From: Catenulispora acidiphila DSM 44928
GTDB taxonomy: Bacteria; Actinomycetota; Actinomycetes; Streptomycetales; Catenulisporaceae
Assembly (NCBI RefSeq): GCF_000024025.1
Contig: NC_013131.1
Location: forward strand, 4,712,001 to 4,776,000
Reading direction: 5' to 3'
DNA length: 64,000 bases
Shown here: piece by piece, positions 1-64,000 of the stretch
Numbering within the stretch: position 1 is the first letter of the stretch
Layout: every line of letters starts with the position of its first letter
Notes under the pieces: generated by a model
What the model was told of the DNA's origin: nothing
The model's database searches: none
The model's input: only the letters and a program-made list of their open reading frames with translations
Made by a program: the position numbers and the translations under genes

Positions 1-16
1 TAGCAGGAGAAAGCGC

Positions 17-48
17 CGCCGCGCGGTGGGCAAGACCACCGCGCGGCG
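17..48 (-). terminator. Intrinsic terminator-like hairpin after the formaldehyde-oxidation operon
   Basis: A perfect 13-bp stem (CGCCGCGCGGTGG at 17-29 against CCACCGCGCGGCG at 36-48) closes a 6-nt loop, 26 nt past the stop of the metallo-hydrolase gene on the minus strand. The sequence beyond the stem on that strand is pyrimidine-rich (CGCTTTCTCCT), which fits the poor U-tracts of high-GC terminators. Termination is inferred from structure only. Confidence 0.6.
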
Positions 49-73
49 CGCAGTGCTGCTGCAGGTCCAAGCG

Positions 74-691
74 CTAGCGCTCAGCGCCGATCGTCGTGTC
101 CTCGCCGTGCCCGGTGTGCACGACCGTCTCGTCCGGCAGCACGAACAGCTTGGCGCGAATGGACTCCTCCAGCGTCGGAAGATCGCTGTACGAACGCCCC
201 GTCGCCCCGGGCCCGCCGTGGAACAGCGTGTCGCCGGTGAACACACACCCGAGTTCGGCCGCGAACAGACACACCGCGCCGGGCGCGTGCCCCGGCGTGT
301 GCAGCACCTGCAACGCGACATCGCCGATCGTGAGCGTCTGACCATCGCTCAGATCGGCGTCCCACAGCGTCGCCTCCGGATCCTCCGGTCCGCCGTGCAC
401 CAACTCCCACAACGGACGGTCGTCCGGGTGCAGCAGGATCGGCGCGCCGGTGCGCTCCCGCAGCTCCGGTGCGACGCGCACGTGGTCGTCGTGCGCGTGC
501 GTGCACACGATCCCCTTCACCCGGCGCCCGCCGACGACCGCGAGGATCCCCTCGACCGAGTGCGGGGCGTCGATGACCACGCACTCGGTCTCATCGCCGA
601 TCACCCACACGTTGTTGTCGACCTCGAACGTCTCGCCGTCCAGCGTGAACGTCCCGGAGGTGACCCCGTGGCCGACGCGCACCGCCGTCAC
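74..691 (-). CDS. Metallo-beta-lactamase-fold hydrolase paired with mycothiol-formaldehyde dehydrogenase
   Basis: A 205-residue MBL-fold hydrolase. The zinc motif THAHDDH is visible near residue 74, with a GHAPG histidine and the FTGDTLF aspartate further on and a late HTGHGE. The start is GTG at 691, overlapping the dehydrogenase stop as GTGA, so the two genes are translationally coupled. This pairing is common in actinomycetes, where the hydrolase is presumed to release formate from S-formyl-mycothiol made by the dehydrogenase, in the role of S-formylglutathione hydrolase. That substrate is inferred from the neighbour and not readable from the protein. Confidence 0.85.
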
Positions 692-1773
692 AGGATCACC
701 ACCGAGCGCAGAACCTCGCCGCGCTGCATGCGCTCGAACGCCGCCTCGATGTCCGTCAGCGCGATCTCCTCGCTGACGAACGCGTCCAGGTCGAGCTTGC
801 CGCGCTGGTAGAGGTCGACGAGCACGGGGAAGTCGCGGCTGGGCAGGCAGTCGCCGTACCAGCTGGACTTCAGCGCGCCACCGCGCCCGAAGACGTCGAT
901 CAGCGGCAGGTCCGGGATCCGCATCTGCGGCGTCGGCACGCCGACGAGCACCACCGTGCCGGCCAGGTCGCGCGCGTAGAACGCCTGCTTCCACGTCTCG
1001 GGACGCCCGACCGCCTCGATCACCACGTCCGCGCCGAACCCGCCGGTCAGCTCCTGGATCGCGGCGACCGGATCGACGGCCGAGGAGTCGACGGTGTGCG
1101 TGGCGCCGAGCCGGGTGGCTGTCGCCAGCTTCTTGGCATCGATGTCCACTGCGATGATCGGATTCGCGCCGGCCAGCGCCGATCCGGCGATCGCGGCCAC
1201 GCCGACCCCGCCGCAGCCGATCACCGCCACCGACTTGCCGCGCGTGACATTGCCGGTGTTGACGGCCGCGCCGATGCCCGCCATCACCCCGCAGCCGAGC
1301 AGCCCGACCGCCGCCGGGCGCGCGCTGGGGTCCACCTTCGTGCACTGACCCGCCGCGACCAGCGTCTTCTCGGCGAACGCGCCGATGCCCAGGGCCGGGG
1401 TCAGCTCCGTACCGTCCTCCAACGTCATCTTCTGCTTCGCGTTGTGCGTGGCGAAGCAGTACCAGGGCTCGCCGCGCCGGCACGCCCGGCACTGCCCGCA
1501 CACCGCGCGCCAGTTCAGCACCACGAAGTCCCCGGGCTGCACCTCGGTCACGTCCGGACCGACCGCCTCCACGATGCCGGAGGCCTCGTGCCCGAGCAGG
1601 AACGGGAACTCGTCGTTGATGCCCCCTTCCCGGTAGTGCAGGTCGGTGTGGCACACCCCGCAGGACTGCACCCGGACCACGGCCTCGCCGGGCCCGGGAT
1701 CCGGCACGGTGATCGTGACGATCTCGACCGGCGCGCCCTCGGACCGGGCGATGACTGCCTTCACCTGCTGCAT
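688..1773 (-). CDS. mscR: S-(hydroxymethyl)mycothiol dehydrogenase (mycothiol-dependent formaldehyde dehydrogenase)
   Basis: A 361-residue zinc-dependent medium-chain alcohol dehydrogenase. It oxidises the spontaneous adduct of formaldehyde and mycothiol with NAD+, and family members also reduce S-nitrosomycothiol. Visible features are CGVCHTDLH (catalytic zinc), GHEASG, the structural-zinc cysteines in [15 protein letters not shown], and the Rossmann motif GCGGVG. The start at 1773 (MQQVKAVIA) is chosen because AAGGAG lies at good spacing and family members begin here; the frame is open 29 codons further upstream without a ribosome site. Formaldehyde detoxification in the cytoplasm is the expected role. 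The symbol follows the mycobacterial enzyme. Confidence 0.9.
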
Positions 1774-1925
1774 GGCACTCCTTCGGGTAACGCTGACCGC
1801 GTTTGCGGCGATGGTTAGTGATGATATGGACACCCCGATCACGCGGGAACCACGCCACACCGGAGCACGCGTATCGTGGTCGCCGCATCCTTGCGGGATA
1901 ACGTTCGGGAGGGGTTCCGCAGTTC

Positions 1926-4142
1926 ATGACGGTCGAACATTCCGCCCTCGCGGGCTTGGACGAAGTCGCCTGGGACTCGCTCGAGCACGCCTACGGCCCG
2001 GCCACCGACGTGCCCGAGCTGCTGCGCGCGCTCGTCAGCGGGGACGAGGAGCAGGCCGCGGAGGCGGTGTACGAGCTGTACGGCACCATCTGGCATCAGG
2101 GCTCGGTCTATCCGGCGACGATCCCCGCTGTGCCGTTCCTGGTCCGGATCGCGGTATCCGGAGCCGCGGGCGCTCAGACGCCGGAGTTGTTGGGGCTGCT
2201 CGCAGACATCGCGAGCAGCTCGGATCCGCGTGGCGTTGAAGATCGTGACGCGGTGCGCTCGGCGGTCGGCGCGCACACTGAAACGATTGCCGGGCTGCTG
2301 GAGCATCCCGATGCCCCCACGCGCGCGGCGGCGCTGTTCGTGCTCGTCCACGCGTCGTCGCCGTCACGTATCCGACCCCTGATTCTTCAACGCTGGGATG
2401 CCGAAACCGAGGCGTTGCCGCGCGCCGAGGTGCTGCGCGCGATGATGCGCGTGGACTCCGAGACGGCTGCGGTCCTGGCTGGCGGGGTGCTGTCGGCTGG
2501 CGCCTCGGGCGATTTGCCGGGCGACGCTGTGCTTCGCCTCAGCGCGGCGCTCGCGTGGATTCGCGCGGGACGTGCAATGGACGAGCGCGTACGCGACGCC
2601 GCGCTGAACGGCGAAGGGGAGCTGTTCGACCAGTTCATCACCGCGCTGGCCGAGCATCAGGGCACGCATTCCGCGATCGAACTGCTGGCCGAGGCGCTGG
2701 ATCGCTCACACGAAGCGCCGATCGAGGTCGCCGAGCAGTACGTGTCGACCGCCAGATTCCTGATTGTGAACTATCGCAGCGCACCAGCGTTGCTGGCTGA
2801 GCCGCTCGCGCGGTTGCTGGATCGACCGGATTTGGCGCGCCGCGTCATCGCGGTGCTGGAGCTGATCGGGCCGGATGCTGTCGGTCCCGCCACTCGAGAC
2901 CGTGTCGCTGCACTGGCTGCCGGTGCCGATGGCGACGCTGACGACGGCGTCGACGACGAAGCCCTCGCCTGCCTCACCCGCTGGAACGACCCGATCGTCC
3001 CCAGCCTGCTTGCCCGCGCGCTCGGCGACCATCCGCAGATCTTCAACGGCGTCACCGAAGCCACGCCACTGCCCTTCGACGCCGACCTCCTTACCGCGAT
3101 CCGTCACCGCCTCGCAGAGATCTGCGACGCCGCGCACGAACCGTCCCCTGACGCCGGCAACCTGTTCGCCGCCGTCCAGAACCGCAACGAGCCCATCCAC
3201 CTCGCCAAGATCCTCACCTCGTGGGGCAGCAGCGCGAACCCCGCCGAACCCGAGCTGACCCGGCTGCTCGCCGTCAGGCCAGCGGTGGCAGCCAAAGCCC
3301 TCGCCGCCATCGGCGCGCGCTCGCTCGAAGCGATGGCGATGCTGCGGCGCGTCGCGGCAACCGCCGACGACGGCGATGCCATCCGCGCACGCCTCGCAGC
3401 AGCACAGGCCATACGTGTCCTGACTCAGGACACCGATCCGCTCGTCGCTGCCGTCCACTTCGGCCTGACTGCCGAGAGTAAGAACCCTGACGACCGCGCC
3501 GCCGCAGCCGAAGCCGCCACAGAACTCCCGGAGCACACCGACCTCCTCGCCCCGCTCCTCCTCCAGGTACTGGACGGCATCCCGGTCCCGACCCCCAGCC
3601 TTCCGGCGCACCAGGCACGAATGAAGCTCGGGCACGCCCTGTGGCTGCTGACCGGCCGGCCCGAATCCCTGATCGACGTCCTGCGCGGCACCCTGGACCT
3701 CGCAGGTGAGATGTTCACCGCGTGGACCGTCGTTACCGCCGCCGACCTCGCCGCCGAACTCGGTCCGGCAGCCCGCGAACTGGCTCCCGCCCTCGAAGCC
3801 GCGTTGGCCGAACCGGTCTCCTGCGCGGCTGCCGCGCAAGCGTTACTGGCTGTCGACCCCGAAGGCCCGTGGGCCTCCGGCGCGCGCCGTGAAGAGCTTG
3901 CCGACCGCCTCCTGGGAACCTTCGAGGCGACCAATTCGCCCGTGCCTCGCAGCCGCGCCGTCGATGTCCTGCAGATCCTCGCCGGCCACGGCCCACTGCC
4001 TGCGACCGTGGCGGCGAAGCTCCGCACCTACGCCGAGCAAGACGAACGCTTCCCGATCGGCGTCCAGGATCTCGAACACCTCCGCGCCGATGAGGAGCTT
4101 CGGTCGCGTATTCGGGCTTTGCTGTCAATCAACCCTTCGTGA
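1926..4142 (+). CDS. HEAT-repeat-containing protein of unknown function
   Basis: A 738-residue soluble protein without signal peptide or membrane segment. It is almost wholly Ala/Leu-rich alpha-hairpins, for example around residues 30-120 (LLRALVSGDEEQAAEAVYEL) and repeated to the C-terminus, as expected for HEAT/armadillo solenoids. The N-terminal pattern ELYGTIWHQGSVYPATIPAVPFL recurs in actinomycete proteins annotated only as hypothetical or HEAT proteins. The ribosome site GGGAGG is about 13 nt from the ATG, longer than usual. The 3' end overlaps the convergent downstream gene by 14 bp. No catalytic motif is visible, so a scaffold or protein-binding role is the most that can be inferred. 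Confidence 0.75.
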   Translation: MTVEHSALAGLDEVAWDSLEHAYGPATDVPELLRALVSGDEEQAAEAVYELYGTIWHQGSVYPATIPAVPFLVRIAVSGAAGAQTPELLGLLADIASSSDPRGVEDRDAVRSAVGAHTETIAGLLEHPDAPTRAAALFVLVHASSPSRIRPLILQRWDAETEALPRAEVLRAMMRVDSETAAVLAGGVLSAGASGDLPGDAVLRLSAALAWIRAGRAMDERVRDAALNGEGELFDQFITALAEHQGTHSAIELLAEALDRSHEAPIEVAEQYVSTARFLIVNYRSAPALLAEPLARLLDRPDLARRVIAVLELIGPDAVGPATRDRVAALAAGADGDADDGVDDEALACLTRWNDPIVPSLLARALGDHPQIFNGVTEATPLPFDADLLTAIRHRLAEICDAAHEPSPDAGNLFAAVQNRNEPIHLAKILTSWGSSANPAEPELTRLLAVRPAVAAKALAAIGARSLEAMAMLRRVAATADDGDAIRARLAAAQAIRVLTQDTDPLVAAVHFGLTAESKNPDDRAAAAEAATELPEHTDLLAPLLLQVLDGIPVPTPSLPAHQARMKLGHALWLLTGRPESLIDVLRGTLDLAGEMFTAWTVVTAADLAAELGPAARELAPALEAALAEPVSCAAAAQALLAVDPEGPWASGARREELADRLLGTFEATNSPVPRSRAVDVLQILAGHGPLPATVAAKLRTYAEQDERFPIGVQDLEHLRADEELRSRIRALLSINPS

Positions 4143-7100
4143 CCGTCAACGTCACCGAACCGCTGATCCCGTCCGACGTCACCGTGACGGTCGCCGTCCC
4201 CGCGTGCCACGCGTGCACGGCGCCGGTGACCGGGTCGACCGTCGCCACGTGCGGATCGGAGCTGCGCCACACATGCGAGGCCGGATCGGCGATCGGCACG
4301 CTGAGGGCGGGCAGATCGTCGCCGGTTGGCGTGGTTCCGGTCGCGGTCAGCTGCGTCGACTGGCCTGCCTGCAGCGTGCTCGCCGGGCTGCTCACCGTGA
4401 TGCCGGCCAGCGTCGGGATCGCCGCGAACTGCACGTCTCCGTTGGGCAGCACATGGAAGAGCCCGTAGTTGTAGAACCCGCCCTCGGCTGGCGGCGCGTA
4501 CGCCTCGACACCCGCGTCGGCGACGACGAAGTTCGGGATGCCGCCGGCTGTGTTGTGGCCGGTCGGGTCGAGCAGGTTCTCGGCCCAGCCGCGCGCGTGG
4601 CCGAACAGCGTGATGACGTGCGTGTGCGGATGCGTGTCCTGATACTTCTGGACCAGCGTCTCGAACATCTGCGCCTCCCAGCGGTCGGCGAACTGGCTGT
4701 CCTGCTGCGGATGCGGGTCGTAGGCGGGGACGTGGCTGACCACGAAGACCACCGGCGAGCGGTTCGCCGACAGCTGGTCGGCCAGCCACTGGTACTGCGG
4801 CGGGTCGCCGGCCGGGACCTGGTACGGGTCCGAGGGCAGAATGCCGATGTGGGAGCTGTCGGTCACCAGGATGTTCGCGGCACCCTGGGTGTAGCTGTAG
4901 TGCGTCGCGCCGAACAGGCTGGTCCAGTTCTTGTTCTCCGGGTCCGCACCCTGGGTGATCTCGTGGTTGCCGACGCCTTCGTGGTACGGCACGCCGGTAC
5001 CGTCCAGCAGCGATTTCAGATACGTCAGGTTGGCGGTGCTGCCGGTGTCGCTCATGTCGCCCATGGTCTGCAGCGACAGCGCTCCGGTCTGGCTTGATGG
5101 CAGAGCCTTGATCTGTGTGCCGTCCTGCTTGAGTACGACGCTACCGGTGGAGTTCGGGTCGTCGGCGTGCGTGTGGGCGTCATCGAGTGCTGCCAAGGTG
5201 GTGCCGCCGGCACGGAATTTCGCCGGGTCCTCGGTGAACTGAAGCCACGACGGATTGTCCGGGATCGCCACGTATGGCGGCGTCACGAGCGGTCGCGGCG
5301 AGTACAGGGCTTGCAGGTCACTGACATACAGGTCACCGGACAGGGTCTGGGTCGGGCTGATGACCAGGAAGTCCAGGAACTTGACGCTCATCGGGAACTG
5401 CAATCCGGCAGGCAGGTTGGCGACGATGAGCTGCCAGCCGTCGTAGGTCACCGTGGACGGGTAGAAGTCGACGTATTGGCCGTTCACCTCGGTGTAGGCC
5501 TCGGCGAGCGTGAGGTTGCCCAGACCCAGCGGAGTTCCGGAGCCGCCGGTGCCCGATCCCTTGATCCAGATCCCGACGCCATCGGGTAGCTGCGTCTCCC
5601 CGGCCGGCGGGAACGACTCGCTCACCGTGGGGGAGAACACGACCTGCTTGACGCCGCTGCCCGCCGGGATGTCGTACTTGACGTCCATCGAGCCGGCGTC
5701 GGTGGGCAGCCGTTTGGTTGTCGTGGACAGCGAGAGGCTGCCGGTCGCGCCGCCGTGGGTGTTCACCGCCCAGTTGTTCACGTCGGTCATCGTGTCGACC
5801 ATTTCAGTGCGCTGACCCACCGCGATGGAGGTGGTCGCGCTCGCGCCGTCCACGCTGGCGGTGACGGTCACCAAGCCTTCGTCGTCGGTCGCCGCGGTGA
5901 ACAGTCCCGTTGTGGGATCGACGCTTCCCAGGTTCGGCGGGGAGGCGGTCCAAGCCACCGACGCGGGCAGCAGCGAGACCGGCTGCTTGTCCCGCGTCGT
6001 CGCGCTGACGGAGAGCTGCTGAGTTCCGCCGTTGTTCAGGTCGGCGGTGGCTGGGCTGAGGGTGAGCGAGGAGAGGTGGTCGGTCACGCGCAGCGGCACG
6101 GAGGAATGAGCGCGGCCAGCTGTGGCGACCAGTTCGCCGGTGCCGGGCGTGCCGGACGCCGTCAGGGTCGCGCCGTTTGTTCCGGTACTGATACTCGCCC
6201 TTGAAGACGGATGCACTGACAGCGTCACCGGATCGCTCGCGGGATTGCCGAGCGTGTCTACCGCATATGCCCCGACCGGGACGGTGCTGTTCGTCAGAAC
6301 CGCCAGCGGGGCGCCGGAATTCGCGACGGCGCGGACTGCGGGAGCGGGATGCGGTTCGGTGCTGTAGAAGAAGAGTCCGTTGGCGACGGGGCGCTCGTGG
6401 CCGTCCGAGGGCGTGTTGCTGACGCTGACCTGCTGCTGCCCCGGCTGGCGCGCGACCATCTCGCTGGAGCCGCCGGAGTCGAAGACCATGGCGTTGTAGG
6501 CGCCGTGCGCGATCATCCAGCCGGCGAGCTGCGGCCGGGTCAGACCCTCGGCGGCGTCCTCCGGCTGGTGGCCGTCGAACACTGCGACGATCGCGTGCTT
6601 GCCGTCCTTGGTCACGCCCATACCGGTGACCGGGTTGTTGACGTTGTTCTCGCCGCTGCCCTGCACCGGCACGGCCATCGTGCCGTTCTGCACGAGGATG
6701 GCGCCGCCGGACAGCGCCTGGCGCGGGGCGTTGTCAGGGCTGATCGACTCCGCGATCGTCACGCGGTCGCCGGGGTGCGCTGTCGCTGTCAGCCATTGGC
6801 CGGCGGTTCCTGAGCCGACCAGGTCTTCGGTACCGGCGGGTACCTGGGTGATGTCCGTGACGTTCGGCGTCACCGCGTCGATGATCAGGACACTGGCATC
6901 GGCCGGGTCGCGGTGTCCGGTGGCGACGACCGACGCCGGGATCTTGCCGCTGTCGCCGAGGTCTGGTGTGATGCGCACCAGGCCGTTGGCGGACAGGTCC
7001 GCGACAGTGTTGACCGAGGTGATCGGGTGGCTCGCGGCGCCGTCCGTCGCAGTGCCCGAATACGCCTCGGCGCCCATGCCGATCGAGCCGTCGGCGCGCA

Positions 7101-7623
7101 CGACCACGTTCTGGTTCCACGCCGGGTTCGGGCTCTTCACCAGCCGGCCGTCGATGACGACCATGCCGTGCGGGCTGCCGGAGCCGTAGATGTCGAAGAA
7201 GTCGCCGTTGATGCCCGCGACCGCGCCGGTGCGGTTCGCCATCGAGGAGGGGACCTCGTCGGCGGCGTCGTTGATCTCATTGTGGGACTCCACGACGCCC
7301 AGGCGGACGTTCGGGTCGGACAGGTCGACGTTCAGCTCCGTGGAGTGCTGCACACCGCCGACCGTCTGGTAGGTGTCGGTCTGGTAGTCGATACCGCGGG
7401 TGATCTCCTGCTGTGCGGTGTTCGAGGCGGTGACCACCAACGGCCACTGATCCGGCGTCGGCGGCAGCCAGGGCCGACCGTCTCCGCCGCCGCTATGTGC
7501 TGCCGTGTCGTCGGTACCGCTGGTCTGCGCGCTCGCGCCTCCGGTACCGGCCAGCGCGCCGCACACCAGCGCCGCGACCACGGTGGCCGACACCGCGAGC
7601 CGCCTTCTTCTCCGAACCATCAT
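4129..7623 (-). CDS. Secreted phosphodiester glycosidase (NAGPA-like) and metallophosphatase multidomain protein
   Basis: A 1164-residue exported protein. A Sec signal peptide (RRRRR, then a hydrophobic stretch ending ASA near residue 32) is followed by: a phosphodiester-glycosidase domain at about 95-420 (INGDFFD, VFDGHQ, VFDSGGSSEMV); Ig/BIG2-like beta domains at about 430-600; a jelly-roll-like segment at about 605-770; a calcineurin-like phosphoesterase at about 780-1060 (GDMSDTGS, GNHE, VSHVPAYD); and a C-terminal BIG2 domain at about 1075-1160. The usual GHxH of phosphoesterases is GHARGW here, so one metal ligand may differ. The domains suggest removal of sugars or phosphates from extracellular polymers such as wall teichoic acid, which is inference. 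Tandem ATG starts exist; GGGGAG fits the second (7620) slightly better. Confidence 0.85.
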   Translation of the reverse strand: MMVRRRRRLAVSATVVAALVCGALAGTGGASAQTSGTDDTAAHSGGGDGRPWLPPTPDQWPLVVTASNTAQQEITRGIDYQTDTYQTVGGVQHSTELNVDLSDPNVRLGVVESHNEINDAADEVPSSMANRTGAVAGINGDFFDIYGSGSPHGMVVIDGRLVKSPNPAWNQNVVVRADGSIGMGAEAYSGTATDGAASHPITSVNTVADLSANGLVRITPDLGDSGKIPASVVATGHRDPADASVLIIDAVTPNVTDITQVPAGTEDLVGSGTAGQWLTATAHPGDRVTIAESISPDNAPRQALSGGAILVQNGTMAVPVQGSGENNVNNPVTGMGVTKDGKHAIVAVFDGHQPEDAAEGLTRPQLAGWMIAHGAYNAMVFDSGGSSEMVARQPGQQQVSVSNTPSDGHERPVANGLFFYSTEPHPAPAVRAVANSGAPLAVLTNSTVPVGAYAVDTLGNPASDPVTLSVHPSSRASISTGTNGATLTASGTPGTGELVATAGRAHSSVPLRVTDHLSSLTLSPATADLNNGGTQQLSVSATTRDKQPVSLLPASVAWTASPPNLGSVDPTTGLFTAATDDEGLVTVTASVDGASATTSIAVGQRTEMVDTMTDVNNWAVNTHGGATGSLSLSTTTKRLPTDAGSMDVKYDIPAGSGVKQVVFSPTVSESFPPAGETQLPDGVGIWIKGSGTGGSGTPLGLGNLTLAEAYTEVNGQYVDFYPSTVTYDGWQLIVANLPAGLQFPMSVKFLDFLVISPTQTLSGDLYVSDLQALYSPRPLVTPPYVAIPDNPSWLQFTEDPAKFRAGGTTLAALDDAHTHADDPNSTGSVVLKQDGTQIKALPSSQTGALSLQTMGDMSDTGSTANLTYLKSLLDGTGVPYHEGVGNHEITQGADPENKNWTSLFGATHYSYTQGAANILVTDSSHIGILPSDPYQVPAGDPPQYQWLADQLSANRSPVVFVVSHVPAYDPHPQQDSQFADRWEAQMFETLVQKYQDTHPHTHVITLFGHARGWAENLLDPTGHNTAGGIPNFVVADAGVEAYAPPAEGGFYNYGLFHVLPNGDVQFAAIPTLAGITVSSPASTLQAGQSTQLTATGTTPTGDDLPALSVPIADPASHVWRSSDPHVATVDPVTGAVHAWHAGTATVTVTSDGISGSVTLTVTKG

Positions 7624-7803
7624 TCCGCTCCCCTCGGCACGAACCGTCCACCACGGGCCATCGGCTCAGGCTCGCCGAACTACGTGTCCTGTTACGTGTC
7701 CTGACAATGGCACGATGCGGCACAACCGGCTAACAGGTTGGTAAGCGCTGTCCATCCACGGCGGGCATGACGCGCTGATCCAGCTCACCGCATCGCAGGT
7801 AGC

Positions 7804-8391
7804 TTATTCACCCGGCTCGGTCGGGTTCTCGCGCCAGACGTATTCCGGCGGCTGGTAGGCGGCGAAGCGCTCCAGGAGCACGTCGAGATCCGTCTCGACG
7901 ATCAGCATGTCGCGGTGCGGCTGGTGCAGGAAGCCCTCGCCGGTCATGTGGTCCAGGAAGGCGACCAGCGGGGTGAAGTAGTCGGCGACGTCGAGCAGAC
8001 CGACCGGTTTGGTGTGCAGCCCGATCTGACCCCAGGTCCAGATCTCGAACAGCTCCTCCAGCGTGCCCGAGCCGCCGGGCAGGGCGATGAAGGCGTCGGC
8101 GCGCTCGGCCATCAGGGCTTTGCGCTGGTGCAGGTCCTCGGCGATGTGCAGCTCGGTCAGGCCCTCGTGCGCGACCTCCCACTCATAAAGCGAGCGCGGG
8201 ATGACGCCCACGACGCGTCCGCCGGCCCGCAGGGCGCCGTCGGCGAGCGCACCCATCGTGCCGACGCGGGCGCCGCCGTAGACGACGGCGATGCCGCGCG
8301 CGGCAAGGGCGGCGCCGAGCTGCTCGGCGTGGTGGAGGTAGCGCTCGCCGCGTCCGTGCGACGAGCCGGAGAAGACGCAGATGCTCAGCAC
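7804..8391 (-). CDS. LOG family protein (cytokinin-type nucleoside 5'-monophosphate phosphoribohydrolase)
   Basis: A 195-residue Rossmann-fold LOG protein. It carries the CVFSGSS N-terminus, GGARVGTMGALADGAL, and the signature PGGSGTLEE in which Arg/Glu contacts cleave the N-glycosidic bond of nucleoside monophosphates. The start is GTG at 8391 with no convincing Shine-Dalgarno sequence, so a leaderless or very short leader is possible. The frame cannot start much further upstream in a family-consistent way. It is monocistronic between a secreted enzyme and a divergent ABC operon. True cytokinin activation is established only for some family members; in bacteria a nucleotide salvage or repair role is equally likely. 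Confidence 0.88.
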   Translation of the reverse strand: MLSICVFSGSSHGRGERYLHHAEQLGAALAARGIAVVYGGARVGTMGALADGALRAGGRVVGVIPRSLYEWEVAHEGLTELHIAEDLHQRKALMAERADAFIALPGGSGTLEELFEIWTWGQIGLHTKPVGLLDVADYFTPLVAFLDHMTGEGFLHQPHRDMLIVETDLDVLLERFAAYQPPEYVWRENPTEPGE

Positions 8392-8540
8392 TCTGCGATT
8401 GTACGTGGGTTGACGGGTTGGTGGGGTTCTGACCTGGCGGGGCGCTGCTGGTTTTGGGCGGCGTGACCGTTGGCCGGGTCGTTGACCGTCCGGCGTCTTC
8501 TGTGGCGGCTGGCGAAAAATTTCGAAGTTCTGTCAGAATA

Positions 8541-8570
8541 TTGCGCTGCGGTGTCGCATCTCGGTACTCT
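8541..8570 (+). promoter_or_regulatory. Candidate promoter for a leaderless ABC permease transcript
   Basis: TTGCGC (8541-8546) and TACTCT (8565-8570) are separated by 18 bp and lie 7 nt before the GTG at 8578. That GTG has no ribosome-binding site, which is how leaderless actinobacterial promoters look. This is a pattern match only. Confidence 0.4.
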
Positions 8571-8577
8571 CACCGGC

Positions 8578-11500
8578 GTGACACGCCAGGTTCGGCGCAC
8601 GTTCAGGCACGCCACCCACCGGGTGCGCACGGGGTTGCCAGCGACGTTGGTGACGACGGCTGCCGCGCTCGTGTTCGCGACGCTGGGGTCCTTCGTCGCC
8701 GCACTGGCGCACTCCGAGCCGCCGGTGGTGGTGCGCGGTGCACCGGTCGCCGACCGGGTGGTGCGGTATCTGGGGACGTACGGGCCCGACGGCGTGGGGG
8801 AGCAGGACGCGGCGGTTGGCGCTGCTGCGCGGCGGTTCTTGGGGGACGTGCCGGGGGCGGTCTACCGGATCGACGCTTCGCCGACGCTCACGGTGAGCGG
8901 CGGTGGTACGGAGCCGTTCAGTGACGCGGCAGTGGCGATTGCGAGCTCTGATGTAGCCGCGCACGCAACGCTGACTGCCGGGCGTTGGCCGGTGGCTGCT
9001 GCTACCGGTGCCAATGCCAGTCTTAATTCCAGCCTTCCGGCTAGAGGTACGAACACGCCGAATTTCCCTTCAGTACCCGTGGAAATCGGCCTCCCGGACT
9101 CACTGGTAGGCGCCGAGAATCTCCACCCCGGATCTGCGCTCACTCTCGCCGCAGGCCGACCCGCCACCGTCGTCGGCGTCTATCACCCCGATGGCACCGC
9201 GTTCTGGCAGGCGCTTCCGCCTCCCGCGCTGGCGCAGATCACGGCCAACCCTGCGCAGGCGCTGGTCGTCGCCCCTGCCGCGCTCGCTGGCGCCGACGGT
9301 CTCGGCCAGGCCGGCACTGCGACGTGGATCGTCGATCCCCAGCTAGACGGCGTGTCCGCGGATCGGCTCTCCGCTCTCATCGACCGTGCTGACGTCGCGA
9401 TCGTGCACCAGGATGCTCCCGCGCTACCTGGTGCCGCGCCGATCAGCCCGGCGATCATCGTCTCCTCGGCGTTGCCGGAACAGCGGGCGGTCGCGCGGCG
9501 CACGACGGTCGCCGGGGAGGCTGAGCTTGCTGTTCCAGCTGGTGTCCTGATCCTGCTCGCTGGGACTGCGATGGTGCGTGCGGCGCGGACCGTGGCTTCG
9601 CGGCGGCGTGCGGATCTTGTGCTGGCGCGGGGACGTGGCGCTGGTTCGGCGAAGCTGCTGGTCGCTGCTGGTTTGGAGGGTCTTGGTCTCGGGGTGCTGC
9701 TCGTGGTCGCGGTTCCCTTTGCCGCGCCTGCTCTGGCGCGGCTGCTTGGCGTCGTTACAGACGTCAAAGCCCTTACTTTCCCTTCGACGGCACTGCTTGC
9801 AGCTCTCATTACGCTCGCCGCATCCGTTGCTCACGCTGCTCTCGCCGTCGCTGCCGCGTGGCCCGATGCGGTTGAGCGTGCGCCTGGTGCCGCCATTCGG
9901 CGTCGGAGTGCGCGCGTCGCACGGTTCCAACGTGCCGGGACTGACCTGGTTCTGGCCGGTCTCGCCGTCTGGGGTCTGATCCAGCTCCATCACTACCGCT
10001 CGCCGTTGGCTAGCCGAATCAGTGCTCAGACAGTGGCGGGCGGCAGTGCGGACTCGCTGGACCCGGTCCTGATCCTGGTTCCCGTCCTGGTCACCGGCGC
10101 CCTGGCGGTCTTGGCGCTACGGTTGTTCCCGCTGCTCGCTCGGCCGTTGGATCGGCACGCCGGGCGACGGCGCGGGTTGACCGGCGCGTTCGGCGTCTGG
10201 CAGGTCAGTCGGCGGACCAGTCGCCTGACCGGTGCGCTGTTGCTCATGGTGATGGCGATATCCGTTGGTGCTCTGGCTCTGACTGCCACGGCGATGCGGA
10301 CGCGGAACGCCGGCGACCAGGCGGCGTTCGCGGTGGGGGCGGACGTGAGGGTCGATGGCTCTGCGCTGCCGCCCTTGGCGCGGCGTGCTGCGTATTCATC
10401 AGTGCCCGGAGTTACTGCTACGACGCCGCTGTGGTCCACCGCGGCGACCTCTGCCGACAGCTCCCACACCGCTGCGACGTTGATCGGGGTGGATCCGCAC
10501 ACCGCTGGGACCGTCTTGGCATTCGGTCCAGGTACTGCCGATCCGGCGGCACGCAGCGCGCTCGCTCACCTCGGCGGCACTCCGCTCAGCGGCATGACGT
10601 TGCCCGGACGCCCCGTCCGGCTGACCATGGCGACGAAGACCACCATCTCCGACGGTGCGCTGCCAGCCGGATCCGAGCTCGAACTCACGCTCGTGGACGG
10701 CTCCGGGTTGGCCCTGACCCGATCTGCTCCGCTGACTACGAACGACGCCGGATTCGATGTGTCTGGCGCGGGTCCGCTGACCTACCCGCTGCGTGTCACG
10801 GACATCAAGGCCCTGACTCCGATCTCGACGACTACGCACCTGGTCCACATCGACGTCCTCGCCATCACCGGTACCGACGCCGCTGGCGTGCCGACCGGTC
10901 CGGCTACTTCGCCTGACGGGAGCAGTTGGCTGGTGACGGCGGCGCAATCTGGCCTGCCTGGCAACAGCTCTGACACCGTCGCCTGCTCGGTCCCGGTGGC
11001 GCAGCCTGGTTCTGAACAGGGGTATGGCGGCGTGTTGTGCGAGACGAAGCCGTCGACGCAGGCCCTGTTCACGCTCGCGTTCCTGAGCCCGGGGATCGAC
11101 GCCACCGGTCCGACGGCGCCGCAGCGGCGTGAGCCGTTTGTCGTGGACGCCGCTCTTCCGGTGCCGCTGGCCGACGGGATGGCTCGGGCGTTGCCTGCGG
11201 TCGTCGACCAGGATCTGCTCGACGAGACGGGGACGCATGTCGGCGACACGCTCACCGTCACCGCTGACAACGCACCTGATAGCAGCAGCCTGATTCCGGG
11301 CGGGTCCGACACTCCGCCGCAGCTCAGCCTGCATATCACTGGGGTCGTCGTCGCCGTGCCGGGGCAGCGCGCGGGTCCGGCGGCGATTCTGGACCTGGCG
11401 ACGCTCGCCGATCAGCTTCCGGGTCTCGGGCTCGATCCGCCGACCGATGCGACGTGGCTGCTCAAGACGGCGCCGGGCGGTGACGCAGAGGTCGAACATG

Positions 11501-12012
11501 CCTTCGCCGCGCGTCCCGATCTCGGTACGCCGGTGTTGCGCAGTACGGCGGCGGCTGCTGTGCGCGGTGACGTCTTTCGGTCCGGCTCATCAGGGCTCTT
11601 CACTGCGTGCGTGTTTCTCGCTCCTTTGTTCGCGCTGCTGGGGTTCGCGATGGACACGGTCATCTCGATCCGCGAACGCTCTCGTGGCTTCGCCGCGTTG
11701 CGGGCTTTCGGCGCGCGCCCTCGTGAACTGGCTTCGGCGCTGCTGATCGAGCAGGGGGTCGTCGCCGTGTTGGCGCTGCTAGCGGGCACGGTCATCGGCG
11801 CGGGGGTCGCGGCGATTACCGAACCGTTGCTGGCGACGTCCTCCGACGGCTCGGCGGCCCAGCCGGCCATGACGGTCCTGATTCCCTGGCTACGTGCCGG
11901 CGGTCTGGGCCTGGCGACGGTCGCCGCGGTCGTGGCGGTGCTGTCCGGCATCGCGCGCGCCGCCGCCGCGCTCGACCTGGCCAGGGTGCTGCGTGCGGGG
12001 GAGGACGTATGA
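8578..12012 (+). CDS. FtsX-like ABC transporter permease (first of two)
   Basis: A 1144-residue permease of the MacB/FtsX (type VII ABC) class. An N-terminal membrane anchor (VTTAAALVFATLGSFVAAL) precedes a long extracytoplasmic region. A first FtsX-type transmembrane block lies around residues 300-500 (SELAVPAGVLILLAG and following), and a C-terminal block around residues 1010-1130 contains the coupling motif ERSRGFAALRAFGARPREL. I chose GTG 8578 over the earlier in-frame start at 8470 because the extra 36 residues look unlike the family and a promoter ends just before 8578. The gene forms an operon with the next permease (ATGA overlap) and the ATPase. These systems export lipids, peptides or work mechanically at the envelope; the substrate is unknown. 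Confidence 0.85.
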   Translation: MTRQVRRTFRHATHRVRTGLPATLVTTAAALVFATLGSFVAALAHSEPPVVVRGAPVADRVVRYLGTYGPDGVGEQDAAVGAAARRFLGDVPGAVYRIDASPTLTVSGGGTEPFSDAAVAIASSDVAAHATLTAGRWPVAAATGANASLNSSLPARGTNTPNFPSVPVEIGLPDSLVGAENLHPGSALTLAAGRPATVVGVYHPDGTAFWQALPPPALAQITANPAQALVVAPAALAGADGLGQAGTATWIVDPQLDGVSADRLSALIDRADVAIVHQDAPALPGAAPISPAIIVSSALPEQRAVARRTTVAGEAELAVPAGVLILLAGTAMVRAARTVASRRRADLVLARGRGAGSAKLLVAAGLEGLGLGVLLVVAVPFAAPALARLLGVVTDVKALTFPSTALLAALITLAASVAHAALAVAAAWPDAVERAPGAAIRRRSARVARFQRAGTDLVLAGLAVWGLIQLHHYRSPLASRISAQTVAGGSADSLDPVLILVPVLVTGALAVLALRLFPLLARPLDRHAGRRRGLTGAFGVWQVSRRTSRLTGALLLMVMAISVGALALTATAMRTRNAGDQAAFAVGADVRVDGSALPPLARRAAYSSVPGVTATTPLWSTAATSADSSHTAATLIGVDPHTAGTVLAFGPGTADPAARSALAHLGGTPLSGMTLPGRPVRLTMATKTTISDGALPAGSELELTLVDGSGLALTRSAPLTTNDAGFDVSGAGPLTYPLRVTDIKALTPISTTTHLVHIDVLAITGTDAAGVPTGPATSPDGSSWLVTAAQSGLPGNSSDTVACSVPVAQPGSEQGYGGVLCETKPSTQALFTLAFLSPGIDATGPTAPQRREPFVVDAALPVPLADGMARALPAVVDQDLLDETGTHVGDTLTVTADNAPDSSSLIPGGSDTPPQLSLHITGVVVAVPGQRAGPAAILDLATLADQLPGLGLDPPTDATWLLKTAPGGDAEVEHAFAARPDLGTPVLRSTAAAAVRGDVFRSGSSGLFTACVFLAPLFALLGFAMDTVISIRERSRGFAALRAFGARPRELASALLIEQGVVAVLALLAGTVIGAGVAAITEPLLATSSDGSAAQPAMTVLIPWLRAGGLGLATVAAVVAVLSGIARAAAALDLARVLRAGEDV

Positions 12013-15000
12013 GGGTTCGTGCGGCACTACGCGAGATGCGCCTCGACGCCGCCCTGCTCGGCTGCCTCGCCGCGATCATCGCCATCAGCACCCTGATGGT
12101 CAGCGCCGGCCCGGCGTTGGTCGCGCGCCTGGACGACCGCTCCCTGCGTCAGAACGTCACGACGGCGGCACAGCAGGGGCGCGGCGTCAGCGTGACGCTC
12201 AACACGATCGGCCTGGACACCAGCGCCCTGGGCACCGGCGCCAACACCTTCTCCGACTTCACCAACCAGCTCCTGAAGCCGCTCCCACCCTGGGCCCGCC
12301 CCATGCTCGGCACCCCATCAGTCGACATCGCCACCCCCTTCACCCCCGCCACCGCCCCCGGCATCACCACCCTCGGCGCCATCCCACCCCAACTCCGCAT
12401 CGAGTACACCAACCCCATCCCCGGCGGCCTCCACTACACAGCCGGCACCCCACCACCCCCCGGCCCCCTCCCACCCGGCACCCCCATCCCCATAGCCATC
12501 TCCACCGCCACCAGCACCGCCCTCCACCTCACCCTCGGCGAAACAATCACCCTCGGCCAACCCGGTCCGGGATCCGCCGCCACCTCAGCAGCGAGCTCGG
12601 CGACCAGCCCCAACAACTCGGCGAGCGCCGCCACCCTCGCTGGTTCGACAGCGGCCTCAGGCTGGTCTGCCGCTCCTGCCAGCCCGACCCGCGCTACCTC
12701 CGCAAGCTCTGCTGTCGCCTCAGGCCGACTTGCCGCCCGGACCAGTTCGACTCGCTCAGCCAGCTTGGCTGCTTCGGTCAGTTCGGCTGCCGGCTTGGCG
12801 AGTGCCGCCGATTCGGGTGCCACTTCTGGTAGCTCGGAGGGTGTCTCAGCCGCCGCTCCATCACCGCGTGCCGGTGGCTCGGCTGTGTTCGCCACTGCCG
12901 CTGGTCCGGCTGCTGCGACCATTGGTGCTCGCGTTGTCGGCATTTTTGAGCCTGTTGATACCTCGGCGGCGGCGACTAGCAACTTTTGGTACACGCATCC
13001 GTGGTTGCGGGCGCCGGTGGCGGGGGTGGGGGCGGCGGTTGGGGGGTTTGCGCCGTTGGTTTTGCGGGGTGCTGTGTTGACGAGTGCGGCGGGGGTGGGG
13101 GCTGCCTTGCCTGTGGGTGCGGGTGCGGCGGCGACGACGTTTGTGTTTCCGCTTGCGGCGGGGGCGTTGAGTGCTGATGGTGCTGGGGCTTTGGCGGTGC
13201 AGTTGGGGCGTATGACTGATCCGGCTTTTGATGATCCGTGTGGGCCGGCGCCGCGGGGGCTGCCGGAGTTGTGTGGGCCGTTCATTGTGACGCGGGGCGG
13301 GTTGGTCATTGCTGCCGACATCAAGGCGACGTTGGATCAGTTTGTTGCGGCGCGGGCTGAGGTGTGGGTGGTGGACTCGTTCTCGCTCGCGAGTCTGGCG
13401 ACCGTGGCGCTGATCACGCTGTTCAGTGCGGCGCGGTTGGCGGTTGGGCGGCGGGAGCGGGATCTTGCGCTGCATCGGGCGCGTGGGGCGACTGTCAGGG
13501 ATCTGATGACGGTGCGCGCGGTGCATGGTGCGGTGGTGACCATTCCTGCGCTGGCCGTTGGGTGGGTGGTCGCGCGGATGGTGCTCCACGTGGGGCGGCA
13601 TCCTGTGCAGAGCAAGGGTCCTAGCGCTGCGTGGCTGCTCGCGGCGATCGGTATCGCGGGTCTCGTGCTGCTGCCGGCGCTCACTTGGGCTCGGAGTCGT
13701 CCGCGGGCTGCCGTTGTCGACCGGGCTGTGGTGCGACGGCGCCGGTTGGCGGTTGAGGCGGGTCTTGCGGTGCTCGTCGTTGCGGCGGTGGCTTCGCTGC
13801 ATAGCCGCGGGATTGACGGGCTGCGCTCGGTGGGCGTGGACCCGCAGATCAGCCTGGTGCCGGCGCTGCTTGGGGCGGTGGGTGCGGGGGTATTGCTGCG
13901 TGTGCATCCTGTGGTAATTGGTTCCTGCCTGCGGTGGGCACGACGGCGTCGGTCGGCTGTGCCGGTTCTGGCGTTCGCGCAGGCGCGGCGAAGTGTTGGG
14001 CTCGGAGCGGTTGGGCTGCTCGTGCTGGTCCTCACCCTTGCCGGGCTGGTGTTCGGTGGGCTGGTTACCAGGACAGTCACCGGTGCTCATGCTGATGTTG
14101 CGAAATCGGTCGGTGGTGACGCGGTCATCTCTGGCCGCGGTCTGACGCCGAGAGTGCGGAGCGACGTTGCCGGAGTGGCGGGGGTTCGGCAGGTTATAGC
14201 TGAACAGGCGCTGTGGGTGACGCCTGATGTTCCAGCCGGTGCTGCGCCGATCAGGACTATCGGCGTAGATGTCAAAGCCCTGATGCAGGCTGATCCCGGC
14301 TCGAAGCTGGGGAGGCTGCTGGCGGGTCCCGGGCAGCCGGCGTACGCCTCGGCCGCAGCGATTCAGCACCGTAGCGCCGCCATGATCCAGGCGGGGTCGA
14401 CGACGTTTGACGTCAAAGCCGTCGACACGCTCAGCGCCGACGACCTCCGCGTGATCGGCACCGAGCTCGACGGGCTGGCGCCGGACGCCCCGTACCTCGT
14501 CGTCCCGCTGACCGTCGCCGCCAAGCTGACCGCCGACACCGATCCCGACACGCTGGTGATCGACGGTCCCGGCGTCGCCGCATCCGACCTGCGCGCCGCG
14601 CTCCCGGCGAACGTCGCCTACCAGATCCAAACCCGCAGCGACCTGGCAGGCAGCCTAGATGCCAGCACCCTGACAGACTCGCTCAACCTCGTCGCGAACT
14701 CCTGCGCCGCCCTCGCCTCGGCCTTCGCCCTGCTCGCGGTCGTGCTCGAGCTGCTCGCCGGTGCTCGGGCGCGCGGCGAGGCGGTGTCGTTCCTGCGGAC
14801 GATGGGGCTGCGCAGCCGCGCCGCTACCGGGATGCTCATCGTGCAGCTGCTGCCGCCGGCGTGTCTGGCGGCGCTGGCGGGGGTGGGTCTCGGGGTGCTG
14901 ATTCCGCCGGTGCTGGGGTCGGCGCTGCGGCTGCAGGCGGTCACCGGCGGTGCGGCGGAGCCGACGGTGCGGGTCGACTTCGCGACCGCCGCCGCGCTCG

Positions 15001-15101
15001 GCGCCGCGATGGTCGCGCTGGTGCTGCTCGCGGCGCTGATCGACAGCCGGTTGGCGCGGCGGCGCAAGCTCGGATCCGTGCTGCGCTTCGACTCCCGATA
15101 G
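12009..15101 (+). CDS. FtsX-like ABC transporter permease (second) with a Ser/Ala-rich insert
   Basis: A 1030-residue partner of the upstream permease, overlapping it by 4 bp. The N-terminal membrane helix (LLGCLAAIIAISTLMVSAG) is followed by an extracytoplasmic domain, an FtsX block beginning near residue 460 (SFSLASLATVALITLF, then RERDLALHRARGATVRDL), and a C-terminal block near residues 905-1010 (ARGEAVSFLRTMGLRSRAATGM). Residues 186-303 (12564-12917) are a Ser/Ala/Thr low-complexity stretch inside the outer domain, probably a flexible linker. The DNA on either side is strongly strand-biased (C-rich before, G-rich after). The frame stays open throughout, so the gene appears intact. Confidence 0.83.
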   Translation: MRVRAALREMRLDAALLGCLAAIIAISTLMVSAGPALVARLDDRSLRQNVTTAAQQGRGVSVTLNTIGLDTSALGTGANTFSDFTNQLLKPLPPWARPMLGTPSVDIATPFTPATAPGITTLGAIPPQLRIEYTNPIPGGLHYTAGTPPPPGPLPPGTPIPIAISTATSTALHLTLGETITLGQPGPGSAATSAASSATSPNNSASAATLAGSTAASGWSAAPASPTRATSASSAVASGRLAARTSSTRSASLAASVSSAAGLASAADSGATSGSSEGVSAAAPSPRAGGSAVFATAAGPAAATIGARVVGIFEPVDTSAAATSNFWYTHPWLRAPVAGVGAAVGGFAPLVLRGAVLTSAAGVGAALPVGAGAAATTFVFPLAAGALSADGAGALAVQLGRMTDPAFDDPCGPAPRGLPELCGPFIVTRGGLVIAADIKATLDQFVAARAEVWVVDSFSLASLATVALITLFSAARLAVGRRERDLALHRARGATVRDLMTVRAVHGAVVTIPALAVGWVVARMVLHVGRHPVQSKGPSAAWLLAAIGIAGLVLLPALTWARSRPRAAVVDRAVVRRRRLAVEAGLAVLVVAAVASLHSRGIDGLRSVGVDPQISLVPALLGAVGAGVLLRVHPVVIGSCLRWARRRRSAVPVLAFAQARRSVGLGAVGLLVLVLTLAGLVFGGLVTRTVTGAHADVAKSVGGDAVISGRGLTPRVRSDVAGVAGVRQVIAEQALWVTPDVPAGAAPIRTIGVDVKALMQADPGSKLGRLLAGPGQPAYASAAAIQHRSAAMIQAGSTTFDVKAVDTLSADDLRVIGTELDGLAPDAPYLVVPLTVAAKLTADTDPDTLVIDGPGVAASDLRAALPANVAYQIQTRSDLAGSLDASTLTDSLNLVANSCAALASAFALLAVVLELLAGARARGEAVSFLRTMGLRSRAATGMLIVQLLPPACLAALAGVGLGVLIPPVLGSALRLQAVTGGAAEPTVRVDFATAAALGAAMVALVLLAALIDSRLARRRKLGSVLRFDSR

Positions 15102-15122
15102 TCCGACCGCTGGAAGGTGACC

Positions 15123-16142
15123 ATGACCGCCTCGAACGACAGGCACGAGCTGCCCGAGCCGCACGACCTGCACGACCTCGAAGCGCAAGCCGCGCGCCCC
15201 CGCCGTCAGTACGGCCACGACGCGCACATCGTCTGCGACAACCTGGTCCGCATCTACCAGACCGAAGGCGTCGAGGTGCAGGCGCTTCAGGGCCTTGACC
15301 TGCTCGTCGACCGGGGCGATCTGGTCGCGGTCGTCGGCGCCTCGGGCAGTGGCAAGTCCACGCTGCTCAACATCCTGTCGGGCCTGGACACCCCCACCGC
15401 CGGCGGCGCCCGCGTAGCCGGCTGCGACCTGCTGGCGATGAAGGCCAAGGACCGCCTCCGCTACCGGCGCGAGGTCGTCGGCTTCGTCTGGCAGCAGACT
15501 GGCCGCAACCTGTTCTCCCACCTGGACGCCCTGGACAACGTCATGCTCCCGATGAGCTACGCCGGAACCCGCGGCGCCGCCGCCGAGCGCAAAGCCGGCG
15601 AGCTGCTGGACCTGCTCGGCGTCGGGCACGCCCGCGACCGCCGCCCCGCCGGGCTGTCCGGCGGCGAGCAGCAGCGCGTGGCGATCGCCGTGGCGCTGGC
15701 CAACACGCCTGACGTGCTCTTCGCCGACGAGCCGACCGGAGAGCTGGACAGCGCGACCGCGCACCAGGTCTTCGAGGCGCTGCGGACGGCGAACCGCGAA
15801 CTCGGCGTGACCGTGGTCGTGGTGACGCACGACGCCGACGTCGCCGGACAAGTGCGGCGCACCGTGGCGATCCGCGACGGCAAGACCAGCTCGGAGACCG
15901 TGCGAGCGGTGGCAGTGGACGAAGACGGCGCCGAACGCCACGTCGCCGAGGAGTACGTGATGCTCGACCGAGCCGGACGGATGCAGCTGCCCCGGGAGTA
16001 CGTCGAGCGCCTGCAGATGCGGGACCGCGTACGGGTGGCGCTGGACGAGGACCACGTCAGCGTCTGGCCGGCGGCAGATGCCGGAAACGATGGTGACGCC
16101 GGGGATGAACGCGAAGCGAGAGAGCCGGTCCCGGCTGAGTGA
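15123..16142 (+). CDS. ABC transporter ATP-binding protein (MacB/LolD type)
   Basis: A 339-residue ATPase serving the two preceding FtsX permeases. Walker A is GASGSGKST, the Q-loop region FVWQQTGRN, the signature LSGGEQQR, Walker B VLFADEPTGELDS and the H-loop VVVTHDAD. I chose ATG 15123 over GTG 15117 because GGAAGG lies 5 nt before the ATG. About 100 residues after the ATPase core (from TSSETVRAV) form an extra C-terminal region that ends in an acidic tail. With two permeases and no periplasmic adaptor gene, the operon encodes an asymmetric MacB-like or mechanotransmitting transporter. Confidence 0.9.
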   Translation: MTASNDRHELPEPHDLHDLEAQAARPRRQYGHDAHIVCDNLVRIYQTEGVEVQALQGLDLLVDRGDLVAVVGASGSGKSTLLNILSGLDTPTAGGARVAGCDLLAMKAKDRLRYRREVVGFVWQQTGRNLFSHLDALDNVMLPMSYAGTRGAAAERKAGELLDLLGVGHARDRRPAGLSGGEQQRVAIAVALANTPDVLFADEPTGELDSATAHQVFEALRTANRELGVTVVVVTHDADVAGQVRRTVAIRDGKTSSETVRAVAVDEDGAERHVAEEYVMLDRAGRMQLPREYVERLQMRDRVRVALDEDHVSVWPAADAGNDGDAGDEREAREPVPAE

Positions 16143-16191
16143 ATCAGTGTTCAGCGATACCGGAACGCGGTTGCGCGACTACACTTATCGC

Positions 16192-16497
16192 GTGGAGCGA
16201 CCGCGGCGCATCCGGCATCTGTGGGCAAGATGGCTGGTCGCGTTCATCTTCTGGGCGATCGCCCCTCCGCTCCTGATGTGGATCGTGATGCGGCACGACT
16301 ACCGCGGCCGGAATCACCATTCGCTCGGCTACAACGTGGCTGGCGACCTCATCGCAGCAGCGGTCATAGCCACCTTCCTCACCGTGATCGCCCCGCGGTG
16401 GGATCGCGCCGCGTCGCGTCGGCGTCCCTCGGCGACCAAACCGAACAGACCCGCCGATCCTCCCGCCGTTCCGCCGGGCAGAAAGCACAGCGAGTGA
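16192..16497 (+). CDS. Small two-helix membrane protein, function unknown
   Basis: A 101-residue protein starting at GTG 16192, with two predicted membrane helices: WARWLVAFIFWAIAPPLLMWIV, and DLIAAAVIATFLTVIA after the soluble turn RHDYRGRNHHSLGY. Basic residues flank both. The C-terminus is a Pro/Arg/Lys-rich cytoplasmic tail. The frame extends upstream to 16078 inside the ATPase gene, but that would overlap it by 65 bp and add a polar segment, so I prefer the shorter start. I do not recognise the family. It may be an accessory of the ABC operon or independent. Confidence 0.5.
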   Translation: MERPRRIRHLWARWLVAFIFWAIAPPLLMWIVMRHDYRGRNHHSLGYNVAGDLIAAAVIATFLTVIAPRWDRAASRRRPSATKPNRPADPPAVPPGRKHSE

Positions 16498-16612
16498 ACG
16501 GAACGGACACATCACCTGTTTGAGGGTTCTGACTCAGCGAGCCTGACGTGTGTTTGCCTTCCCCGGTCCTGGAGATACGTGGTTCCTACCGACGATCGAG
16601 AGGATTTGCCAG

Positions 16613-17335
16613 ATGCAGGCCACCCTCGAATACGTGATAGGCAGCCGGGTCCGGTGTGCCGGGGACGAGTGCGGCGAGGTGGAGTTCGTGGTCGTCGACC
16701 CGGTGGCGGACAAGCTCACCCACCTTGTGGTGCGGCCGGACGACGGCGGGCAGGCCCGTCTGGTGCCGGTGCACATCGCCGTCCCCGGTCCGGAGGGCGT
16801 CGATCTGAACTGCACGCGTGCCCGGTTCGAGGAGTTCGAACCGGCGCTGCAGACCTATTTCATGCCCGACATCGAGCGCGTCGGGCCCGCCCGCGAGGAG
16901 CGGGTGCTGGCTTGGCCGCTGTACGGGCTGGTGATGACCCCGACCGCGCTGACCGGTTTCGTGCCGGGCGTGGATCCGCAGCTGGCTGCCACGACCGTGG
17001 AGCACATCCCGGCCGGCGAGGTCAGCGTGCGCCGCGGTGAGCGCGTGCACGCCGACGGCGGCGGCGAGGTCGGGCGCGTGCAGGGTCTGGTGGTCGCGCC
17101 GCCGGACAGCGAGGTGACCCATGTGCTGCTGGACGAGGGGCACCTGTGGGGACGCAAGCGGGTCGCCATCCCGATTCAGGACGTGCTCGGGATCGACGCC
17201 GCCGGCGTGTCTGTCGGGCTGACCAAGGAGCAGATCAAGGAGCTGCCGCCGGTGGACGTCGACGGTCTGGCGGCGGAGTCGGGTGAGGATGAGGGCGACG
17301 GCGAGGGTCAGCAGGCGCCTGCGCAAGGCGGCTGA
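16613..17335 (+). CDS. PRC-barrel domain protein
   Basis: A 240-residue cytoplasmic protein that reads as two PRC-barrel-like beta units. The first is near residues 5-80 (YVIGSRVRCAGDECGEVEFVVVD, then THLVVRPDD). The second is near residues 120-210 (RGERVHADGGGEVGRVQGLVVAP, then VTHVLLDEGHLWGRKRVAIP). The start at 16613 is supported by GAGAGGA about 9 nt upstream. PRC barrels occur in RimM and photosynthetic reaction-centre H subunits; stand-alone actinobacterial copies are uncharacterised and often lie in stress gene neighbourhoods, as here next to a cupin and a small basic protein. The C-terminal 20 residues are acidic and Gly/Gln-rich. Confidence 0.72.
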   Translation: MQATLEYVIGSRVRCAGDECGEVEFVVVDPVADKLTHLVVRPDDGGQARLVPVHIAVPGPEGVDLNCTRARFEEFEPALQTYFMPDIERVGPAREERVLAWPLYGLVMTPTALTGFVPGVDPQLAATTVEHIPAGEVSVRRGERVHADGGGEVGRVQGLVVAPPDSEVTHVLLDEGHLWGRKRVAIPIQDVLGIDAAGVSVGLTKEQIKELPPVDVDGLAAESGEDEGDGEGQQAPAQGG

Positions 17336-17462
17336 GCCCGGCGGCTCAGCCAACCGCGTCAGGACCGGGGCGGCATGACCGCGCCGGCCCTGGGTAGGCG
17401 GAACCGGAGCAGGACTGATCGTCCGGCTGAACAGGCCCTGAAACGTAAACGGCGGAACCATC

Positions 17463-17795
17463 ATGCAGAAGCTTTCGCTCGAAGCGCTCTCCCGGCAGCA
17501 CCTGGAGCGCGCCGCGTCGTCCTCGAACGGCCGCAGTTCTCAGACGGTGTACGGCGGCCACGAACGCGTCCTGCGCCAGACCCTCATCGCCCTGAGCGCC
17601 GGCAGCACGCTGGCCGAGCACGAGAACCCCGGTGAGTCGACGATCCTGGTGCTGCGCGGCCGGATCCGGCTGGTCTCCGACGACGCCTCGTGGGAGGGCA
17701 TGACCGGTGACCTGCTCATCGTGCCCGATGCCCGGCACAGCCTGGAGGCGGTGGAGGACGCGACTTTCGTGCTCACCGTGGCCAAGGCGCTGTAG
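17463..17795 (+). CDS. Small cupin-domain protein
   Basis: A 110-residue single-domain cupin. The beta-barrel motifs are degenerate: LSAGSTLAEHENPGESTILVLRG covers motif 1 (one His, then Glu), and GDLLIVPDARHSLEAVED covers motif 2 (His before the last strands). Metal binding is plausible with His/Glu/His but incomplete against the classical motif. No partner enzyme lies in an operon with it. Related small cupins act as sensors or minor isomerases; a specific role cannot be assigned. Confidence 0.75.
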   Translation: MQKLSLEALSRQHLERAASSSNGRSSQTVYGGHERVLRQTLIALSAGSTLAEHENPGESTILVLRGRIRLVSDDASWEGMTGDLLIVPDARHSLEAVEDATFVLTVAKAL

Positions 17796-17941
17796 CCCGA
17801 TTGGATCAAGGAAACGCGGCGCAGAAGCGGAAATCGGCTGCTCGCGCGCCGCTGTTTGGGTGCTGAGGCCCAGGGCACACGGACCCGAACCTCGGAGATC
17901 ACTTCAAGGTCAAGACGTCAGCCCTAGCGAAGGAGGCGACC

Positions 17942-18271
17942 ATGCCTCGCGGACAGTGGAGTGCCAAGCGCGAGCGGCAGTACGAGCACGTGAAGGAGAG
18001 CGTCGAGGATCGCGGCGTACCGGAGTCGAAGGCCGAGGAGATCGCCGCCCGGACCGTGAACAAGGAGCGGGCGCGCCACGGCGAGGCGAAGACCTCCAGC
18101 AAGCTGTCGAAGGAGGACATCTCCTCCGGTCGGCGCGGCGGACTGCGCTCGCACAAGGGTTCCGGTGGCCGGACCTACGACCAGCTGTATCAGGAGGCTC
18201 GGAGCCGGGGCGTCAAGGGCCGGTCCAAGATGAACAAGGCCGAGTTGGAGAAGGCGCTCGGCGGCCGGTGA
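17942..18271 (+). CDS. Small basic protein of the 'plasmid stabilization' / Rho N-terminal-like family
   Basis: A 109-residue, highly charged, Lys/Arg-rich protein with a strong ribosome site (AAGGAGG, 6 nt before the ATG). The N-terminus (GQWSAKRERQYEHVKES, then AEEIAARTVNKERAR) and the C-terminal SAP/Rho-N-like helix pair (DQLYQEARSRGVKGRSKMNK) match a widespread family called plasmid stabilization protein. The name is historical. The C-terminal motif suggests nucleic-acid binding. Nothing around it suggests a plasmid or a toxin-antitoxin partner. Confidence 0.72.
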   Translation: MPRGQWSAKRERQYEHVKESVEDRGVPESKAEEIAARTVNKERARHGEAKTSSKLSKEDISSGRRGGLRSHKGSGGRTYDQLYQEARSRGVKGRSKMNKAELEKALGGR

Positions 18272-18273
18272 GA

Positions 18274-18318
18274 GCTCGAAAGGCTTGAAGGGCTCGAAAG
18301 GTTCGAAGGGCTCGAACA
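18274..18318. repeat. Five tandem 9-bp repeats between convergent genes
   Basis: Five head-to-tail 9-mers (GCTCGAAAG, GCTTGAAGG, GCTCGAAAG, GTTCGAAGG, GCTCGAACA) start 2 nt after the stop of the small basic protein and end 3 nt before the stop of the convergent hypothetical gene. Units contain TTCGAA-like palindromes. They may be a decayed terminator or a replication-slippage product. No coding role is evident. Confidence 0.8.
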
Positions 18319-18321
18319 GCG

Positions 18322-18645
18322 TCACCCGACCGGCGGCACGCTCCGCGTCGTCTCGGAGAACTCCTCCGCGATGGCCGCCAGCCGCCGCCGGTCCGCCTTG
18401 GCCTCGGCCTCGCGCCGGTGGGTGGCCTCGGCGAACGCCGAGCGCTCACGCTGGAGCAGATCGGGCAGCTGCGGGTGGACGTTCCCCTGGTGTCCGGCCC
18501 GGTCCAGCTGGTCGACCCAGGTCGCCTCCACGATGTTCTCGGCCTCGCGTACCGCCGCGCGTCCCCGCAGCTTGCGGACCGTGCGCTCACCTGCGGCCTT
18601 CGCTCTCGCCGCGCGATACCGGCGCCACGCTTCCCAGCCGTACAT
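18322..18645 (-). CDS. Small helical protein, family also seen at 20845-21225
   Basis: A 107-residue, strongly charged, probably all-helical protein without a recognisable domain. The start is set by an excellent ribosome site, GGGAGGTGG, followed by CAGCAG and the ATG. The pattern AAVREAENIVEATWVDQL near residues 30-48 resembles AAVRSAEQAVSDAWIGQL in the protein at 20845-21225, and the two genes share nearly the same leader. The rest is a likely coiled coil rich in Ala, Arg and Glu. It is transcribed away from aconitase. Function unknown. Confidence 0.6.
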   Translation of the reverse strand: MYGWEAWRRYRAARAKAAGERTVRKLRGRAAVREAENIVEATWVDQLDRAGHQGNVHPQLPDLLQRERSAFAEATHRREAEAKADRRRLAAIAEEFSETTRSVPPVG

Positions 18646-18763
18646 CTGCTGCCACCTCCCTGACGCCCCACACGTCGCCGGCATGCCGTTCACTCCGCGT
18701 GCCCGCGATCCTCCGAGGTAAACGCTCTGTGACCGGCGCGCGCGGCGGTGCGGGTCGCTGCCG

Positions 18764-18808
18764 CGCGGCGGTACCGATGTCTGCCACGCGGCGGTACCGG
18801 TGTTTGCC
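18764..18808. repeat. Two 22-bp direct repeats, 23-bp period, upstream of aconitase
   Basis: CGCGGCGGTACCGATGTCTGCC (18764-18785) recurs as CGCGGCGGTACCGGTGTTTGCC (18787-18808), with 20 of 22 positions identical. The pair ends 27 nt before the aconitase start and contains a GGTACC core. It could be an operator for the aconitase promoter or a simple duplication; sequence alone does not decide. Confidence 0.75.
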
Positions 18809-18835
18809 CCGCGGATCATCGGGCAACCGGTCGAA

Positions 18836-20779
18836 ATGACCGGATTGAACCTGGCGCGCAAGCTCATCGAGGCACACCTGGTCGACGGCGAGATGTCGCC
18901 CGGCTCGGAGATCGCGGTGCGCGTGGACCAGACACTGACCCAGGACGCCACCGGGACGCTGGTGATGCTGGAGCTGGAAGCCCTCGGGCTGAGCCGGGTC
19001 CGCACCGAGGTCTCGGTCCAATACGTCGATCACAACCTGCTGCAGGCCGACGAGCGGAACATGGCCGACCACCTGTTCCTGCGCTCGGCGGCGCAACGCT
19101 TCGGCCTGTGGTTCTCCCCGCCGGGCGGCGGCGTGTCGCATCCGGTGCACATGCAGCGCTTCGGCGTCCCCGGCAAGTCGCTGATCGGCTCGGACTCCCA
19201 CACCTGCGCCGCCGGCTCGCTCGGCATGCTGGCGATCGGCGTCGGCGGGCTGGAGGTCGCGCTGGCGATGGCGGGGGAGCCGCTGTACCTGACCATGCCG
19301 CGGATCTGGGGCGTGCGCCTGACCGGCGAGCTGCCGGACTGGGTCAGCGCCAAGGACGTGGTGCTGGAGATGCTGCGCCGGCACGGTGTGAAGGGCGGCG
19401 TGCACCGCGTCATCGAGTACCACGGGCCCGGCGTGGCGACGCTGTCGGCGATGGACCGGCACGTCATCGCCAACATGGGCGCCGAACTCGGCGCGACGGC
19501 GACGGTCTTCCCCTCCGACGACCGAGTGCGGGAGTTCCTGCGCGCCGAGGGACGCGAGGACGACTTCGTCGAACTCGCCGCCGACCCCGACGCCGAGTAC
19601 GACCTCACCGACGAGATCGATCTCAGCACCCTGGAACCGCTGATCGCCAAGCCCAGTTCGCCCGGCTCGGTCGTGCCGGTGGCCGACGTCGCCGGGACCG
19701 AGGTGCACCAGGTGGTCGTCGGCTCCTCGGCGAACCCCGGGCTGCGGGACTTCGCGGTGGTCGCCGCGATCCTGCACGGCCGCCACGCCGACGCGCAGGT
19801 GTCCCTCGACGTCAACCCGACCTCGCGGGAGATCCTCGCCGACCTGACGAAGTCCGGCGCGACGCTGGACCTCATCCGCGCCGGCGCGCGCCTGCACCAG
19901 ACCGGCTGCCTGGGCTGCATCGGCATGGGTCAGGCTCCTGCGAAGGGCCGCAACAGCCTGCGTACCTTCCCGCGCAACTTCCCCGGCCGCTCCGGGACGG
20001 ACGATGACCAGGTGTGGCTGTGCTCGCCGGAGACGGCTGCCGCGGCGGCGCTGACCGGACGCATCACCGATCCGCGCACGCTGGGGTTCGCCTACCCGGC
20101 CGTGGAGCTGCCGGAGTCCTCCTCGGTGGACGTCGTGGTGCTGGAACACCCGCTGCCGCCGGGACTGGCGAAGGAGGTCGAGCTGGTCAAGGCCGAGAGC
20201 ATCGGGAGCCTGCCGGAGCTGGACCCGCTGCCGGACCGGCTGGACATCCCGGTCGTGCTGAAGACCGGCGACAACGTCTCGACCGACGAGATCCTGCAAG
20301 CCGGAGCGGCGGCGCTGCCGTTCCGCAGCGACATCGTCAAGCTCGCAGAGTTCTCATTCACTCGGCTGGATCCCACGTATCCGGAGCGTGCGCGGGAAGC
20401 CGGCGACCATGTGGTGATCGGCGGCGAGAACTACGGCCAGGGCTCCTCCCGCGAGCACGCCGCGCTGGCGCCGCGATCGCTGGGGCTGCGTGCCGTGATC
20501 GCCAAGTCCTTCGCCCGGATCCACGCCTCGAACCTGGTGAACTTCGGGGTGCTGCCGCTGGAGTTCGCCGATCCGGCGGACTATGACGGCGTCGAGCCCG
20601 GAGACGAACTCCAGCTCGAGGACTTGAGCCGGCATCTGGCCGACGGCGAGTTCACTGTCAGCAACCTGACGAAGAACACGACGTTCGGCGTCCGTCACCG
20701 GCTCTCGCCGCGGCAGATCGCGACGATTCTGGCCGGCGGACGGATTGCCGAGCATCTCGGTGGTAAGCACGGAAACTGA
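18836..20779 (+). CDS. Aconitate hydratase, single-chain LeuC/LeuD-fused type
   Basis: A 647-residue 4Fe-4S dehydratase that isomerises citrate and isocitrate (or a homologous substrate) through cis-aconitate. The N-terminal LeuC-like part carries GSDSHTC with the first cluster cysteine, and TGCLGCIGMG with the other two. The C-terminal LeuD-like swivel domain begins near residue 455 (LKTGDNVSTDEILQAG) and carries GGENYGQGSSREHAAL. At about 650 residues it is shorter than AcnA/AcnB (about 900) and belongs to the LeuC-related aconitase/homoaconitase group. ATG 18836 (MTGLNLARKLIEAHLVDG) matches how the family begins; GTG 18800 would add 12 atypical residues. Confidence 0.87.
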   Translation: MTGLNLARKLIEAHLVDGEMSPGSEIAVRVDQTLTQDATGTLVMLELEALGLSRVRTEVSVQYVDHNLLQADERNMADHLFLRSAAQRFGLWFSPPGGGVSHPVHMQRFGVPGKSLIGSDSHTCAAGSLGMLAIGVGGLEVALAMAGEPLYLTMPRIWGVRLTGELPDWVSAKDVVLEMLRRHGVKGGVHRVIEYHGPGVATLSAMDRHVIANMGAELGATATVFPSDDRVREFLRAEGREDDFVELAADPDAEYDLTDEIDLSTLEPLIAKPSSPGSVVPVADVAGTEVHQVVVGSSANPGLRDFAVVAAILHGRHADAQVSLDVNPTSREILADLTKSGATLDLIRAGARLHQTGCLGCIGMGQAPAKGRNSLRTFPRNFPGRSGTDDDQVWLCSPETAAAAALTGRITDPRTLGFAYPAVELPESSSVDVVVLEHPLPPGLAKEVELVKAESIGSLPELDPLPDRLDIPVVLKTGDNVSTDEILQAGAAALPFRSDIVKLAEFSFTRLDPTYPERAREAGDHVVIGGENYGQGSSREHAALAPRSLGLRAVIAKSFARIHASNLVNFGVLPLEFADPADYDGVEPGDELQLEDLSRHLADGEFTVSNLTKNTTFGVRHRLSPRQIATILAGGRIAEHLGGKHGN

Positions 20780-20844
20780 TACAGGCCGGTGGAAGAGTGA
20801 ATATCGGCTGCTACCGGCTGCTGCGATGAACGGACGCGGACGCG

Positions 20845-21225
20845 CTACCAGCCGATGACGCGTCTGTCGTCCTGGGCTTCGCGAAAGCGCATCCGCGTGG
20901 CGCACAGCCAGTCATCCAGCTGCTCCGCGAGCAGATCGCGCGACTCAGAGTACGTATCCAGTGCGACGGCGCAGGCGTGCTCGGCGTTGGCGAACCGGCG
21001 CGCGGTCTCCTCGATCGCGGGTGGGTCGCCCGACAGCTCGGCGGCGCGGAGCCGGTCGGCGAGCTGCTCGCGGACACGCGTGCAGATGTCGACCGCGACG
21101 TGCGCCTCGTACTCGGCCAGCAGGAGCTGCCCGATCCAGGCGTCGCTGACCGCCTGCTCCGCGCTGCGTACCGCGGCACGCTGATCGGTGCCGTGGCGGT
21201 CGTGGTGGGCGTGGTTGATCCCCAT
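20845..21225 (-). CDS. Small helical protein, relative of 18322-18645
   Basis: A 126-residue, mostly helical protein starting MGINHAHHDRHGTD. It is preceded by GGGAGGTGACAACAC then ATG, nearly the same leader as the gene at 18645. AAVRSAEQAVSDAWIGQL at about residues 17-34 resembles the related protein. The rest is amphipathic helix with a few cysteines (ICTRVRE, EHACAV, WLCATRM). It converges on the aconitase gene. The family and role are not recognised. Confidence 0.6.
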   Translation of the reverse strand: MGINHAHHDRHGTDQRAAVRSAEQAVSDAWIGQLLLAEYEAHVAVDICTRVREQLADRLRAAELSGDPPAIEETARRFANAEHACAVALDTYSESRDLLAEQLDDWLCATRMRFREAQDDRRVIGW

Positions 21226-21368
21226 GTGTTGTCACCTCCCTGTGGCATCTTCGGGTGCTGGCGGCAGGTTGGTCCGCCGTGAAGACGCCAAGACTTCCGA
21301 CTTGACCATTCTGCTCGGATCGAAACGGGGGAGTACGCGGTTTTCTTGTGTTTCGGGACAGTGAAGCG

Positions 21369-21411
21369 CCGCGCCGGACGTGCCCTGCGTCGCAGGATAC
21401 GTCCGGCGCGG
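21369..21411 (-). terminator. Strong compound hairpin after the amino-acid permease
   Basis: A 13-bp perfect stem (CCGCGCCGGACGT at 21369-21381 against ACGTCCGGCGCGG at 21399-21411) encloses a second 5-bp stem (CCTGC/GCAGG with a 3-nt loop). It lies 60 nt beyond the permease stop on the minus strand. No U-tract follows directly, as is usual for high-GC terminators. Confidence 0.65.
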
Positions 21412-21470
21412 TGAAGGAGATCCTAGAGGCGAATCCCTGAATGTTGAGGTTATTGGCGGCGGGGGTGGGC

Positions 21471-23024
21471 TCAGTCGCTCGGCGCCGTGGCGTTTCGCTC
21501 CGTGGCGTTTCGTTCCATGGCGTTTCGCTCCACGCTGCTTCGCTCCACGGCGTGCGTCGCGTGTCGCCGGCTGTAGCCGAAGTAGACGACCAGCCCGATC
21601 GCCATCCACGCCCCGAACCGGATCCAGGTGTTCACCGGCAGGTTGAGCATCAGCCACAGGCAGGACAGGATCGCCGCGATCGGCACGTACGGCACGGCCG
21701 GCGTCCGGAAGGCACGCGGCAGGTCCGGGCGGGTGCGTCGCAGGATGATGACACCGAGGGAGACCAGGATGAAGGCGGCCAGCGTGCCGATGTTCACCAG
21801 CTCGGCCAGCGCCTTGAGCGGGATGACGGCGGCGAAGCAGGCGACGACCAGACCCAGCAGGATCGTGGACCGGTAGGGCGTCTTGAACTTCGGGTGGACG
21901 CGGGAGAAGGACTGCGGGAGCAGGCCGTCGCGGCTCATGGCGAAGAACACTCGGGACTGGCCCATGAGCAGCAGCAAGGTGACCGAGGTCAGACCCGCGA
22001 CCGCGCCGGCGCTGATGAAGCCGCTGAGCCAGTGCGCGCCGGTGGCGTTGAAGGCGTCTGCCAGCGGCGCCTTCTCCGACAGCAGGCTGTACTTCTGCAT
22101 ACCGGTGACGACCAGCGTGACGCTGACGTACAGCACCGTGCACACCGCGAGCGAGGCCAGGATGCCGCGCGGCAGGTCCCGCTGCGGCTTCTTGACCTCC
22201 TCGGCGGCGGTGGCCACGACGTCGAAGCCGATGAAGGCGAAGAATACGACCGCGGCCGCGGTGAAGATGCCCATCACGCCGAACGCGCCGGGGGCGAAGC
22301 CCAGGTGCTGGATGAGCGGCTGCGCGCCGCCGGTCTCGGTGCTCGCCGCCTTGCTCGTCGGCGGAATGAAGGGGTGGTAGTTCGAACCCTTGATGAAGAA
22401 CAGCCCGGCGACGATGACCAGCAGCACCACGGCCACCTTCACCGCGACGATCACGGTGGTGAACCGCGCCGACTGCTTGACGCCGACCACCAGCAGCGCC
22501 GTCACGGCCAGCACCAACAGCGCGGCCGGGAGGTTGAGCCCCCAGTGGTTGTCCGTGCCGCCGCCGATGGAGGTCGGGAAGTGGATCCCGATGTCACTGA
22601 GCAGCGTCTGGATGTATCCGGACCAACCCACTGCGACCACGGCAGCACCCAGAGCGAGCTCCAGGATCAGGTCCCAGCCGATCAGCCAGGCGGGGAACTC
22701 GCCAAGCGAGGCGTAGGAGAAGGTGTACGCCGAGCCGGCGACGGGCACCGTCGAGGCGAACTCGGCGTAGCACAGCGCCGCCAGAGCGCACACGATGCCC
22801 GCGGCGACGAATGACAGCGCGACAGCGGGTCCCGCGTACTGCTTGGCAGCGGTCCCGGTCAGCACGAAGATCCCGGTGCCGATGATGACACCGATGCCGT
22901 AGACGGTCAGATCCAGCGCGGACAGCTCACGTTTGAGGCTGCGCTCGGAGTCGTTCGTCTCTTGGATGGTGTCTTCTATGCTTTTTGTCCGTAATAGGCC
23001 TTTCGCCGCGTTCTGTGTGTTCAT
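21471..23024 (-). CDS. APC-superfamily amino-acid permease (cationic amino-acid transporter-like)
   Basis: A 517-residue inner-membrane secondary transporter with about 12 hydrophobic segments. It carries the APC signature GIGVIIGTGIFVLTG near residue 43, the family helix-3 pattern CYAEFASTVPVAGSAYTFSY, and AFIGFDVVATAAEEVKKPQRDLP in the TM6-TM7 region. It resembles CAT-type permeases such as YfnA and imports amino acids by proton symport or exchange; the exact substrate is open. The C-terminal tail is a run of five-residue repeats (VERSS, VERNA, MERNA, TERNA) encoded by a 15-bp minisatellite. It diverges from the conservon promoter. Confidence 0.87.
   Translation of the reverse strand: MNTQNAAKGLLRTKSIEDTIQETNDSERSLKRELSALDLTVYGIGVIIGTGIFVLTGTAAKQYAGPAVALSFVAAGIVCALAALCYAEFASTVPVAGSAYTFSYASLGEFPAWLIGWDLILELALGAAVVAVGWSGYIQTLLSDIGIHFPTSIGGGTDNHWGLNLPAALLVLAVTALLVVGVKQSARFTTVIVAVKVAVVLLVIVAGLFFIKGSNYHPFIPPTSKAASTETGGAQPLIQHLGFAPGAFGVMGIFTAAAVVFFAFIGFDVVATAAEEVKKPQRDLPRGILASLAVCTVLYVSVTLVVTGMQKYSLLSEKAPLADAFNATGAHWLSGFISAGAVAGLTSVTLLLLMGQSRVFFAMSRDGLLPQSFSRVHPKFKTPYRSTILLGLVVACFAAVIPLKALAELVNIGTLAAFILVSLGVIILRRTRPDLPRAFRTPAVPYVPIAAILSCLWLMLNLPVNTWIRFGAWMAIGLVVYFGYSRRHATHAVERSSVERNAMERNATERNATAPSD
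21487..21546. repeat. Four 15-bp tandem repeats in the 3' end of the permease gene
   Basis: Units GTGGCGTTTCGCTCC, GTGGCGTTTCGTTCC, ATGGCGTTTCGCTCC and ACGCTGCTTCGCTCC lie head to tail. They keep the reading frame and encode the repeated cytoplasmic tail of the permease. They are probably a slippage product with little structural consequence. Confidence 0.85.
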
Positions 23025-23111
23025 GGAGCCCGGCTACCCCGAAATCGCGAGCACTATCGTCGGTGATCTGAGTTTTGGACGGGGGATCAACATCCCGTAT
23101 GGGAACAAATA

Positions 23112-23125
23112 GTCGAGCGCTCGAC
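23112..23125. promoter_or_regulatory. 14-bp perfect palindrome in the permease/conservon divergent region
   Basis: GTCGAGCGCTCGAC is a perfect palindrome 88 bp from the permease start and 143 bp from the conservon start. It may be a repressor site for either promoter. The 243-bp region contains no other feature I can support. Confidence 0.45.
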
Positions 23126-23267
23126 CGTCTGCGGGTTACGCCTCGGTACGGTACTGTCAGGGGCCGTAGATTGCTGCGCGCCGAGCGCGCCGGTACGGGC
23201 GTCAGCGTGCCGATTTCGCTTCACCTCACCCAAGCTCTGGTTCCGCCGTAGACGATTGAGAAGACGG

Positions 23268-24644
23268 ATGAATGCTGAGATAGCGCTGTGGTGCACGGCC
23301 GTCGCCCTCGTCGTCGCGATAGCGGCAGCGGTCTATTGGGCCCGCGGCGCCGCTCGGCTGCGGACGAGGATCGCCGGATTGGAAGAGGCCTGCGAGGCTC
23401 GGGATGCCGCGGTGGCACAGCTGGTTTCCGCGACGCTTCCCTCGGCATCGGACGTCCTGAGTGATTCCCCCGCAGCCAGTTCGGCTGTCGCCGTGGCTCC
23501 GGTCCTGGACCGCACCGCCTTCGCCGGGGATATCGGAGTCCTGACACAGCGGTACACCACCGGCATTCGCGACATGCAGCGCGACGTCGCCGAAGCAGTG
23601 CGCAAGCGCGTCGAAGACGAGGCGCATCAGACCACTGAGTCCGCTGTGCGCTCCTTCGCCGAGACCGTGGTGAGCCTCGGAGCGAACCTGAGCAAGGTCG
23701 TCGCCGAGGCGATGCGGCAGCACCGGGGCGACGCGACCTTCGAAACCCTGACGCTCATCGACCACACCGTCCAGCAAATGATCCGACAGGCCCAGTCGTA
23801 CGTTGTGGTCTGTGGCGGCCTGCCCGGCCGGCGCTGGCCGGCCCAACCGATGACTGACGTGGTACGCGGCGCGATGGGACGGATCCAGGACTACCAGCGG
23901 ATCCGTCCGCGCGAACTGCCTCGTCAGGTGGTCGGGCAGGCCGTCGAACCCGCCGTGCACGCGGTCGCCACGCTGCTGGACAACGCCGCGCGCTACTCCC
24001 CGCCCGGATCCTTCGTGGACGTCACGTTCCAAGAGGGCCACCACGGCGTCACGATCATCGTCGACGACGCGGGCGTGGGCATGAACAGCGAGCAGCTGGA
24101 CGCCGCACGCCGCATCCTGTCCGGCCAGGAGCCGGTCGACCTGCACCGCCTCGGCCCGCACCCGAAGATCGGCTTCCCGACGGTCGCCGCGCTGAGCCGG
24201 CGCTACGGATTCCAGGCGTCCATCGACGGATCCGGCAGCCCGTTCGGCGGGACGCGCGCGGCGCTGTTCATCCCCGAATCCCTGCTTGCCGCAGAAGTTC
24301 CGATCGACCAGGGCGAGGCGCCCGAGGCGGCGCCGGCCGAGGTCATGGAGACGACCGACACCGGGCTGCCGCGCCGCAAGCGGCACATCGCCACCGTCGA
24401 CACCCAGCCGCTCCCGCCGGTGCTGAGCGCTTCGCCCCCGCGCGCCAGCATCGCCGCGGCTTGGCAAAGCGGAGCCCACAGCACCGGGACCGGCGGCGAC
24501 ACCCGCACCGGAAGTGGCTCCGGCAGCGAATCTGGCAGCACCACCGGCACTGGTACCCCCACCCCCACCGGCGCCGGCACGGACCGCGACACCGGTACCG
24601 GCCGCCAGGACTCGCCCTCCGACCCCGCAGAAGGGACTCGATAG
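23268..24644 (+). CDS. cvnA: Conservon protein A: sensor histidine kinase-like ATPase
   Basis: A 458-residue membrane-anchored protein: one N-terminal helix (IALWCTAVALVVAIAAAVYWA), a coiled linker with LIDHTVQQMIRQAQS in the place of the dimerisation helix, and a HATPase domain at about 225-335 (N-box LLDNAARYSPP, G1 DDAGVGM). The last 110 residues are disordered and Gly/Thr/Ser-rich. In Streptomyces the conservon sensor pairs with Roadblock, DUF742 and GTPase proteins in a membrane complex resembling eukaryotic G-protein modules. The start is ATG 23268, with GAGAAG just upstream. The large nitrate-sensor domain of many homologues is absent. Confidence 0.85.
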   Translation: MNAEIALWCTAVALVVAIAAAVYWARGAARLRTRIAGLEEACEARDAAVAQLVSATLPSASDVLSDSPAASSAVAVAPVLDRTAFAGDIGVLTQRYTTGIRDMQRDVAEAVRKRVEDEAHQTTESAVRSFAETVVSLGANLSKVVAEAMRQHRGDATFETLTLIDHTVQQMIRQAQSYVVVCGGLPGRRWPAQPMTDVVRGAMGRIQDYQRIRPRELPRQVVGQAVEPAVHAVATLLDNAARYSPPGSFVDVTFQEGHHGVTIIVDDAGVGMNSEQLDAARRILSGQEPVDLHRLGPHPKIGFPTVAALSRRYGFQASIDGSGSPFGGTRAALFIPESLLAAEVPIDQGEAPEAAPAEVMETTDTGLPRRKRHIATVDTQPLPPVLSASPPRASIAAAWQSGAHSTGTGGDTRTGSGSGSESGSTTGTGTPTPTGAGTDRDTGTGRQDSPSDPAEGTR

Positions 24645-24647
24645 TCC

Positions 24648-25058
24648 GTGAGCACCACCGCCCCACCCGCTGACGGGAACAACAAGCTGACCTGGATGCT
24701 CGACAGCCTGGACATCGAAGGGGTGCGCTACTCGGTCCTCATCTCCGGAGACGGGCTGCGCATGGCGCATTCGGACTCGATCACCCGCGACGAGGCCGAC
24801 GCCTTCGCCGCCGCCGTCAGCGGGGTCCAGTCCCTGGGCAAGGCGCTGGCCGTGATGTGCGGGGACGAGGACAACCGGCTGCGGCAGAACCTCATCGAGT
24901 ACGACCAGGCGCTGGTCCTGGTCACCGCCGCCGGCCAGAACGCGATGCTGGGGGTGTGCGCCGAGCCCACGGCCGACGCCGGGCTGATCGTCCACCGGAT
25001 GAACGATCTGGCCTCGCGCCTGGGCAACGAGCTCACCAGCGAGACCCGCCGGCCATGA
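24648..25058 (+). CDS. cvnB: Conservon protein B: Roadblock/LC7 domain protein
   Basis: A 136-residue Roadblock/LC7 fold protein (LTWMLDSLDIEGVRYSVLIS, then MAHSDSITRDEADAFAAAVSG), probably the regulatory partner of the GTPase in the complex. It starts at GTG 24648, three bases after the cvnA stop, and overlaps cvnC by 4 bp (ATGA). Roadblock proteins regulate small GTPases in the MglA/MglB and Rag systems, and the same is inferred here. Confidence 0.88.
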   Translation: MSTTAPPADGNNKLTWMLDSLDIEGVRYSVLISGDGLRMAHSDSITRDEADAFAAAVSGVQSLGKALAVMCGDEDNRLRQNLIEYDQALVLVTAAGQNAMLGVCAEPTADAGLIVHRMNDLASRLGNELTSETRRP

Positions 25059-25402
25059 CCCGGCCGCGGCGCGACCCGGATCTGGTGCGCGCGTACGTCA
25101 TGACCGGCGGCGCCGTGCGCCCCAGCCGGGAGATGGGGCTGGTGACCCTGCTGGTCGCGCAGGACGTCGCGGTCCAGGGCCTGGCTCCCGAGCAGCGCCG
25201 CGTGCTGGGCATGTGCAGCCGGCACGGCGCGCTGTCCGTCGCCGAGATCGCCGCCCACCTGGACCTGCCGCCGTCGGTCGTCACGATCCTCGCGGCCGCC
25301 CTCATGGACTCCGGGCACCTTGCCGTCCCCACTCCGATCGCCGACGTCCCCGAGGTCGACGTGCTGAAAGAGGTCCTCCGTGGGCTCCGTCAACTCATCT
25401 GA
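25055..25402 (+). CDS. cvnC: Conservon protein C: DUF742 protein
   Basis: A 115-residue DUF742 protein. The N-terminal motif DLVRAYVMTGGAVRPSREM is diagnostic; the remainder is a winged-helix-like fold (RVLGMCSRHGALSVAEIAAHLDLP). It overlaps cvnB by 4 bp and cvnD by 23 bp, so the three are tightly coupled. Its biochemical role in conservons is not established; a scaffold or regulatory role is usually assumed. Confidence 0.88.
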   Translation: MTRPRRDPDLVRAYVMTGGAVRPSREMGLVTLLVAQDVAVQGLAPEQRRVLGMCSRHGALSVAEIAAHLDLPPSVVTILAAALMDSGHLAVPTPIADVPEVDVLKEVLRGLRQLI

Positions 25403-25973
25403 GGTCGCCTACCTGCCCGGGACCGTCACCAGGTCCGTGAAGCTGCTCATCGCCGGGCACTTCGGGGCGGGCAAGACCACTTTCGTGGGCAGCGTCTCGG
25501 AAATCCGGCCTCTGCGGACCGAGGAGCCGATCACCGAGGCCAGCCTCGGCGTCGACGACCTGGCCGGACTGCCGAAGAAGACCTCGACGACGGTCGCCAT
25601 GGACTTCGGCCGCCGGACCTTCGGCGACGTCGCGCTGTACCTGTTCGGCACGCCGGGACAGCAGCGCTTCCTGCCGCTGTGGGACGAGCTCGCCCGCGGC
25701 GCCGCCGGCGCGCTGGTGCTCGTCGACACCCGGCGGCTGGACCACGCCGACGAGATCCTCAGCGCCGTGGAGAAGCGCGGCCTGCCCTACACGGTCGCCG
25801 TCAACCAGTTCGACGGCGCGCGCCGCTACCCGCCCGAGCAGATCCGCGAGGCGCTGGACCTCGCCCCGACCACGCCCCTGACCGTCTGCGACGCGCGCGA
25901 CCAGGCCTCCTCCGCCAAGGCGCTGATCGTGCTCGTCGAACACCTCACCAGCCGACCGGAGACGTTCGCGTGA
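25380..25973 (+). CDS. cvnD: Conservon protein D: small GTPase-like protein
   Basis: A 197-residue P-loop GTPase of the conservon (MglA/Rab-like) type. The P-loop is GHFGAGKTT, the switch II region FGTPGQQRF, and the specificity loop NQFD in place of NKxD. It starts at GTG 25380 inside cvnC and ends in a GTGA overlap with the P450 gene. It is expected to cycle between nucleotide states under control of CvnA to CvnC. Confidence 0.9.
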   Translation: MGSVNSSEVAYLPGTVTRSVKLLIAGHFGAGKTTFVGSVSEIRPLRTEEPITEASLGVDDLAGLPKKTSTTVAMDFGRRTFGDVALYLFGTPGQQRFLPLWDELARGAAGALVLVDTRRLDHADEILSAVEKRGLPYTVAVNQFDGARRYPPEQIREALDLAPTTPLTVCDARDQASSAKALIVLVEHLTSRPETFA

Positions 25974-27190
25974 CCACTTCGACAGCACCCGAGGGCAGCT
26001 CCGCGGGCTCGCCCTTCCCGATGTACACGCCCGAGTTCGCCGCCGATCCGCACGGCGCGTACGCCGAGATGCGCCGCGCGCACGGATCGCTGGTCCCGGT
26101 CCTGCTCGACCCGGAGGTCCCGGCCACCCTGGTGATCGGCTACCGTACGGCCATCAGGATCCTGCACGACCAGGAGCGCTTCCCGGCCGATTCGCGCCGC
26201 TGGGAGCAGGGCGTCTCCGCCTCCTGCCCGGTCCGCCCGATGATGGAGTGGCGCCCCAACGCGCTGCGCAGCGCGGGGATCGAGCATGCCAGGTACCGCA
26301 GCTCGAACGTGTACGCCCTGAACGGCGTCGATCTGCACGGTCTGCGCACAGTGGTCCAGGACGTGGCCGCCGGGTTGATCAATGACCTGAGTCAGTCCGG
26401 CAAGGCGGATCTGATCACGCAGTACGCCTTCCCGCTCGCCTTCCAGGTTCTCAACACCCTGCTGGGCTGTCCGCCGGAGATCGGCGAGCGGGTGGCGATC
26501 GGGATGGCGAAGATCTTCGAGGGCATCGACGCCGAGGCTGGCAACGCGCAGCTCGCCGCCGCGCTGGCCGAGCTGGTCATGATGAAGAAGGAGCACCCGG
26601 CCGACGACGTCACCACGCGGCTGCTGCAGCACGAGTCCGCGCTGGAAGTCCCGGAGATGGTGCACCAGCTCGCCTGCATCTACGGCGCGGGCATCGAGCC
26701 GCAGCAGAACCTGATCGCCAACGCCCTGCTGCTGATCCTCACCGACGAGCGGTTCTCAGGGGACGTGCTTGACGGAAACCTGACCGTCCGCGACGCTCTG
26801 GACGAAGTGCTGTATCAAGACCCGCCGATGGCGAACTACGCCCTGTCTTTCCCGCCGTATCCGGTGCAGATCGACGGGGTGTGGCTGCCCGCGGACCAGC
26901 CGGTCGTGATCAGCATGTCCGCGTGCAACAACGACCCCGCCATCGCCTCCGACCACCGCACCGGCAACCGCGCCCACCTCGCGTGGAGCGCCGGCCCGCA
27001 CGCCTGCCCGGCCCAGTCCGCCGCCTACCTGATCGCCCAGGCCGCCATCGACCAGATCCTCGACGCCCTGCCCGAGATGGAGCTCGCCGTGCCCAAGGAG
27101 GACCTCGTCTGGCGGCCCGGACCGTTCGCGCGGGCGTTGGCGTCGCTGCCGGTCGTCGTCCCGGGCTCGCCGTCGAATCCGCTGCGTTGA
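25970..27190 (+). CDS. cvnE: Conservon-linked cytochrome P450, CYP157-like, lacking the ExxR motif
   Basis: A 406-residue P450-like protein. The heme-ligand region is AWSAGPHACPAQ (Cys346), a divergent form of FGxGxHxCxG. The K-helix ExxR salt-bridge motif reads EVLY at residues 279-282, and the I-helix has AGIEPQQ instead of AGxDTT. The same unusual replacement is known for CYP157 enzymes, which sit next to CYP154 in Streptomyces conservons, as here. It may bind heme yet not be an ordinary monooxygenase; a sensory or partner role is inference. GTGA overlap with cvnD. Confidence 0.82.
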   Translation: MTTSTAPEGSSAGSPFPMYTPEFAADPHGAYAEMRRAHGSLVPVLLDPEVPATLVIGYRTAIRILHDQERFPADSRRWEQGVSASCPVRPMMEWRPNALRSAGIEHARYRSSNVYALNGVDLHGLRTVVQDVAAGLINDLSQSGKADLITQYAFPLAFQVLNTLLGCPPEIGERVAIGMAKIFEGIDAEAGNAQLAAALAELVMMKKEHPADDVTTRLLQHESALEVPEMVHQLACIYGAGIEPQQNLIANALLLILTDERFSGDVLDGNLTVRDALDEVLYQDPPMANYALSFPPYPVQIDGVWLPADQPVVISMSACNNDPAIASDHRTGNRAHLAWSAGPHACPAQSAAYLIAQAAIDQILDALPEMELAVPKEDLVWRPGPFARALASLPVVVPGSPSNPLR

Positions 27191-27265
27191 ACGCAGAGCC
27201 CTTACTCCTGCGTTGAACGTGGTGCCAGCCCTCGTTCTTCTTGACCGCCATGGAAGGCCCTCAGC

Positions 27266-28504
27266 ATGGATCAGCATGTCCTGACCCTCGACCCGACCGG
27301 TACGAACCGCCACACCGAGGACGCCTATCTCCGGGCCCACGGTCCGGCCACGCGCGTGGACCTGCTGGGCCAGGAGGTGTGGGCGATCGCCGATCCCGCC
27401 GTGCTCAAGATGCTCCTGGTCGACTCGCGGGTGTCGAAGGACGCCGCGCGGCACTGGCCGAAGTTCCCTGACGAGATCGTCGGTAAATGGCCGCTGACGC
27501 TGTGGGTCGGGGTGAACAACATGTTCACCGCCTACGGCGCCGACCACCGCAGGCTCCGTCGCCTGGTCGCCCCGGCCTTCGCCGCCCGCCGCATGGCGGC
27601 GCTGGCACCTCGGATCGAGGAGATGACCCAGGCGCTGCTCGACAACCTGGCGGCGACGCCGGCGGGGGAGAGCGCGGACCTGCGCGAGCAGTTCGCCGTT
27701 CCGCTGCCGATCCAGGTCATCAGCTCCCTGATGGGGCTGCCGCTCGAGGCGCAGCAAGCCTTCCGGGGTCTGGTGGACGCCGTCTTCGACACGAAGCTGT
27801 CTTCGGAGGAGGCCACGGAGAACGCCGTGAAGCTGTACGGCGTCCTGGCCGCCCTGGTCGCCGAGAAGCGCGAGAACCCCGGCGACGACATGACCTCCCT
27901 GCTCATCGCCACGCGCGACGACCAGGACGAGGAAGGCGACGGCTCGGCGCTGACCGAGCAGGAGCTGCTCGACACGCTGCTGCTGGTCGTCTCGGCCGGA
28001 TATGAGACCACTGTCAATCTCATCGACCAGGGCATCACCACGCTGCTGGCGCACCCCGCCGAGCGCGCCAAGGTCGATGCGGGCACCGCGCGGTGGCGCG
28101 ACGTCGTGGAGGAGACGCTTCGCTTCGAAGCGCCGGTGGCGCACCTGCCGCTGCGCTACGCGGTGGAGGACATCGAGCTGCCCGGCGGCGTGACGATCCG
28201 TCAGGGTGAGGCGATCCTCGCCTCCTACGCCGCGATCGGCCGCCACCCGGACCTGCACGGCGAGAGCGCGGACGTCTTCGACGTCACCCGCGCCGGCCAG
28301 GACCACCTCGCCTTCGGGTACGGCGTGCACTTCTGCCTCGGCTCGCAGCTGGCTCGGATGGAGGCGGAGATCGCGCTGAGCATGTTGTTCAGCCGGTTCC
28401 CGGACCTCGCGCTCGCGCCGGGTACGGAGTTGAAGCCGCTGGGGTCGTTGATCTCCAACGGACATGACGCGGTGCCGATCGTGCTGGAGCCGGCGGCACA
28501 GTAG
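27266..28504 (+). CDS. cvnF: Conservon-linked cytochrome P450, CYP154-like
   Basis: A 412-residue class I bacterial P450 with all hallmark motifs: AGYETT in the I-helix (244-249), ETLR in the K-helix (283-286) and FGYGVHFCLG with heme ligand Cys357. GGAAGG lies 8 nt before the ATG, 75 bp after the ExxR-less P450. The pair mirrors the CYP157-CYP154 arrangement of Streptomyces conservons. Redox partners are not encoded nearby. The substrate is unknown. Confidence 0.88.
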   Translation: MDQHVLTLDPTGTNRHTEDAYLRAHGPATRVDLLGQEVWAIADPAVLKMLLVDSRVSKDAARHWPKFPDEIVGKWPLTLWVGVNNMFTAYGADHRRLRRLVAPAFAARRMAALAPRIEEMTQALLDNLAATPAGESADLREQFAVPLPIQVISSLMGLPLEAQQAFRGLVDAVFDTKLSSEEATENAVKLYGVLAALVAEKRENPGDDMTSLLIATRDDQDEEGDGSALTEQELLDTLLLVVSAGYETTVNLIDQGITTLLAHPAERAKVDAGTARWRDVVEETLRFEAPVAHLPLRYAVEDIELPGGVTIRQGEAILASYAAIGRHPDLHGESADVFDVTRAGQDHLAFGYGVHFCLGSQLARMEAEIALSMLFSRFPDLALAPGTELKPLGSLISNGHDAVPIVLEPAAQ

Positions 28505-28516
28505 GCGGCTGCCCGC

Positions 28517-29782
28517 TCAGTCCAGTTCTCCTTCCGACAGCCGCCGCACCGACCAAGCTGCGACCAGCGTTGCGGCGGCTAGAGGAAGCCACAGTACGGC
28601 TGCGCCGTGCGCGGCCAGGAAGGTGATGACCATCGGGGCGATGGCCAGTCCCAGGCCGTTGGACAGCTGGAAGCGGCTCAGCGCACGGCCCAGGACCGGC
28701 GCCGGGGTGATCGCCATCAGCAGTGGGCCGACGGTTCCGGCGTACATGATCTCGCCGACGGTGCAGAGCACTGATACGGCGCCGACGGCGGGTGCGGCGA
28801 GTCCGTGGCCGAGCGATGACGCGAGCAGGAAGCCGATGTAGGACACTGATACCATCCCTCCGGCTGCTGCCAATGCGACGCTGCGCGGCCAGCGTGCCAG
28901 CCAGACGGTCACCGGGACCTGGAGCGCGACCACGAGCGCGGTGTTGGTGACGAAGATCCCGGCGGCCCAGGCGGGCGAGGCGTGCAGCATCTTCACCACG
29001 ATCAGCGGCAGCGCGATCTCGGGGATGATGAGGCAGAACGCGTAGATGACGTTCGCGGGCAGCAGGACGCGCATGCCCGGAGCGGTTGCGGCGTGGACGC
29101 CGGATTCCTTTGCGGACGTTGGCTGCGCGCGAATGCGGACCGACCAGGCGAGCAGCGCCGACACCATATAGCTGGCGCCGGTCGCTGCGGCCAACCACCG
29201 CATCGCCGCCGGACCACCGGCGAGGCATGCAGTGGCAGCCAAGGCGCCCAAGCCCATGCCGGCGTTGCGCAGCGACCGGGCGGCAGCCACCGCGGCGTCG
29301 CGTTCGCGGCCTGTCGCGATAGTGGCGATGAGGGCGGAGTGCGCGGTGGGCATGGTTTGGTTGCCGATGCCGAGGAACAGGGCGGCTGTGGTGAAGACCG
29401 CGACGTTCCCTGCTGGCGCTGTGAGCAGCACGATCGTGCCCAGGACCCGGATCAGCATCGAGGCGGCGACAACCGTGCTGCGCGCGCCGTGATCGAGCCA
29501 CCGGCCGGCCAGCGGAGCGACACAGAGTCCTGCGATGATGCCGACGGTCATGGCGGCGCCCGAGACTGGTGCGGACAGGCGCAGGACATTGATTCCGTAG
29601 AGGAGCAGGAAGGGGCGGAGCATGCCGCTGCCGAAGGAGTCGACGAGGAGCGCGACCGCGTAGCGGGGACCGCCGGAGGCGCGAAGCAGCGCGCGTGCGC
29701 TTACGCGGGGTCGGGGGGAGGCGGCAGGTTCCGGGTTCAGGCTGGTCTTTTGCGGTGCTCGTGCGGGCGCGCTGATGGTCAT
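28517..29782 (-). CDS. Major facilitator superfamily exporter
   Basis: A 421-residue transporter with about 12 hydrophobic helices after a 45-residue cytoplasmic N-terminus. MFS-like GRWLDHGARSTVV lies after TM2, and an internal repeat of six helices is apparent. It resembles drug-efflux type MFS proteins. It diverges from a DUF5937/ArsR regulator across a 98-bp region containing a 33-bp palindrome, so its expression is probably controlled by that regulator. The ATG has no ribosome site, and a GTCAAC half-site lies only 2 nt upstream. Confidence 0.82.
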   Translation of the reverse strand: MTISAPARAPQKTSLNPEPAASPRPRVSARALLRASGGPRYAVALLVDSFGSGMLRPFLLLYGINVLRLSAPVSGAAMTVGIIAGLCVAPLAGRWLDHGARSTVVAASMLIRVLGTIVLLTAPAGNVAVFTTAALFLGIGNQTMPTAHSALIATIATGRERDAAVAAARSLRNAGMGLGALAATACLAGGPAAMRWLAAATGASYMVSALLAWSVRIRAQPTSAKESGVHAATAPGMRVLLPANVIYAFCLIIPEIALPLIVVKMLHASPAWAAGIFVTNTALVVALQVPVTVWLARWPRSVALAAAGGMVSVSYIGFLLASSLGHGLAAPAVGAVSVLCTVGEIMYAGTVGPLLMAITPAPVLGRALSRFQLSNGLGLAIAPMVITFLAAHGAAVLWLPLAAATLVAAWSVRRLSEGELD

Positions 29783-29814
29783 GGGTCAACCGTGCGGTTT
29801 GCGCGCTGTGCGGT

Positions 29815-29847
29815 CACGTCAGTTGACGAAAGCCGTCAACCGACGTG
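29815..29847. promoter_or_regulatory. 33-bp palindromic operator between MFS exporter and ArsR-type regulator
   Basis: CACGTCAGTTGAC (29815-29827), a 7-nt spacer, then GTCAACCGACGTG (29835-29847): the arms match at 12 of 13 positions. A further GTCAAC half-site lies at 29785-29790 against the MFS start. Its position between divergent starts fits autoregulation plus control of the exporter. Binding is inferred. Confidence 0.75.
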
Positions 29848-29880
29848 CCGATCAGTACCGCTGCCAGTGACAATGGCTGT

Positions 29881-30978
29881 GTGACCTTACGCATCGACAT
29901 CACCGGCATGCCGCCCGAGCGGCTGCGGTTCGCCGTCTCTCCGCTCGCCGAGCTGACCGCGATGCTGCACGCGCTGGCCGGCACCGCGCACCACCCGCGC
30001 TTCGCGGCGTGGGCAGCCGGAGTGCGCGGGACCTTGCGGCCTGAGCTGGCCGAGCGTCTGCAGGAGGCCGAGTTCCTGTGGCGCTCCTCGCGTGCGGACT
30101 TCCTGCTGCCGGCACGGCCGAAGGCGAGCCTGAAGGAGGAGTTGGACGACGTCGACGCGATCGGCGATGAGGCGTATGTCCTCTCGGCGCTGGTCACCAC
30201 CTGCGGCAGCAACCGCGTCCACTTCGGCGACGCCTCGCCGCTGACCGACGCGACCGCGCGCGAGCGTGCGCTGGACCTGGCTCAGGCGCGCGGCGCGGTC
30301 CAGGAGGCCTTCGCCGAGCGGCTGCTGTCCGACCCCGGCGCGGTGCGGCGCAGGGTACGCGAGACGCTGGAGCAGTGCGCCGAGGCCTTCTTCGACGCCG
30401 CCTGGCCCGACGTGGCCGCGCGCCTCGCGGCAGACGCACAGGTGAAGACGGATCTGCGCGAGCGCGACGGAATCGGGGCAGCGCTTGCGGCGGTCTCGGC
30501 CGCAGTGACCTTCACCTCCCGCAAGGACGGCGACCAGAGCATCGTCGTGGACAAGCTCCAAGACAACGCCACCAGCGGACAAACCGCCGGCGTGACCCTC
30601 ATCCCCAGCGCCTTCGGCAGCCCACACCTCGTCGCCGTCCACGCCCCCGGCTGGCGCCCCGTGATGCAGTACCCAATCGCCGAACCCGGCGCCCCAGACC
30701 ACGCAGTATCGATGGACGCCATCGAGCGCCGACTTCAGGCACTGTCGCACCCGGTGCGACTGCGGTTGCTCAGGACACTCGCCAGAAGCCCGCACACCAC
30801 TGGCGAATTGGCCGACGCCTGGCAGCTGACCGCGCCCGAGGTCTCCCGCCACCTCGCAGTGATGCGCAAGGCCGGACTGTTGGTGACCGAGCGACGAGGC
30901 CGGTACGTCTACTACTCCCTCGACACCTCCGCCCTCACCGCGCTCGGCACGGATCTGCTGTCGGCGGTGCTGCGCTAG
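29881..30978 (+). CDS. DUF5937 / ArsR-type winged-helix transcriptional regulator
   Basis: A 365-residue protein with an N-terminal DUF5937-like sensor region (LRIDITGMPPERLRFAVSPLAE at the start) and a C-terminal ArsR winged helix at about 275-360 (LQALSHPVRLRLLRTLARSP, then GELADAWQLTAPEVSRHLAVMRKAGLL). GTG 29881 is chosen because homologues begin at this motif; the frame is open 12 codons further. No metal-binding cysteines typical of ArsR are present, so a small-molecule ligand is more likely. It diverges from the MFS exporter and probably regulates it. Confidence 0.82.
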   Translation: MTLRIDITGMPPERLRFAVSPLAELTAMLHALAGTAHHPRFAAWAAGVRGTLRPELAERLQEAEFLWRSSRADFLLPARPKASLKEELDDVDAIGDEAYVLSALVTTCGSNRVHFGDASPLTDATARERALDLAQARGAVQEAFAERLLSDPGAVRRRVRETLEQCAEAFFDAAWPDVAARLAADAQVKTDLRERDGIGAALAAVSAAVTFTSRKDGDQSIVVDKLQDNATSGQTAGVTLIPSAFGSPHLVAVHAPGWRPVMQYPIAEPGAPDHAVSMDAIERRLQALSHPVRLRLLRTLARSPHTTGELADAWQLTAPEVSRHLAVMRKAGLLVTERRGRYVYYSLDTSALTALGTDLLSAVLR

Positions 30979-31049
30979 TGCTGTGACCGGGATGGTTCGC
31001 CGGGTTATCCGTTGGCTGCGTCTCGGCTGGTCTTGTAGGTTTCCGGGCC

Positions 31050-31541
31050 ATGAGTGACGTTGGCGTGACAGAGATCCGGCTCGCTGATGCGGCTGACGCG
31101 GCGGTGATCGCACACATCCACATGGCTTCGCGGGCGGCGTCGATGCAGTACCTTCCCCCGCAGAAGCGCAGTCACGAGCAGGTCACCTTGTGGATCAAGG
31201 ACGTCCTGCTCAAGACCTGTCGCACGTGGGTCGCGGTGCGTGATGCGGAGATCCTCGGCTATGCCGCCCTTGAGGGCGACGTGCTCGAACACCTCTATCT
31301 GCGGCCGGACGTCCGCCGCCAAGGCATCGGCACGCTGCTGCTCGACGAGGTCAGGCGACACAGCCCTGACCGCCTGACCCTGCACGTCTTCGAGCAGAAC
31401 ACTGATGCCCGCGCGTTCTACGAAGGTCACGGCTTCACCGTCCTGGACACCAGCGACGGCCGCCGGAACATGGAGAATCTGCCCGACATGACCCTTTGCT
31501 GGACACCGAATAGTGTGCAGCGGCGCCGTTCACGCTCGTGA
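31050..31541 (+). CDS. GNAT family N-acetyltransferase
   Basis: A 163-residue acetyl-CoA-dependent acetyltransferase. It begins EIRLADAADAAVIAHIH; the acetyl-CoA loop is DVRRQGIGTLLLDEV (the R/Q-x-x-G-x-G/A motif), and the C-terminal FEQNTDARAFYEGHGF is typical of RimI-like enzymes. Substrate not predictable. Its 3' end overlaps the convergent FUSC gene by 12 bp. Confidence 0.85.
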   Translation: MSDVGVTEIRLADAADAAVIAHIHMASRAASMQYLPPQKRSHEQVTLWIKDVLLKTCRTWVAVRDAEILGYAALEGDVLEHLYLRPDVRRQGIGTLLLDEVRRHSPDRLTLHVFEQNTDARAFYEGHGFTVLDTSDGRRNMENLPDMTLCWTPNSVQRRRSRS

Positions 31542-33041
31542 GGAGAGTGGTGCCGCCCGAGGTTCGAAGCGTGATAGTTCGGCGAGCGCGGCGTCCAGCG
31601 CGGTGAGCGCCAGGCTAGCCGGTGAGCTGGGTTGCGCCTCGATTCTTCGATATGGCGCGCCTGGTTTGCTGCCGAGTGCGCGGCGGATCGCGCCGACGTT
31701 TGCCGCTACGGCGCGGCGCAGTGGTTCCCATGCCGGTTCGGTGTCGGTCTCGGCGTCTATGCTCGCGAATATGCTGGCGAGCGTTCTGACTGGCTCGACG
31801 CATGTGTGCATCGCATCGATGGTGTCGGCTCGCAGTGCGGCGCCGGTGAGCATTCGGTGTGCACGCAGTGGTTTGGCGATCTGCTCCAGCTGAGTCACTG
31901 CGTGCTGGAAGTGGGCTTGGCGGCGTCGGATCTCGGTGTGGTCGCCGCGGGGCGAGCTGAGGAAGGCGCTGAGGGCTGCGAGGGCTTCGGCCGTGCGTCG
32001 CTTCAGGACGTCCCCGGTGCGGACCGGCAGTACGTACCAGGATGCTGCGATGCCGAGCGCCGCGCCGAGCAGGATGGCCTCGAGTCGCGTTTCGAGCAGT
32101 GACGGCGCGTTCTGTCCGAAGTAGCCGTACAGCAATGACAGGACTGCGGTCACGCTCCCTGCCCAATACACGTAGCTGATCTCGCGCAGCCAGCTCGCCA
32201 CGCCAAGGACCGCGAAGATGATGACGACCGACCAGCGGTCGCCGGGTGGGAAGGCGCCGGCGATGGTGGTCGCGACGACGGTTCCGACCGAGGCGCCCGC
32301 CGCGCGCAGCACGCCCTTGTGCAGCACGTCACCCCGGCCGCGTGCGCCGCTGCAGACGATGAACGCGGTGAGAACGGCCCACGGCCAGTGGTCGTGGAAA
32401 GCCATGTGGCCGACGGCGAAGGCGCTGCCCAGTGCCACAGCCATCTGGCATGCCATGCGGGTGCTCGCCGGGACGCGTTTGGCGCTGGATGGCGTGATGA
32501 GGGAAGGCGGTGCCGGTGGGCGGGGGCGCTGCTCGTGGAATCCCATTGCTGCGGCGCCGACTTGGTACACCGCGACCCAGAATGCTGCGACGAGTGCGAT
32601 GAGCGCGCACCACAGGTCGTAGCTCGCTGCGTGTGAGGTCACGCCCTGGCCTTGCGTGACCAGCAGTGTGATGAACGGGACGACGACGACCGTCCCGGCT
32701 TTGGTGGCACGCGGTCCGAAGCGCCGGATCCAGATCGTGGCAGCCATCGCGGCGGTGAAGGCGGCGTCGCCGAACAGCGGGAAGCGGTGGAGCAGGGAAC
32801 TGACTTCCGATGCGCTCGCCGCCGACGCGACCAGGACCGCCGTGCCGATCAGCCGGTCGCCGGGATGGGCGCCGCGCTGGACGCGTCCCAGGATCATCGT
32901 CATCGCCACGGCGGCGATGACGATGTCGAGGTGCAGGTGTGCGCGGTGCTCGATCCAGACCGCCGAGCCGAACGCCGACAGGACGGCGGCCATGGCGATG
33001 GCTGCGGCGCGTAACGCGGCTGGTGGCAATGTAGTACGCAA
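31530..33041 (-). CDS. FUSC-family membrane protein (aromatic-acid exporter-like)
   Basis: A 503-residue membrane protein with two blocks of about six hydrophobic helices, one near residues 10-165 and one near 195-335, and a soluble helical C-terminus. The second block matches the FUSC pattern (LTAFIVCSGARGRGDVLHKGVLRAAGASVGTVVAT). Family members export aromatic carboxylic acids or fusaric acid; the substrate here is unknown. The start is TTG 33041, inside a palindrome shared with the divergent MarR gene, so it is likely a MarR target. Confidence 0.8.
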   Translation of the reverse strand: MRTTLPPAALRAAAIAMAAVLSAFGSAVWIEHRAHLHLDIVIAAVAMTMILGRVQRGAHPGDRLIGTAVLVASAASASEVSSLLHRFPLFGDAAFTAAMAATIWIRRFGPRATKAGTVVVVPFITLLVTQGQGVTSHAASYDLWCALIALVAAFWVAVYQVGAAAMGFHEQRPRPPAPPSLITPSSAKRVPASTRMACQMAVALGSAFAVGHMAFHDHWPWAVLTAFIVCSGARGRGDVLHKGVLRAAGASVGTVVATTIAGAFPPGDRWSVVIIFAVLGVASWLREISYVYWAGSVTAVLSLLYGYFGQNAPSLLETRLEAILLGAALGIAASWYVLPVRTGDVLKRRTAEALAALSAFLSSPRGDHTEIRRRQAHFQHAVTQLEQIAKPLRAHRMLTGAALRADTIDAMHTCVEPVRTLASIFASIDAETDTEPAWEPLRRAVAANVGAIRRALGSKPGAPYRRIEAQPSSPASLALTALDAALAELSRFEPRAAPLSSRA

Positions 33042-33051
33042 GATTTACTAC
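33031..33051. promoter_or_regulatory. Candidate MarR operator overlapping the FUSC start
   Basis: GTAGTA, 9 nt, TACTAC forms a 21-bp palindrome over the TTG start of the exporter, in an unusually AT-rich 90-bp gap before the divergent MarR gene. MarR dimers bind palindromes of this size. A second motif, TGTCAGCA, occurs twice 20 bp apart (33071 and 33091). Confidence 0.5.
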
Positions 33052-33129
33052 CTGAGAGAGACGGATGCCATGTCAGCAAGAAAGAACCACTGTCAGCATC
33101 AGCGAGATAGTAAGTGATAGCGTACGACT

Positions 33130-33573
33130 ATGACAACCGCTGCGAACGAGCCGGACGACCTGCTCGACGCCGCCACCGTGATCCGCCAAGGCGCCCTCCG
33201 CCTGGCACGCCGCATCCGCGCCGCCCGCTCGGCCGGGGCGCTGAGCACCAACAAGATCAGCGTGCTGAGTCACCTGGCGCGGATCGGCCCGTCCACACCG
33301 GGCGAGGTGGCCGCCGCCGACCACCAGCAACCCCAGTCGCTGACCCGCGTATTCGCAGACCTGGAGCGCGACGGCTTGGTGCGCCGCTCCGCCGACACCG
33401 GCGACCGCCGCCAGTCGATCATCTCGATCACCGACGCCGGCATCCAGGAACTCCAGCGCGACGTCGCCGAGCGCGACGCGTGGCTCGCCGGCGCCCTCGT
33501 CGCGTTGACCGAGACCGAGCGCCAGGTGTTGCTCCTGGCCGCCGCGCTGATGGAGGGCATCGCGGACAGCTGA
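33130..33573 (+). CDS. MarR family transcriptional regulator
   Basis: A 147-residue MarR-type winged helix protein. The HTH is STPGEVAAADHQQPQSLTRVFADLERDGLV, the wing RSADTGDRRQSIISIT, and dimerisation helices lie at both ends. It diverges from the FUSC exporter across a palindrome, the classical arrangement for ligand-responsive repression of an efflux gene. Confidence 0.9.
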   Translation: MTTAANEPDDLLDAATVIRQGALRLARRIRAARSAGALSTNKISVLSHLARIGPSTPGEVAAADHQQPQSLTRVFADLERDGLVRRSADTGDRRQSIISITDAGIQELQRDVAERDAWLAGALVALTETERQVLLLAAALMEGIADS

Positions 33574-33600
33574 GGCGGCGCAGCGCCGGCTTAGGGCAGG

Positions 33601-34218
33601 ATGTCTCGGGTGAGCGAAGCTGACGGACCCGCCGCCGACCCGAAGACCCGCGACCCGAAGACGCGCGACCCGAAGACGCGCGACCCGAAGATCCGGGAGG
33701 CGCAGATCCGGGAGGCGACGATCGCCGACGTGCCCCGGATCGTCCCGTTGATCGAATCCGCCTACCGCGGCGACTCCAGCCGTGGCGGCTGGACCACCGA
33801 GGCCGACCTCCTGGACGGTCAGCGCACCGACGAGGCCGACGTGACGGCCGCGGTGACCGACGCGGGCAGCCGCATGATCCTCGCCGAGGACGGCGACGAC
33901 CTGCTCGCCTGCTGCCTGGTCCAACACCGCGGCACGTACGCCTACTTCGGCATGTTCGCCGTCAGCCCGACCTCCCAGGGCACCGGCCTGGGTAAGCGCG
34001 TCCTCGCCGTCGCCGAGGACCTGGCGCGCGACGACCTCGGCCTGACCACCATGCACATGACCGTCATCCGCCAGCGCGCCGACCTCATCGCCTGGTACGT
34101 CCGGCGCGGCTACAAGCAGACCGGCGAGATGCGGCCGTTCCCCTACGGCGACCTCCGATTCGGCAAGCCTCGTCGGGACGATCTCGAATTCGAAGTGCTG
34201 GTCAAGGAATTGGTCTGA
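33601..34218 (+). CDS. GNAT family N-acetyltransferase with an N-terminal pentapeptide repeat
   Basis: A 205-residue acetyltransferase. The catalytic domain starts near residue 35 (REATIADVPRIVPLIESAY); the acetyl-CoA loop is SPTSQGTGLGKRVLAVAED, and the C-terminal RADLIAWYVRRGY is typical. Before it lie four copies of DPKTR/DPKIR (residues 13-32), charged and probably disordered, encoded by 15-bp repeats. GGGCAGG lies close to the ATG; GTG 33610 is an alternative start. Confidence 0.83.
   Translation: MSRVSEADGPAADPKTRDPKTRDPKTRDPKIREAQIREATIADVPRIVPLIESAYRGDSSRGGWTTEADLLDGQRTDEADVTAAVTDAGSRMILAEDGDDLLACCLVQHRGTYAYFGMFAVSPTSQGTGLGKRVLAVAEDLARDDLGLTTMHMTVIRQRADLIAWYVRRGYKQTGEMRPFPYGDLRFGKPRRDDLEFEVLVKELV
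33637..33696. repeat. Four in-frame 15-bp tandem repeats in the GNAT gene
   Basis: GACCCGAAGACCCGC, two copies of GACCCGAAGACGCGC and GACCCGAAGATCCGG run head to tail and encode DPKTR x3 plus DPKIR. Confidence 0.85.
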
Positions 34219-34270
34219 ATCGGTCTGACCCGGGGGGCGTCGGTCGGCACCGCGTCCGCCTCCGCCACCG

Positions 34271-35287
34271 TCACCGGCGCGGCTCGAACCGCTCGATGCC
34301 CGGTCCGTAGACGAACTCCCGTGCCTCGGCGATGAATTCCTGGGGGAAGCCGAGGTCGAACGACGTCGCTTCCTCCAGGCGCCGCACCGCGTCGGCGGGG
34401 AGGCGGACGTCGAGGGCTGCGACGCTGTCGTTCAGCTGGTCGACGGTGCGGGCGCCGATGATGGGGTGGATCCAGCGGTGGTGGGCGCGGGTCCAAGCCA
34501 CGGCGGCTTGGGAGGAAGTGATGCCGAGGTCGTCGGCTACCGCGTCGAGGGTGGCGGCGATGTGCAGGTCGTGCTCAGTCAGTTTGTCGCGGCTGGTGCG
34601 AGAGCCTTCGGTGGCGCCGTGGCGGGTGAACTTGCCGGTGAGGACGCCGCGGGCCAGGGGTGCCCAGGCGGCGACTGAGAGGTTCAGGGATTCGGCCATG
34701 GGCAGGAGTTCGCGCTCGATGCCGCGTTCCAGCAGGCTGTAGTTGAGTTGCAGGCCTGCGAAGGGGGTCCAGCCGCGGAGTTCGGCCATGGTCTGGGCAC
34801 GGGCGGCGACCCAGGCGGGGGCGTCGGACAGGCCGAGGTAGAGGACCTTGCCGGAGCGGACGAGGTCGTCCAGGGCGCGCATGGTCTCCTCCAGCGGGGT
34901 GTGCGCGTCCCAGATGTGGACCCAGAGCACGTCCAGGTAGTCGGTGTTCAGGCGGCTCAGGCTGTCCTCGACCGAGCGTCGCAGGTTCTTGCGGTGGTTG
35001 CCCGCAGCGTTGGGGTCGGTGTCGTCCATGCTCAGGGTGTATTTCGTTGCCAGGACGAAGCGGTCGCGGTCCGTGCCGAGCAGTTCGCCGACGATGCGCT
35101 CGCTGGAGCCGTCGGTGTAGCGGTTCGCGGTGTCTATGACGTTGCCGCCGGCCTCGGCGTAGGCGGTGAAGATCTTCCGGCAGTCCTCGACGGAGACGCC
35201 CCAGCCCCAGTCCTCGCCGAAGCCCATCGTGCCGAGGAAGGCCTCTGAAACGCGCAGGCCGGTGTTCCCGAAGGTCGTGTATCGCAT
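34271..35287 (-). CDS. Aldo/keto reductase
   Basis: A 338-residue NADPH-dependent (beta/alpha)8 oxidoreductase. Catalytic tetrad residues are recognisable: Asp in VIDTANRYTDG, Tyr in the same stretch, Lys in LATKYT, and His in LWVHIWD. The C-terminal cofactor-binding segment is HPIIGARTVDQL. It resembles YajO/YccK-type AKRs. It diverges from a TetR regulator across a 61-bp gap filled with TGTCTAG operator half-sites, so it is very likely the TetR target. Confidence 0.9.
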   Translation of the reverse strand: MRYTTFGNTGLRVSEAFLGTMGFGEDWGWGVSVEDCRKIFTAYAEAGGNVIDTANRYTDGSSERIVGELLGTDRDRFVLATKYTLSMDDTDPNAAGNHRKNLRRSVEDSLSRLNTDYLDVLWVHIWDAHTPLEETMRALDDLVRSGKVLYLGLSDAPAWVAARAQTMAELRGWTPFAGLQLNYSLLERGIERELLPMAESLNLSVAAWAPLARGVLTGKFTRHGATEGSRTSRDKLTEHDLHIAATLDAVADDLGITSSQAAVAWTRAHHRWIHPIIGARTVDQLNDSVAALDVRLPADAVRRLEEATSFDLGFPQEFIAEAREFVYGPGIERFEPRR

Positions 35288-35307
35288 GACCGCACCCTAC
35301 GCACTCA

Positions 35308-35338
35308 CTAGACAGCTTGTCTAGACGCATTGTCTAGA
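35308..35338. promoter_or_regulatory. Overlapping TetR operators between AKR and TetR genes
   Basis: CTAGACA-3 nt-TGTCTAG (35308-35324) is a perfect 17-bp palindrome. Its right half pairs again with a third copy, CTAGAC-5 nt-GTCTAG (35321-35337). Three half-sites in register give two overlapping operators, only 10-40 bp from both start codons. Confidence 0.8.
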
Positions 35339-35348
35339 CGCCCTGTTC

Positions 35349-36257
35349 ATGGCGATCGCTACCATGACGTCCATGGCCCACGAAGCGACACCGCCCCGCA
35401 GAACCGCAGGCCGAGCGGGCCGCGACGACCGGGAGGTGCGCGAGGCGATCCTCGTCGCGACCCGCCGCCTGCTCGACGAGCGCCGCTTCGACGAGCTGAG
35501 CGTGGCCGACATCCTGACCGCCGCCGGCGTCGCGCGGGGGAGCTTCTACTTCTACTTCGCCGGCAAGAACCAGGTCCTCGCCGAGCTGACGCGCCGCGCC
35601 GTCGCCCTGGGCCACGAAGCCGCCGAACCCTGGCTCGCGAGCACCGACGACCCGCGCGAGACCATCCGCCACGGCATCAGCGAGGGCGCGAAGCTGTGGC
35701 GCGCCGAAGCCCCGGTCCTGCGGGCGATGGTCGAGAACTGGCGCAGCGACGAGGAACTCGGCGAGCTGTGGCTCAGCCTCATGAGCAGCTTCACCGCCGG
35801 GACGGCCGAGCGCATCGCCGCGGACCGAGCTGGTGAAGAGCAAGGCGCCGGGGAGCAGACTGCCGGAGAGCAAAGCGCTGGAGAGCACACTGCCGGAGAC
35901 CGAGCCGCCGGAGAGCAAAGCGCCGGAAATCAGAGCGTTGGAGGCCGAGGCGTCGGGGAACAGACTGTCGGAGAGCAAAGCGCCGTAGATCGAGGCATCG
36001 GGGAGCACACTGTCGGAGAGCAAAGCGCTGGGGCCCTGGCCGCTGGAGAGCAAACCGCAGGCGGGCAAAGCGATGCAGGCGCTGTTCCTACCTCTAGCGT
36101 CAACACCGACGACCTGGCCGCCGCCCTGACCTGGCTCGGCGAGCGCCTCTACTACCTCGCCGCGATCGGCGTGGAGCCGTTCGCCGACGAGGACGCGTTG
36201 GTGGATGTGCTCACGCACATCTGGATGAGCGTGCTGCATCCCGCGGCGAATCTTTAG
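35349..36257 (+). CDS. TetR family transcriptional regulator with a repetitive insert
   Basis: A 302-residue TetR-type repressor. The DNA-binding domain is residues 27-80 (AILVATRRLLDERRFDELSVADILTAAGVARGSFYFYFAGK). The ligand domain is interrupted at about 160-245 by roughly 17 imperfect copies of a five-residue unit resembling AGEQS or VGEQT. It then resumes (AAALTWLGERLYYLAAIG). The insert lengthens the protein from about 215 to 302 residues and is probably a solvent-exposed loop. Three ATGs (35349, 35364, 35379) are possible starts; none has a clear ribosome site. Confidence 0.88.
   Translation: MAIATMTSMAHEATPPRRTAGRAGRDDREVREAILVATRRLLDERRFDELSVADILTAAGVARGSFYFYFAGKNQVLAELTRRAVALGHEAAEPWLASTDDPRETIRHGISEGAKLWRAEAPVLRAMVENWRSDEELGELWLSLMSSFTAGTAERIAADRAGEEQGAGEQTAGEQSAGEHTAGDRAAGEQSAGNQSVGGRGVGEQTVGEQSAVDRGIGEHTVGEQSAGALAAGEQTAGGQSDAGAVPTSSVNTDDLAAALTWLGERLYYLAAIGVEPFADEDALVDVLTHIWMSVLHPAANL
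35826..36083. repeat. Degenerate 15-bp tandem repeat array inside the TetR gene
   Basis: About 17 imperfect 15-bp units of the type GCCGGAGAGCAAAGC run in frame. A partial 30-bp higher-order pattern alternates AAAGC and ACACT endings. There are no unique spacers, so this is a minisatellite and not a CRISPR array. Confidence 0.85.
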
Positions 36258-36285
36258 GAACCTGTCAGGAAGTTCGATCTCCCTG

Positions 36286-36313
36286 TTGCCATGCGGGGTG
36301 ACCTGCATAGAGT
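36286..36313 (+). promoter_or_regulatory. Candidate promoter of the two-component system (leaderless)
   Basis: TTGCCA (36286-36291), a 16-bp spacer and TAGAGT (36308-36313) end 6 nt before the GTG start of the response regulator, which lacks a ribosome site. A leaderless transcript is inferred. Confidence 0.4.
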
Positions 36314-36319
36314 TCGCGG

Positions 36320-37045
36320 GTGAGCGCCTACATCCTCATCGTCGAGGACGACCCGAAGCAAGCGGAGCTCATCCGCGTGTCGTTGCAGAGCGAGGGGTAC
36401 CGTACGGCCATCGCCCACGACGCGCCGAGTGCGTTTCGCAGCGTTGAGGACTGCCCGCCGGACCTGGTCGTCCTCGACCTGATGCTGCCGGGCGCCGACG
36501 GGCTGACCATTTGCCGCTGGCTGCGGCGCCGGGGCGAGACGCCCGTGCTGATGGTGACCGCGCGCTCCACCGAGGATGATGTCCTGGCCGGGCTCGACGT
36601 GGGCGCCGACGACTACATGACCAAGCCCTACAGCCCTCGTGAGCTGGTGGCGCGCATACGGACGGTCCTGCGGCGCTCCCGTCCCGCTGCCACAACCGCT
36701 GCGATCGCCACGGCTGCGAACGCCACCGGCGCGAAAGAAGCCGTGCTCCAGGTCGGCGGACTGCTCGTCGACCCGGCCCGGCATTCCGTGCTCTGCGACG
36801 GACGCCCGGTGGCCTGCACTCCCGACGAGTTCGCCGTCCTCGCGGCGCTGGCGGCGGCTCCGGGCCGGGTCTTCACCAGAGCCCAGCTGCTGCGCCACAC
36901 CCGCGGCTTCGACCGCGCCTCCACCGAGCGCGCCGTCGACGTCCACGTGCTGAACCTGCGCAAGAAGATCGAGGCTAACCCAGCCCGCCCGACCCGCCTG
37001 CTGACCGTCTACGGCGTGGGCTACAAGCTGGTCGGCGCCCGCTGA
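36320..37045 (+). CDS. OmpR/PhoB-family response regulator
   Basis: A 241-residue regulator. The receiver domain spans residues 1-120 (acidic pocket VEDD, phospho-acceptor Asp in VVLDLMLPGADG, Thr in VTARS, Lys in TKPYS). A winged-helix output domain spans about 140-240 (FDRASTERAVDVHVLNLRKKIE, then YGVGYKLV). The linker is Ala/Thr-rich. The stop overlaps the kinase start as TGATG, so the pair is co-translated. A short promoter lies directly before the GTG. Confidence 0.92.
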   Translation: MSAYILIVEDDPKQAELIRVSLQSEGYRTAIAHDAPSAFRSVEDCPPDLVVLDLMLPGADGLTICRWLRRRGETPVLMVTARSTEDDVLAGLDVGADDYMTKPYSPRELVARIRTVLRRSRPAATTAAIATAANATGAKEAVLQVGGLLVDPARHSVLCDGRPVACTPDEFAVLAALAAAPGRVFTRAQLLRHTRGFDRASTERAVDVHVLNLRKKIEANPARPTRLLTVYGVGYKLVGAR

Positions 37046-38823
37046 TGGCCGCGCCGGTCCCGCTGTATCGCAGCCTGCTGGTACGGCTGCTCGCCGCGTC
37101 CTGTGTGATCGCCGGCTGCGCCATCGCCGCCACCGCGTGGATCGCCGCCTCGACCGCCACCTCGGCGCTGGCCCGCCAGCAGGGCCAGACGCTCCAGACC
37201 GACACCGACATCGTCTCCCAGCTGAGCGGCTACGCCGTCGGGCACACCGACTGGACCGGCGTCGCACCCCTGCTGCGTCAACTGACCGAGCGCTACCAAC
37301 TGCGCATCGCGCTGGTCGGGACCGACGGCAAGATGATCAGCGACTCCTCCGCGCAGCCGGCGCCGCTGCCGCCCAGCGATATCGCCACCATCGATCCGCT
37401 CAGCTTCGACACCTCCACGACGCCGGGGGTGCAGAAGCCGGGACTGGACCCGCGCGTCATCGGCCCGTACCAGCTCACCCCGGACGAATCCAACACCCTG
37501 CGGCAGATGGCGGACAAAGGCCTGCTCTGCCTGACCAAGTACGGCGGGCAGGCACAGTTGGTCGAGCTGTTGTCGGGCAGGTATGTGCTCCAGCAGAGCG
37601 GCGCGCCGCAGAGGGCCACGGACATCTGCGGAAATCCCAACCAGTACGTCGTCCCCGCGACACCGACCGAGGTCAAGCCGCTGGCGGATCTGGCGGCGGC
37701 GACGTCGGCGTGTCTGGTCCACGAGCGTCTGCCCGTGCCGCCGAATCTGAGCGTCACCACCGCTTTTCAGGTGCAGTCCTCCCAACCGGCGAGCGCGTCG
37801 ATGAAGCCCGCCCAGCAATGCCTGCAGACGGCGCGGCGGGACCAACTCCGCCCCTACGTCGCCGCACCGGCCCAGCTCTACCTCGGCATCGGGACCACCG
37901 CGCGCGAGCACTTCGACCTGTCCGGACCGAACCGCTCCAAAATCATCTGGACCGCGGCCCTGGTCCTGGCGGTCACCGTCGCGGTGACCGCGCTCGCCGG
38001 GCTGCGGCTGGTCCGGCCGCTGCGGGCGCTGATCTACACCGCGCGCCAGGACCCCGCCGACTTCGCCCGGGCGCCGGTCACCACCCGGGACGAGACCGGA
38101 TACCTGGCGATGGCGTTCAACCAGCTCACCGAGCGCCGCGAGCAGATGGACGCCCAGCGCAAGGCGATGGTCGCCGACATCGCCCACGAACTGCGCTCCC
38201 CGCTGACCAACATCCGCGGCTGGCTGGAGGTCACCCGCGACGGGCTCGTCGAGCCCACCCCGGACCTGATCACCTCCCTGCACGACGAGGCCGTGGTGCT
38301 GCAACGCGTCATCGACGACCTCCAGGACCTCGCCAGCGCCGACGCCGGAACCCTGCGGGTGCACCCGCAACCGATCGCCGCCCTCGACCTGCTGCAGCAA
38401 GTCGCGCTCGCGCACCGAGCCCAGGCAGCCGACCTCGGGATCACCGTGGAGGTGCACGCCGAGCCCGGGCTGGACGTCTACGCCGACCCGGAACGGATCC
38501 GCCAGGTGCTGGGGAACCTGGTGTCCAACGCGGTGCGGCACTCGGCGAGCGGCGCTCACGTCACTCTGACGGCGCGCCCCACTGCGGACGGCGTCGAGCT
38601 CAGCGCGCAGGACACCGGTTGCGGCATCGCGCAGGCGGACCTGCCGTACATCTTCGATCGGTTCTGGCGCTCGGAGAAGTCGCGCAACCGCGGCACAGGC
38701 GGCAGTGGGCTGGGGTTGGCGATCGCGCGTCATCTAGTCCTAGCTCATGGAGGCACGATCACCGTGGAGAGCTTTGTCGGGGTCGGGACGACGATGACGG
38801 TGCGATTGCCACCGCCGTGCTGA
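37045..38823 (+). CDS. Membrane sensor histidine kinase
   Basis: A 592-residue kinase. One helix near residues 11-33 and another near 308-328 bracket an extracytoplasmic sensor of about 270 residues containing several cysteines (CLTKYGG, DICGNPN, SACLV, QQCLQ), perhaps disulfide-linked. HAMP follows at about 330-370, then the HisKA H-box IAHELRSPLTN, N-box NLVSNAVRHS, G1 DTGCGI and G2 GTGGSGLGLAI. Signal unknown. The lipoprotein L,D-transpeptidase gene lies 34 bp downstream in the same direction, so a cell-wall stress input is a reasonable inference. Confidence 0.9.
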   Translation: MAAPVPLYRSLLVRLLAASCVIAGCAIAATAWIAASTATSALARQQGQTLQTDTDIVSQLSGYAVGHTDWTGVAPLLRQLTERYQLRIALVGTDGKMISDSSAQPAPLPPSDIATIDPLSFDTSTTPGVQKPGLDPRVIGPYQLTPDESNTLRQMADKGLLCLTKYGGQAQLVELLSGRYVLQQSGAPQRATDICGNPNQYVVPATPTEVKPLADLAAATSACLVHERLPVPPNLSVTTAFQVQSSQPASASMKPAQQCLQTARRDQLRPYVAAPAQLYLGIGTTAREHFDLSGPNRSKIIWTAALVLAVTVAVTALAGLRLVRPLRALIYTARQDPADFARAPVTTRDETGYLAMAFNQLTERREQMDAQRKAMVADIAHELRSPLTNIRGWLEVTRDGLVEPTPDLITSLHDEAVVLQRVIDDLQDLASADAGTLRVHPQPIAALDLLQQVALAHRAQAADLGITVEVHAEPGLDVYADPERIRQVLGNLVSNAVRHSASGAHVTLTARPTADGVELSAQDTGCGIAQADLPYIFDRFWRSEKSRNRGTGGSGLGLAIARHLVLAHGGTITVESFVGVGTTMTVRLPPPC

Positions 38824-38857
38824 CAAGTTCCGAACAACGGCTCGCCAGGCTTTCCTC

Positions 38858-39667
38858 ATGGCTCACCGAAAATTTGTGCGTTCAGTGCTGATGGCGGTTC
38901 CTCTTGTTGCCGTCGGCAGTATGTCGGTGGCGTGCGCCTCGATGCATTCTTCGAATACTGCGAATGCCGCGGCGATACCGGAGGAACAGGCTGTAGCGGC
39001 GGTCTCGACGCAGATGCCGAGTGCCCCGGCGTCGCCGTCGGCTTCTGCCAGCGAATCGTCATCGGCCAGTCCTGTCGTGAGCAGTCTGCCGGGCCTTGGT
39101 TCGCACACTCTGGCGGCGGTCCCCGCCTCAGCCCAGCAGGTGGTGCTTGCCGTGGGAGGCGGCAAGACCTCCTCGGACGCGACGGTGCAGCTGTTCACGA
39201 GAGTGCCAGGCGGATGGCAGTCAGCCGCACCCGCATGGCCGGCCCACAACGCGCTGCACGGCTGGACCGACGAGCACTACGCCAGCGACCTGAAATCCCC
39301 GATCGGCGTCTACAACCTCACCGACGCCGGCGGTCTGCTGCCCGATCCCGGAACCAAGCTGCACTACACGCAGTCCTCGCACTTCACCATCAACGGAACC
39401 GGCTTCCGCGACGAGCCTTTGGCCGGCTCCTACGACTACGTCATCGCCATCAACTACAACCGCGCGCCGGGCACCTCGCCGATGGACCCGACCATGCCGA
39501 TGGGCGCCGGCCGAGGCGGCGGCATCTGGCTGCACGTCGACCACGGCGGTCCGACCCACGCCTGCGTCAGCGTGCCCAAGGACGACATGAAGCAGCTGCT
39601 CCTGACGCTGGACCCGGCGCTGCACCCGGTCATCGTGATGGGAGACGGAGCCTCGCTGGCTCGCTGA
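38858..39667 (+). CDS. Putative lipoprotein of the L,D-transpeptidase (YkuD) fold
   Basis: A 269-residue exported protein. The signal peptide ends in a lipobox-like SVACAS around Cys26, followed by a Ser/Ala/Pro linker to about residue 75. The C-terminal domain carries the L,D-transpeptidase-type motif HVDHGGPTHACVSV with the candidate nucleophile Cys, close to the usual HGxx...SxGC form but with HA before the Cys. Such enzymes form 3-3 peptidoglycan crosslinks or attach proteins. The position behind the two-component system suggests co-regulation. Confidence 0.78.
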   Translation: MAHRKFVRSVLMAVPLVAVGSMSVACASMHSSNTANAAAIPEEQAVAAVSTQMPSAPASPSASASESSSASPVVSSLPGLGSHTLAAVPASAQQVVLAVGGGKTSSDATVQLFTRVPGGWQSAAPAWPAHNALHGWTDEHYASDLKSPIGVYNLTDAGGLLPDPGTKLHYTQSSHFTINGTGFRDEPLAGSYDYVIAINYNRAPGTSPMDPTMPMGAGRGGGIWLHVDHGGPTHACVSVPKDDMKQLLLTLDPALHPVIVMGDGASLAR

Positions 39668-39680
39668 GCCGGCTCGGGTG

Positions 39681-42677
39681 CTACTCCTCGACCTCGAACG
39701 CCAGCAGCCGCGCCAGCGCGACGCGCGAAGCCACACCCAGCTTCCGGTAGACGTTGCCCATGTGGCTCTCGACGGTCCGCTCGCTCAGGAACAGCCGCGT
39801 CGCGATCTGGCGGTTGCTGTGCCCGGCGCCGACGAGCAGCGCTATCTGGCGTTCGCGGTCGGTCAGCACGGTCAACACCCTGGCGCTGTCATGAGTACCC
39901 GATCGCGAAGCGGCGGACGTGCTCTCGCCGACCGCATTCGTCGGGGCGTCGTTCACCGCGGCCGCCGTTTCCTCCGCCGACTGCACGCATCCACCCGGCG
40001 CGCGCCCTGCGACCTGCCCGCGTACCCGCTCCAACTCGTCGCGCACCCAGATCGCGCCGCAGCCCGCAGCCTGCGCCGTCGAGCGGGCCAGCGTCGCCAG
40101 CGCCTCCTCGCGCCGACCCAGCATGACCAGCGTGCGGGCATGGAACACCGCGGTCCGCGCCTGCTCCACGAGCCGACCAGCCTGCGCGAACGCCGCGACG
40201 GCACGCGTGAAGTCGGCGTCCGCGGACTGGTGATCGCCGCGCAGCGCCGAGAGCAGACCCCGGGCACGGACCGCGTGCCCGCGCTGACCGGGCAGATCCA
40301 GCTGCTCGGCCTGCACAACCGCCATCCGCGCCAGTTCCTCGGCGCGATCGGTCTGCCCCAGCCGGATCAGGGCACTGATCAAGATCTCGGCATACTCCGG
40401 GACCAGAGGCGCGCCCAGCATGCGTAAGTCCGGACCGCCTGCGCGCAACACCAGCTCCACGCAGCTCGCCGCGTCACCGTTGGTGAGTTCGGCATGTCCG
40501 CGCAGCATCAGAGCATTGCGTGCCCACCAGCTGTTCACGGCGCTCCCGGTGAACAACGCGGTCGCCGCGCGCGCCCCGGCCAGCGCCGCGTCTCCCTTGC
40601 CGCGCGGCGACATCCACACCTGGATCGGCGCCTTGATCGCCAGCACGATGCCCAGCAGGTGGTCGCTGCCGACCAGGCGCGCGGCGTCCTCGGCGTTCTG
40701 GACCTGCTCCAGCGCCTCGGCCATGCGTCCGGTGAACATCGCCACCAGGCACTGCCCGAGCAGCACGTGCGGCAAGCCGTGGCTCTGCCCGGTCCGCCGC
40801 ACGATCGCCCGACCGCGCGCCAGATGCCGATCGGCGTCGGAGAACCGCTCCAGCAGCATCTCGGCCCAGCCGAGCATGCACAGCGTCTCCCGCTCCCCGG
40901 CCAGCACGCTGTCAGGCATGCCGTCCACCATCGCGCTCGCCGAATCCGCCGCCGCCCGAGCGATGTCGGTGTGCCCGACGCAGATCTCGCCGAACGCGCT
41001 GAACGCCAGCGCGGTCGCCTCATACAGCCGGTCGCCGGTCTCGCGCGCGGCGTCCAGAGCCCAGGAGATGTCGGCACGCGCCGCCGGATAATCGTTGGCC
41101 AGCAAAGCTGTCAGGCCCAGTTCCAGACACAGGCCGATGCGCTGGGAGGACGTCTTCGTCCCCAGACGCGCCACCTCGGCACGCAGCAGCGCGATCGCCT
41201 CGGAGTAGCGGCCCAGGCGCTGCTCGGCGTGCGCGCACAGGACCACCGCCTCGGAGCGGTTGACCATCGTCGCCTCGGAGGCGTCCTGAAGGATCTCGTG
41301 CAGCAGGTCCCGGCTCTCGGCGAACCTGCCGCCGAGTCCTAAGGCGCGCGCTACCAGGAAGCTGAGTTCGAAGCGGCGCCGCAGCGAATCCTCGTTGTGC
41401 GGCAACAGGTTCAGCGCGACGCCGAACCAGTGCGCCGCCGTCAGCGGAGAGGTGCTCATCGCCTCTTGGCCGGCCTGGCAGAGCACTGTTTCGTACTCCG
41501 GCGACCAGGCGGTGGCGCAGTGCTCGACGTGGTGGACCCGCTCGGAGGCAGACGCCCCGCGCTCGGCGAGCAGTGCCAGGGCTCTGCGATGGATGTCCAC
41601 GCGCCACGTCGGCGCCGACTGGTCGTAGATGACGCGGCGCACCAGCGGATGCCGGAAGACCAGCCCGGGACCGGAGGGGACCTCGCGAATCAGATCCCGG
41701 CTGACCAGGCTGTTCACCGCGCACTCCACCTGGCTCAAAGCCGGGCCGGCCATGACCGCGGTCAGCAGTTCGGGGGTGAACGGGTCTCCCACGACCGCTG
41801 CGGTCGAGGCGACGGCCAACTCGTCCGGAGACAGGGTCACGGTCTCCCCGAGGATAAGCGCTTCCAGCCGGCTGGAGGCGTCGCCACCCTCGCGCCGGTT
41901 CGGGTCTCCCGGACGCCGCCGGTAGCCGTTGCTGCGGTCCAGCGTCAGCAGGTACAGGGGATTGCCGTGGCTCTTCTCGTGCAACTCGACGCTGCGGCGC
42001 GTTCCGTTCCGGTCGCCGAGCAGCCGCGCGGAATCGGCCAGCGACAGCGGACCGAGCTCGATCCGGGTGACCGTGCCGTGATCGGTGTCGCGGGCTAGCG
42101 CGTAGCGAAGTTGTGCCGGCGCCTGGCGTTCGCGGTGCGCCACGACGATGAGCACCGGTCCGGCGATCGGGCGGCGGCTGAGGAAGGCGATGAAGTCGAT
42201 CGAGCCCGGATCGGCCCAGTGCACGTCGTCCAGCAGCACCAGGACCGGCTGATCCGCCATCGACGCCATCACCTGCCGCAGCGCCTGGAAGAGCCGGAAG
42301 CGGTCGATGTCCGGCGCCGACCGGGCCCCGGGCGGCCGGTCCGGCGCCGGCACTTCGCCGGCGCCCGGCGGCAGCCCTTCCAGCAGGCGCGCCAGATCCC
42401 CGTGCTCGGACAGCGCGTCCAGCAGGATCTGGAAGGGCATCTCCTGCTCGAACTCCGTCGCCCTGCCGGAGAGCACTGAGATGCCCTTGGTCAGCGCCGT
42501 CTCCCGGATCGCGGCCAGCAGGTACGTCTTGCCGATGCCCGGCTCGCCGACCACCTGCAAGAACCCGCCGGTGCCGGCGGTCAAGGCGTCGAAGGCGGCG
42601 GCGACGGCCCGCATCTCCTCGTCGCGGCCGACGACGAGATGCGGTGAGCCGAGGTCGTGATCCTGAGGTCGGGACAT
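39681..42677 (-). CDS. LAL-type LuxR transcriptional regulator (large ATP-binding)
   Basis: A 998-residue LAL regulator. An N-terminal AAA-like ATPase has Walker A GEPGIGKTYLL (about 43-53) and Walker B VLVLLDDVHWAD. A long TPR-like helical middle and a C-terminal LuxR HTH at about 935-995 (LTDRERQIALLVGAGHSNRQIATRLFLSERTVESH) follow. The linker at 865-930 is low-complexity. GGAAGGG precedes the ATG. LAL proteins are frequent pathway-specific activators at the edges of natural-product clusters. Its position 109 bp downstream of the flavin oxidoreductase, same strand, makes it a candidate cluster regulator, not proven. Confidence 0.88.
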   Translation of the reverse strand: MSRPQDHDLGSPHLVVGRDEEMRAVAAAFDALTAGTGGFLQVVGEPGIGKTYLLAAIRETALTKGISVLSGRATEFEQEMPFQILLDALSEHGDLARLLEGLPPGAGEVPAPDRPPGARSAPDIDRFRLFQALRQVMASMADQPVLVLLDDVHWADPGSIDFIAFLSRRPIAGPVLIVVAHRERQAPAQLRYALARDTDHGTVTRIELGPLSLADSARLLGDRNGTRRSVELHEKSHGNPLYLLTLDRSNGYRRRPGDPNRREGGDASSRLEALILGETVTLSPDELAVASTAAVVGDPFTPELLTAVMAGPALSQVECAVNSLVSRDLIREVPSGPGLVFRHPLVRRVIYDQSAPTWRVDIHRRALALLAERGASASERVHHVEHCATAWSPEYETVLCQAGQEAMSTSPLTAAHWFGVALNLLPHNEDSLRRRFELSFLVARALGLGGRFAESRDLLHEILQDASEATMVNRSEAVVLCAHAEQRLGRYSEAIALLRAEVARLGTKTSSQRIGLCLELGLTALLANDYPAARADISWALDAARETGDRLYEATALAFSAFGEICVGHTDIARAAADSASAMVDGMPDSVLAGERETLCMLGWAEMLLERFSDADRHLARGRAIVRRTGQSHGLPHVLLGQCLVAMFTGRMAEALEQVQNAEDAARLVGSDHLLGIVLAIKAPIQVWMSPRGKGDAALAGARAATALFTGSAVNSWWARNALMLRGHAELTNGDAASCVELVLRAGGPDLRMLGAPLVPEYAEILISALIRLGQTDRAEELARMAVVQAEQLDLPGQRGHAVRARGLLSALRGDHQSADADFTRAVAAFAQAGRLVEQARTAVFHARTLVMLGRREEALATLARSTAQAAGCGAIWVRDELERVRGQVAGRAPGGCVQSAEETAAAVNDAPTNAVGESTSAASRSGTHDSARVLTVLTDRERQIALLVGAGHSNRQIATRLFLSERTVESHMGNVYRKLGVASRVALARLLAFEVEE

Positions 42678-42786
42678 GGCGCGACCCTTCCTATTGAAGA
42701 CCTCTGATGAACCGGCGGAAGCCCCAGAATAATGGCGGCCGGATCATGTGTCCTCCTAGGGAGAATCGCTCTCACCCAATGGGAAT

Positions 42787-43917
42787 TCACAGCTCCCGAA
42801 CATGCGGCAACACCTCGTCGACGAACAGTCGCAGGCTTCGCCGCATCGTCGCGCCGTCCTGTCCACCGTAGTCGATATTCCACAGACACACGTCGGCAGA
42901 AAGTACCTGGCGCAGTTCCTTGATCTGCTCGACGACCGACTCCGGAGAGCCCACGACCGCCACGCCGTCGTGCCGCAACTGGTCCTGACCGATCCGGCCG
43001 AACGCCTGTTTCATGTTCTCGTAGCCTTTGTAACTGCTGGAGGACACGCCGGTCCAAGCGTTCGCGGCCTCGGCGGTGACGTCCAGGTACTCCTGGATGT
43101 GCGGGATCGCGGTGTCGTAGGCCTCTGCGTCGGTCTCGGCGACGTAGAGCGGGACGCTGAACGCCACGCGCGGGCGCACATCGGTGCCGGCATGGGCTTC
43201 GGCGAAGGTGTCCAGGTACAGCTGGATCAGGTCGCGCGACCAGCCCAGCTCGCTGCGCAGCGGCGGCGGGGAGATCAGGACGCCGAAGCCCTGCCGCGCC
43301 AGCCACTGGAAGCTCTCCGGCGAGCGGATCGCCGCGCCCCACACCGGCGGATGCGGGCTCTGCACCACCGGCGGCAGCGAGGTCGCCTCGGTGAAGGAGA
43401 AGAACTCGGTGTCCTCGCTGACCCGCTCCTCGGTCCACAGCCGCAGCACCGCGCGGATCGTCGCCTCGAACCGGTCCCGGCTGGAGTCCAGCGGCACGCC
43501 GAGCGCCTGGAACTCGTACGGCAGCCACGCCCGGGCGAAGCCGACGTCCAGCCGCCCGCCGCTGAGCGCGTCCAGCATCGCGGTGTGCGCCGCGAGCTGC
43601 ACCGGGTGGTGGAAGGCGGGCAGGACGCAGCCGGTCATCAGCCGGATGCTCGTGGTCTGCGCGGCCACCGCCGCCAGGAATGTTAGCGGGCTGGGGCAGT
43701 AGCCGCCGTAGTTCCCCAGGTAGTGCTCGGTCATCTTGACGTAGTCGAACCCGGCCTCGTCGGCGAGCCGGGCGATGGCCAGGACATCGGTGTAGTAGTC
43801 GCCGGCCGAGCGCTTCTCCGGACGGCAGTCCGGCAGGAAGGACACGCCGTGGCGGATGGTCCTGGTGGTGGTGCTCTGCTCGGTCGCAGCGGCGGTCTGG
43901 TCGGTGGGGTTCGTCAT
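42787..43917 (-). CDS. LLM-class flavin-dependent oxidoreductase of the RiPP cluster
   Basis: A 376-residue luciferase-like TIM-barrel monooxygenase. Typical patterns are IARLADEAGFDYVKMTEHYLG near the start, LMTGCVLPAFHHPVQLA, SGGRLDVGFARAW and the flavin-contacting PHPPVWGAAIRSPES. It overlaps the M20 hydrolase by 4 bp (ATGA), so the two are co-translated and diverge from the precursor gene. Oxidation of the maturing peptide or of a released fragment is inferred from context. FMNH2 or F420 as cofactor cannot be told from sequence alone. Confidence 0.82.
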   Translation of the reverse strand: MTNPTDQTAAATEQSTTTRTIRHGVSFLPDCRPEKRSAGDYYTDVLAIARLADEAGFDYVKMTEHYLGNYGGYCPSPLTFLAAVAAQTTSIRLMTGCVLPAFHHPVQLAAHTAMLDALSGGRLDVGFARAWLPYEFQALGVPLDSSRDRFEATIRAVLRLWTEERVSEDTEFFSFTEATSLPPVVQSPHPPVWGAAIRSPESFQWLARQGFGVLISPPPLRSELGWSRDLIQLYLDTFAEAHAGTDVRPRVAFSVPLYVAETDAEAYDTAIPHIQEYLDVTAEAANAWTGVSSSSYKGYENMKQAFGRIGQDQLRHDGVAVVGSPESVVEQIKELRQVLSADVCLWNIDYGGQDGATMRRSLRLFVDEVLPHVREL

Positions 43918-45173
43918 GATGCGGATATCCCTTCAGAGGTGGGAACGTCGTCGGAAACCGTGGTGAGCGTTGGAGATGGCTGACGGGTCAGGAAGGCGAG
44001 CGCCGCTTCGGTCATCGCGGCGATGCCGGTCCGCAGAGTCCGCACCGGATCGGGGGCGAACGCCGCGCTGTGGTTGGCCGGCACGTTCGCGGCCTTCTCG
44101 ACCAGCGACGTCCCGGCGGCACGGCTCCAGACCTCCGGTGCGGTCGCACCGACCATCCAGTAGACCGACGGGACCGGATCGGCCGAATCGGGCAGCGTGA
44201 GCAGCGGGAAGTCGTCGGTGGCCAGCGACGGCGGCAGGGTGAGCACGTGCCCTGATCCGAAGCGGGGCAGATGCGCCTCCCGGACGATGCGGCCGGCGAC
44301 CGGATCGTTCACCCCGGCCGGGGACGCGGAGAGGACCGACAGCTCCGGCAGGCGAGGGCATCCGGCTCGGCGCGCGTGCTGCTGCGCGATCCGCACCAGG
44401 TCGGCGACCGCCTCCTGGAGCACCGCTGTGGTCGGCGCGCGCACGCTGATACCGAGCGTCACCTCCTCCGGGATGACGTTGGGACGGCTGCCGCCGCAGA
44501 TCGTGCCGACGGTGACGGCAGCCGGCAGGCGCGCGCCGATCCCGGCCGCGTCCAGCACGATCGCGGCGGCCACCGGCACCGGATCCACCGCGAACTGCCG
44601 CAGTCCGGCATGACCGCCGCGACCGTGCACGCGCAGCTCCAGCTGCCGGCTCGCGGCGGTAACCGCGCCCGGGGCATGTGCGACCCAGCCCGCCGGCAGC
44701 GGCGTGAGGTGCTGCGCGAGCGCGACATCGGGGCGGCCGCAGCGCTCGTACAGTCCGTCGGCGAGCATCGCGGCGGCGCCGGAGAGCTCCTCCTCCGCCG
44801 GCTGCCCGAGGACGATCAGCGTTCCGCGCCAACTGCTACGATGCCGCGCCAGCAGCTCTGCGGTTCCGGCCAGGCACGCCAGGTGCGCGTCGTGCCCGCA
44901 GGCGTGCATCGCTCCCAGCGCCTCGTCGGCGGCGTAGGCGAGCCCGGTCTGCTCGGCGATCGGCAGCGCGTCCAACTCGGCGCGCAGCAGCACCGCCGGC
45001 CCGGCGCCGTTGTGCAGCACGCCGACCACGCCGTGGCCGCCGACACCGGTCCGCACCGTGAGCCCGCATCGGCGCAGCCGGTCGGCGAACCGGGCCGCGG
45101 TGCGCTTCTCGGCTCCGGCGAGCTCAGGGTACTGATGCAGGTCGAAGTAGAGCTTCAGGGCTTCGTCGAGCAT
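43914..45173 (-). CDS. M20-family amidohydrolase of the RiPP cluster
   Basis: A 419-residue M20D-type metallo-amidohydrolase. Metal-binding motifs are MHACGHDAH, GQPAEEE and ALAQHLTPLP; the dimerisation insert contains GRGGHAG. ATG 45173 is chosen because AGGAGG sits 5-6 nt upstream; the open frame further upstream crosses the divergent promoter. The SARP-type heptamers overlap its leader. In RiPP clusters such enzymes may trim or deamidate the product or give immunity by hydrolysis; which applies here is unknown. Confidence 0.8.
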   Translation of the reverse strand: MLDEALKLYFDLHQYPELAGAEKRTAARFADRLRRCGLTVRTGVGGHGVVGVLHNGAGPAVLLRAELDALPIAEQTGLAYAADEALGAMHACGHDAHLACLAGTAELLARHRSSWRGTLIVLGQPAEEELSGAAAMLADGLYERCGRPDVALAQHLTPLPAGWVAHAPGAVTAASRQLELRVHGRGGHAGLRQFAVDPVPVAAAIVLDAAGIGARLPAAVTVGTICGGSRPNVIPEEVTLGISVRAPTTAVLQEAVADLVRIAQQHARRAGCPRLPELSVLSASPAGVNDPVAGRIVREAHLPRFGSGHVLTLPPSLATDDFPLLTLPDSADPVPSVYWMVGATAPEVWSRAAGTSLVEKAANVPANHSAAFAPDPVRTLRTGIAAMTEAALAFLTRQPSPTLTTVSDDVPTSEGISAS

Positions 45174-45183
45174 GGCGTCCTCC

Positions 45184-45212
45184 TGTCGGCCAGGTGTCGG
45201 CGTTCTGTCGGG
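45184..45212. promoter_or_regulatory. SARP-type operator: three heptamers with an 11-bp period
   Basis: TGTCGGC (45184-45190), TGTCGGC (45195-45201) and TGTCGGG (45206-45212) are separated by 4-bp spacers, one helical turn apart on the same face. SARP activators of actinomycete antibiotic clusters bind direct heptamers with this spacing next to a -35 region. Just downstream TTCGGC (45213-45218) and TAATGG (45236-45241) are 17 bp apart and could be the precursor promoter. A SARP gene lies at 60203-61018. Confidence 0.65.
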
Positions 45213-45297
45213 TTCGGCGACAGCGGCTCCTGACGTAATGGACTCGTCGGTCCGGCAGGAGCCGGGCGGACCGGATGGAAAGCTTGGGAGGCACACC

Positions 45298-45534
45298 ATG
45301 GAAACCTTCGACACCCCCACCTCGGGCACCCTGGTCTCGCTGGCGATGGAGCTGACGGCGCTGGACTCGGAGACCTTCGAGATCCAGGACTACGCCGAGT
45401 ACGACGGTCTGATGGGTGCGGCGGGCAAGGCCCCGGTCGGCGGCGTCCAGGGCGGCGGCGACGGCAACCACGCCACCAGCACCAGCTCCACCAGCACCTG
45501 CTCGACCTGCTCCACCACCAGCTGCTGCGCGTGA
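45298..45534 (+). CDS. RiPP precursor peptide (thiazole/oxazole type, thiazolylpeptide-like)
   Basis: A 78-residue precursor with GGGAGG 7 nt before the ATG. The leader (about residues 1-50) is acidic and hydrophobic (LVSLAMELTALDSETFEIQDYAEYD), as in thiopeptide and LAP leaders. A Gly-rich hinge (GGVQGGGDGNHA, 48-59) is followed by a core of only Thr, Ser and Cys plus a last Ala: residues 60-78, with 7 Thr, 7 Ser and 4 Cys (68, 71, 76, 77). Cys and Ser/Thr are substrates for YcaO azoline formation, and Ser/Thr for LanB dehydration, both encoded nearby. The cleavage point is not evident. It is the only rightward gene of the core cluster and has its own promoter region. Confidence 0.88.
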   Translation: METFDTPTSGTLVSLAMELTALDSETFEIQDYAEYDGLMGAAGKAPVGGVQGGGDGNHATSTSSTSTCSTCSTTSCCA

Positions 45535-45541
45535 GGTCCGC

Positions 45542-45579
45542 GGTCGCGGTGCCCGCCGGAGACCGGCGGCACCGCGACC
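45542..45579. terminator. Bidirectional terminator between precursor and YcaO genes
   Basis: GGTCGCGGTGCC(C)GCCGG (45542-45559) pairs with CCGGCGGCACCGCGACC (45563-45579): 17 bp with one bulged C and a 3-nt loop. It lies 7 nt after the precursor stop and 28 nt from the convergent YcaO stop, so it can end both transcripts or stabilise the short precursor mRNA. Confidence 0.75.
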
Positions 45580-45607
45580 GGGCTTTCGCCCCAGGCGCGA
45601 GAGGCCG

Positions 45608-47551
45608 TCACGGAAAGGGATGCGGCACCATGTGCAGCTCCTCAGCGGTCAGGTCGCTCTCGCGCAGACCCGCGTGGCGCAGCGCCGAGAACATCCGCGG
45701 AGCCCGCAGCGCGCGCTGCCGCCCCCAGCCGAAGTCGATCGGCAGCAGTCCCGGCGCGATGACCCGGACTCCCGACAGACCGGCTGCCTGCTGCTCGGCG
45801 CTGGTCTGATCGACCACGATCACGTCCGATCCCCGGCGTGCCACCTCGTCCACCAGGAAGCGGACGTCGTCGGCCAAATCGTCGGTCGCCGGACGGACCC
45901 GCAGCCACTCGTGGTAGAGCTCTGCGACAGGCATCGGATCGGCGTGGCGCGTGTAACGCCAGGCGTGCTCCTGCATCTCCGGCAGCCCGAACAGCGCCGG
46001 ATGATCGGCCAGCCCGCTAACCAGCGAGAAGTCCCGCGTCATCGCGACCAGCTCCTCACGGCGCGCACGCACCCGATGCCGCATCGAGGGGATGTAGGTC
46101 AGGATCTCGCCGAGGGCGGCCTCCACCGCCGCCGCCGGGTCCATGCCCGCCCCGGCGGCGAAGGAGAACAGCCCGTCGCCGCCGTCCCGCCGGCGCGCCA
46201 CGCCGGTGACGACCGGTACCGGCAGGTCGATCCGGTTGTCGAACAGGCGGACGTCGTAGCCCTGAAGCCGAGCCCGGCTCAGCATCGCGCGCGCCGTGCG
46301 GTCCAGCGAGCCGGTGTCGATCTCGGGCAGCAGCGCGCCGCCGTACCAGGCGAGCAGGAAGGCGTCGCGCTCGATCAGCTCCAGCAGACCGAACAGGACC
46401 GCCTCGGTCAGGCATCCGCCGCTCGCGCAGCCGTTGGAGCACTCGAAGGAGAACAGCTCCGCGCCGCCGTCCCAGCCGTAGAACGCCAGGCGCACCGGGA
46501 CCAGCACGGACCGCTTGTCGCGCAGCGAGTAGCCGGGGACCCACGGGATCGTCCGGTCCGGGTCGAACGGCGTGAGGTGTTCGTCCTGGAGGTAGGAATC
46601 GGCGCTGTAAGCCGTGCAGTCACTCGGATTCAGAGCTCGGTCGGCGAGTTCGGTGTAGCTGCCGACGACCAGCCCGGGCCGCCTGCGCATCGTCCCGGCG
46701 TGCCGTTCCAAGCCCTCGAACACCGCCAGGCGGGCGCTCGCCGCGTAGGAGTTCGCCTGACCGCTCCAGCTCAGGTCGTGCAGCCCGGTCGGTCCGCGCA
46801 CCGCCGCCGAGCCCGCGACCGGGGCGGTCGTCGGCGAGGCCAGCGCGGCCGACGTCGCCGGTGCGAGCACTCCGCAGACCGTGTTGACCAGCGCTTCGAC
46901 CGGGACTGCGAAGTCCTCGGGATGGCGCAGTCGGTACGCCTCGGCGCTCGGCTTGCGCGGTGCGCCGAGATCGAGGTCCGGCGGCTCGGGGTCGAGGTCC
47001 CCGCAGCTGGGGCAGCGCGAGTCAGGCAGCAGCGCCGCGGCCGTCATCATCAGGGTTCGGATGTCGATACGCCAGACCTTCGGCAGGTCGCCGGCCGGGA
47101 CCAGCTCGGCGTGCCGGAAAGCGGCCCACGCGGCGGCGGCGAGCTGGTCGCCGACGTCCGGCCACACGCCGGCCCGGTGCGCGCCGGGGCTGGTTTCGAG
47201 CAGGTCGCGCTCATGCACCGGCTGCATGCGCTGCAGTCGCAACGCCAGACAGTGCCCGCATCCCCGCTCAGACCTCTGCGACCGCGCCGACCGCGCCGAC
47301 AGCTCCGACCGCTCCGATCGCGCCGACCTTCTCGGGCCGATGAGAACGGCCCGCGAGGTCAGGAAGATGTCCGCGTCGCGCAGATCCGGACGCGCCTCAC
47401 CGGCCTCGCGCAGCGGCGAGCGCTCAAAGGCCAGCAGGTCCTCGCCGCCGAGTTCGACGACCGTCGGGACCTTATCGGGCCCGCGACCGTCGCGCGCCGC
47501 GTACTCGCCGAGCAGCCGGGTCAGCTCCTCGACGGGAGTCAGGGTCCTCAT
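45608..47551 (-). CDS. YcaO cyclodehydratase domain protein, distal copy
   Basis: A 647-residue YcaO protein of the azoline-forming (TOMM D) type. Two CxxC pairs (98/101 and 180/183) may bind zinc. ATP-site motifs are NGCASGG and LLELIERDAF (391-400); VDQTSAEQ and LLPIDFGW follow. The C-terminus ends MVPHPFP, matching the proline-rich PxP tail needed by azoline-forming YcaOs. All expected acidic ATP ligands appear present, so it is probably active. Residues 75-96 are an Arg/Ser/Glu repeat (ARSERSEL, SARSARS) absent from the other YcaO. It starts inside the permease stop (ATGA) and is the last gene of the leftward operon. Confidence 0.87.
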   Translation of the reverse strand: MRTLTPVEELTRLLGEYAARDGRGPDKVPTVVELGGEDLLAFERSPLREAGEARPDLRDADIFLTSRAVLIGPRRSARSERSELSARSARSQRSERGCGHCLALRLQRMQPVHERDLLETSPGAHRAGVWPDVGDQLAAAAWAAFRHAELVPAGDLPKVWRIDIRTLMMTAAALLPDSRCPSCGDLDPEPPDLDLGAPRKPSAEAYRLRHPEDFAVPVEALVNTVCGVLAPATSAALASPTTAPVAGSAAVRGPTGLHDLSWSGQANSYAASARLAVFEGLERHAGTMRRRPGLVVGSYTELADRALNPSDCTAYSADSYLQDEHLTPFDPDRTIPWVPGYSLRDKRSVLVPVRLAFYGWDGGAELFSFECSNGCASGGCLTEAVLFGLLELIERDAFLLAWYGGALLPEIDTGSLDRTARAMLSRARLQGYDVRLFDNRIDLPVPVVTGVARRRDGGDGLFSFAAGAGMDPAAAVEAALGEILTYIPSMRHRVRARREELVAMTRDFSLVSGLADHPALFGLPEMQEHAWRYTRHADPMPVAELYHEWLRVRPATDDLADDVRFLVDEVARRGSDVIVVDQTSAEQQAAGLSGVRVIAPGLLPIDFGWGRQRALRAPRMFSALRHAGLRESDLTAEELHMVPHPFP

Positions 47552-48324
47552 GCCTCACGGCTCCAGCGGAAGTACCGCGCGGCCAGCCCGGCGAACAAGG
47601 CGGTGAAGCCCAGCAGCGCCGCGCAGGACACCAGCACCGTGGAGATCCCGCCGGTCCCGCCGACCGGTCCGACCGTGCCGTTGACCAGGTAGCGCAGCGG
47701 CAGCACCCAGGAGACGTCCTGGATCCAGCGCGGGCTCAGGCTGATCGGGTAGAACGTGCCGGACAGGAAGGCCATCGGCGTCATCACGCAGTTGGCGATC
47801 GCCGCGATCGCCTCCGAGGACGAGGCGACCACGCTGACCAGCAGTCCCAGCGCGAAGAACGCGGTCACCCCGGCGAGGATCGCCGGGATCGCCAGCACCG
47901 CCCGGCCGGACAGTCGCAAGCCGAACACCGGCAGCATCGCCACGCCGACGAAGAACACCGCCTGCACCAGCGCCACCGCCACGGCGACCAGGAACCGTGA
48001 TCCCATGACCGTGGGCAGCCGGGTCGGGGTCATGCGGATCACCCGGAGCACCTCGGTGCTGCGCCAGTGCATCAGGGTGTAGGCGACGCCGAACAGCGCC
48101 GAGGTCGCCACCGCCCAGGACAGCACGCCGGCCGCGGTGGAGGCGATGAAGCCGCCGCCGCCGACGGTCTGGTCGCGGAACAGCACGCCGAAGACCACCA
48201 GGAAGATCAGCGGGAAGGCGAAGGTGAAGAACAGCGTCACCTTGTCGCGGTAGTAGGAGCGGGCGATGGCCACGCTCAGGGCACCCAGCGGGGTGCCGGA
48301 GGCGTTCGGGTTCCCGGCGCTCAT
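47548..48324 (-). CDS. ABC-2 type permease of the RiPP cluster
   Basis: A 258-residue ABC-2 membrane protein with six hydrophobic segments: VTLFFTFAFPLIFLVVFGVLF first, and the ABC-2 signature MTPMAFLSGTFYPISLSPRWIQ near residues 180-201. It overlaps its ATPase gene and the YcaO gene by 4 bp each. With the M50-ATPase fusion it should form the exporter of the mature peptide, also giving self-protection. Confidence 0.88.
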   Translation of the reverse strand: MSAGNPNASGTPLGALSVAIARSYYRDKVTLFFTFAFPLIFLVVFGVLFRDQTVGGGGFIASTAAGVLSWAVATSALFGVAYTLMHWRSTEVLRVIRMTPTRLPTVMGSRFLVAVAVALVQAVFFVGVAMLPVFGLRLSGRAVLAIPAILAGVTAFFALGLLVSVVASSSEAIAAIANCVMTPMAFLSGTFYPISLSPRWIQDVSWVLPLRYLVNGTVGPVGGTGGISTVLVSCAALLGFTALFAGLAARYFRWSREA

Positions 48325-50546
48325 GCCGCGAAATCCTTTCCGGTCAAGGCGAGATAGACGTCTTCCAAGGACGCGGTGCGGGTCCTGATGCCCTGCACCC
48401 CGGCGATCTCGGTGACCGCCGACAGAACCAGTCCGGGAGCACGGGTGGCGATGACGGTCGAGGCGCCCTCGGTCCGGGCCTCCTCGACACCGGGCAGCCC
48501 GCGCGCCGCGCCGACGCTGATCCGCTCGCAGGGCACGAACACCCGCACCGGCTGGTCCAGGGAGTCGACCAGCTCCAGCGGGTCGCCGACCGCGACCACC
48601 CGGCCGCCGCTCATGATCGCGACCCGGTCGCACAGCGCTTCGGCCTCGTCGAGCTGATGGGTGGTGTAGACGATGGTCTTGCCCCGGTCGCGGATCTCGC
48701 GCATCAGGTCCCACAGGTCCAGCCGCGCCCGCGGGTCCAAGGCGGCGGTCGGCTCGTCCAGGAACACCAGGTCGGGGTCGTGGACCAGCGCCGCGGCGAT
48801 GCCCAGGCGCTGCCGCTGCCCGCCGGAGAGCCGTTCGACGCGGGTCCCGGCGGACGCCGTGAGCCCGAACCGCTCGATCGCCTCGCGGGCCGCGCGGCGC
48901 GGCGCACCGTAGAGGGCTGCGACGGTCTCCAGGTGCTCCAGCGCGGTCAGGCGGGTGAAGAACGCCGAAGCCTGGGTCTGCACGCCGATCCGCAGCAGCA
49001 CCCGGGAGTCCCGCTGCCAGGGTTCGGCGCCGAGGACCGACACCGTGCCGGAGTCCGGACGGCGCAGACCCTCCAGAATCTCGATGAGCGTTGTCTTTCC
49101 GGCGCCGTTCGGACCGAGGACGCCGAAAAGCTCGCCCTCGGCGACGCTCAGGGAGACGTCGCGGCACGCGGACACGGCGCCGTAGGTCTTGCGGACGTGC
49201 TGCACGACGATCGCTGCCGTCGCGGAGTCTGTTATCGCGTCCATGCGCACCTTCTCGCGGGTGGACAGGCTGGTGGACAGGCGGGCAGGAAGGGGGAGTG
49301 GTTCGGTGGCGACCGGTTCCGGCGTCTCGACCGGGGACGGTGCCTCCGTCACCTGAGCCGGACGCTTGCCACGCAGGCGTTTCACCAGCGGTGGCGCGAC
49401 GTTGAGCAGCACCAGCGCACCGATCACCAGCCAGCCATACGGACTGGGGAACGCGCTGAGCAGGTACCAGCACACGCCGGAGACAGCTGGCAGCACGAAA
49501 CCGGCGGCGATGAGCGGATAGCAGAGGTAGGCGACGACGGCGCGCCTCGGGTAGCGCCGGGCTGCCGGGTTCCGGTGAACCAGTTGGCTGATGTAGACGC
49601 CGCTGGAGACCGCCAGCCGGGAGATGTTCAGCGCGTGGCTGAGCATCAGATAGCCGTCCAGCGGCGGGAGCGGCAGCAGGTTGAACAGGATGCCGGCGGT
49701 CTTGTACATCAGCAGCATCGCGATCGCGGTACGTGTCGCGTCGCCGGCGGGAAGCGCTGCCCACAACACATAGAACGGGACCTGGAAGGCGACATCCGCC
49801 GCGACCCCCGCCGCAGCCGTGGCTACGCGCCGCCACCGGGACCGGAACAGCGGCATGTCCTCGACGGTGCAGTAGAAGCCCAGTGCCGGCAGCCGGTAGC
49901 GCAATCCGACCTCGGTGGCGCGGCCGCCGAAGCGCTCGCCGATCACGCCGTGACCGAGTTCGTGAATCAGCAGGCTCACACCGTAGAGACTGAAGACCAT
50001 CGGGATCAGCGACGGCTGCTTGGCGAAGTGCCAGGACTCACGCGCCAGCTCGCCGACGTGCGCCAGGATCACCGCTTCGACCGCGATCAGCGCCAGCACC
50101 ACCGGGATCGCGACGCGGCGGGTCAGAACCGGCCGCAGCACGCGCAGCAGGAAGCCGATCACGGGCTCGGGGTCGAACATCACGATGTCGCCGGCCGGGA
50201 ATCCCTTCTTGGACTCCCGCTTGACGCGCTTCGCCGCCGCGGCTGGCTCCGCCGCCTCGCCACCAGAGAGCAGACCCCTGCTGCCGAACAGGCTCAGCAG
50301 TTGCAGCCACGCGGTCTCACCGAGCCGCTTGTCGAACGCCGCGGCGTAGTCGACGCCGATCGCGTCGAGGGTACGGATTCCGTCCAGACGCTCTAGGACG
50401 AAGTGCTCGCGTGGTCCAAGCTCGTATCGGGCTCCGGTGCTGGTGTTCTTCACCGGGTACACCAGTGCCGCGCCGCGCAGCATGCCCGGTCCGATGGCGA
50501 CGTGTGCCGCGCGGGCAGGGCTCTGATCGAGCCAGGTGGCGGTCAT
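48321..50546 (-). CDS. M50 zinc metalloprotease fused to an ABC ATPase
   Basis: One uninterrupted 741-residue frame. Residues 20-95 look like a PqqD/RRE-type winged helix (YPVKNTSTGARYELGPREHF). Residues 130-390 are an M50 site-2-protease-like membrane domain with HELGH (195-199) and the third-ligand region LLPLPPLDG (290-298). A Pro-rich linker (400-430) leads to a full ABC-2-type ATPase (Walker A GPNGAGKTT, LSGGQRQR, LVFLDEP, H-loop His630). An internal ATG at 49244 with GAAGG upstream could also make a free 307-residue ATPase. The design resembles peptidase-containing ABC exporters: leader recognition, cleavage and export in one chain. ATGA overlaps on both sides. Confidence 0.85.
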   Translation of the reverse strand: MTATWLDQSPARAAHVAIGPGMLRGAALVYPVKNTSTGARYELGPREHFVLERLDGIRTLDAIGVDYAAAFDKRLGETAWLQLLSLFGSRGLLSGGEAAEPAAAAKRVKRESKKGFPAGDIVMFDPEPVIGFLLRVLRPVLTRRVAIPVVLALIAVEAVILAHVGELARESWHFAKQPSLIPMVFSLYGVSLLIHELGHGVIGERFGGRATEVGLRYRLPALGFYCTVEDMPLFRSRWRRVATAAAGVAADVAFQVPFYVLWAALPAGDATRTAIAMLLMYKTAGILFNLLPLPPLDGYLMLSHALNISRLAVSSGVYISQLVHRNPAARRYPRRAVVAYLCYPLIAAGFVLPAVSGVCWYLLSAFPSPYGWLVIGALVLLNVAPPLVKRLRGKRPAQVTEAPSPVETPEPVATEPLPLPARLSTSLSTREKVRMDAITDSATAAIVVQHVRKTYGAVSACRDVSLSVAEGELFGVLGPNGAGKTTLIEILEGLRRPDSGTVSVLGAEPWQRDSRVLLRIGVQTQASAFFTRLTALEHLETVAALYGAPRRAAREAIERFGLTASAGTRVERLSGGQRQRLGIAAALVHDPDLVFLDEPTAALDPRARLDLWDLMREIRDRGKTIVYTTHQLDEAEALCDRVAIMSGGRVVAVGDPLELVDSLDQPVRVFVPCERISVGAARGLPGVEEARTEGASTVIATRAPGLVLSAVTEIAGVQGIRTRTASLEDVYLALTGKDFAA

Positions 50547-51664
50547 GACGCGGCCTCCGGCTCTGACTCCGACTCCGACTCCGACTCCGACTCCGGGGCA
50601 GCGTGCTCCGCCTCGCGCAGCGCGCGGGCCAGGATCCGGCCGAGGAACGCCTCGTCGGTGAGCGTCATGCCGAGCCGGTTGTTCGTCATGTGCAGGTACG
50701 GCAGCAGCAGACGCCGCGCCGCCGCGCCCGCGTCGGTGATCACCTGGTTGTCGGAGCCGTCCCAGGACTCGAACACCAGCGCGCCCGCCTCGGCCAGCGC
50801 GCCGATCCGTGCCCGCACCTCGATGCAGTGCTCGGCCCAGGCGCCCAGCACGCCGGGCAGACTCCCGGCGGCGCCGCGCGCGAACGCCTCGCGCACCGCG
50901 GCGAACCGCTGGCTGATCCCGGGACCGGTCTTGTCGTAGGCGCTGTCGTAGTCCTCGTCGGTCACGTCGCCGTCGGTGTCGAAGGCACGGCGCCAGAAGC
51001 CGTGGTAGCCCTCGAAGAAGTCGGCGCACGTTGCGGCATCGGCTTCGAACGCCGCCGCCGTCACCATCATCAGCTGTGCGGCGATGCCCAGCCGGATGGA
51101 GCGCAGGTGCGTGTTCATCGTCCGCAGCAGGTCCACGACCAGGTCCGAGGAGTGCTCGAAATGCCACTCGGCCACCGCGACCCCGGCCGCGCCGCCGTAC
51201 TTGCCGTACTCTGGCTCGTACGGCTCACGGCTGTGGGTGTTGTTCTCCCGCAACCGCATCCGGCCGTTCTCGTCGAGGTAGACCGCGCGCTGCTCGTCGG
51301 TGAACTCGAAGTCGAACATCTTGGTGTAGACGTCGGACAGGAAGTCCGGGTCGGCCGAATACAACGCGGGCCGCCTTCGCAGGTACGCGTCGATCGCTGC
51401 TTCGGCACGCTCCAGGACCGTCTCGGTCGCGGCTTCCGACGACGGCTGCAGGCGCAGCCGCAGATGCGTGCCCTCGACCCAGTAGTTGATGAAGAACCAG
51501 CTGGAGAGCAAGCCGTCCTGGCGCAGTCCGGCGATCAGAGGCCTGATGGACTCGGTGAGCATGGACAGCCGGACCGCGCCGTAGAAGATGTGGACGGCCT
51601 GCCACGGCCCGGGTTCGGACGGCGCGTCCGGGGCGGTCGCCGGCTCGGCGGCGAGCGTGGTCAT
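50543..51664 (-). CDS. Thiopeptide-type biosynthesis protein (LanB C-terminal, glutamate-elimination domain)
   Basis: A 373-residue protein of the SpaB_C/thiopeptide-type bacteriocin family. The diagnostic beginning is WQAVHIFYGAVRLSM and GLLSSWFFINYWVEGTHLRLRL. In split LanB systems this domain removes glutamate from glutamylated Ser/Thr to give dehydroalanine/dehydrobutyrine; related proteins catalyse the [4+2] pyridine-forming step of thiopeptides. As the only such domain here next to a LanB N-protein, elimination is the more likely role. The C-terminus is an acidic SESESESE tail from a simple repeat. ATGA overlaps with both neighbours. The frame is open upstream but belongs to the LanB gene. 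Confidence 0.87.
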   Translation of the reverse strand: MTTLAAEPATAPDAPSEPGPWQAVHIFYGAVRLSMLTESIRPLIAGLRQDGLLSSWFFINYWVEGTHLRLRLQPSSEAATETVLERAEAAIDAYLRRRPALYSADPDFLSDVYTKMFDFEFTDEQRAVYLDENGRMRLRENNTHSREPYEPEYGKYGGAAGVAVAEWHFEHSSDLVVDLLRTMNTHLRSIRLGIAAQLMMVTAAAFEADAATCADFFEGYHGFWRRAFDTDGDVTDEDYDSAYDKTGPGISQRFAAVREAFARGAAGSLPGVLGAWAEHCIEVRARIGALAEAGALVFESWDGSDNQVITDAGAAARRLLLPYLHMTNNRLGMTLTDEAFLGRILARALREAEHAAPESESESESESEPEAAS

Positions 51665-54474
51665 GGGGTGCCTCCGGTGAGGGTCGGGTGCGTGCGGCGG
51701 ATCGTCGTCTCGACGGCCAACTCGGCGACGTGGTGGCCTGGAAGGTGGGGAAGGCGCGGAAGGTGCGGCGCGGCGGAGGTGACCGTGAGCTGGTCCGCGG
51801 TCGGGGACATCTCCTCCAGGCAGAAGCCGCCGTCCTTGACCGCCGCGTCGAGCAGGCCCAGGCACACGGCGCTGGTGAAGTCGACCAGAGCCGGCTTGGC
51901 GCGCTGCCCTTCGGCGTCGTAGCGCGCGAAGACCTGATCGGGCAGGGAATGCGTGCGCTGCCAACGGCGCCAGGTGAGCAGCCGTTCGGCGGTGTCGGCA
52001 CCGGGACGGTGGACCGGGAGCGCGGAGGCGGGGAACGTCCACTGCCGGCGCGCGATGACCACTGTCCCGAGCCGGACTCGGGGTCGGGTCGTGACGCCTT
52101 CGGGCGTCTCGGTACTCGGCACTCCGTCCCACACGTTGAGCCGCGCCAGCGACGACGGCGAGAACAGCAACAGGAAGCGGGCGATCGCCGGGAGCACCAT
52201 CGGCAGCAGATAGCCGAGGTAGACCGGGACGACTTCGCGACCCAGGCGCCGGGACCGCAGCATCAGACGGTCGGTGTCCGCGTCGTGCTCCAGATAGAGG
52301 TCGTCCATCGCAAGCTGCGCCTCCGGCGGCAGCGAGGAGCGCTCGTCCGGGCAGATGATCTGGTAGTCGGTGAGCCGGCCGTGCAGGTTCAGGTTGGTCC
52401 CGACGATGCCGCCGGCCACCTCGGCCAGTACCGCGCCGTCCGGGGCGACGGCCTGCGAGGTCTGGCGCAGCCCGCCGGAGAGCCCTTCGGCGCCGACGTC
52501 CTCGAAACAGTGCGAGAAGCGGGAGAACGGGAAGTGCAGCCCGCCGAAAGAGCGGTTCAGCGCGGCGATCGGACCGTTGTCGGTCCGGCCGACCTGAAGG
52601 AAGTGCGCTTCCGGACGGAACCGGGAGGTGAACGGTGCGATCCGGGCGGCGAGGTCAGCCAGGACCGCCTCGGACAGGACGACTTCGTCCCCTGCTTCGC
52701 TATCGCCTGCCTCGCCTTCTTCGCCCCGCTGACTGATGTCGCGCATGTGCTCGGCGAACTCCGAGCGGACCGCGTCCAGGACGGCGAATTCGGGCTGTCG
52801 CAACCAGTTCTCGTACGGTAGGTAGCTGCCGTTCTCGTCGAAGGAGCGGCGCTCCTGCGTCAGTCGCACGTACTGGTCGTAGATGTCCTCGTGGAAGTCG
52901 CGGACGAATCCCGGGACGTCGTCGCAGCGCCCGCCGACGCCGTAGCGCGCCAGGAAGAAGCCACGCAGCACCAGCCGGTGTGTCAGGACCATGTCGAACA
53001 GCGGCAGGATCTCGCTCAGTGCGCGCAGCGGCTCGGCGAAGCTGTCCATCCATTCCGAGCGGTCGTACGTCGCCGGAGCTTGACCTGCGCGGACGTCCTC
53101 GTAGACCAGCGTCCTGGGCAGCGTGGTCTCCGAGGCTCCCAGCGCCTCGTGGACCTCTTCGAACCCGGCGCGGATCCGCTGAAGGATCTCGCGCCTGGTC
53201 GCCAGATCGGCGTTGGCGAAGCCGTCCAGCTGCGCCGCGATGCCTCGCAGCCGTGCGGACAGCTCGGCGGCCCACGCGCGATCCAGCGTCAGCAGCCGAT
53301 CAGCCAGGTCGCGCAGCGGATCGCGGTGGTGGATGTCGATCCGCAGCGCCGGGACGCGCAGCAGCCCGAGTTGCATGAGGCGGCGCGCGTAGGCGTCGCA
53401 GTCCTCGACCGGCGCGTTCACCGCCGTGCTCAGCCTGCTGATGAACTCCGCGTAGCGCAGGTCCGGCTCGTCGGCCAGGACGTCCAGGATACCCTGGAGC
53501 GCCGCGCCGTGGCGCAGGAAGAACAGGTCGTCGTGGACGATGTCGAAGCTGACCGCCGCGTCGTCGTCGCCGCGGATGGTCGTGTGGCGCATGTAGCGCA
53601 GGCGGTCTTCCTCGGCGTACCAGCCGGCGGTCAGCGTGACCGGGAGGTCGGCGCGCACCGTGTCGTCGGCGGCGATCAGGTCGGCGAGCCGAGCCAGCAC
53701 GGCGACGTTGATCCGCGGGTGGTCGGTCCAGTCCGCCGCGACGGCGAGCGAACCGGCGGCTGGACCGGCTGGATCAGCTGACCCGGCTGACCCGGCCGCG
53801 CCGGGCGTATCAGTGAACTCACCCAGCGCCACGCCGGTGAAGCTGCTGAACGGACTGGTCTTCCCGGCGACCTTGTAGAGGTACTCGACCAGAGCGCGCT
53901 GCGTGCGCCGATCGCGCTTGCCGAGTTCGCCCGGCGGCTTGGCGAGGAAGCCGTCGAGTGCCGCGTCCAGCGACGGCGAGGCCAGGAGCAGCCCTTGCCG
54001 AAGCCGAGGCTCCACAGCCAGCTGCCGCAGCGTCTCGCGGACGCCTGCTTCCTCGGCCCGAAGTATCCCAGGGCCCTGCGCAAGGCGCTGCTGCCACGCG
54101 CAGTGGTCTCGCAGCCAGGACGCCAGGGCGTCCCGGGTGGCGTCCGGCATCGGCAGATACAGCGCGGCCTGCGGGTCTTTGACCGGCTTGGCGTTGAACA
54201 CCTGGCGCCGGATGGTGAGCAGGGCGCGGCGGTCGGTCTCGTCCTCGTTGTCGCTGATGGCTTCGTGCAGCAGATCGCTCAACGCGGCGCCGGACTCGGC
54301 CAGCCGGCGCTCGTCGGCCAGGATCGCGTCGGCCCAGGCGATGCTCGCCGGGCTGCGCAACGTCTCCAGCGCCGTGAACGGCAGACCCGCCACGCGCAGC
54401 ATGAAGCGCCGTCCGAGCTCCCAGCTTCCGATGTCCTGCGCGGGCGTTGTGGCGACGGGCAAGGTGACAGTCAC
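51661..54474 (-). CDS. Lantibiotic dehydratase N-terminal (glutamylation) protein, split LanB
   Basis: A 937-residue LanB glutamyl-transfer protein that uses Glu-tRNA to activate Ser/Thr of the precursor. Family patterns include LYKVAGKTSPFSSFTGVALGEF near residue 200, TLVYEDVRAG, DNGPIAALNRSFGGLHFPFSRFSHCF and the C-terminal ARRQWTFPASALPV. The elimination domain is encoded by the next gene, as in goadsporin and thiopeptide clusters. A short Gly/Ala/Ser/Pro repeat lies near residue 235. The start is GTG 54474 with GAGGGGG upstream. Confidence 0.9.
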   Translation of the reverse strand: MTVTLPVATTPAQDIGSWELGRRFMLRVAGLPFTALETLRSPASIAWADAILADERRLAESGAALSDLLHEAISDNEDETDRRALLTIRRQVFNAKPVKDPQAALYLPMPDATRDALASWLRDHCAWQQRLAQGPGILRAEEAGVRETLRQLAVEPRLRQGLLLASPSLDAALDGFLAKPPGELGKRDRRTQRALVEYLYKVAGKTSPFSSFTGVALGEFTDTPGAAGSAGSADPAGPAAGSLAVAADWTDHPRINVAVLARLADLIAADDTVRADLPVTLTAGWYAEEDRLRYMRHTTIRGDDDAAVSFDIVHDDLFFLRHGAALQGILDVLADEPDLRYAEFISRLSTAVNAPVEDCDAYARRLMQLGLLRVPALRIDIHHRDPLRDLADRLLTLDRAWAAELSARLRGIAAQLDGFANADLATRREILQRIRAGFEEVHEALGASETTLPRTLVYEDVRAGQAPATYDRSEWMDSFAEPLRALSEILPLFDMVLTHRLVLRGFFLARYGVGGRCDDVPGFVRDFHEDIYDQYVRLTQERRSFDENGSYLPYENWLRQPEFAVLDAVRSEFAEHMRDISQRGEEGEAGDSEAGDEVVLSEAVLADLAARIAPFTSRFRPEAHFLQVGRTDNGPIAALNRSFGGLHFPFSRFSHCFEDVGAEGLSGGLRQTSQAVAPDGAVLAEVAGGIVGTNLNLHGRLTDYQIICPDERSSLPPEAQLAMDDLYLEHDADTDRLMLRSRRLGREVVPVYLGYLLPMVLPAIARFLLLFSPSSLARLNVWDGVPSTETPEGVTTRPRVRLGTVVIARRQWTFPASALPVHRPGADTAERLLTWRRWQRTHSLPDQVFARYDAEGQRAKPALVDFTSAVCLGLLDAAVKDGGFCLEEMSPTADQLTVTSAAPHLPRLPHLPGHHVAELAVETTIRRTHPTLTGGTP

Positions 54475-54486
54475 AGCTGATCCCCC

Positions 54487-56082
54487 TCAGCCGATCTCGT
54501 AGCGGAAGTCGGCAGGCCGCTCGCGCTCCCGGCCGACCATGAGGATCAGCAGCGGCGCCTCGTCGGTGCCCTCGAGCCCTAGCTCCTCGACGTAGGCGGG
54601 GTTGTCGAAGCCCAGCGCCGCGCCGCAGCCGAGCCCGAGCCCGGCCGAGGCCAGGTAGACCGCCTGCGCGATCGCGCCGACCACGGCGTTCACGAGGCGG
54701 TACCCGCGGTCGCCGACGCTGTCGTACAGCGCGTCGGCGCGCACGGACGGCACGATCACCGCACCGGCCTCTTCGAGGTTGTAGTTCTCCAGGAAGTACG
54801 TCGGCTGCAGGAAGTCCGCAGGCGATCTGTCCGTCACGCGCAGCAGGCGGTTCGCGGCGGGGTCGTACTCATAGGCAGCCGGCGCGACACCACGGACGTG
54901 GTTGACGAAGACGTAGAACTTGGCCAGCTCCAGCCCGCGCTCCGGTTCGGCGACGTCGCACGCGAACGCGGCGGCTTGCGAGGCGGCCGCCAGGATCGCG
55001 GCCAGCTCGGCGCCGGTGGTCGGGACCGCGCCGCTGAACCGGCCGAAACTGCTGCGGCGTGCCCGGAACGCCTGCCGGGCCGGCGCCGGCGGCAGGGGTT
55101 CGGGCAGGTCCACGACCGGACGGTCCTCCGGCGGCCGGTGCGCGGCAGCCGGATCCAGCGCCGGCGGTTCGGGCCGGGGCGCGGGCGTCATCGTGGCCTG
55201 ATGGACCGCGATGTTCAGGTCGAAGGTGCGCACGCGGCGTGACCGCTCCTGCTCGCTGAGACGGACTCGAGGCGGGTACTCGGGATTCTCGCCTGTCTTT
55301 ACCACTGGCCCGGTCCAGGGCAGCGGCACGACCGCGAAGACGCCCTCCTGCTCCGGCGGTACCCCGAGCAGGTCCCCGAGGCGCCGGTCGTCGAACCAGA
55401 ACGCCGGGGTCAGGTGCAGACCATGGTCCGCCAGGAACATCTGCCAGCTCTGCAGAATCGTCCCGACGTCCATCGTGACGGCGTGGTAGCAGAAGTTCTG
55501 GTACTTGAAGGCGTTCTGCCAGAACTTCAGACCGAGCACCAGGAACTGGTCGGTGTCGGTGGGCACGGACTGCGGTGCGTCTCCCAACGCGGCACGGATC
55601 TCAGCCGTCACATCGCCGGTGAGCAGCCGGCGCATCTCGTGATGCGGCGGCGAGTAGTGGTAGAGCCCGGGCAGCACCGGGCCGCGCGCGCCGGAAGCCC
55701 AATAAACGCTCACCGGATACAAGCCGCCGCCGGAAGCGGTACCGCGCCACCAGTTGGCGTCGGCGTAGTCCGGCAGCGTGACCAGGTCGTTGTTGGCGTG
55801 CGGAGCCAGACGGCGCCCGAGGTAGCCGTAGGAGTGACGGAGCATGTCCGCCAGCAGCGGGACCGAGAAGCCGCCGGGCTGGTCGCCGCGCTGGTTGCCG
55901 GACTGGTCGCCAGCCGGATCGGGCGTCGGCACCGATTCCATCGGCAGCGGCAGCCGTTCGGCGTCCGGGTAGTACTTCAGATGCCGGGGCTTGTCGCCCC
56001 AGTCCGGTTCCAAGCCGATCGGCTCCATCGGCACCCGGGCCCGGTTCATCACCGTGCGCAGATAGTCGTGGGCGGTGCCCAT
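54487..56082 (-). CDS. SagB/ThcOx-type azoline dehydrogenase, double nitroreductase
   Basis: A 531-residue FMN enzyme that oxidises azolines to aromatic azoles. It contains two nitroreductase-like units, about 75-290 (HSYGYLGRRL, ASGGGLYPVSVYW, FKYQNFCYHAVTMDVG) and about 335-531 (RRSSFGRFSG, ENYNLEEAGAVIVPS, VVGAIAQAVYLASAGLGLGCG). They are joined by a Pro-rich linker. The duplicated architecture is that of larger SagB family members. A GDQ/GNQ repeat lies near residues 58-70. The AGGAG ribosome site fits ATG 56082. Confidence 0.88.
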   Translation of the reverse strand: MGTAHDYLRTVMNRARVPMEPIGLEPDWGDKPRHLKYYPDAERLPLPMESVPTPDPAGDQSGNQRGDQPGGFSVPLLADMLRHSYGYLGRRLAPHANNDLVTLPDYADANWWRGTASGGGLYPVSVYWASGARGPVLPGLYHYSPPHHEMRRLLTGDVTAEIRAALGDAPQSVPTDTDQFLVLGLKFWQNAFKYQNFCYHAVTMDVGTILQSWQMFLADHGLHLTPAFWFDDRRLGDLLGVPPEQEGVFAVVPLPWTGPVVKTGENPEYPPRVRLSEQERSRRVRTFDLNIAVHQATMTPAPRPEPPALDPAAAHRPPEDRPVVDLPEPLPPAPARQAFRARRSSFGRFSGAVPTTGAELAAILAAASQAAAFACDVAEPERGLELAKFYVFVNHVRGVAPAAYEYDPAANRLLRVTDRSPADFLQPTYFLENYNLEEAGAVIVPSVRADALYDSVGDRGYRLVNAVVGAIAQAVYLASAGLGLGCGAALGFDNPAYVEELGLEGTDEAPLLILMVGRERERPADFRYEIG

Positions 56083-56113
56083 GAGGAGGTCTCCTAACTG
56101 TCCTGCGAACGCT

Positions 56114-58006
56114 TCAGGGGAAGGGGTGCGGAGCGGGGTTCGGCGTCGTGGCGCCGGTGAGGGCGTGCAGGCGCGGCATCAGCGGCGCGCGCTGCCGGGT
56201 CCAGCCGAAGTCGATCGGCACGAGCCCCGGCACGATCACGCCGACCGTGGACAGACCCAGGCGGCGCTGTTCGGGCGCGGTCTGGTCGACGACGATCGTG
56301 TCGAAGCCCGCCGCCGTGACGTGCCCGACGCATGCGGCGAGGTCTTCGCGCAGGTCGCCGGTACGCGGCGGCGCTTCACCGAACGCCTGCTTCAGCGGCA
56401 GTAGAGCGGCGCGCGGCGCGTCGAGCAGGAAGGAGGCATACTGCGCCATCTCCGGCAGTCCGTAGAGCCGGGAGTGGTCGTGCAGCCCGATGACCTGCGT
56501 GAAATCGGCTGCCATCGCCCGCAGCTCGGCTTCGTCGCGCTCGGCTCGGCGCCGGGCGTGCAGCGCGTCGGTGGCGATCTCGGCCAGCCCGGCGGCCAGC
56601 GCCTCCTCCGGGTCGAGGGCGGCGCCCGCGCCGAAGCACAACGCGCCCAGACCTGGGGTGCGGCGTACCGCGACCGCGGTGATGACCGGGACCGGGAACG
56701 CCAGGCGGGTGTCGAAGAACCTTGCTTCGTACCCGTACATCGCCAGGCGCTCGACGAGATGTCTGGTCTCGGCGTGCTCGCTGGTGCGGGGATCGAGCTC
56801 GGGCAAGCTCTGGCGTCCGAACCACGTCAGTAGGAACGCGTCGCGTTCGATCAGCTCCAGCAGTCCGGACAGGACGGCTTCGGCGACGGAGCCTCCAGAG
56901 GCACAGCCGTTCGAGCACTGCTGCACGAAGCGCTCGGCGTGCGGCTCGCAGTGGTAGTAGCTCATGACGAGCGGGACCAGGATCTCGCGGTCGTCCCGCA
57001 GCGAGTACCCGCGGACCCAAGGGATCTTGCGGTCCGTGGCGAACGCCTTGGTCTCAGGGTCCTGTTCGTAGAACTCCGGCGCGTACATGCCGCAGTCGCG
57101 CGGATCGAGCGCCGGCACGGTGAGGTCGTCGAAAGCGGCGACCAGCGGCGGTTCCTGGCCGCGCGGACGCAGCCCGGCGTAGCGCTCGAAGCCCTCCAGG
57201 ACCCCGGTTCGCAGGCTTCGACGATAGGTGTCGCGATGCCCGCCCCAGAACACCTCGTACAGCCGGCCGCCCGCGCGCTCGGCGATGACGCCGAGGACCG
57301 AGGACGTGGTCGGCAGGTCCAGCTCCTCGATCTTCACCTGTCCCAGCACCCCGCACACCGGGTTGACCAGCGCGTCGGCCGGCAGGTCGAAGGCGTCGGC
57401 GTCCCGGACCCGGGACGAGCCGGGCTTGGAGCGCGGAGCCGGCGGCAGATCGGCGATCGGTGTCCAGGCGGTCTGGTTGGCGCGACCGGTCTGGTTGTCG
57501 CAACTGGCGTGGCTGCGGCAGTCCGGGCAGTCCGGATCGGCCATTACCTGGGTTCGCAGGATCCTGGCTTCGACAAGATCGAGTTGGTAGACGAAGGGCT
57601 CTGCGGTGCTCGATCCGGTGCTCGGCGCCTCGTCGATCAAGTGCAGGAGCAGCGCGGCGGTCGCGTCGAGCGCGAAGTCGGTGAGCTGCGGCGGCATTCC
57701 GGCGGCGTGCGTGGGACCGCCGATCTCCAGCGCGTCGCGGACCAGGGGGTCCCGGATCCGCTGCCAGCGCCGGGCCAGGCAGCGTGCGCAGGACTGCTCG
57801 CCGAGCGGTCCGGCGATGATGTGGCGTCCGGTGAAGTGGAGCGGGATCGAGCTGTTGTCCATGCCGCTGCTGGTTTCGGGGGCGGAGATCGGGCCGTCCA
57901 ACTCGTCCCGCACGCCGAGCGGCGCGACGACGGCGTCCAAGCCGGTCCGCTGCCGCAGCCCTTCTTCGAAGCGGGCGCAGGCGGACGCCCACGGGAGCAC
58001 GGACAC
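56114..58006 (-). CDS. YcaO cyclodehydratase domain protein, proximal copy
   Basis: A 630-residue YcaO protein related along its length to the copy at 45608-47551. CxxC pairs occur in SCARCLARRWQRIRD and DPDCPDC. ATP-site motifs are SNGCASGG and LLELIERDAF; VDQTAPEQ and LVPIDFGWTRQRAP follow, and the tail ends PAPHPFP. It appears catalytically complete. GTG 58006 follows the previous stop after one base; GTG 58000 is a second possibility. It is next to the RRE/ThiF-like gene and probably forms the main cyclodehydratase with it. Confidence 0.87.
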   Translation of the reverse strand: MSVLPWASACARFEEGLRQRTGLDAVVAPLGVRDELDGPISAPETSSGMDNSSIPLHFTGRHIIAGPLGEQSCARCLARRWQRIRDPLVRDALEIGGPTHAAGMPPQLTDFALDATAALLLHLIDEAPSTGSSTAEPFVYQLDLVEARILRTQVMADPDCPDCRSHASCDNQTGRANQTAWTPIADLPPAPRSKPGSSRVRDADAFDLPADALVNPVCGVLGQVKIEELDLPTTSSVLGVIAERAGGRLYEVFWGGHRDTYRRSLRTGVLEGFERYAGLRPRGQEPPLVAAFDDLTVPALDPRDCGMYAPEFYEQDPETKAFATDRKIPWVRGYSLRDDREILVPLVMSYYHCEPHAERFVQQCSNGCASGGSVAEAVLSGLLELIERDAFLLTWFGRQSLPELDPRTSEHAETRHLVERLAMYGYEARFFDTRLAFPVPVITAVAVRRTPGLGALCFGAGAALDPEEALAAGLAEIATDALHARRRAERDEAELRAMAADFTQVIGLHDHSRLYGLPEMAQYASFLLDAPRAALLPLKQAFGEAPPRTGDLREDLAACVGHVTAAGFDTIVVDQTAPEQRRLGLSTVGVIVPGLVPIDFGWTRQRAPLMPRLHALTGATTPNPAPHPFP

Positions 58007-58007
58007 C

Positions 58008-60206
58008 TCAGCGCCGTCCGGTGAGCAGGACGCGGACCACGGTGATCCCCGCACGGGACAGGTCGTCCGAGCCGATCGGCGCCGCGTAGGCGTCCCGGTC
58101 GGCACGGCGCAGGGCGTCGAGGGCGTCGGGCCAGGCCGAGGCGGCGTCCAGTGAAGGGCGGATGTCGCCTTCGACCGGCAGTGCGAAGGGATCCAGGGCC
58201 CTGATGAGCGGATCGCCGCCGTCCACCGGCACGCCGGGTTCCTGGCGTCCCAGCTGGACGCGTCCGACGAGGTCGCACAACGCTTCGCGGGCCGCGCGCC
58301 GCCACGCGACGTCGGCGCTGATCGCCCACACCGGCCGGTCCTGCGCCTCGTCGTGCGCGCGGGCGGCGAGCACGTGGACGCCGGAGTCCGGATCGCTCAG
58401 GTCGAGCAGTTCGACGCCGAGGTCCAGGTTCGAGGCGGACTCGGCGAGGAAGCGGAGTTCGGCGTCATCGTCCAGTCCGGGGAGTTTGACACGCGCCGCC
58501 GGGCGGTCGTGGCTCAGGACACTGCGAAGCGCGTCCAGGCTCAGCGCCGTGGACAGGGCACGCCCCAGGGCTTCGGCGGTCGAGCGACCCGCACCGGTAC
58601 CTGCGGCTGTCCGCAGGTAGACGCCGTCGCGGTTGGCGGGACCGAAGGTGCGCACGGCTCCCGCCGGGACCAAGACCTCCGTCCCGGACAGCAAAGACAG
58701 GGCCTTGATACGTTCGGTGGTGTCGGCGGGGATGCCGCTGCCCGAGGCGATCGCCAGATCTGTTGCCTCGACACGGATCGGTGCGTCGTCTGTGGCAAGG
58801 CGGGGCGGAACCACGTGCTCGGCGTAGATCTCGGCGGCACGGTGCAGTGCGGACAGGCGCGCGCCGACGACGTGGTGGACGTCGAAGGCGGTGACGGCGC
58901 GGCGCTTCGTGTGGTCGAGCCCGAGACGGATCCGCGCCGCCTTGACCGGCAGCTGGGTGATCGTGTCGTCGTCGAACGCGGTGAACACGCCGACGGACGG
59001 CCGGACCAGCACCGAGCGCGCGGTCAGCTCGTCGTACATCTCGTCGGCCTGGTCGGCGTCGGCGACCGTGGTGGCGCGCGGCGACTCCGGCTCGACGGCT
59101 TCGAGGGCTTCGACAGACTCAGCGGTCTCAGTGGATTCGATGGACTCACCGGTCTGCGAGCAGTAGGGACAGCGCGGATGCGGCGACAGCGGCTCGGTGG
59201 TGCAGTCCATCGAGTCCAGGTCCTGGACGATGACCTGCTCCTCGGTCTCCGGCGGCAGCGCCCCGGTGGTCAGCCGGAAGACCTCGAAGGCCAACAGGTT
59301 GCCGAGCATCGCGGCCAGCGGACGGCTCGGCGCCGAGGTGGTGGCCGACGGCACGATCAAGCTGCTCCACATGTCCGCCGCCGGTCCGGGCGGCTGGTTG
59401 GCGCCGAAGCGCAGCGCCGCGCAGACCCAGCAGCCGGGGCGGGCGCCGCGGGTCAGCGGTCCGACCAGCGCGCGGTCGCCGACGACCGCGAGCGGCAGCA
59501 GGCTGACGCCCTCGGGCACGCCGGCCGCCAGCAGCGCTGTGGTCTGGCGGATGCCGGAAGTCGTGACCACCACGTCGTAGCCGCGCAGGTCCTCCCACGT
59601 CACCTCGCCTTCCGGCAGCGGCAGCAGCCTCACCGCGCAGCCGGCGGCGGCCAGCTGCTCGACCTCCGCCGAGAGCTGGACCGAACCGGAGGCGGCCACG
59701 GAACCGGCCGCGCCGCCGCGCACCGCGACCGCTTCGGCGCCGTTGCGGATCAGGCTCAGCACGCACCACTGCGCGACAGCATCGTCGCCGAGCACTGCGA
59801 CGTGCGCGGTGCGGAAGCGCAGGAAGCGCTCCACGGCTTGCCCGGCGTAGTGGTCCACGTAGTTGATCTGCGCGGCGAAACGCTCGGCGACGGCGGGCGG
59901 CAGGCGTGGCGCGTCCGCCTGCTCCGGCGGGACGTCGCGGGCGAAACCCCGCTCCAGCATCGCGGTGACCAGCTCGGCGACCATGCCGCGCGGTCCGTCT
60001 CCCAGGCCGTCGCAGAGTTCGGCGACGCTGTGCCGACCGGTCAGGCGCGGCACGATCGCGCAGGCGAAGCGGTAGGCCGATGCCGACGCGAGGTGGAACC
60101 CGGCGTGGGAGTTGTGGAAGAGCACGCCGGTGGGCGTGCGGGTGTAGAGCACGTCCTGCTTGACTCGCGGGCGGGTGCCGGAGACCTGATCGTAGGCGGT
60201 GGTCAC
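58008..60206 (-). CDS. RRE and ThiF-like partner protein with a degenerate YcaO-like C-terminal half
   Basis: A 732-residue protein. Residues 12-92 are a PqqD-like RRE winged helix that binds the leader. Residues 130-350 are an E1/ThiF-like domain (AVLGDDAVAQW, two CxxC pairs at 259/262 and 346/349). A Glu/Ser/Thr/Ala repeat linker (353-372) follows. Residues 385-732 align by eye with YcaO (LSALHRAAEIYAEH; GAGRSTAEALGRALSTALSLDAL where active copies have SGGSVAEAVLSGLLELIERDAF), but the acidic ATP ligands and PxP tail are missing. It thus looks like a leader-docking scaffold. GTGA overlap with the SARP gene; AGGAG ribosome site. Confidence 0.83.
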   Translation of the reverse strand: MTTAYDQVSGTRPRVKQDVLYTRTPTGVLFHNSHAGFHLASASAYRFACAIVPRLTGRHSVAELCDGLGDGPRGMVAELVTAMLERGFARDVPPEQADAPRLPPAVAERFAAQINYVDHYAGQAVERFLRFRTAHVAVLGDDAVAQWCVLSLIRNGAEAVAVRGGAAGSVAASGSVQLSAEVEQLAAAGCAVRLLPLPEGEVTWEDLRGYDVVVTTSGIRQTTALLAAGVPEGVSLLPLAVVGDRALVGPLTRGARPGCWVCAALRFGANQPPGPAADMWSSLIVPSATTSAPSRPLAAMLGNLLAFEVFRLTTGALPPETEEQVIVQDLDSMDCTTEPLSPHPRCPYCSQTGESIESTETAESVEALEAVEPESPRATTVADADQADEMYDELTARSVLVRPSVGVFTAFDDDTITQLPVKAARIRLGLDHTKRRAVTAFDVHHVVGARLSALHRAAEIYAEHVVPPRLATDDAPIRVEATDLAIASGSGIPADTTERIKALSLLSGTEVLVPAGAVRTFGPANRDGVYLRTAAGTGAGRSTAEALGRALSTALSLDALRSVLSHDRPAARVKLPGLDDDAELRFLAESASNLDLGVELLDLSDPDSGVHVLAARAHDEAQDRPVWAISADVAWRRAAREALCDLVGRVQLGRQEPGVPVDGGDPLIRALDPFALPVEGDIRPSLDAASAWPDALDALRRADRDAYAAPIGSDDLSRAGITVVRVLLTGRR

Positions 60207-61018
60207 AGCACTTCTCCTATTCGGATGCGCGATTCGGCCCAGGGCCGCGGGGTCAGTTCCTCGCCGCGCAGGATCGCCAGCTCCAGTTGCTGGAGCGGTC
60301 GCCCGGGGAAGACCCCGAGCTCCTCGCCGAGGTAGTCCTTGATGCTGCGGTACTCCCACAGCGCGTCCGCCTGGCGCCCGGTGCGGTACAGCGCCTCCAT
60401 CAGCTGCTCGCGGAAGCGTTCGCACGCCGGGTAGGCGCGCGTGGCCGAACGCAGGTCGGCCAGGATGTCGCGGTGGCGTCCCAGCCCCAGCTCGACGTCG
60501 AAGCGGCGCTCGGCGGTGCGCAGCCACTCCTCCTCCAGCACCGGGACCTCGTCGCGGTGCAGCGCCTCGGACTGGACGTTGGCCAGCGGTCCGCCCTGCC
60601 ACAGCGCCAGGGCTCTGCGAAGGTGGCGCAGCTCGGCTTCGGGCTGCTCGGCGCTTCCGGCGGCGGCGGTCAGCTCCCGGAATTCGGCCAGGTCCAGCGT
60701 CGCGGCGGTGACCGGCAGCCGGTAGCCGCCGGGCAGGGTCTGGATGATGGTGTCGTCGGCGCCGAACTTCCGGAATATCCGGCGCAGCCGAAGAATGTAG
60801 GCCTGCAGGGTCGCTTTCGTGGTGTCGGCGGCGTTCTCGCCCCACACCGCGTTTTGCAGATAGTCGACCGGTACGACTCTGTTGGGCCGCAGAAGCATCG
60901 CCGCCAGAAGGGACACCGGTTTCGCCGTCGGCAGGATCACCGTCTGCGCGCCGTCGTCGATGCTTACCGGCCCGAGCACGGTGAAGCGCACGGTGATCCG
61001 GTCAGGTCGATCGCTCAT
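60203..61018 (-). CDS. SARP-family pathway-specific activator
   Basis: A 271-residue small SARP: an OmpR-type winged helix at about 10-98 (VRFTVLGPVSIDDG, then TTKATLQAYILRLRRIFRKFG and QTLPGGYRL) and a bacterial transcriptional activation domain at about 105-255 (DLAEFRELTAAAG, then GRQADALWEYRSIKDYLGEELGV). It has no extra ATPase. It is the first gene of the leftward biosynthetic operon. SARP proteins bind direct heptamers at 11-bp spacing, and exactly such a site lies in the precursor/M20 promoter at 45184-45212. Autoactivation of the operon is likely, but no such repeat is obvious before this gene. Confidence 0.9.
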   Translation of the reverse strand: MSDRPDRITVRFTVLGPVSIDDGAQTVILPTAKPVSLLAAMLLRPNRVVPVDYLQNAVWGENAADTTKATLQAYILRLRRIFRKFGADDTIIQTLPGGYRLPVTAATLDLAEFRELTAAAGSAEQPEAELRHLRRALALWQGGPLANVQSEALHRDEVPVLEEEWLRTAERRFDVELGLGRHRDILADLRSATRAYPACERFREQLMEALYRTGRQADALWEYRSIKDYLGEELGVFPGRPLQQLELAILRGEELTPRPWAESRIRIGEVL

Positions 61019-61027
61019 GGCAGCAAT

Positions 61028-61043
61028 CCTCAGTGGCCTGAGG
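61028..61043 (-). promoter_or_regulatory. Hairpin covering the SARP ribosome-binding site
   Basis: CCTCAG-TGGC-CTGAGG is a perfect 6-bp inverted repeat 10-25 nt before the SARP start. Read on the minus strand, the GAGG of the probable ribosome site lies in one arm, so folding would hide it. Translational control of the activator is inferred. Confidence 0.4.
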
Positions 61044-61204
61044 TGCCCGCATCAAGGCTGCTGACGTGCAGGAAGGTGTCAGTTCTCTGCGGTGCTCGCA
61101 GGTTGCTGCAGATATGCGGAGTGACAGTGGACGCCGGCATTCGGCAGCGCGATGGTCTTCCTGCACAGGAACGCCGATTCCATTACCCAGAAGGCAGGTT
61201 GCCG

Positions 61205-61408
61205 ATGCGCAGAATTGTCACCGTGCTGGCTTCGTCGGCTGCGGCGGTCAGCGTCGCCGCCGTGTTGGCGGGCACCGCGATCGCCGGGTCCGCGGCCGTC
61301 GCCGACAAGGCGAAGACCCAGGCACCGGCGCCGGCGCCGAGCTCCCCGACGTTCGGGGGCTTCGGCGGCGGCTCGTTCGGGGGAGGGGGCTCGAGCGGCA
61401 GCTGGTAG
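61205..61408 (+). CDS. Small secreted Gly-rich protein
   Basis: A 67-residue protein with AGAAGG and AGG upstream of the ATG. A Sec signal peptide (MRRIVTVLASSAAAVSVAAVL, with an AIAGSA or AVADK cleavage region) is followed by an Ala/Pro stretch and the tail PTFGGFGGGSFGGGGSSGSW. It diverges from the SARP gene. It could be a cell-surface peptide. A RiPP precursor is less likely because of the Sec signal, although Gly/Ser-rich tails occur in azole peptides such as microcin B17. Function unknown. Confidence 0.6.
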   Translation: MRRIVTVLASSAAAVSVAAVLAGTAIAGSAAVADKAKTQAPAPAPSSPTFGGFGGGSFGGGGSSGSW

Positions 61409-61432
61409 GCGGACGGCTGCGCTCGGGCGGGA

Positions 61433-61470
61433 GGTACGTACGTGGCGCGCGGGCCGGCCACGTACGTACC
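61433..61470. promoter_or_regulatory. Perfect 14-bp inverted repeat upstream of the HTH regulator
   Basis: GGTACGTACGTGGC (61433-61446), 10 nt, GCCACGTACGTACC (61457-61470). A related half-site, GGTACGTGGGTAC, follows at 61491. It lies 24 nt after the secreted peptide gene and about 140 nt before the HTH gene, so it could be a terminator for the first or an operator for the second; the extra half-site favours an operator. Confidence 0.6.
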
Positions 61471-61611
61471 ACGGGTGCCGGGATGTGCGAGGTACGTGGG
61501 TACTGCGTGGCGAACTCCGTGCTGGACCGGATGTGGGGCGGTCGGCCGCGGGCCGAGAATCCTCGCGGACGCAGGCCGGGATGGCGGCCCGCTGAGCACG
61601 AGGAGAACCCC

Positions 61612-62394
61612 ATGACCACCTCCACCGTGACCGAACAACTGATATCGCTGGCCGAGCAGGCGCGGCACTGGCAGGACACCCTGGTCCGGGCGACCGCCGA
61701 GATCGCGGCGCTGACCACGCCGCCGCGCGGTGACGCCACTGAGCCCGACACTGCGGGGGTGCGTACGGCGCTCGCCACGCTCGCGGGGACCGCCGGCCAG
61801 ACCGCGTGGCTGCGCTCCGGAACCCCTGTTCCGCACCGGGACGGAGACGTGGTTGCCGAGGCGTTGCTGCGTCCGGGAGATCGGGTACGGGCTTTGCTCA
61901 GCGTCGCCGAGCCGCAGGACGCGGTCGGGAGCGCGGCGCCGTGTTGGGCGAATTCGAAGGCTGAGATCCACGCGGTCGGCTGCGCGCCCTCGGCGTCCGC
62001 GCTGCCGGAAACACTGCCGGCGTACGATCTCGTCCTCGCCGACCGCCGCGTCGCCATGGTGATCAGCGCCGAGGCGGACGGGTCGTTGCGCGCGTACACC
62101 GTGATCGAGCCGGTCGTGGCGATCCTGGGCACGGTCTGGGACGCGATGTGGGCGCGATCGCTGCCGCTGGCTTCGGCGCTGCGTATGGATGTCGTGGCGC
62201 GGGACGACGTGAAGGCGGCGATCCTGGGCTACCTGGAAGCGGGCGCGAAGGACGAGGTCATCGCGCGCGCCTTGGGGATGTCGCTGCGGACGTGCCGCCG
62301 CCATATCGCCGAGCTGCTTGCCGCGGCGGGTTCGGTGAGTAGGTATCAGGCGGCGTCACGGTTCGCCCGCGCCGGGCTGTGTTCGGTGCAGTGA
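61612..62394 (+). CDS. HTH transcriptional regulator (LuxR-like C-terminus)
   Basis: A 260-residue protein with AGGAG 7 nt before the ATG. The N-terminal 40 residues are a probable coiled coil (LISLAEQARHWQDTLVRATAEI). The middle resembles the phospholipase-D-like sensor of TrmB-type regulators, but weakly. The C-terminal HTH at about 200-255 (VKAAILGYLEAGAKDEVIARALGMSLRTCRRHIAELLAAAG) is LuxR-like. Similar proteins border actinomycete RiPP clusters. A strong palindrome upstream is a candidate binding site. Confidence 0.72.
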   Translation: MTTSTVTEQLISLAEQARHWQDTLVRATAEIAALTTPPRGDATEPDTAGVRTALATLAGTAGQTAWLRSGTPVPHRDGDVVAEALLRPGDRVRALLSVAEPQDAVGSAAPCWANSKAEIHAVGCAPSASALPETLPAYDLVLADRRVAMVISAEADGSLRAYTVIEPVVAILGTVWDAMWARSLPLASALRMDVVARDDVKAAILGYLEAGAKDEVIARALGMSLRTCRRHIAELLAAAGSVSRYQAASRFARAGLCSVQ

Positions 62395-62463
62395 CGTCGG
62401 TCGAGGCTGCCACCTGATCGATATCCCTTTGCGGAGATCCGCCGAGCCGGTCAGGATCTTGCC

Positions 62464-63372
62464 ATGACGACCTCTGCCCGCGATGGCCGGGCCGGCATCG
62501 ATGCTTCCCTGGTCAAGCGCCTGATCTCGGCGCAGTTCCCGCACTGGTCGCAGCTGCCGGTGACCCCGGTGGAGTTCGACGGCTGGGACAACCGGACCTA
62601 TCGGCTCGGCAGCGACATGACCGTGCGCCTGCCGACCGCCGCCGGCTACGTCGCGGGCGTCGCGAAGGAGAACGAGTGGCTGCCGCGGCTCGCCCCGCAC
62701 CTGCCGCTGCCGATCCCGCAGGTGCTCGGCGCAGGTGTGCCGGGGGAGGGCTACCCGCATCCGTGGTCGATCCGGAACTGGCTGCCGGGCAGCACGCTGG
62801 AGTTCCAGGACCTGGCCGATCCCGTTGAGTTTGCTACCGATCTGGCCGCGTTCCTCCGTGCACTGCAGAACTGCGACACCACCGGCGGCCCGCTCGCAGG
62901 CGCCCACAGCTTCTACCGAGGCACGTCGCCTGCCTACTACGACGCCGAAACCCGCGACTGTCTGGCTGATCTCGAGGGACGCATCGACGTCGGCCGCGCC
63001 ACCGAGGTCTGGGAAGCCGCCGTGAAGTCCGCATGGCACGGCGCGCCGGTCTGGTTCCACGGCGACATTGCCACCGGCAACCTGCTCGTCCAGAACGGAC
63101 GGCTGTCCGCGGTGATCGACTTCGGCACGAGCGGTGTCGGCGACCCGGCGTGCGACCTCGTGATCACCTGGGTGACGCTCACCGGCGCCGCACGGGAGGC
63201 GTTCCGCGCCGCGGTCGCGCAGGACGCCGGGACGTGGGCACGGGCTCGCGGCTGGGGACTGTGGAAGGCGATGCTCCAGCTCAGCGGCAGGTCCCACACG
63301 CACCCGGATCAGGCTCCTGAAATCGAGCGGGTCATCAATGCCATCCTCGACGACCACGATCTGCACAGCTGA
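62464..63372 (+). CDS. Aminoglycoside phosphotransferase-family (APH) kinase-like protein
   Basis: A 302-residue protein with the APH/protein-kinase-like fold: catalytic loop WFHGDIATGNLL (HGD...N) and metal-binding IDFGTSGVGDPACDL. The family includes antibiotic-inactivating enzymes and small-molecule kinases (for example choline, homoserine); the closest annotated relatives of this pattern are of unknown substrate. The tail is complete. It is transcribed away from the cluster after the HTH gene; self-resistance is possible but not indicated for this type of product. Confidence 0.86.
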   Translation: MTTSARDGRAGIDASLVKRLISAQFPHWSQLPVTPVEFDGWDNRTYRLGSDMTVRLPTAAGYVAGVAKENEWLPRLAPHLPLPIPQVLGAGVPGEGYPHPWSIRNWLPGSTLEFQDLADPVEFATDLAAFLRALQNCDTTGGPLAGAHSFYRGTSPAYYDAETRDCLADLEGRIDVGRATEVWEAAVKSAWHGAPVWFHGDIATGNLLVQNGRLSAVIDFGTSGVGDPACDLVITWVTLTGAAREAFRAAVAQDAGTWARARGWGLWKAMLQLSGRSHTHPDQAPEIERVINAILDDHDLHS

Positions 63373-63445
63373 GGACATTTTTCGGCTCGGTGCAGGGAAG
63401 GCCCAGGACTGGACCTGCCCAGCTGACCGCCGAACCGGAGATCTG

Positions 63446-64000
63446 ATGACCGCTCTGCCCCGCTCCGCGCCCTCGACGCAGGACACTGACGCCCACGGCA
63501 TCGTCGCCTTCCTCGACGCGATCGACGGTCTGGACGGGACCGAGCCGCACAGCGTCATGCTGCTGCGGCACGGCCAGGTGATCGCGGAGGGCTGGTGGAC
63601 GCCGTATCGCCGGGACGAGGTGAAGCAGCTCTACTCGCTGAGCAAGAGCTTCACCTCCACCGCGGCCGGATTCGCTTGGGCGGAAAAGCTTTTGGACCTC
63701 GACGCCCCGGTCGTTTCCTACTTCCCGGAGCTGGACGCGGAGGTCACCGATCCGCGCAGCCGGTCGATCCTGGTGCGGCATGTCGCGACCATGTCCGCCG
63801 GGCACACCAGCGAGCAGTGGAACCGCGCGGTGGAGACGGACTACGACGATCCTGTGCGCGGCTTCCTGCTCGACCCGCCGGACGGCACGCCGGGCGTCAC
63901 CTTCGCCTACAGCCAGTCGACCACGTACGTGCTCGGCGCGATCATCCAGCGCGTCACCGGCAGCTCGCTGCTGGAGTACCTACGGCCGCGCCTGTTCGAT
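63446..64000 (+). CDS. Serine hydrolase, beta-lactamase class C family (truncated by the window edge)
   Basis: The first 185 residues of a serine hydrolase/penicillin-binding-like enzyme run off the window end without a stop. The active-site SxxK is in YSLSKSFTS; the second motif is YSQ in FAYSQSTTYVLG in place of YxN. GGAG lies 7 nt before the ATG. Usual family length is about 400 residues or more. Substrate (peptide, ester or lactam) is not predictable. Confidence 0.85.
   Translation, partial: MTALPRSAPSTQDTDAHGIVAFLDAIDGLDGTEPHSVMLLRHGQVIAEGWWTPYRRDEVKQLYSLSKSFTSTAAGFAWAEKLLDLDAPVVSYFPELDAEVTDPRSRSILVRHVATMSAGHTSEQWNRAVETDYDDPVRGFLLDPPDGTPGVTFAYSQSTTYVLGAIIQRVTGSSLLEYLRPRLFD

Follow-up and report, generated by a model that had tools for sequence, protein, structure and literature searches.

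Goadsporin is described as a linear peptide that carries azoles and Dha (PMC5303826, PMC4603692). Its gene cluster (god) includes a precursor, a YcaO, a dehydrogenase and a split LanB (GodF/GodG), with no [4+2] enzyme. Two YcaOs, of which one is discrete and the other is fused to a C protein, are described for the predicted coryneazolisins of types 1 and 2 (Cox 2015, PMC4603692). These also have dehydratases that resemble those of lanthipeptides, lack a [4+2] protein and have a core that is almost all Cys/Ser/Thr and includes an Ile. Two YcaOs also occur in some thiopeptide clusters, geninthiocin being the example given (PMC6306032). In the dehydrazoles (carnazolamide), azoles and dehydro residues are reported to be combined in one RiPP (PMC10676384).

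The window (the whole analysed stretch of 64,000 nucleotides) is from Catenulispora acidiphila DSM 44928, the genome of which is a single 10.47 Mb contig. At 42787-60991, it contains a complete and genuine gene cluster that encodes a small peptide with heavy modification. All genes are on the minus strand, except that of the precursor. All of those named here are long high-GC3 frames with database matches:

60203..60991, minus strand: SARP-type activator (Trans_reg_C + BTAD; Pfam PF03704, 118.5 bits; PF00486, 47.2 bits)
58008..60206, minus strand: F protein (leader-binding, ocin-ThiF-like)
56114..58006, minus strand: YcaO1 cyclodehydratase (TIGR03604, 284.7 bits; cut-off 219.25)
54487..56082, minus strand: SagB-family FMN azoline dehydrogenase (TIGR03605, 123.3 bits; cut-off 78.4)
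51661..54474, minus strand: LanB glutamylation protein, TbtB/GodF-like (Lant_dehydr_N, 145.7 bits)
50543..51664, minus strand: SpaB_C glutamate-elimination protein, TbtC/GodG-like (Lant_dehydr_C, 150.1 bits)
48321..50546, minus strand: M50 zinc protease fused to a DrrA-type ABC ATPase (PF02163, 40.1 bits; PF00005, 106.9 bits)
47548..48324, minus strand: ABC-2 permease (PF01061, 85.4 bits)
45608..47551, minus strand: YcaO2 cyclodehydratase (TIGR03604, 312.1 bits)
45298..45534, plus strand: precursor peptide, 78 aa (TIGR03892, 73.5 bits; cut-off 25)
43914..45173, minus strand: M20 peptidase/amidohydrolase, adjoining the precursor (TIGR01891, 199.3 bits; cut-off 153.75)
42787..43917, minus strand: LLM flavin-dependent oxidoreductase (PF00296, 196.3 bits)

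For the SARP gene, an alternative start (ATG at 61018) is possible. The original prediction had listed a precursor, a ThiF-like protein, two YcaOs, SagB, LanB, SpaB_C, a SARP and an M20/LLM pair, and each of these has a database match. The cluster is real, but the predicted extent (43914..61018) leaves out the LLM gene at its start. An exporter had also been predicted. ABC transporter genes are indeed present, but 48321-50546 codes for an M50 protease (HELGH) fused to the ATPase, and the permease is separate.

We consider it probable that the cluster is responsible for the biosynthesis of a linear RiPP containing azoles and dehydroamino acids. As had been predicted, the logic is goadsporin-like: precursor, YcaO, SagB-type dehydrogenase and split LanB are common to both, and neither has a [4+2] enzyme. 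Goadsporin differs in having one fused YcaO, the GNAT acetyltransferase GodH, the transporter GodB with its peptidase domain and a 19-residue core, while the cluster described here has two YcaOs, an F protein, the M50-ABC fusion, M20 and LLM. No match to a GNAT N-acetyltransferase (GodH-like) domain was found among the genes at 42787-60991. Two YcaOs, dehydratases, the lack of a [4+2] protein and a core of nearly all Cys/Ser/Thr are shared with the predicted coryneazolisins. They are set apart by both YcaOs being fused and paralogous in the present cluster (each has TIGR03882 plus a SagD domain, so that there is no discrete YcaO) and by the absence of Ile from the core in the window. Dehydration in the dehydrazoles is attributed to LanMbC (DUF4135), for which the Pfam search returned no match in the cluster; here it is of the LanB type.

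The precursor gene is preceded by a ribosome-binding-like site (GGGAGG). The leader carries the motif SETFEIQDY, and the tail reads TSTSSTSTCSTCSTTSCCA. The core had been predicted to consist of Thr, Ser and Cys only, and T60 to C77 are indeed 18 uninterrupted Ser/Thr/Cys residues, followed by a terminal Ala. Among the 47 loci of the family, 36 yielded a total of 41 precursors, 21 of which were aligned. In the usual core, some 20 residues form a tract of Ser, Thr and Cys, and this core is strongly conserved in most relatives, from Streptomyces to Actinokineospora. At core codons -15 to -5, the residue is altered in 114 of 1653 pairwise codon differences. Such codon counts were used beside the Nei-Gojobori method, which scores serine switches between AGC and TCN as replacements.

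The F protein scores above the cut-off with TIGR03882 (64 bits; cut-off 36.9) and below it with TIGR03693 (78.4 bits; cut-off 561.9), and it has no Pfam match. Its C-terminal half includes a degenerate YcaO-like stretch (TIGR03604, E 5e-12 at 498-647). A rough C..C pattern is found in 41 of 43 F proteins. In YcaO1 and YcaO2, the TIGR03882 leader-binding region precedes the SagD domain, and both proteins end in PHPFP. The PxPxP end is retained in all 46 YcaO1 family members and in 43 of 46 YcaO2 members (PxP in 46/46). The two are 40% identical and form paralogous clades, with YcaO2 in a clade of its own. The SagB Lys-Tyr motif is present in 45 of 47 sequences, both exceptions being short frames (212 and 205 aa). 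The only solved chain matched by the LanB protein is 6EC7 (lantibiotic dehydratase domain protein; E 8e-33), which we take to be TbtB. A rough LanB motif devised here occurs in 36/47.

The SpaB_C protein (50543-51664) might be an elimination protein or a [4+2] cyclase. It is the sole SpaB_C protein of the cluster; a search for a second such gene within it found none. It carries the elimination-type residues H325, E338, R71, E152 and E166. H325, E338, N329 and R71 are present in 19/19 family SpaB_C rows and in 21/21 partners of cyclases; for E152 and E166, the counts are 19/19 and 20/21, respectively. The 13 cyclases that exceed the cut-off have instead Tyr at 325, Arg at 338, mixed residues (5 Asn) at 329, Asn/Val at 71, Arg at 152 and Ala/Thr at 166. 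Eight weaker cyclase-side partners have Tyr at 325 (in 7) and Arg at 338 (in 8). In 16 aligned SpaB_C rows, H325, N329 and R330 are invariant, and a rough H...NRL pattern is found in 43/47. NisB is reported to require H961 and R786 for elimination (PMC4979651, PMC4341554). Judged by motif and spacing, these probably correspond to H325 and R71.

The phylogenetic data point the same way. An earlier clade test that combined the family with all cyclases gave p 0.3. The tree is unrooted, so this was the wrong question, and two sharper AU tests were then run. Grouping of the family with the over-cut-off cyclases was rejected (p 0.00042), as was grouping with the remaining rows on the cyclase side (p 0.0008). 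The protein scores 89.5 bits against a pyridine synthase cut-off of 325, within the range of the nine elimination-side partners listed (81-131 bits). A cyclase identity was thus rejected on the basis of tree, residues and AU tests, but its predicted overall fold, which is nearest to TbtD/PbtD, is evidence against this rejection. Fold alone fails to separate elimination proteins from cyclases, and the model leans to TbtD.

The claim that a pyridine synthase is lacking is supported: none exceeds the curated cut-off in the cluster or in the whole C. acidiphila genome, and the cluster seems to be devoid of the ring-closing enzyme of thiopeptides. That genome has three PF14028 matches: the cluster protein, C1:4139721-4140746, which lies in another cluster of this family, and one of 76.6 bits elsewhere. 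Another SpaB_C protein serving the cluster from elsewhere was rejected on the genome-wide matches to PF14028 and the pyridine synthase profile.

Relatives of the cluster are widespread in actinobacteria. Of 391 genomes sampled in the order, 67 (about one in six) hold a SpaB_C relative that scores above 340 bits. None of these 67 is among the 14 of the 391 with a pyridine synthase over the cut-off. The order of eight genes is identical in all 18 near relatives compared. In a sample of 394 genomes from the class, the precursor is also found in 19/19 genomes having SpaB_C over 380 bits (with a match of only 22.9 bits in one of them), and this co-conservation excludes a chance association.

Most likely, the product is a linear azole/dehydroamino-acid peptide, for which elimination-type SpaB_C and the absence of an over-cut-off pyridine synthase argue. 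It may alternatively be a true thiopeptide, if SpaB_C both eliminates and cyclizes or if the pyridine ring is closed by an enzyme encoded elsewhere that escaped detection. The TbtD-like predicted fold lowers our confidence in a linear product and gives more weight to this option. Thiopeptides (thiomuracin, lactazole and berninamycin types) also share the F protein, YcaO, SagB, split LanB and a TIGR03892 precursor (a thiopeptide/pyritide feature). They are set apart by the pyridine synthase, while the cluster has its own YcaO clades and the M50 protease. With a score far under the cut-off, no cyclase residues, no cyclase over the cut-off in the genome and each gene of the run otherwise assigned, we regard a thiopeptide as quite unlikely. 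It is also unlikely that the product belongs to the spongiicolazolicins, which are already characterized chemically. Spongiicolazolicins A and B, from a marine Streptomyces, are described as azole RiPPs that are linear and have 29 and 28 residues (PMC8838263), and are named together with goadsporin (PMC10676384). The tract is, however, about 20 residues long here, and 28-29 would fit only if some eight leader residues were retained.

The presence of LanB proteins, together with a core made up of Cys, Ser and Thr, might also suggest a cross-linked product, in which Cys is added to dehydro residues (lanthionine-like). This is very unlikely, as Pfam and TIGR profiles matched no LanC-type cyclase among the cluster genes, and two YcaOs plus SagB with intact motifs indicate conversion of Cys to azoles. 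That the cluster is a decayed, silent remnant is extremely improbable. All frames are open in the window, the YcaO PxPxP, SagB Lys-Tyr, HExxH and SpaB_C residues are retained, and Catenulispora rubra has a SpaB_C protein with 82% identity in the same gene order.

For the linear product, we infer the following route, including its order of steps and the division of labour between the YcaOs. The SARP would activate the operon, and the F protein would hold the leader. YcaO1 and YcaO2 with SagB would convert Cys and some Ser/Thr to azoles. The LanB protein would next glutamylate the remaining Ser/Thr from Glu-tRNA, and SpaB_C would eliminate glutamate to yield Dha/Dhb, without pyridine formation. 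The M50 protease probably cleaves the leader at the membrane. The product would be exported via the ABC transporter and trimmed by M20; in some members only, LLM may add an oxidative step.

It had been suggested that the gene combination might not have been described before. With regard to the principle, this is not supported: goadsporin and the predicted coryneazolisins share the logic (PMC4603692), and such precursors already match NCBIfam models for "thiazolylpeptide-type bacteriocin", in line with the labelling of such peptides as thiopeptides in databases. Nor is the combination unique, given its relatives in the order. The novelty appears to lie in this specific and widespread family, which combines duplicated fused YcaOs with an M50 protease and with conservation of the Ser/Thr/Cys core. 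In the open-access literature, we found no description of the family and no product. If the product is linear, the present clusters make no thiopeptide although their precursors fall under these NCBIfam models, and a compound class with no product found in open-access papers would be a common RiPP in the order. A core of only Ser/Thr/Cys would be a clean system for studying how azole-forming and dehydrating enzymes split the same residues. It is tempting to speculate, though rather doubtful, that this RiPP family of actinobacteria is both large and ancient and has been mislabelled as thiopeptides. Two diverged YcaOs and the split LanB would share the core, with nearly every residue turned into an azole or dehydro residue, giving an almost fully unsaturated peptide ribbon. 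Its near-invariance might then reflect one conserved function, e.g., signalling, rather than arms-race antibiotic variation.

The M50-ABC fusion, of which the protease forms the N-terminal part, is a putative leader peptidase and exporter. A decayed M50 domain was considered when HExxH was at first found in 12/46 family members. The best match was often in the ATPase half, and the M50 part alone gives 46/46. M20 is near the cluster in 18/18 near relatives compared. LLM recurs with M20 and the precursor in two further genomes (G368 and G045) and probably serves as an accessory tailoring enzyme in some members only.

The gene cluster of the window lies in a genome that is a single contig of 10,467,782 bases (completeness 100). 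Every gene of the run is assigned, so that no long unassigned frame is left that could conceal a cyclase.

Genes of the cluster (coordinates, strand, product)
42787-43917, minus, LLM flavin-dependent oxidoreductase (LLM)
43914-45173, minus, M20 protein
45298-45534, plus, precursor
45608-47551, minus, YcaO2
47548-48324, minus, ABC permease
48321-50546, minus, M50 zinc protease fused to an ABC ATPase (M50-ABC)
50543-51664, minus, SpaB_C protein
51661-54474, minus, LanB glutamylation protein
54487-56082, minus, SagB
56114-58006, minus, YcaO1
58008-60206, minus, F protein (only TIGR03882 above its cut-off; no Pfam match)
60203-60991, minus, SARP

The comparison set consists of 21 clusters: 13 whose pyridine synthase exceeds the NF045556 cut-off (14 genomes have such a match, and 13 of them are represented) and eight with a weaker cyclase-side partner. 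In each of these, two SpaB_C proteins are encoded within about 20 kb, compared with one each in the window and 18 near relatives; one relative (L050) has another, dissimilar one about 8 kb away. At R71, E152, E166, H325 and E338, the family shares its residues with 20 or 21 of the 21 elimination partners; other letters stand there in the 13 over-cut-off cyclases. For the eight weaker cyclase-side partners, the difference is clean at 325 and 338 only, and N329 is less discriminating, as Asn also occurs in five of the 13 cyclases. The original prediction of a single SpaB_C protein holds for the cluster, and the residues of this protein are of the elimination type. Residue 60 is Asn in all 19 family rows versus Arg in all 21 elimination partners.

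The SpaB_C tree called for in that prediction (64 rows, unrooted, a partial hit of L006 excluded) places the family outside the cyclase-side rows. The 21 cyclase-side rows are set off by a branch with support 99/99, and the 19 family rows form a single clade (100/96). Two groupings of the family are rejected: with the over-cut-off cyclases (p 0.00042) and with the remaining cyclase-side rows (p 0.0008). As the tree is unrooted, it cannot on its own tell whether the family is closer to the elimination partners; a split that puts family and cyclases together on one side was not rejected (p 0.3). When solved chains were searched by profile with the window protein, the top match was TbtD; 5EHK (MibB by title) aligns with similar YDPEYERYGG and HMTCNRL stretches. 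Passages of one NisB study (PMC4979651) describe glutamylation without elimination for the mutants R786A, R826A and H961A; those of another (PMC4341554) give no dehydration for H961A and full dehydration for R775A. The placement of NisB residue numbers on the window protein is ours, not that of the cited papers.

PF14028 (the SpaB_C domain) matches at three places in the complete genome. NF045556 matches twice, both times a family SpaB_C protein (94 and 84 bits, cut-off 325). No pyridine synthase above this cut-off is therefore present in the cluster, as had been expected from the sequence, or elsewhere in the genome. In the order, 14 of 391 genomes exceed the cut-off, and they do not overlap with the 67 genomes whose family SpaB_C protein scores above 340 bits; as about 2.4 overlapping genomes are expected by chance, the zero overlap alone is weak evidence.

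These 67 of 391 genomes (next score 216 bits) include two of the 10 listed for the window's genus. The closest named relative of the cluster is in Catenulispora rubra DSM 44948. Clusters from 17 of the other 66 genomes were fetched, together with a second family cluster from the own genome. The order F-YcaO1-SagB-LanB-SpaB_C-M50/ABC-permease-YcaO2, with M20 nearby, is found in 18 of 18, genes being split or in pieces in some of them; the more distant L055, L056 and L057 lack this gene set. The second own cluster (C1:4129-4147 kb; L004, L005, L137) has the usual core, and its SpaB_C protein is 52% identical to that of the window. A non-exhaustive scan for exact 8-residue words gave 29 named loci, among them nine from Streptomyces and four from Salinispora, with others in Micromonospora, Actinoplanes, Dactylosporangium, Nocardioides, Actinokineospora, Cellulomonas, Kitasatospora and Streptacidiphilus. 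Two Streptacidiphilus loci have YcaO2 ahead of the ATPase and the precursors downstream. Two profiles, both built from family members, were run on a class sample of 394 genomes: SpaB_C scores above 380 bits in 19, and every one of these 19 has the precursor. The precursor occurs in 20 genomes, the extra one (G045) being represented by a contig of 3.7 kb that carries M20, the precursor and LLM. A distant version (L184, 36% identity) is found on plasmid NZ_CP116225.1 of the oral bacterium Actinomyces oris, with two YcaOs, an M50-like protein and four tandem precursors with Ser/Thr/Cys-rich tails.

A precursor with a LESETFEI.DY-type leader and a Ser/Thr/Cys tail is present in 36 of 47 loci (41 precursors in total). 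The loci searched were the window, the second own cluster, 17 relatives and 28 named loci, L108 being excluded as it shares its contig with L038. No such precursor was found in 11 loci, six of which end before its expected place and five of which do not. Against TIGR03892 (thiazolylpeptide-type precursors), the window precursor scores 73.5 bits; seven relatives tried score 20.2 to 49.5 bits, one falling under the cut-off of 25. The usual core, STSCSSTSTCSSTTSTTSCSA, is not shared by all: a longer glycine-rich spacer and an SCCA ending mark the precursors of the window and C. rubra, Streptacidiphilus cores are short, and further lines carry tandem precursors with varied tails. L149-L151 have three or four tandem precursors per locus, with Ser/Thr/Cys-rich cores unlike each other.

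Codon differences were counted in 32 of the 41 precursors (31 distinct), picked by an SCSA or SCTA ending, with L120 removed; nine were dropped, the window's among them. The counts are raw pairs, uncorrected for kinship. In core codons -15 to -5, 114 of 1653 pairwise differences (0.07) alter the residue; adding the final four codons, which are favoured by the selection on endings, gives 244 of 2294 (0.11). The fraction is 0.43 (799/1837) for codons -21 to -16 and 0.60 (2137/3575) for the leader, with 0.74-0.77 expected for random single-base changes. The Nei-Gojobori method, which scores AGC/TCN serine switches as replacements, gives a ratio of 0.74 in the core and 0.46 in the leader.

YcaO1 and YcaO2 each have a leader-binding region, a SagD domain and a PxP end. 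In a quick tree (68 rows, SH-aLRT support only), they fall into two clades across 20 family loci (support 99 and 100), and 21 YcaOs from thiopeptide clusters stand separately (87). The two clades and the only YcaO of L055 and L056 meet at a node with support 86. The branching is consistent with a single old duplication on this line. One might guess that one YcaO makes thiazoles and the other oxazoles. L055 and L056 are sister clusters devoid of M50 and M20 matches, with a candidate precursor whose core, SCTTTGSHCHDTIL, is quite unlike that of the family. The window F protein has a degenerate YcaO-like stretch in its C-terminal half, and a YcaO profile caught five frames overlapping F proteins of relatives.

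All 46 family members that have an M50 part keep both its HExxH and its second DG motif; M50 enzymes mature other RiPPs (PMC10885120). M20 is usual near family clusters. The window, C. rubra, G368 and G045 have LLM beside the precursor; no LLM was seen in the remaining near relatives fetched. Relatives of the window LLM above 370 bits occur in 13 of 391 genomes. Among nine further ones, four (L172, L176, L178, L179) are near YcaO, LanB or SpaB_C-type genes, three (L171, L174, L180) lie close to a gene matching a thiopeptide protein, perhaps in its dehydrogenase part, and two (L175, L177) are near no such gene. From these neighbours, LLM is probably, though not certainly, a RiPP tailoring enzyme.

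In goadsporin, GodF acts only after the azoles are in place (PMC5303826). Going beyond gene identity, we infer a similar course here: azoles would form first, the Ser/Thr still unmodified would then be dehydrated, and leader removal and export would follow. The gene combination had been proposed as possibly undescribed. Its basic logic is already known from goadsporin, and a two-YcaO version was predicted earlier for the coryneazolisins (PMC4603692). The family differs in its paralogous fused YcaOs, M50-ABC unit and all-Ser/Thr/Cys tail. With these traits, it was not found described in the open-access literature searched, a scope outside which a thiopeptide survey and the spongiicolazolicin report fall.

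Between the SARP gene and position 61612, a perfect 14-base inverted repeat with a 10-base loop (61433-61470) is possibly a terminator or operator. An APH-family phosphotransferase (62464-63372) adjoins the cluster; a 44% identical relative lies past M20 in L118.
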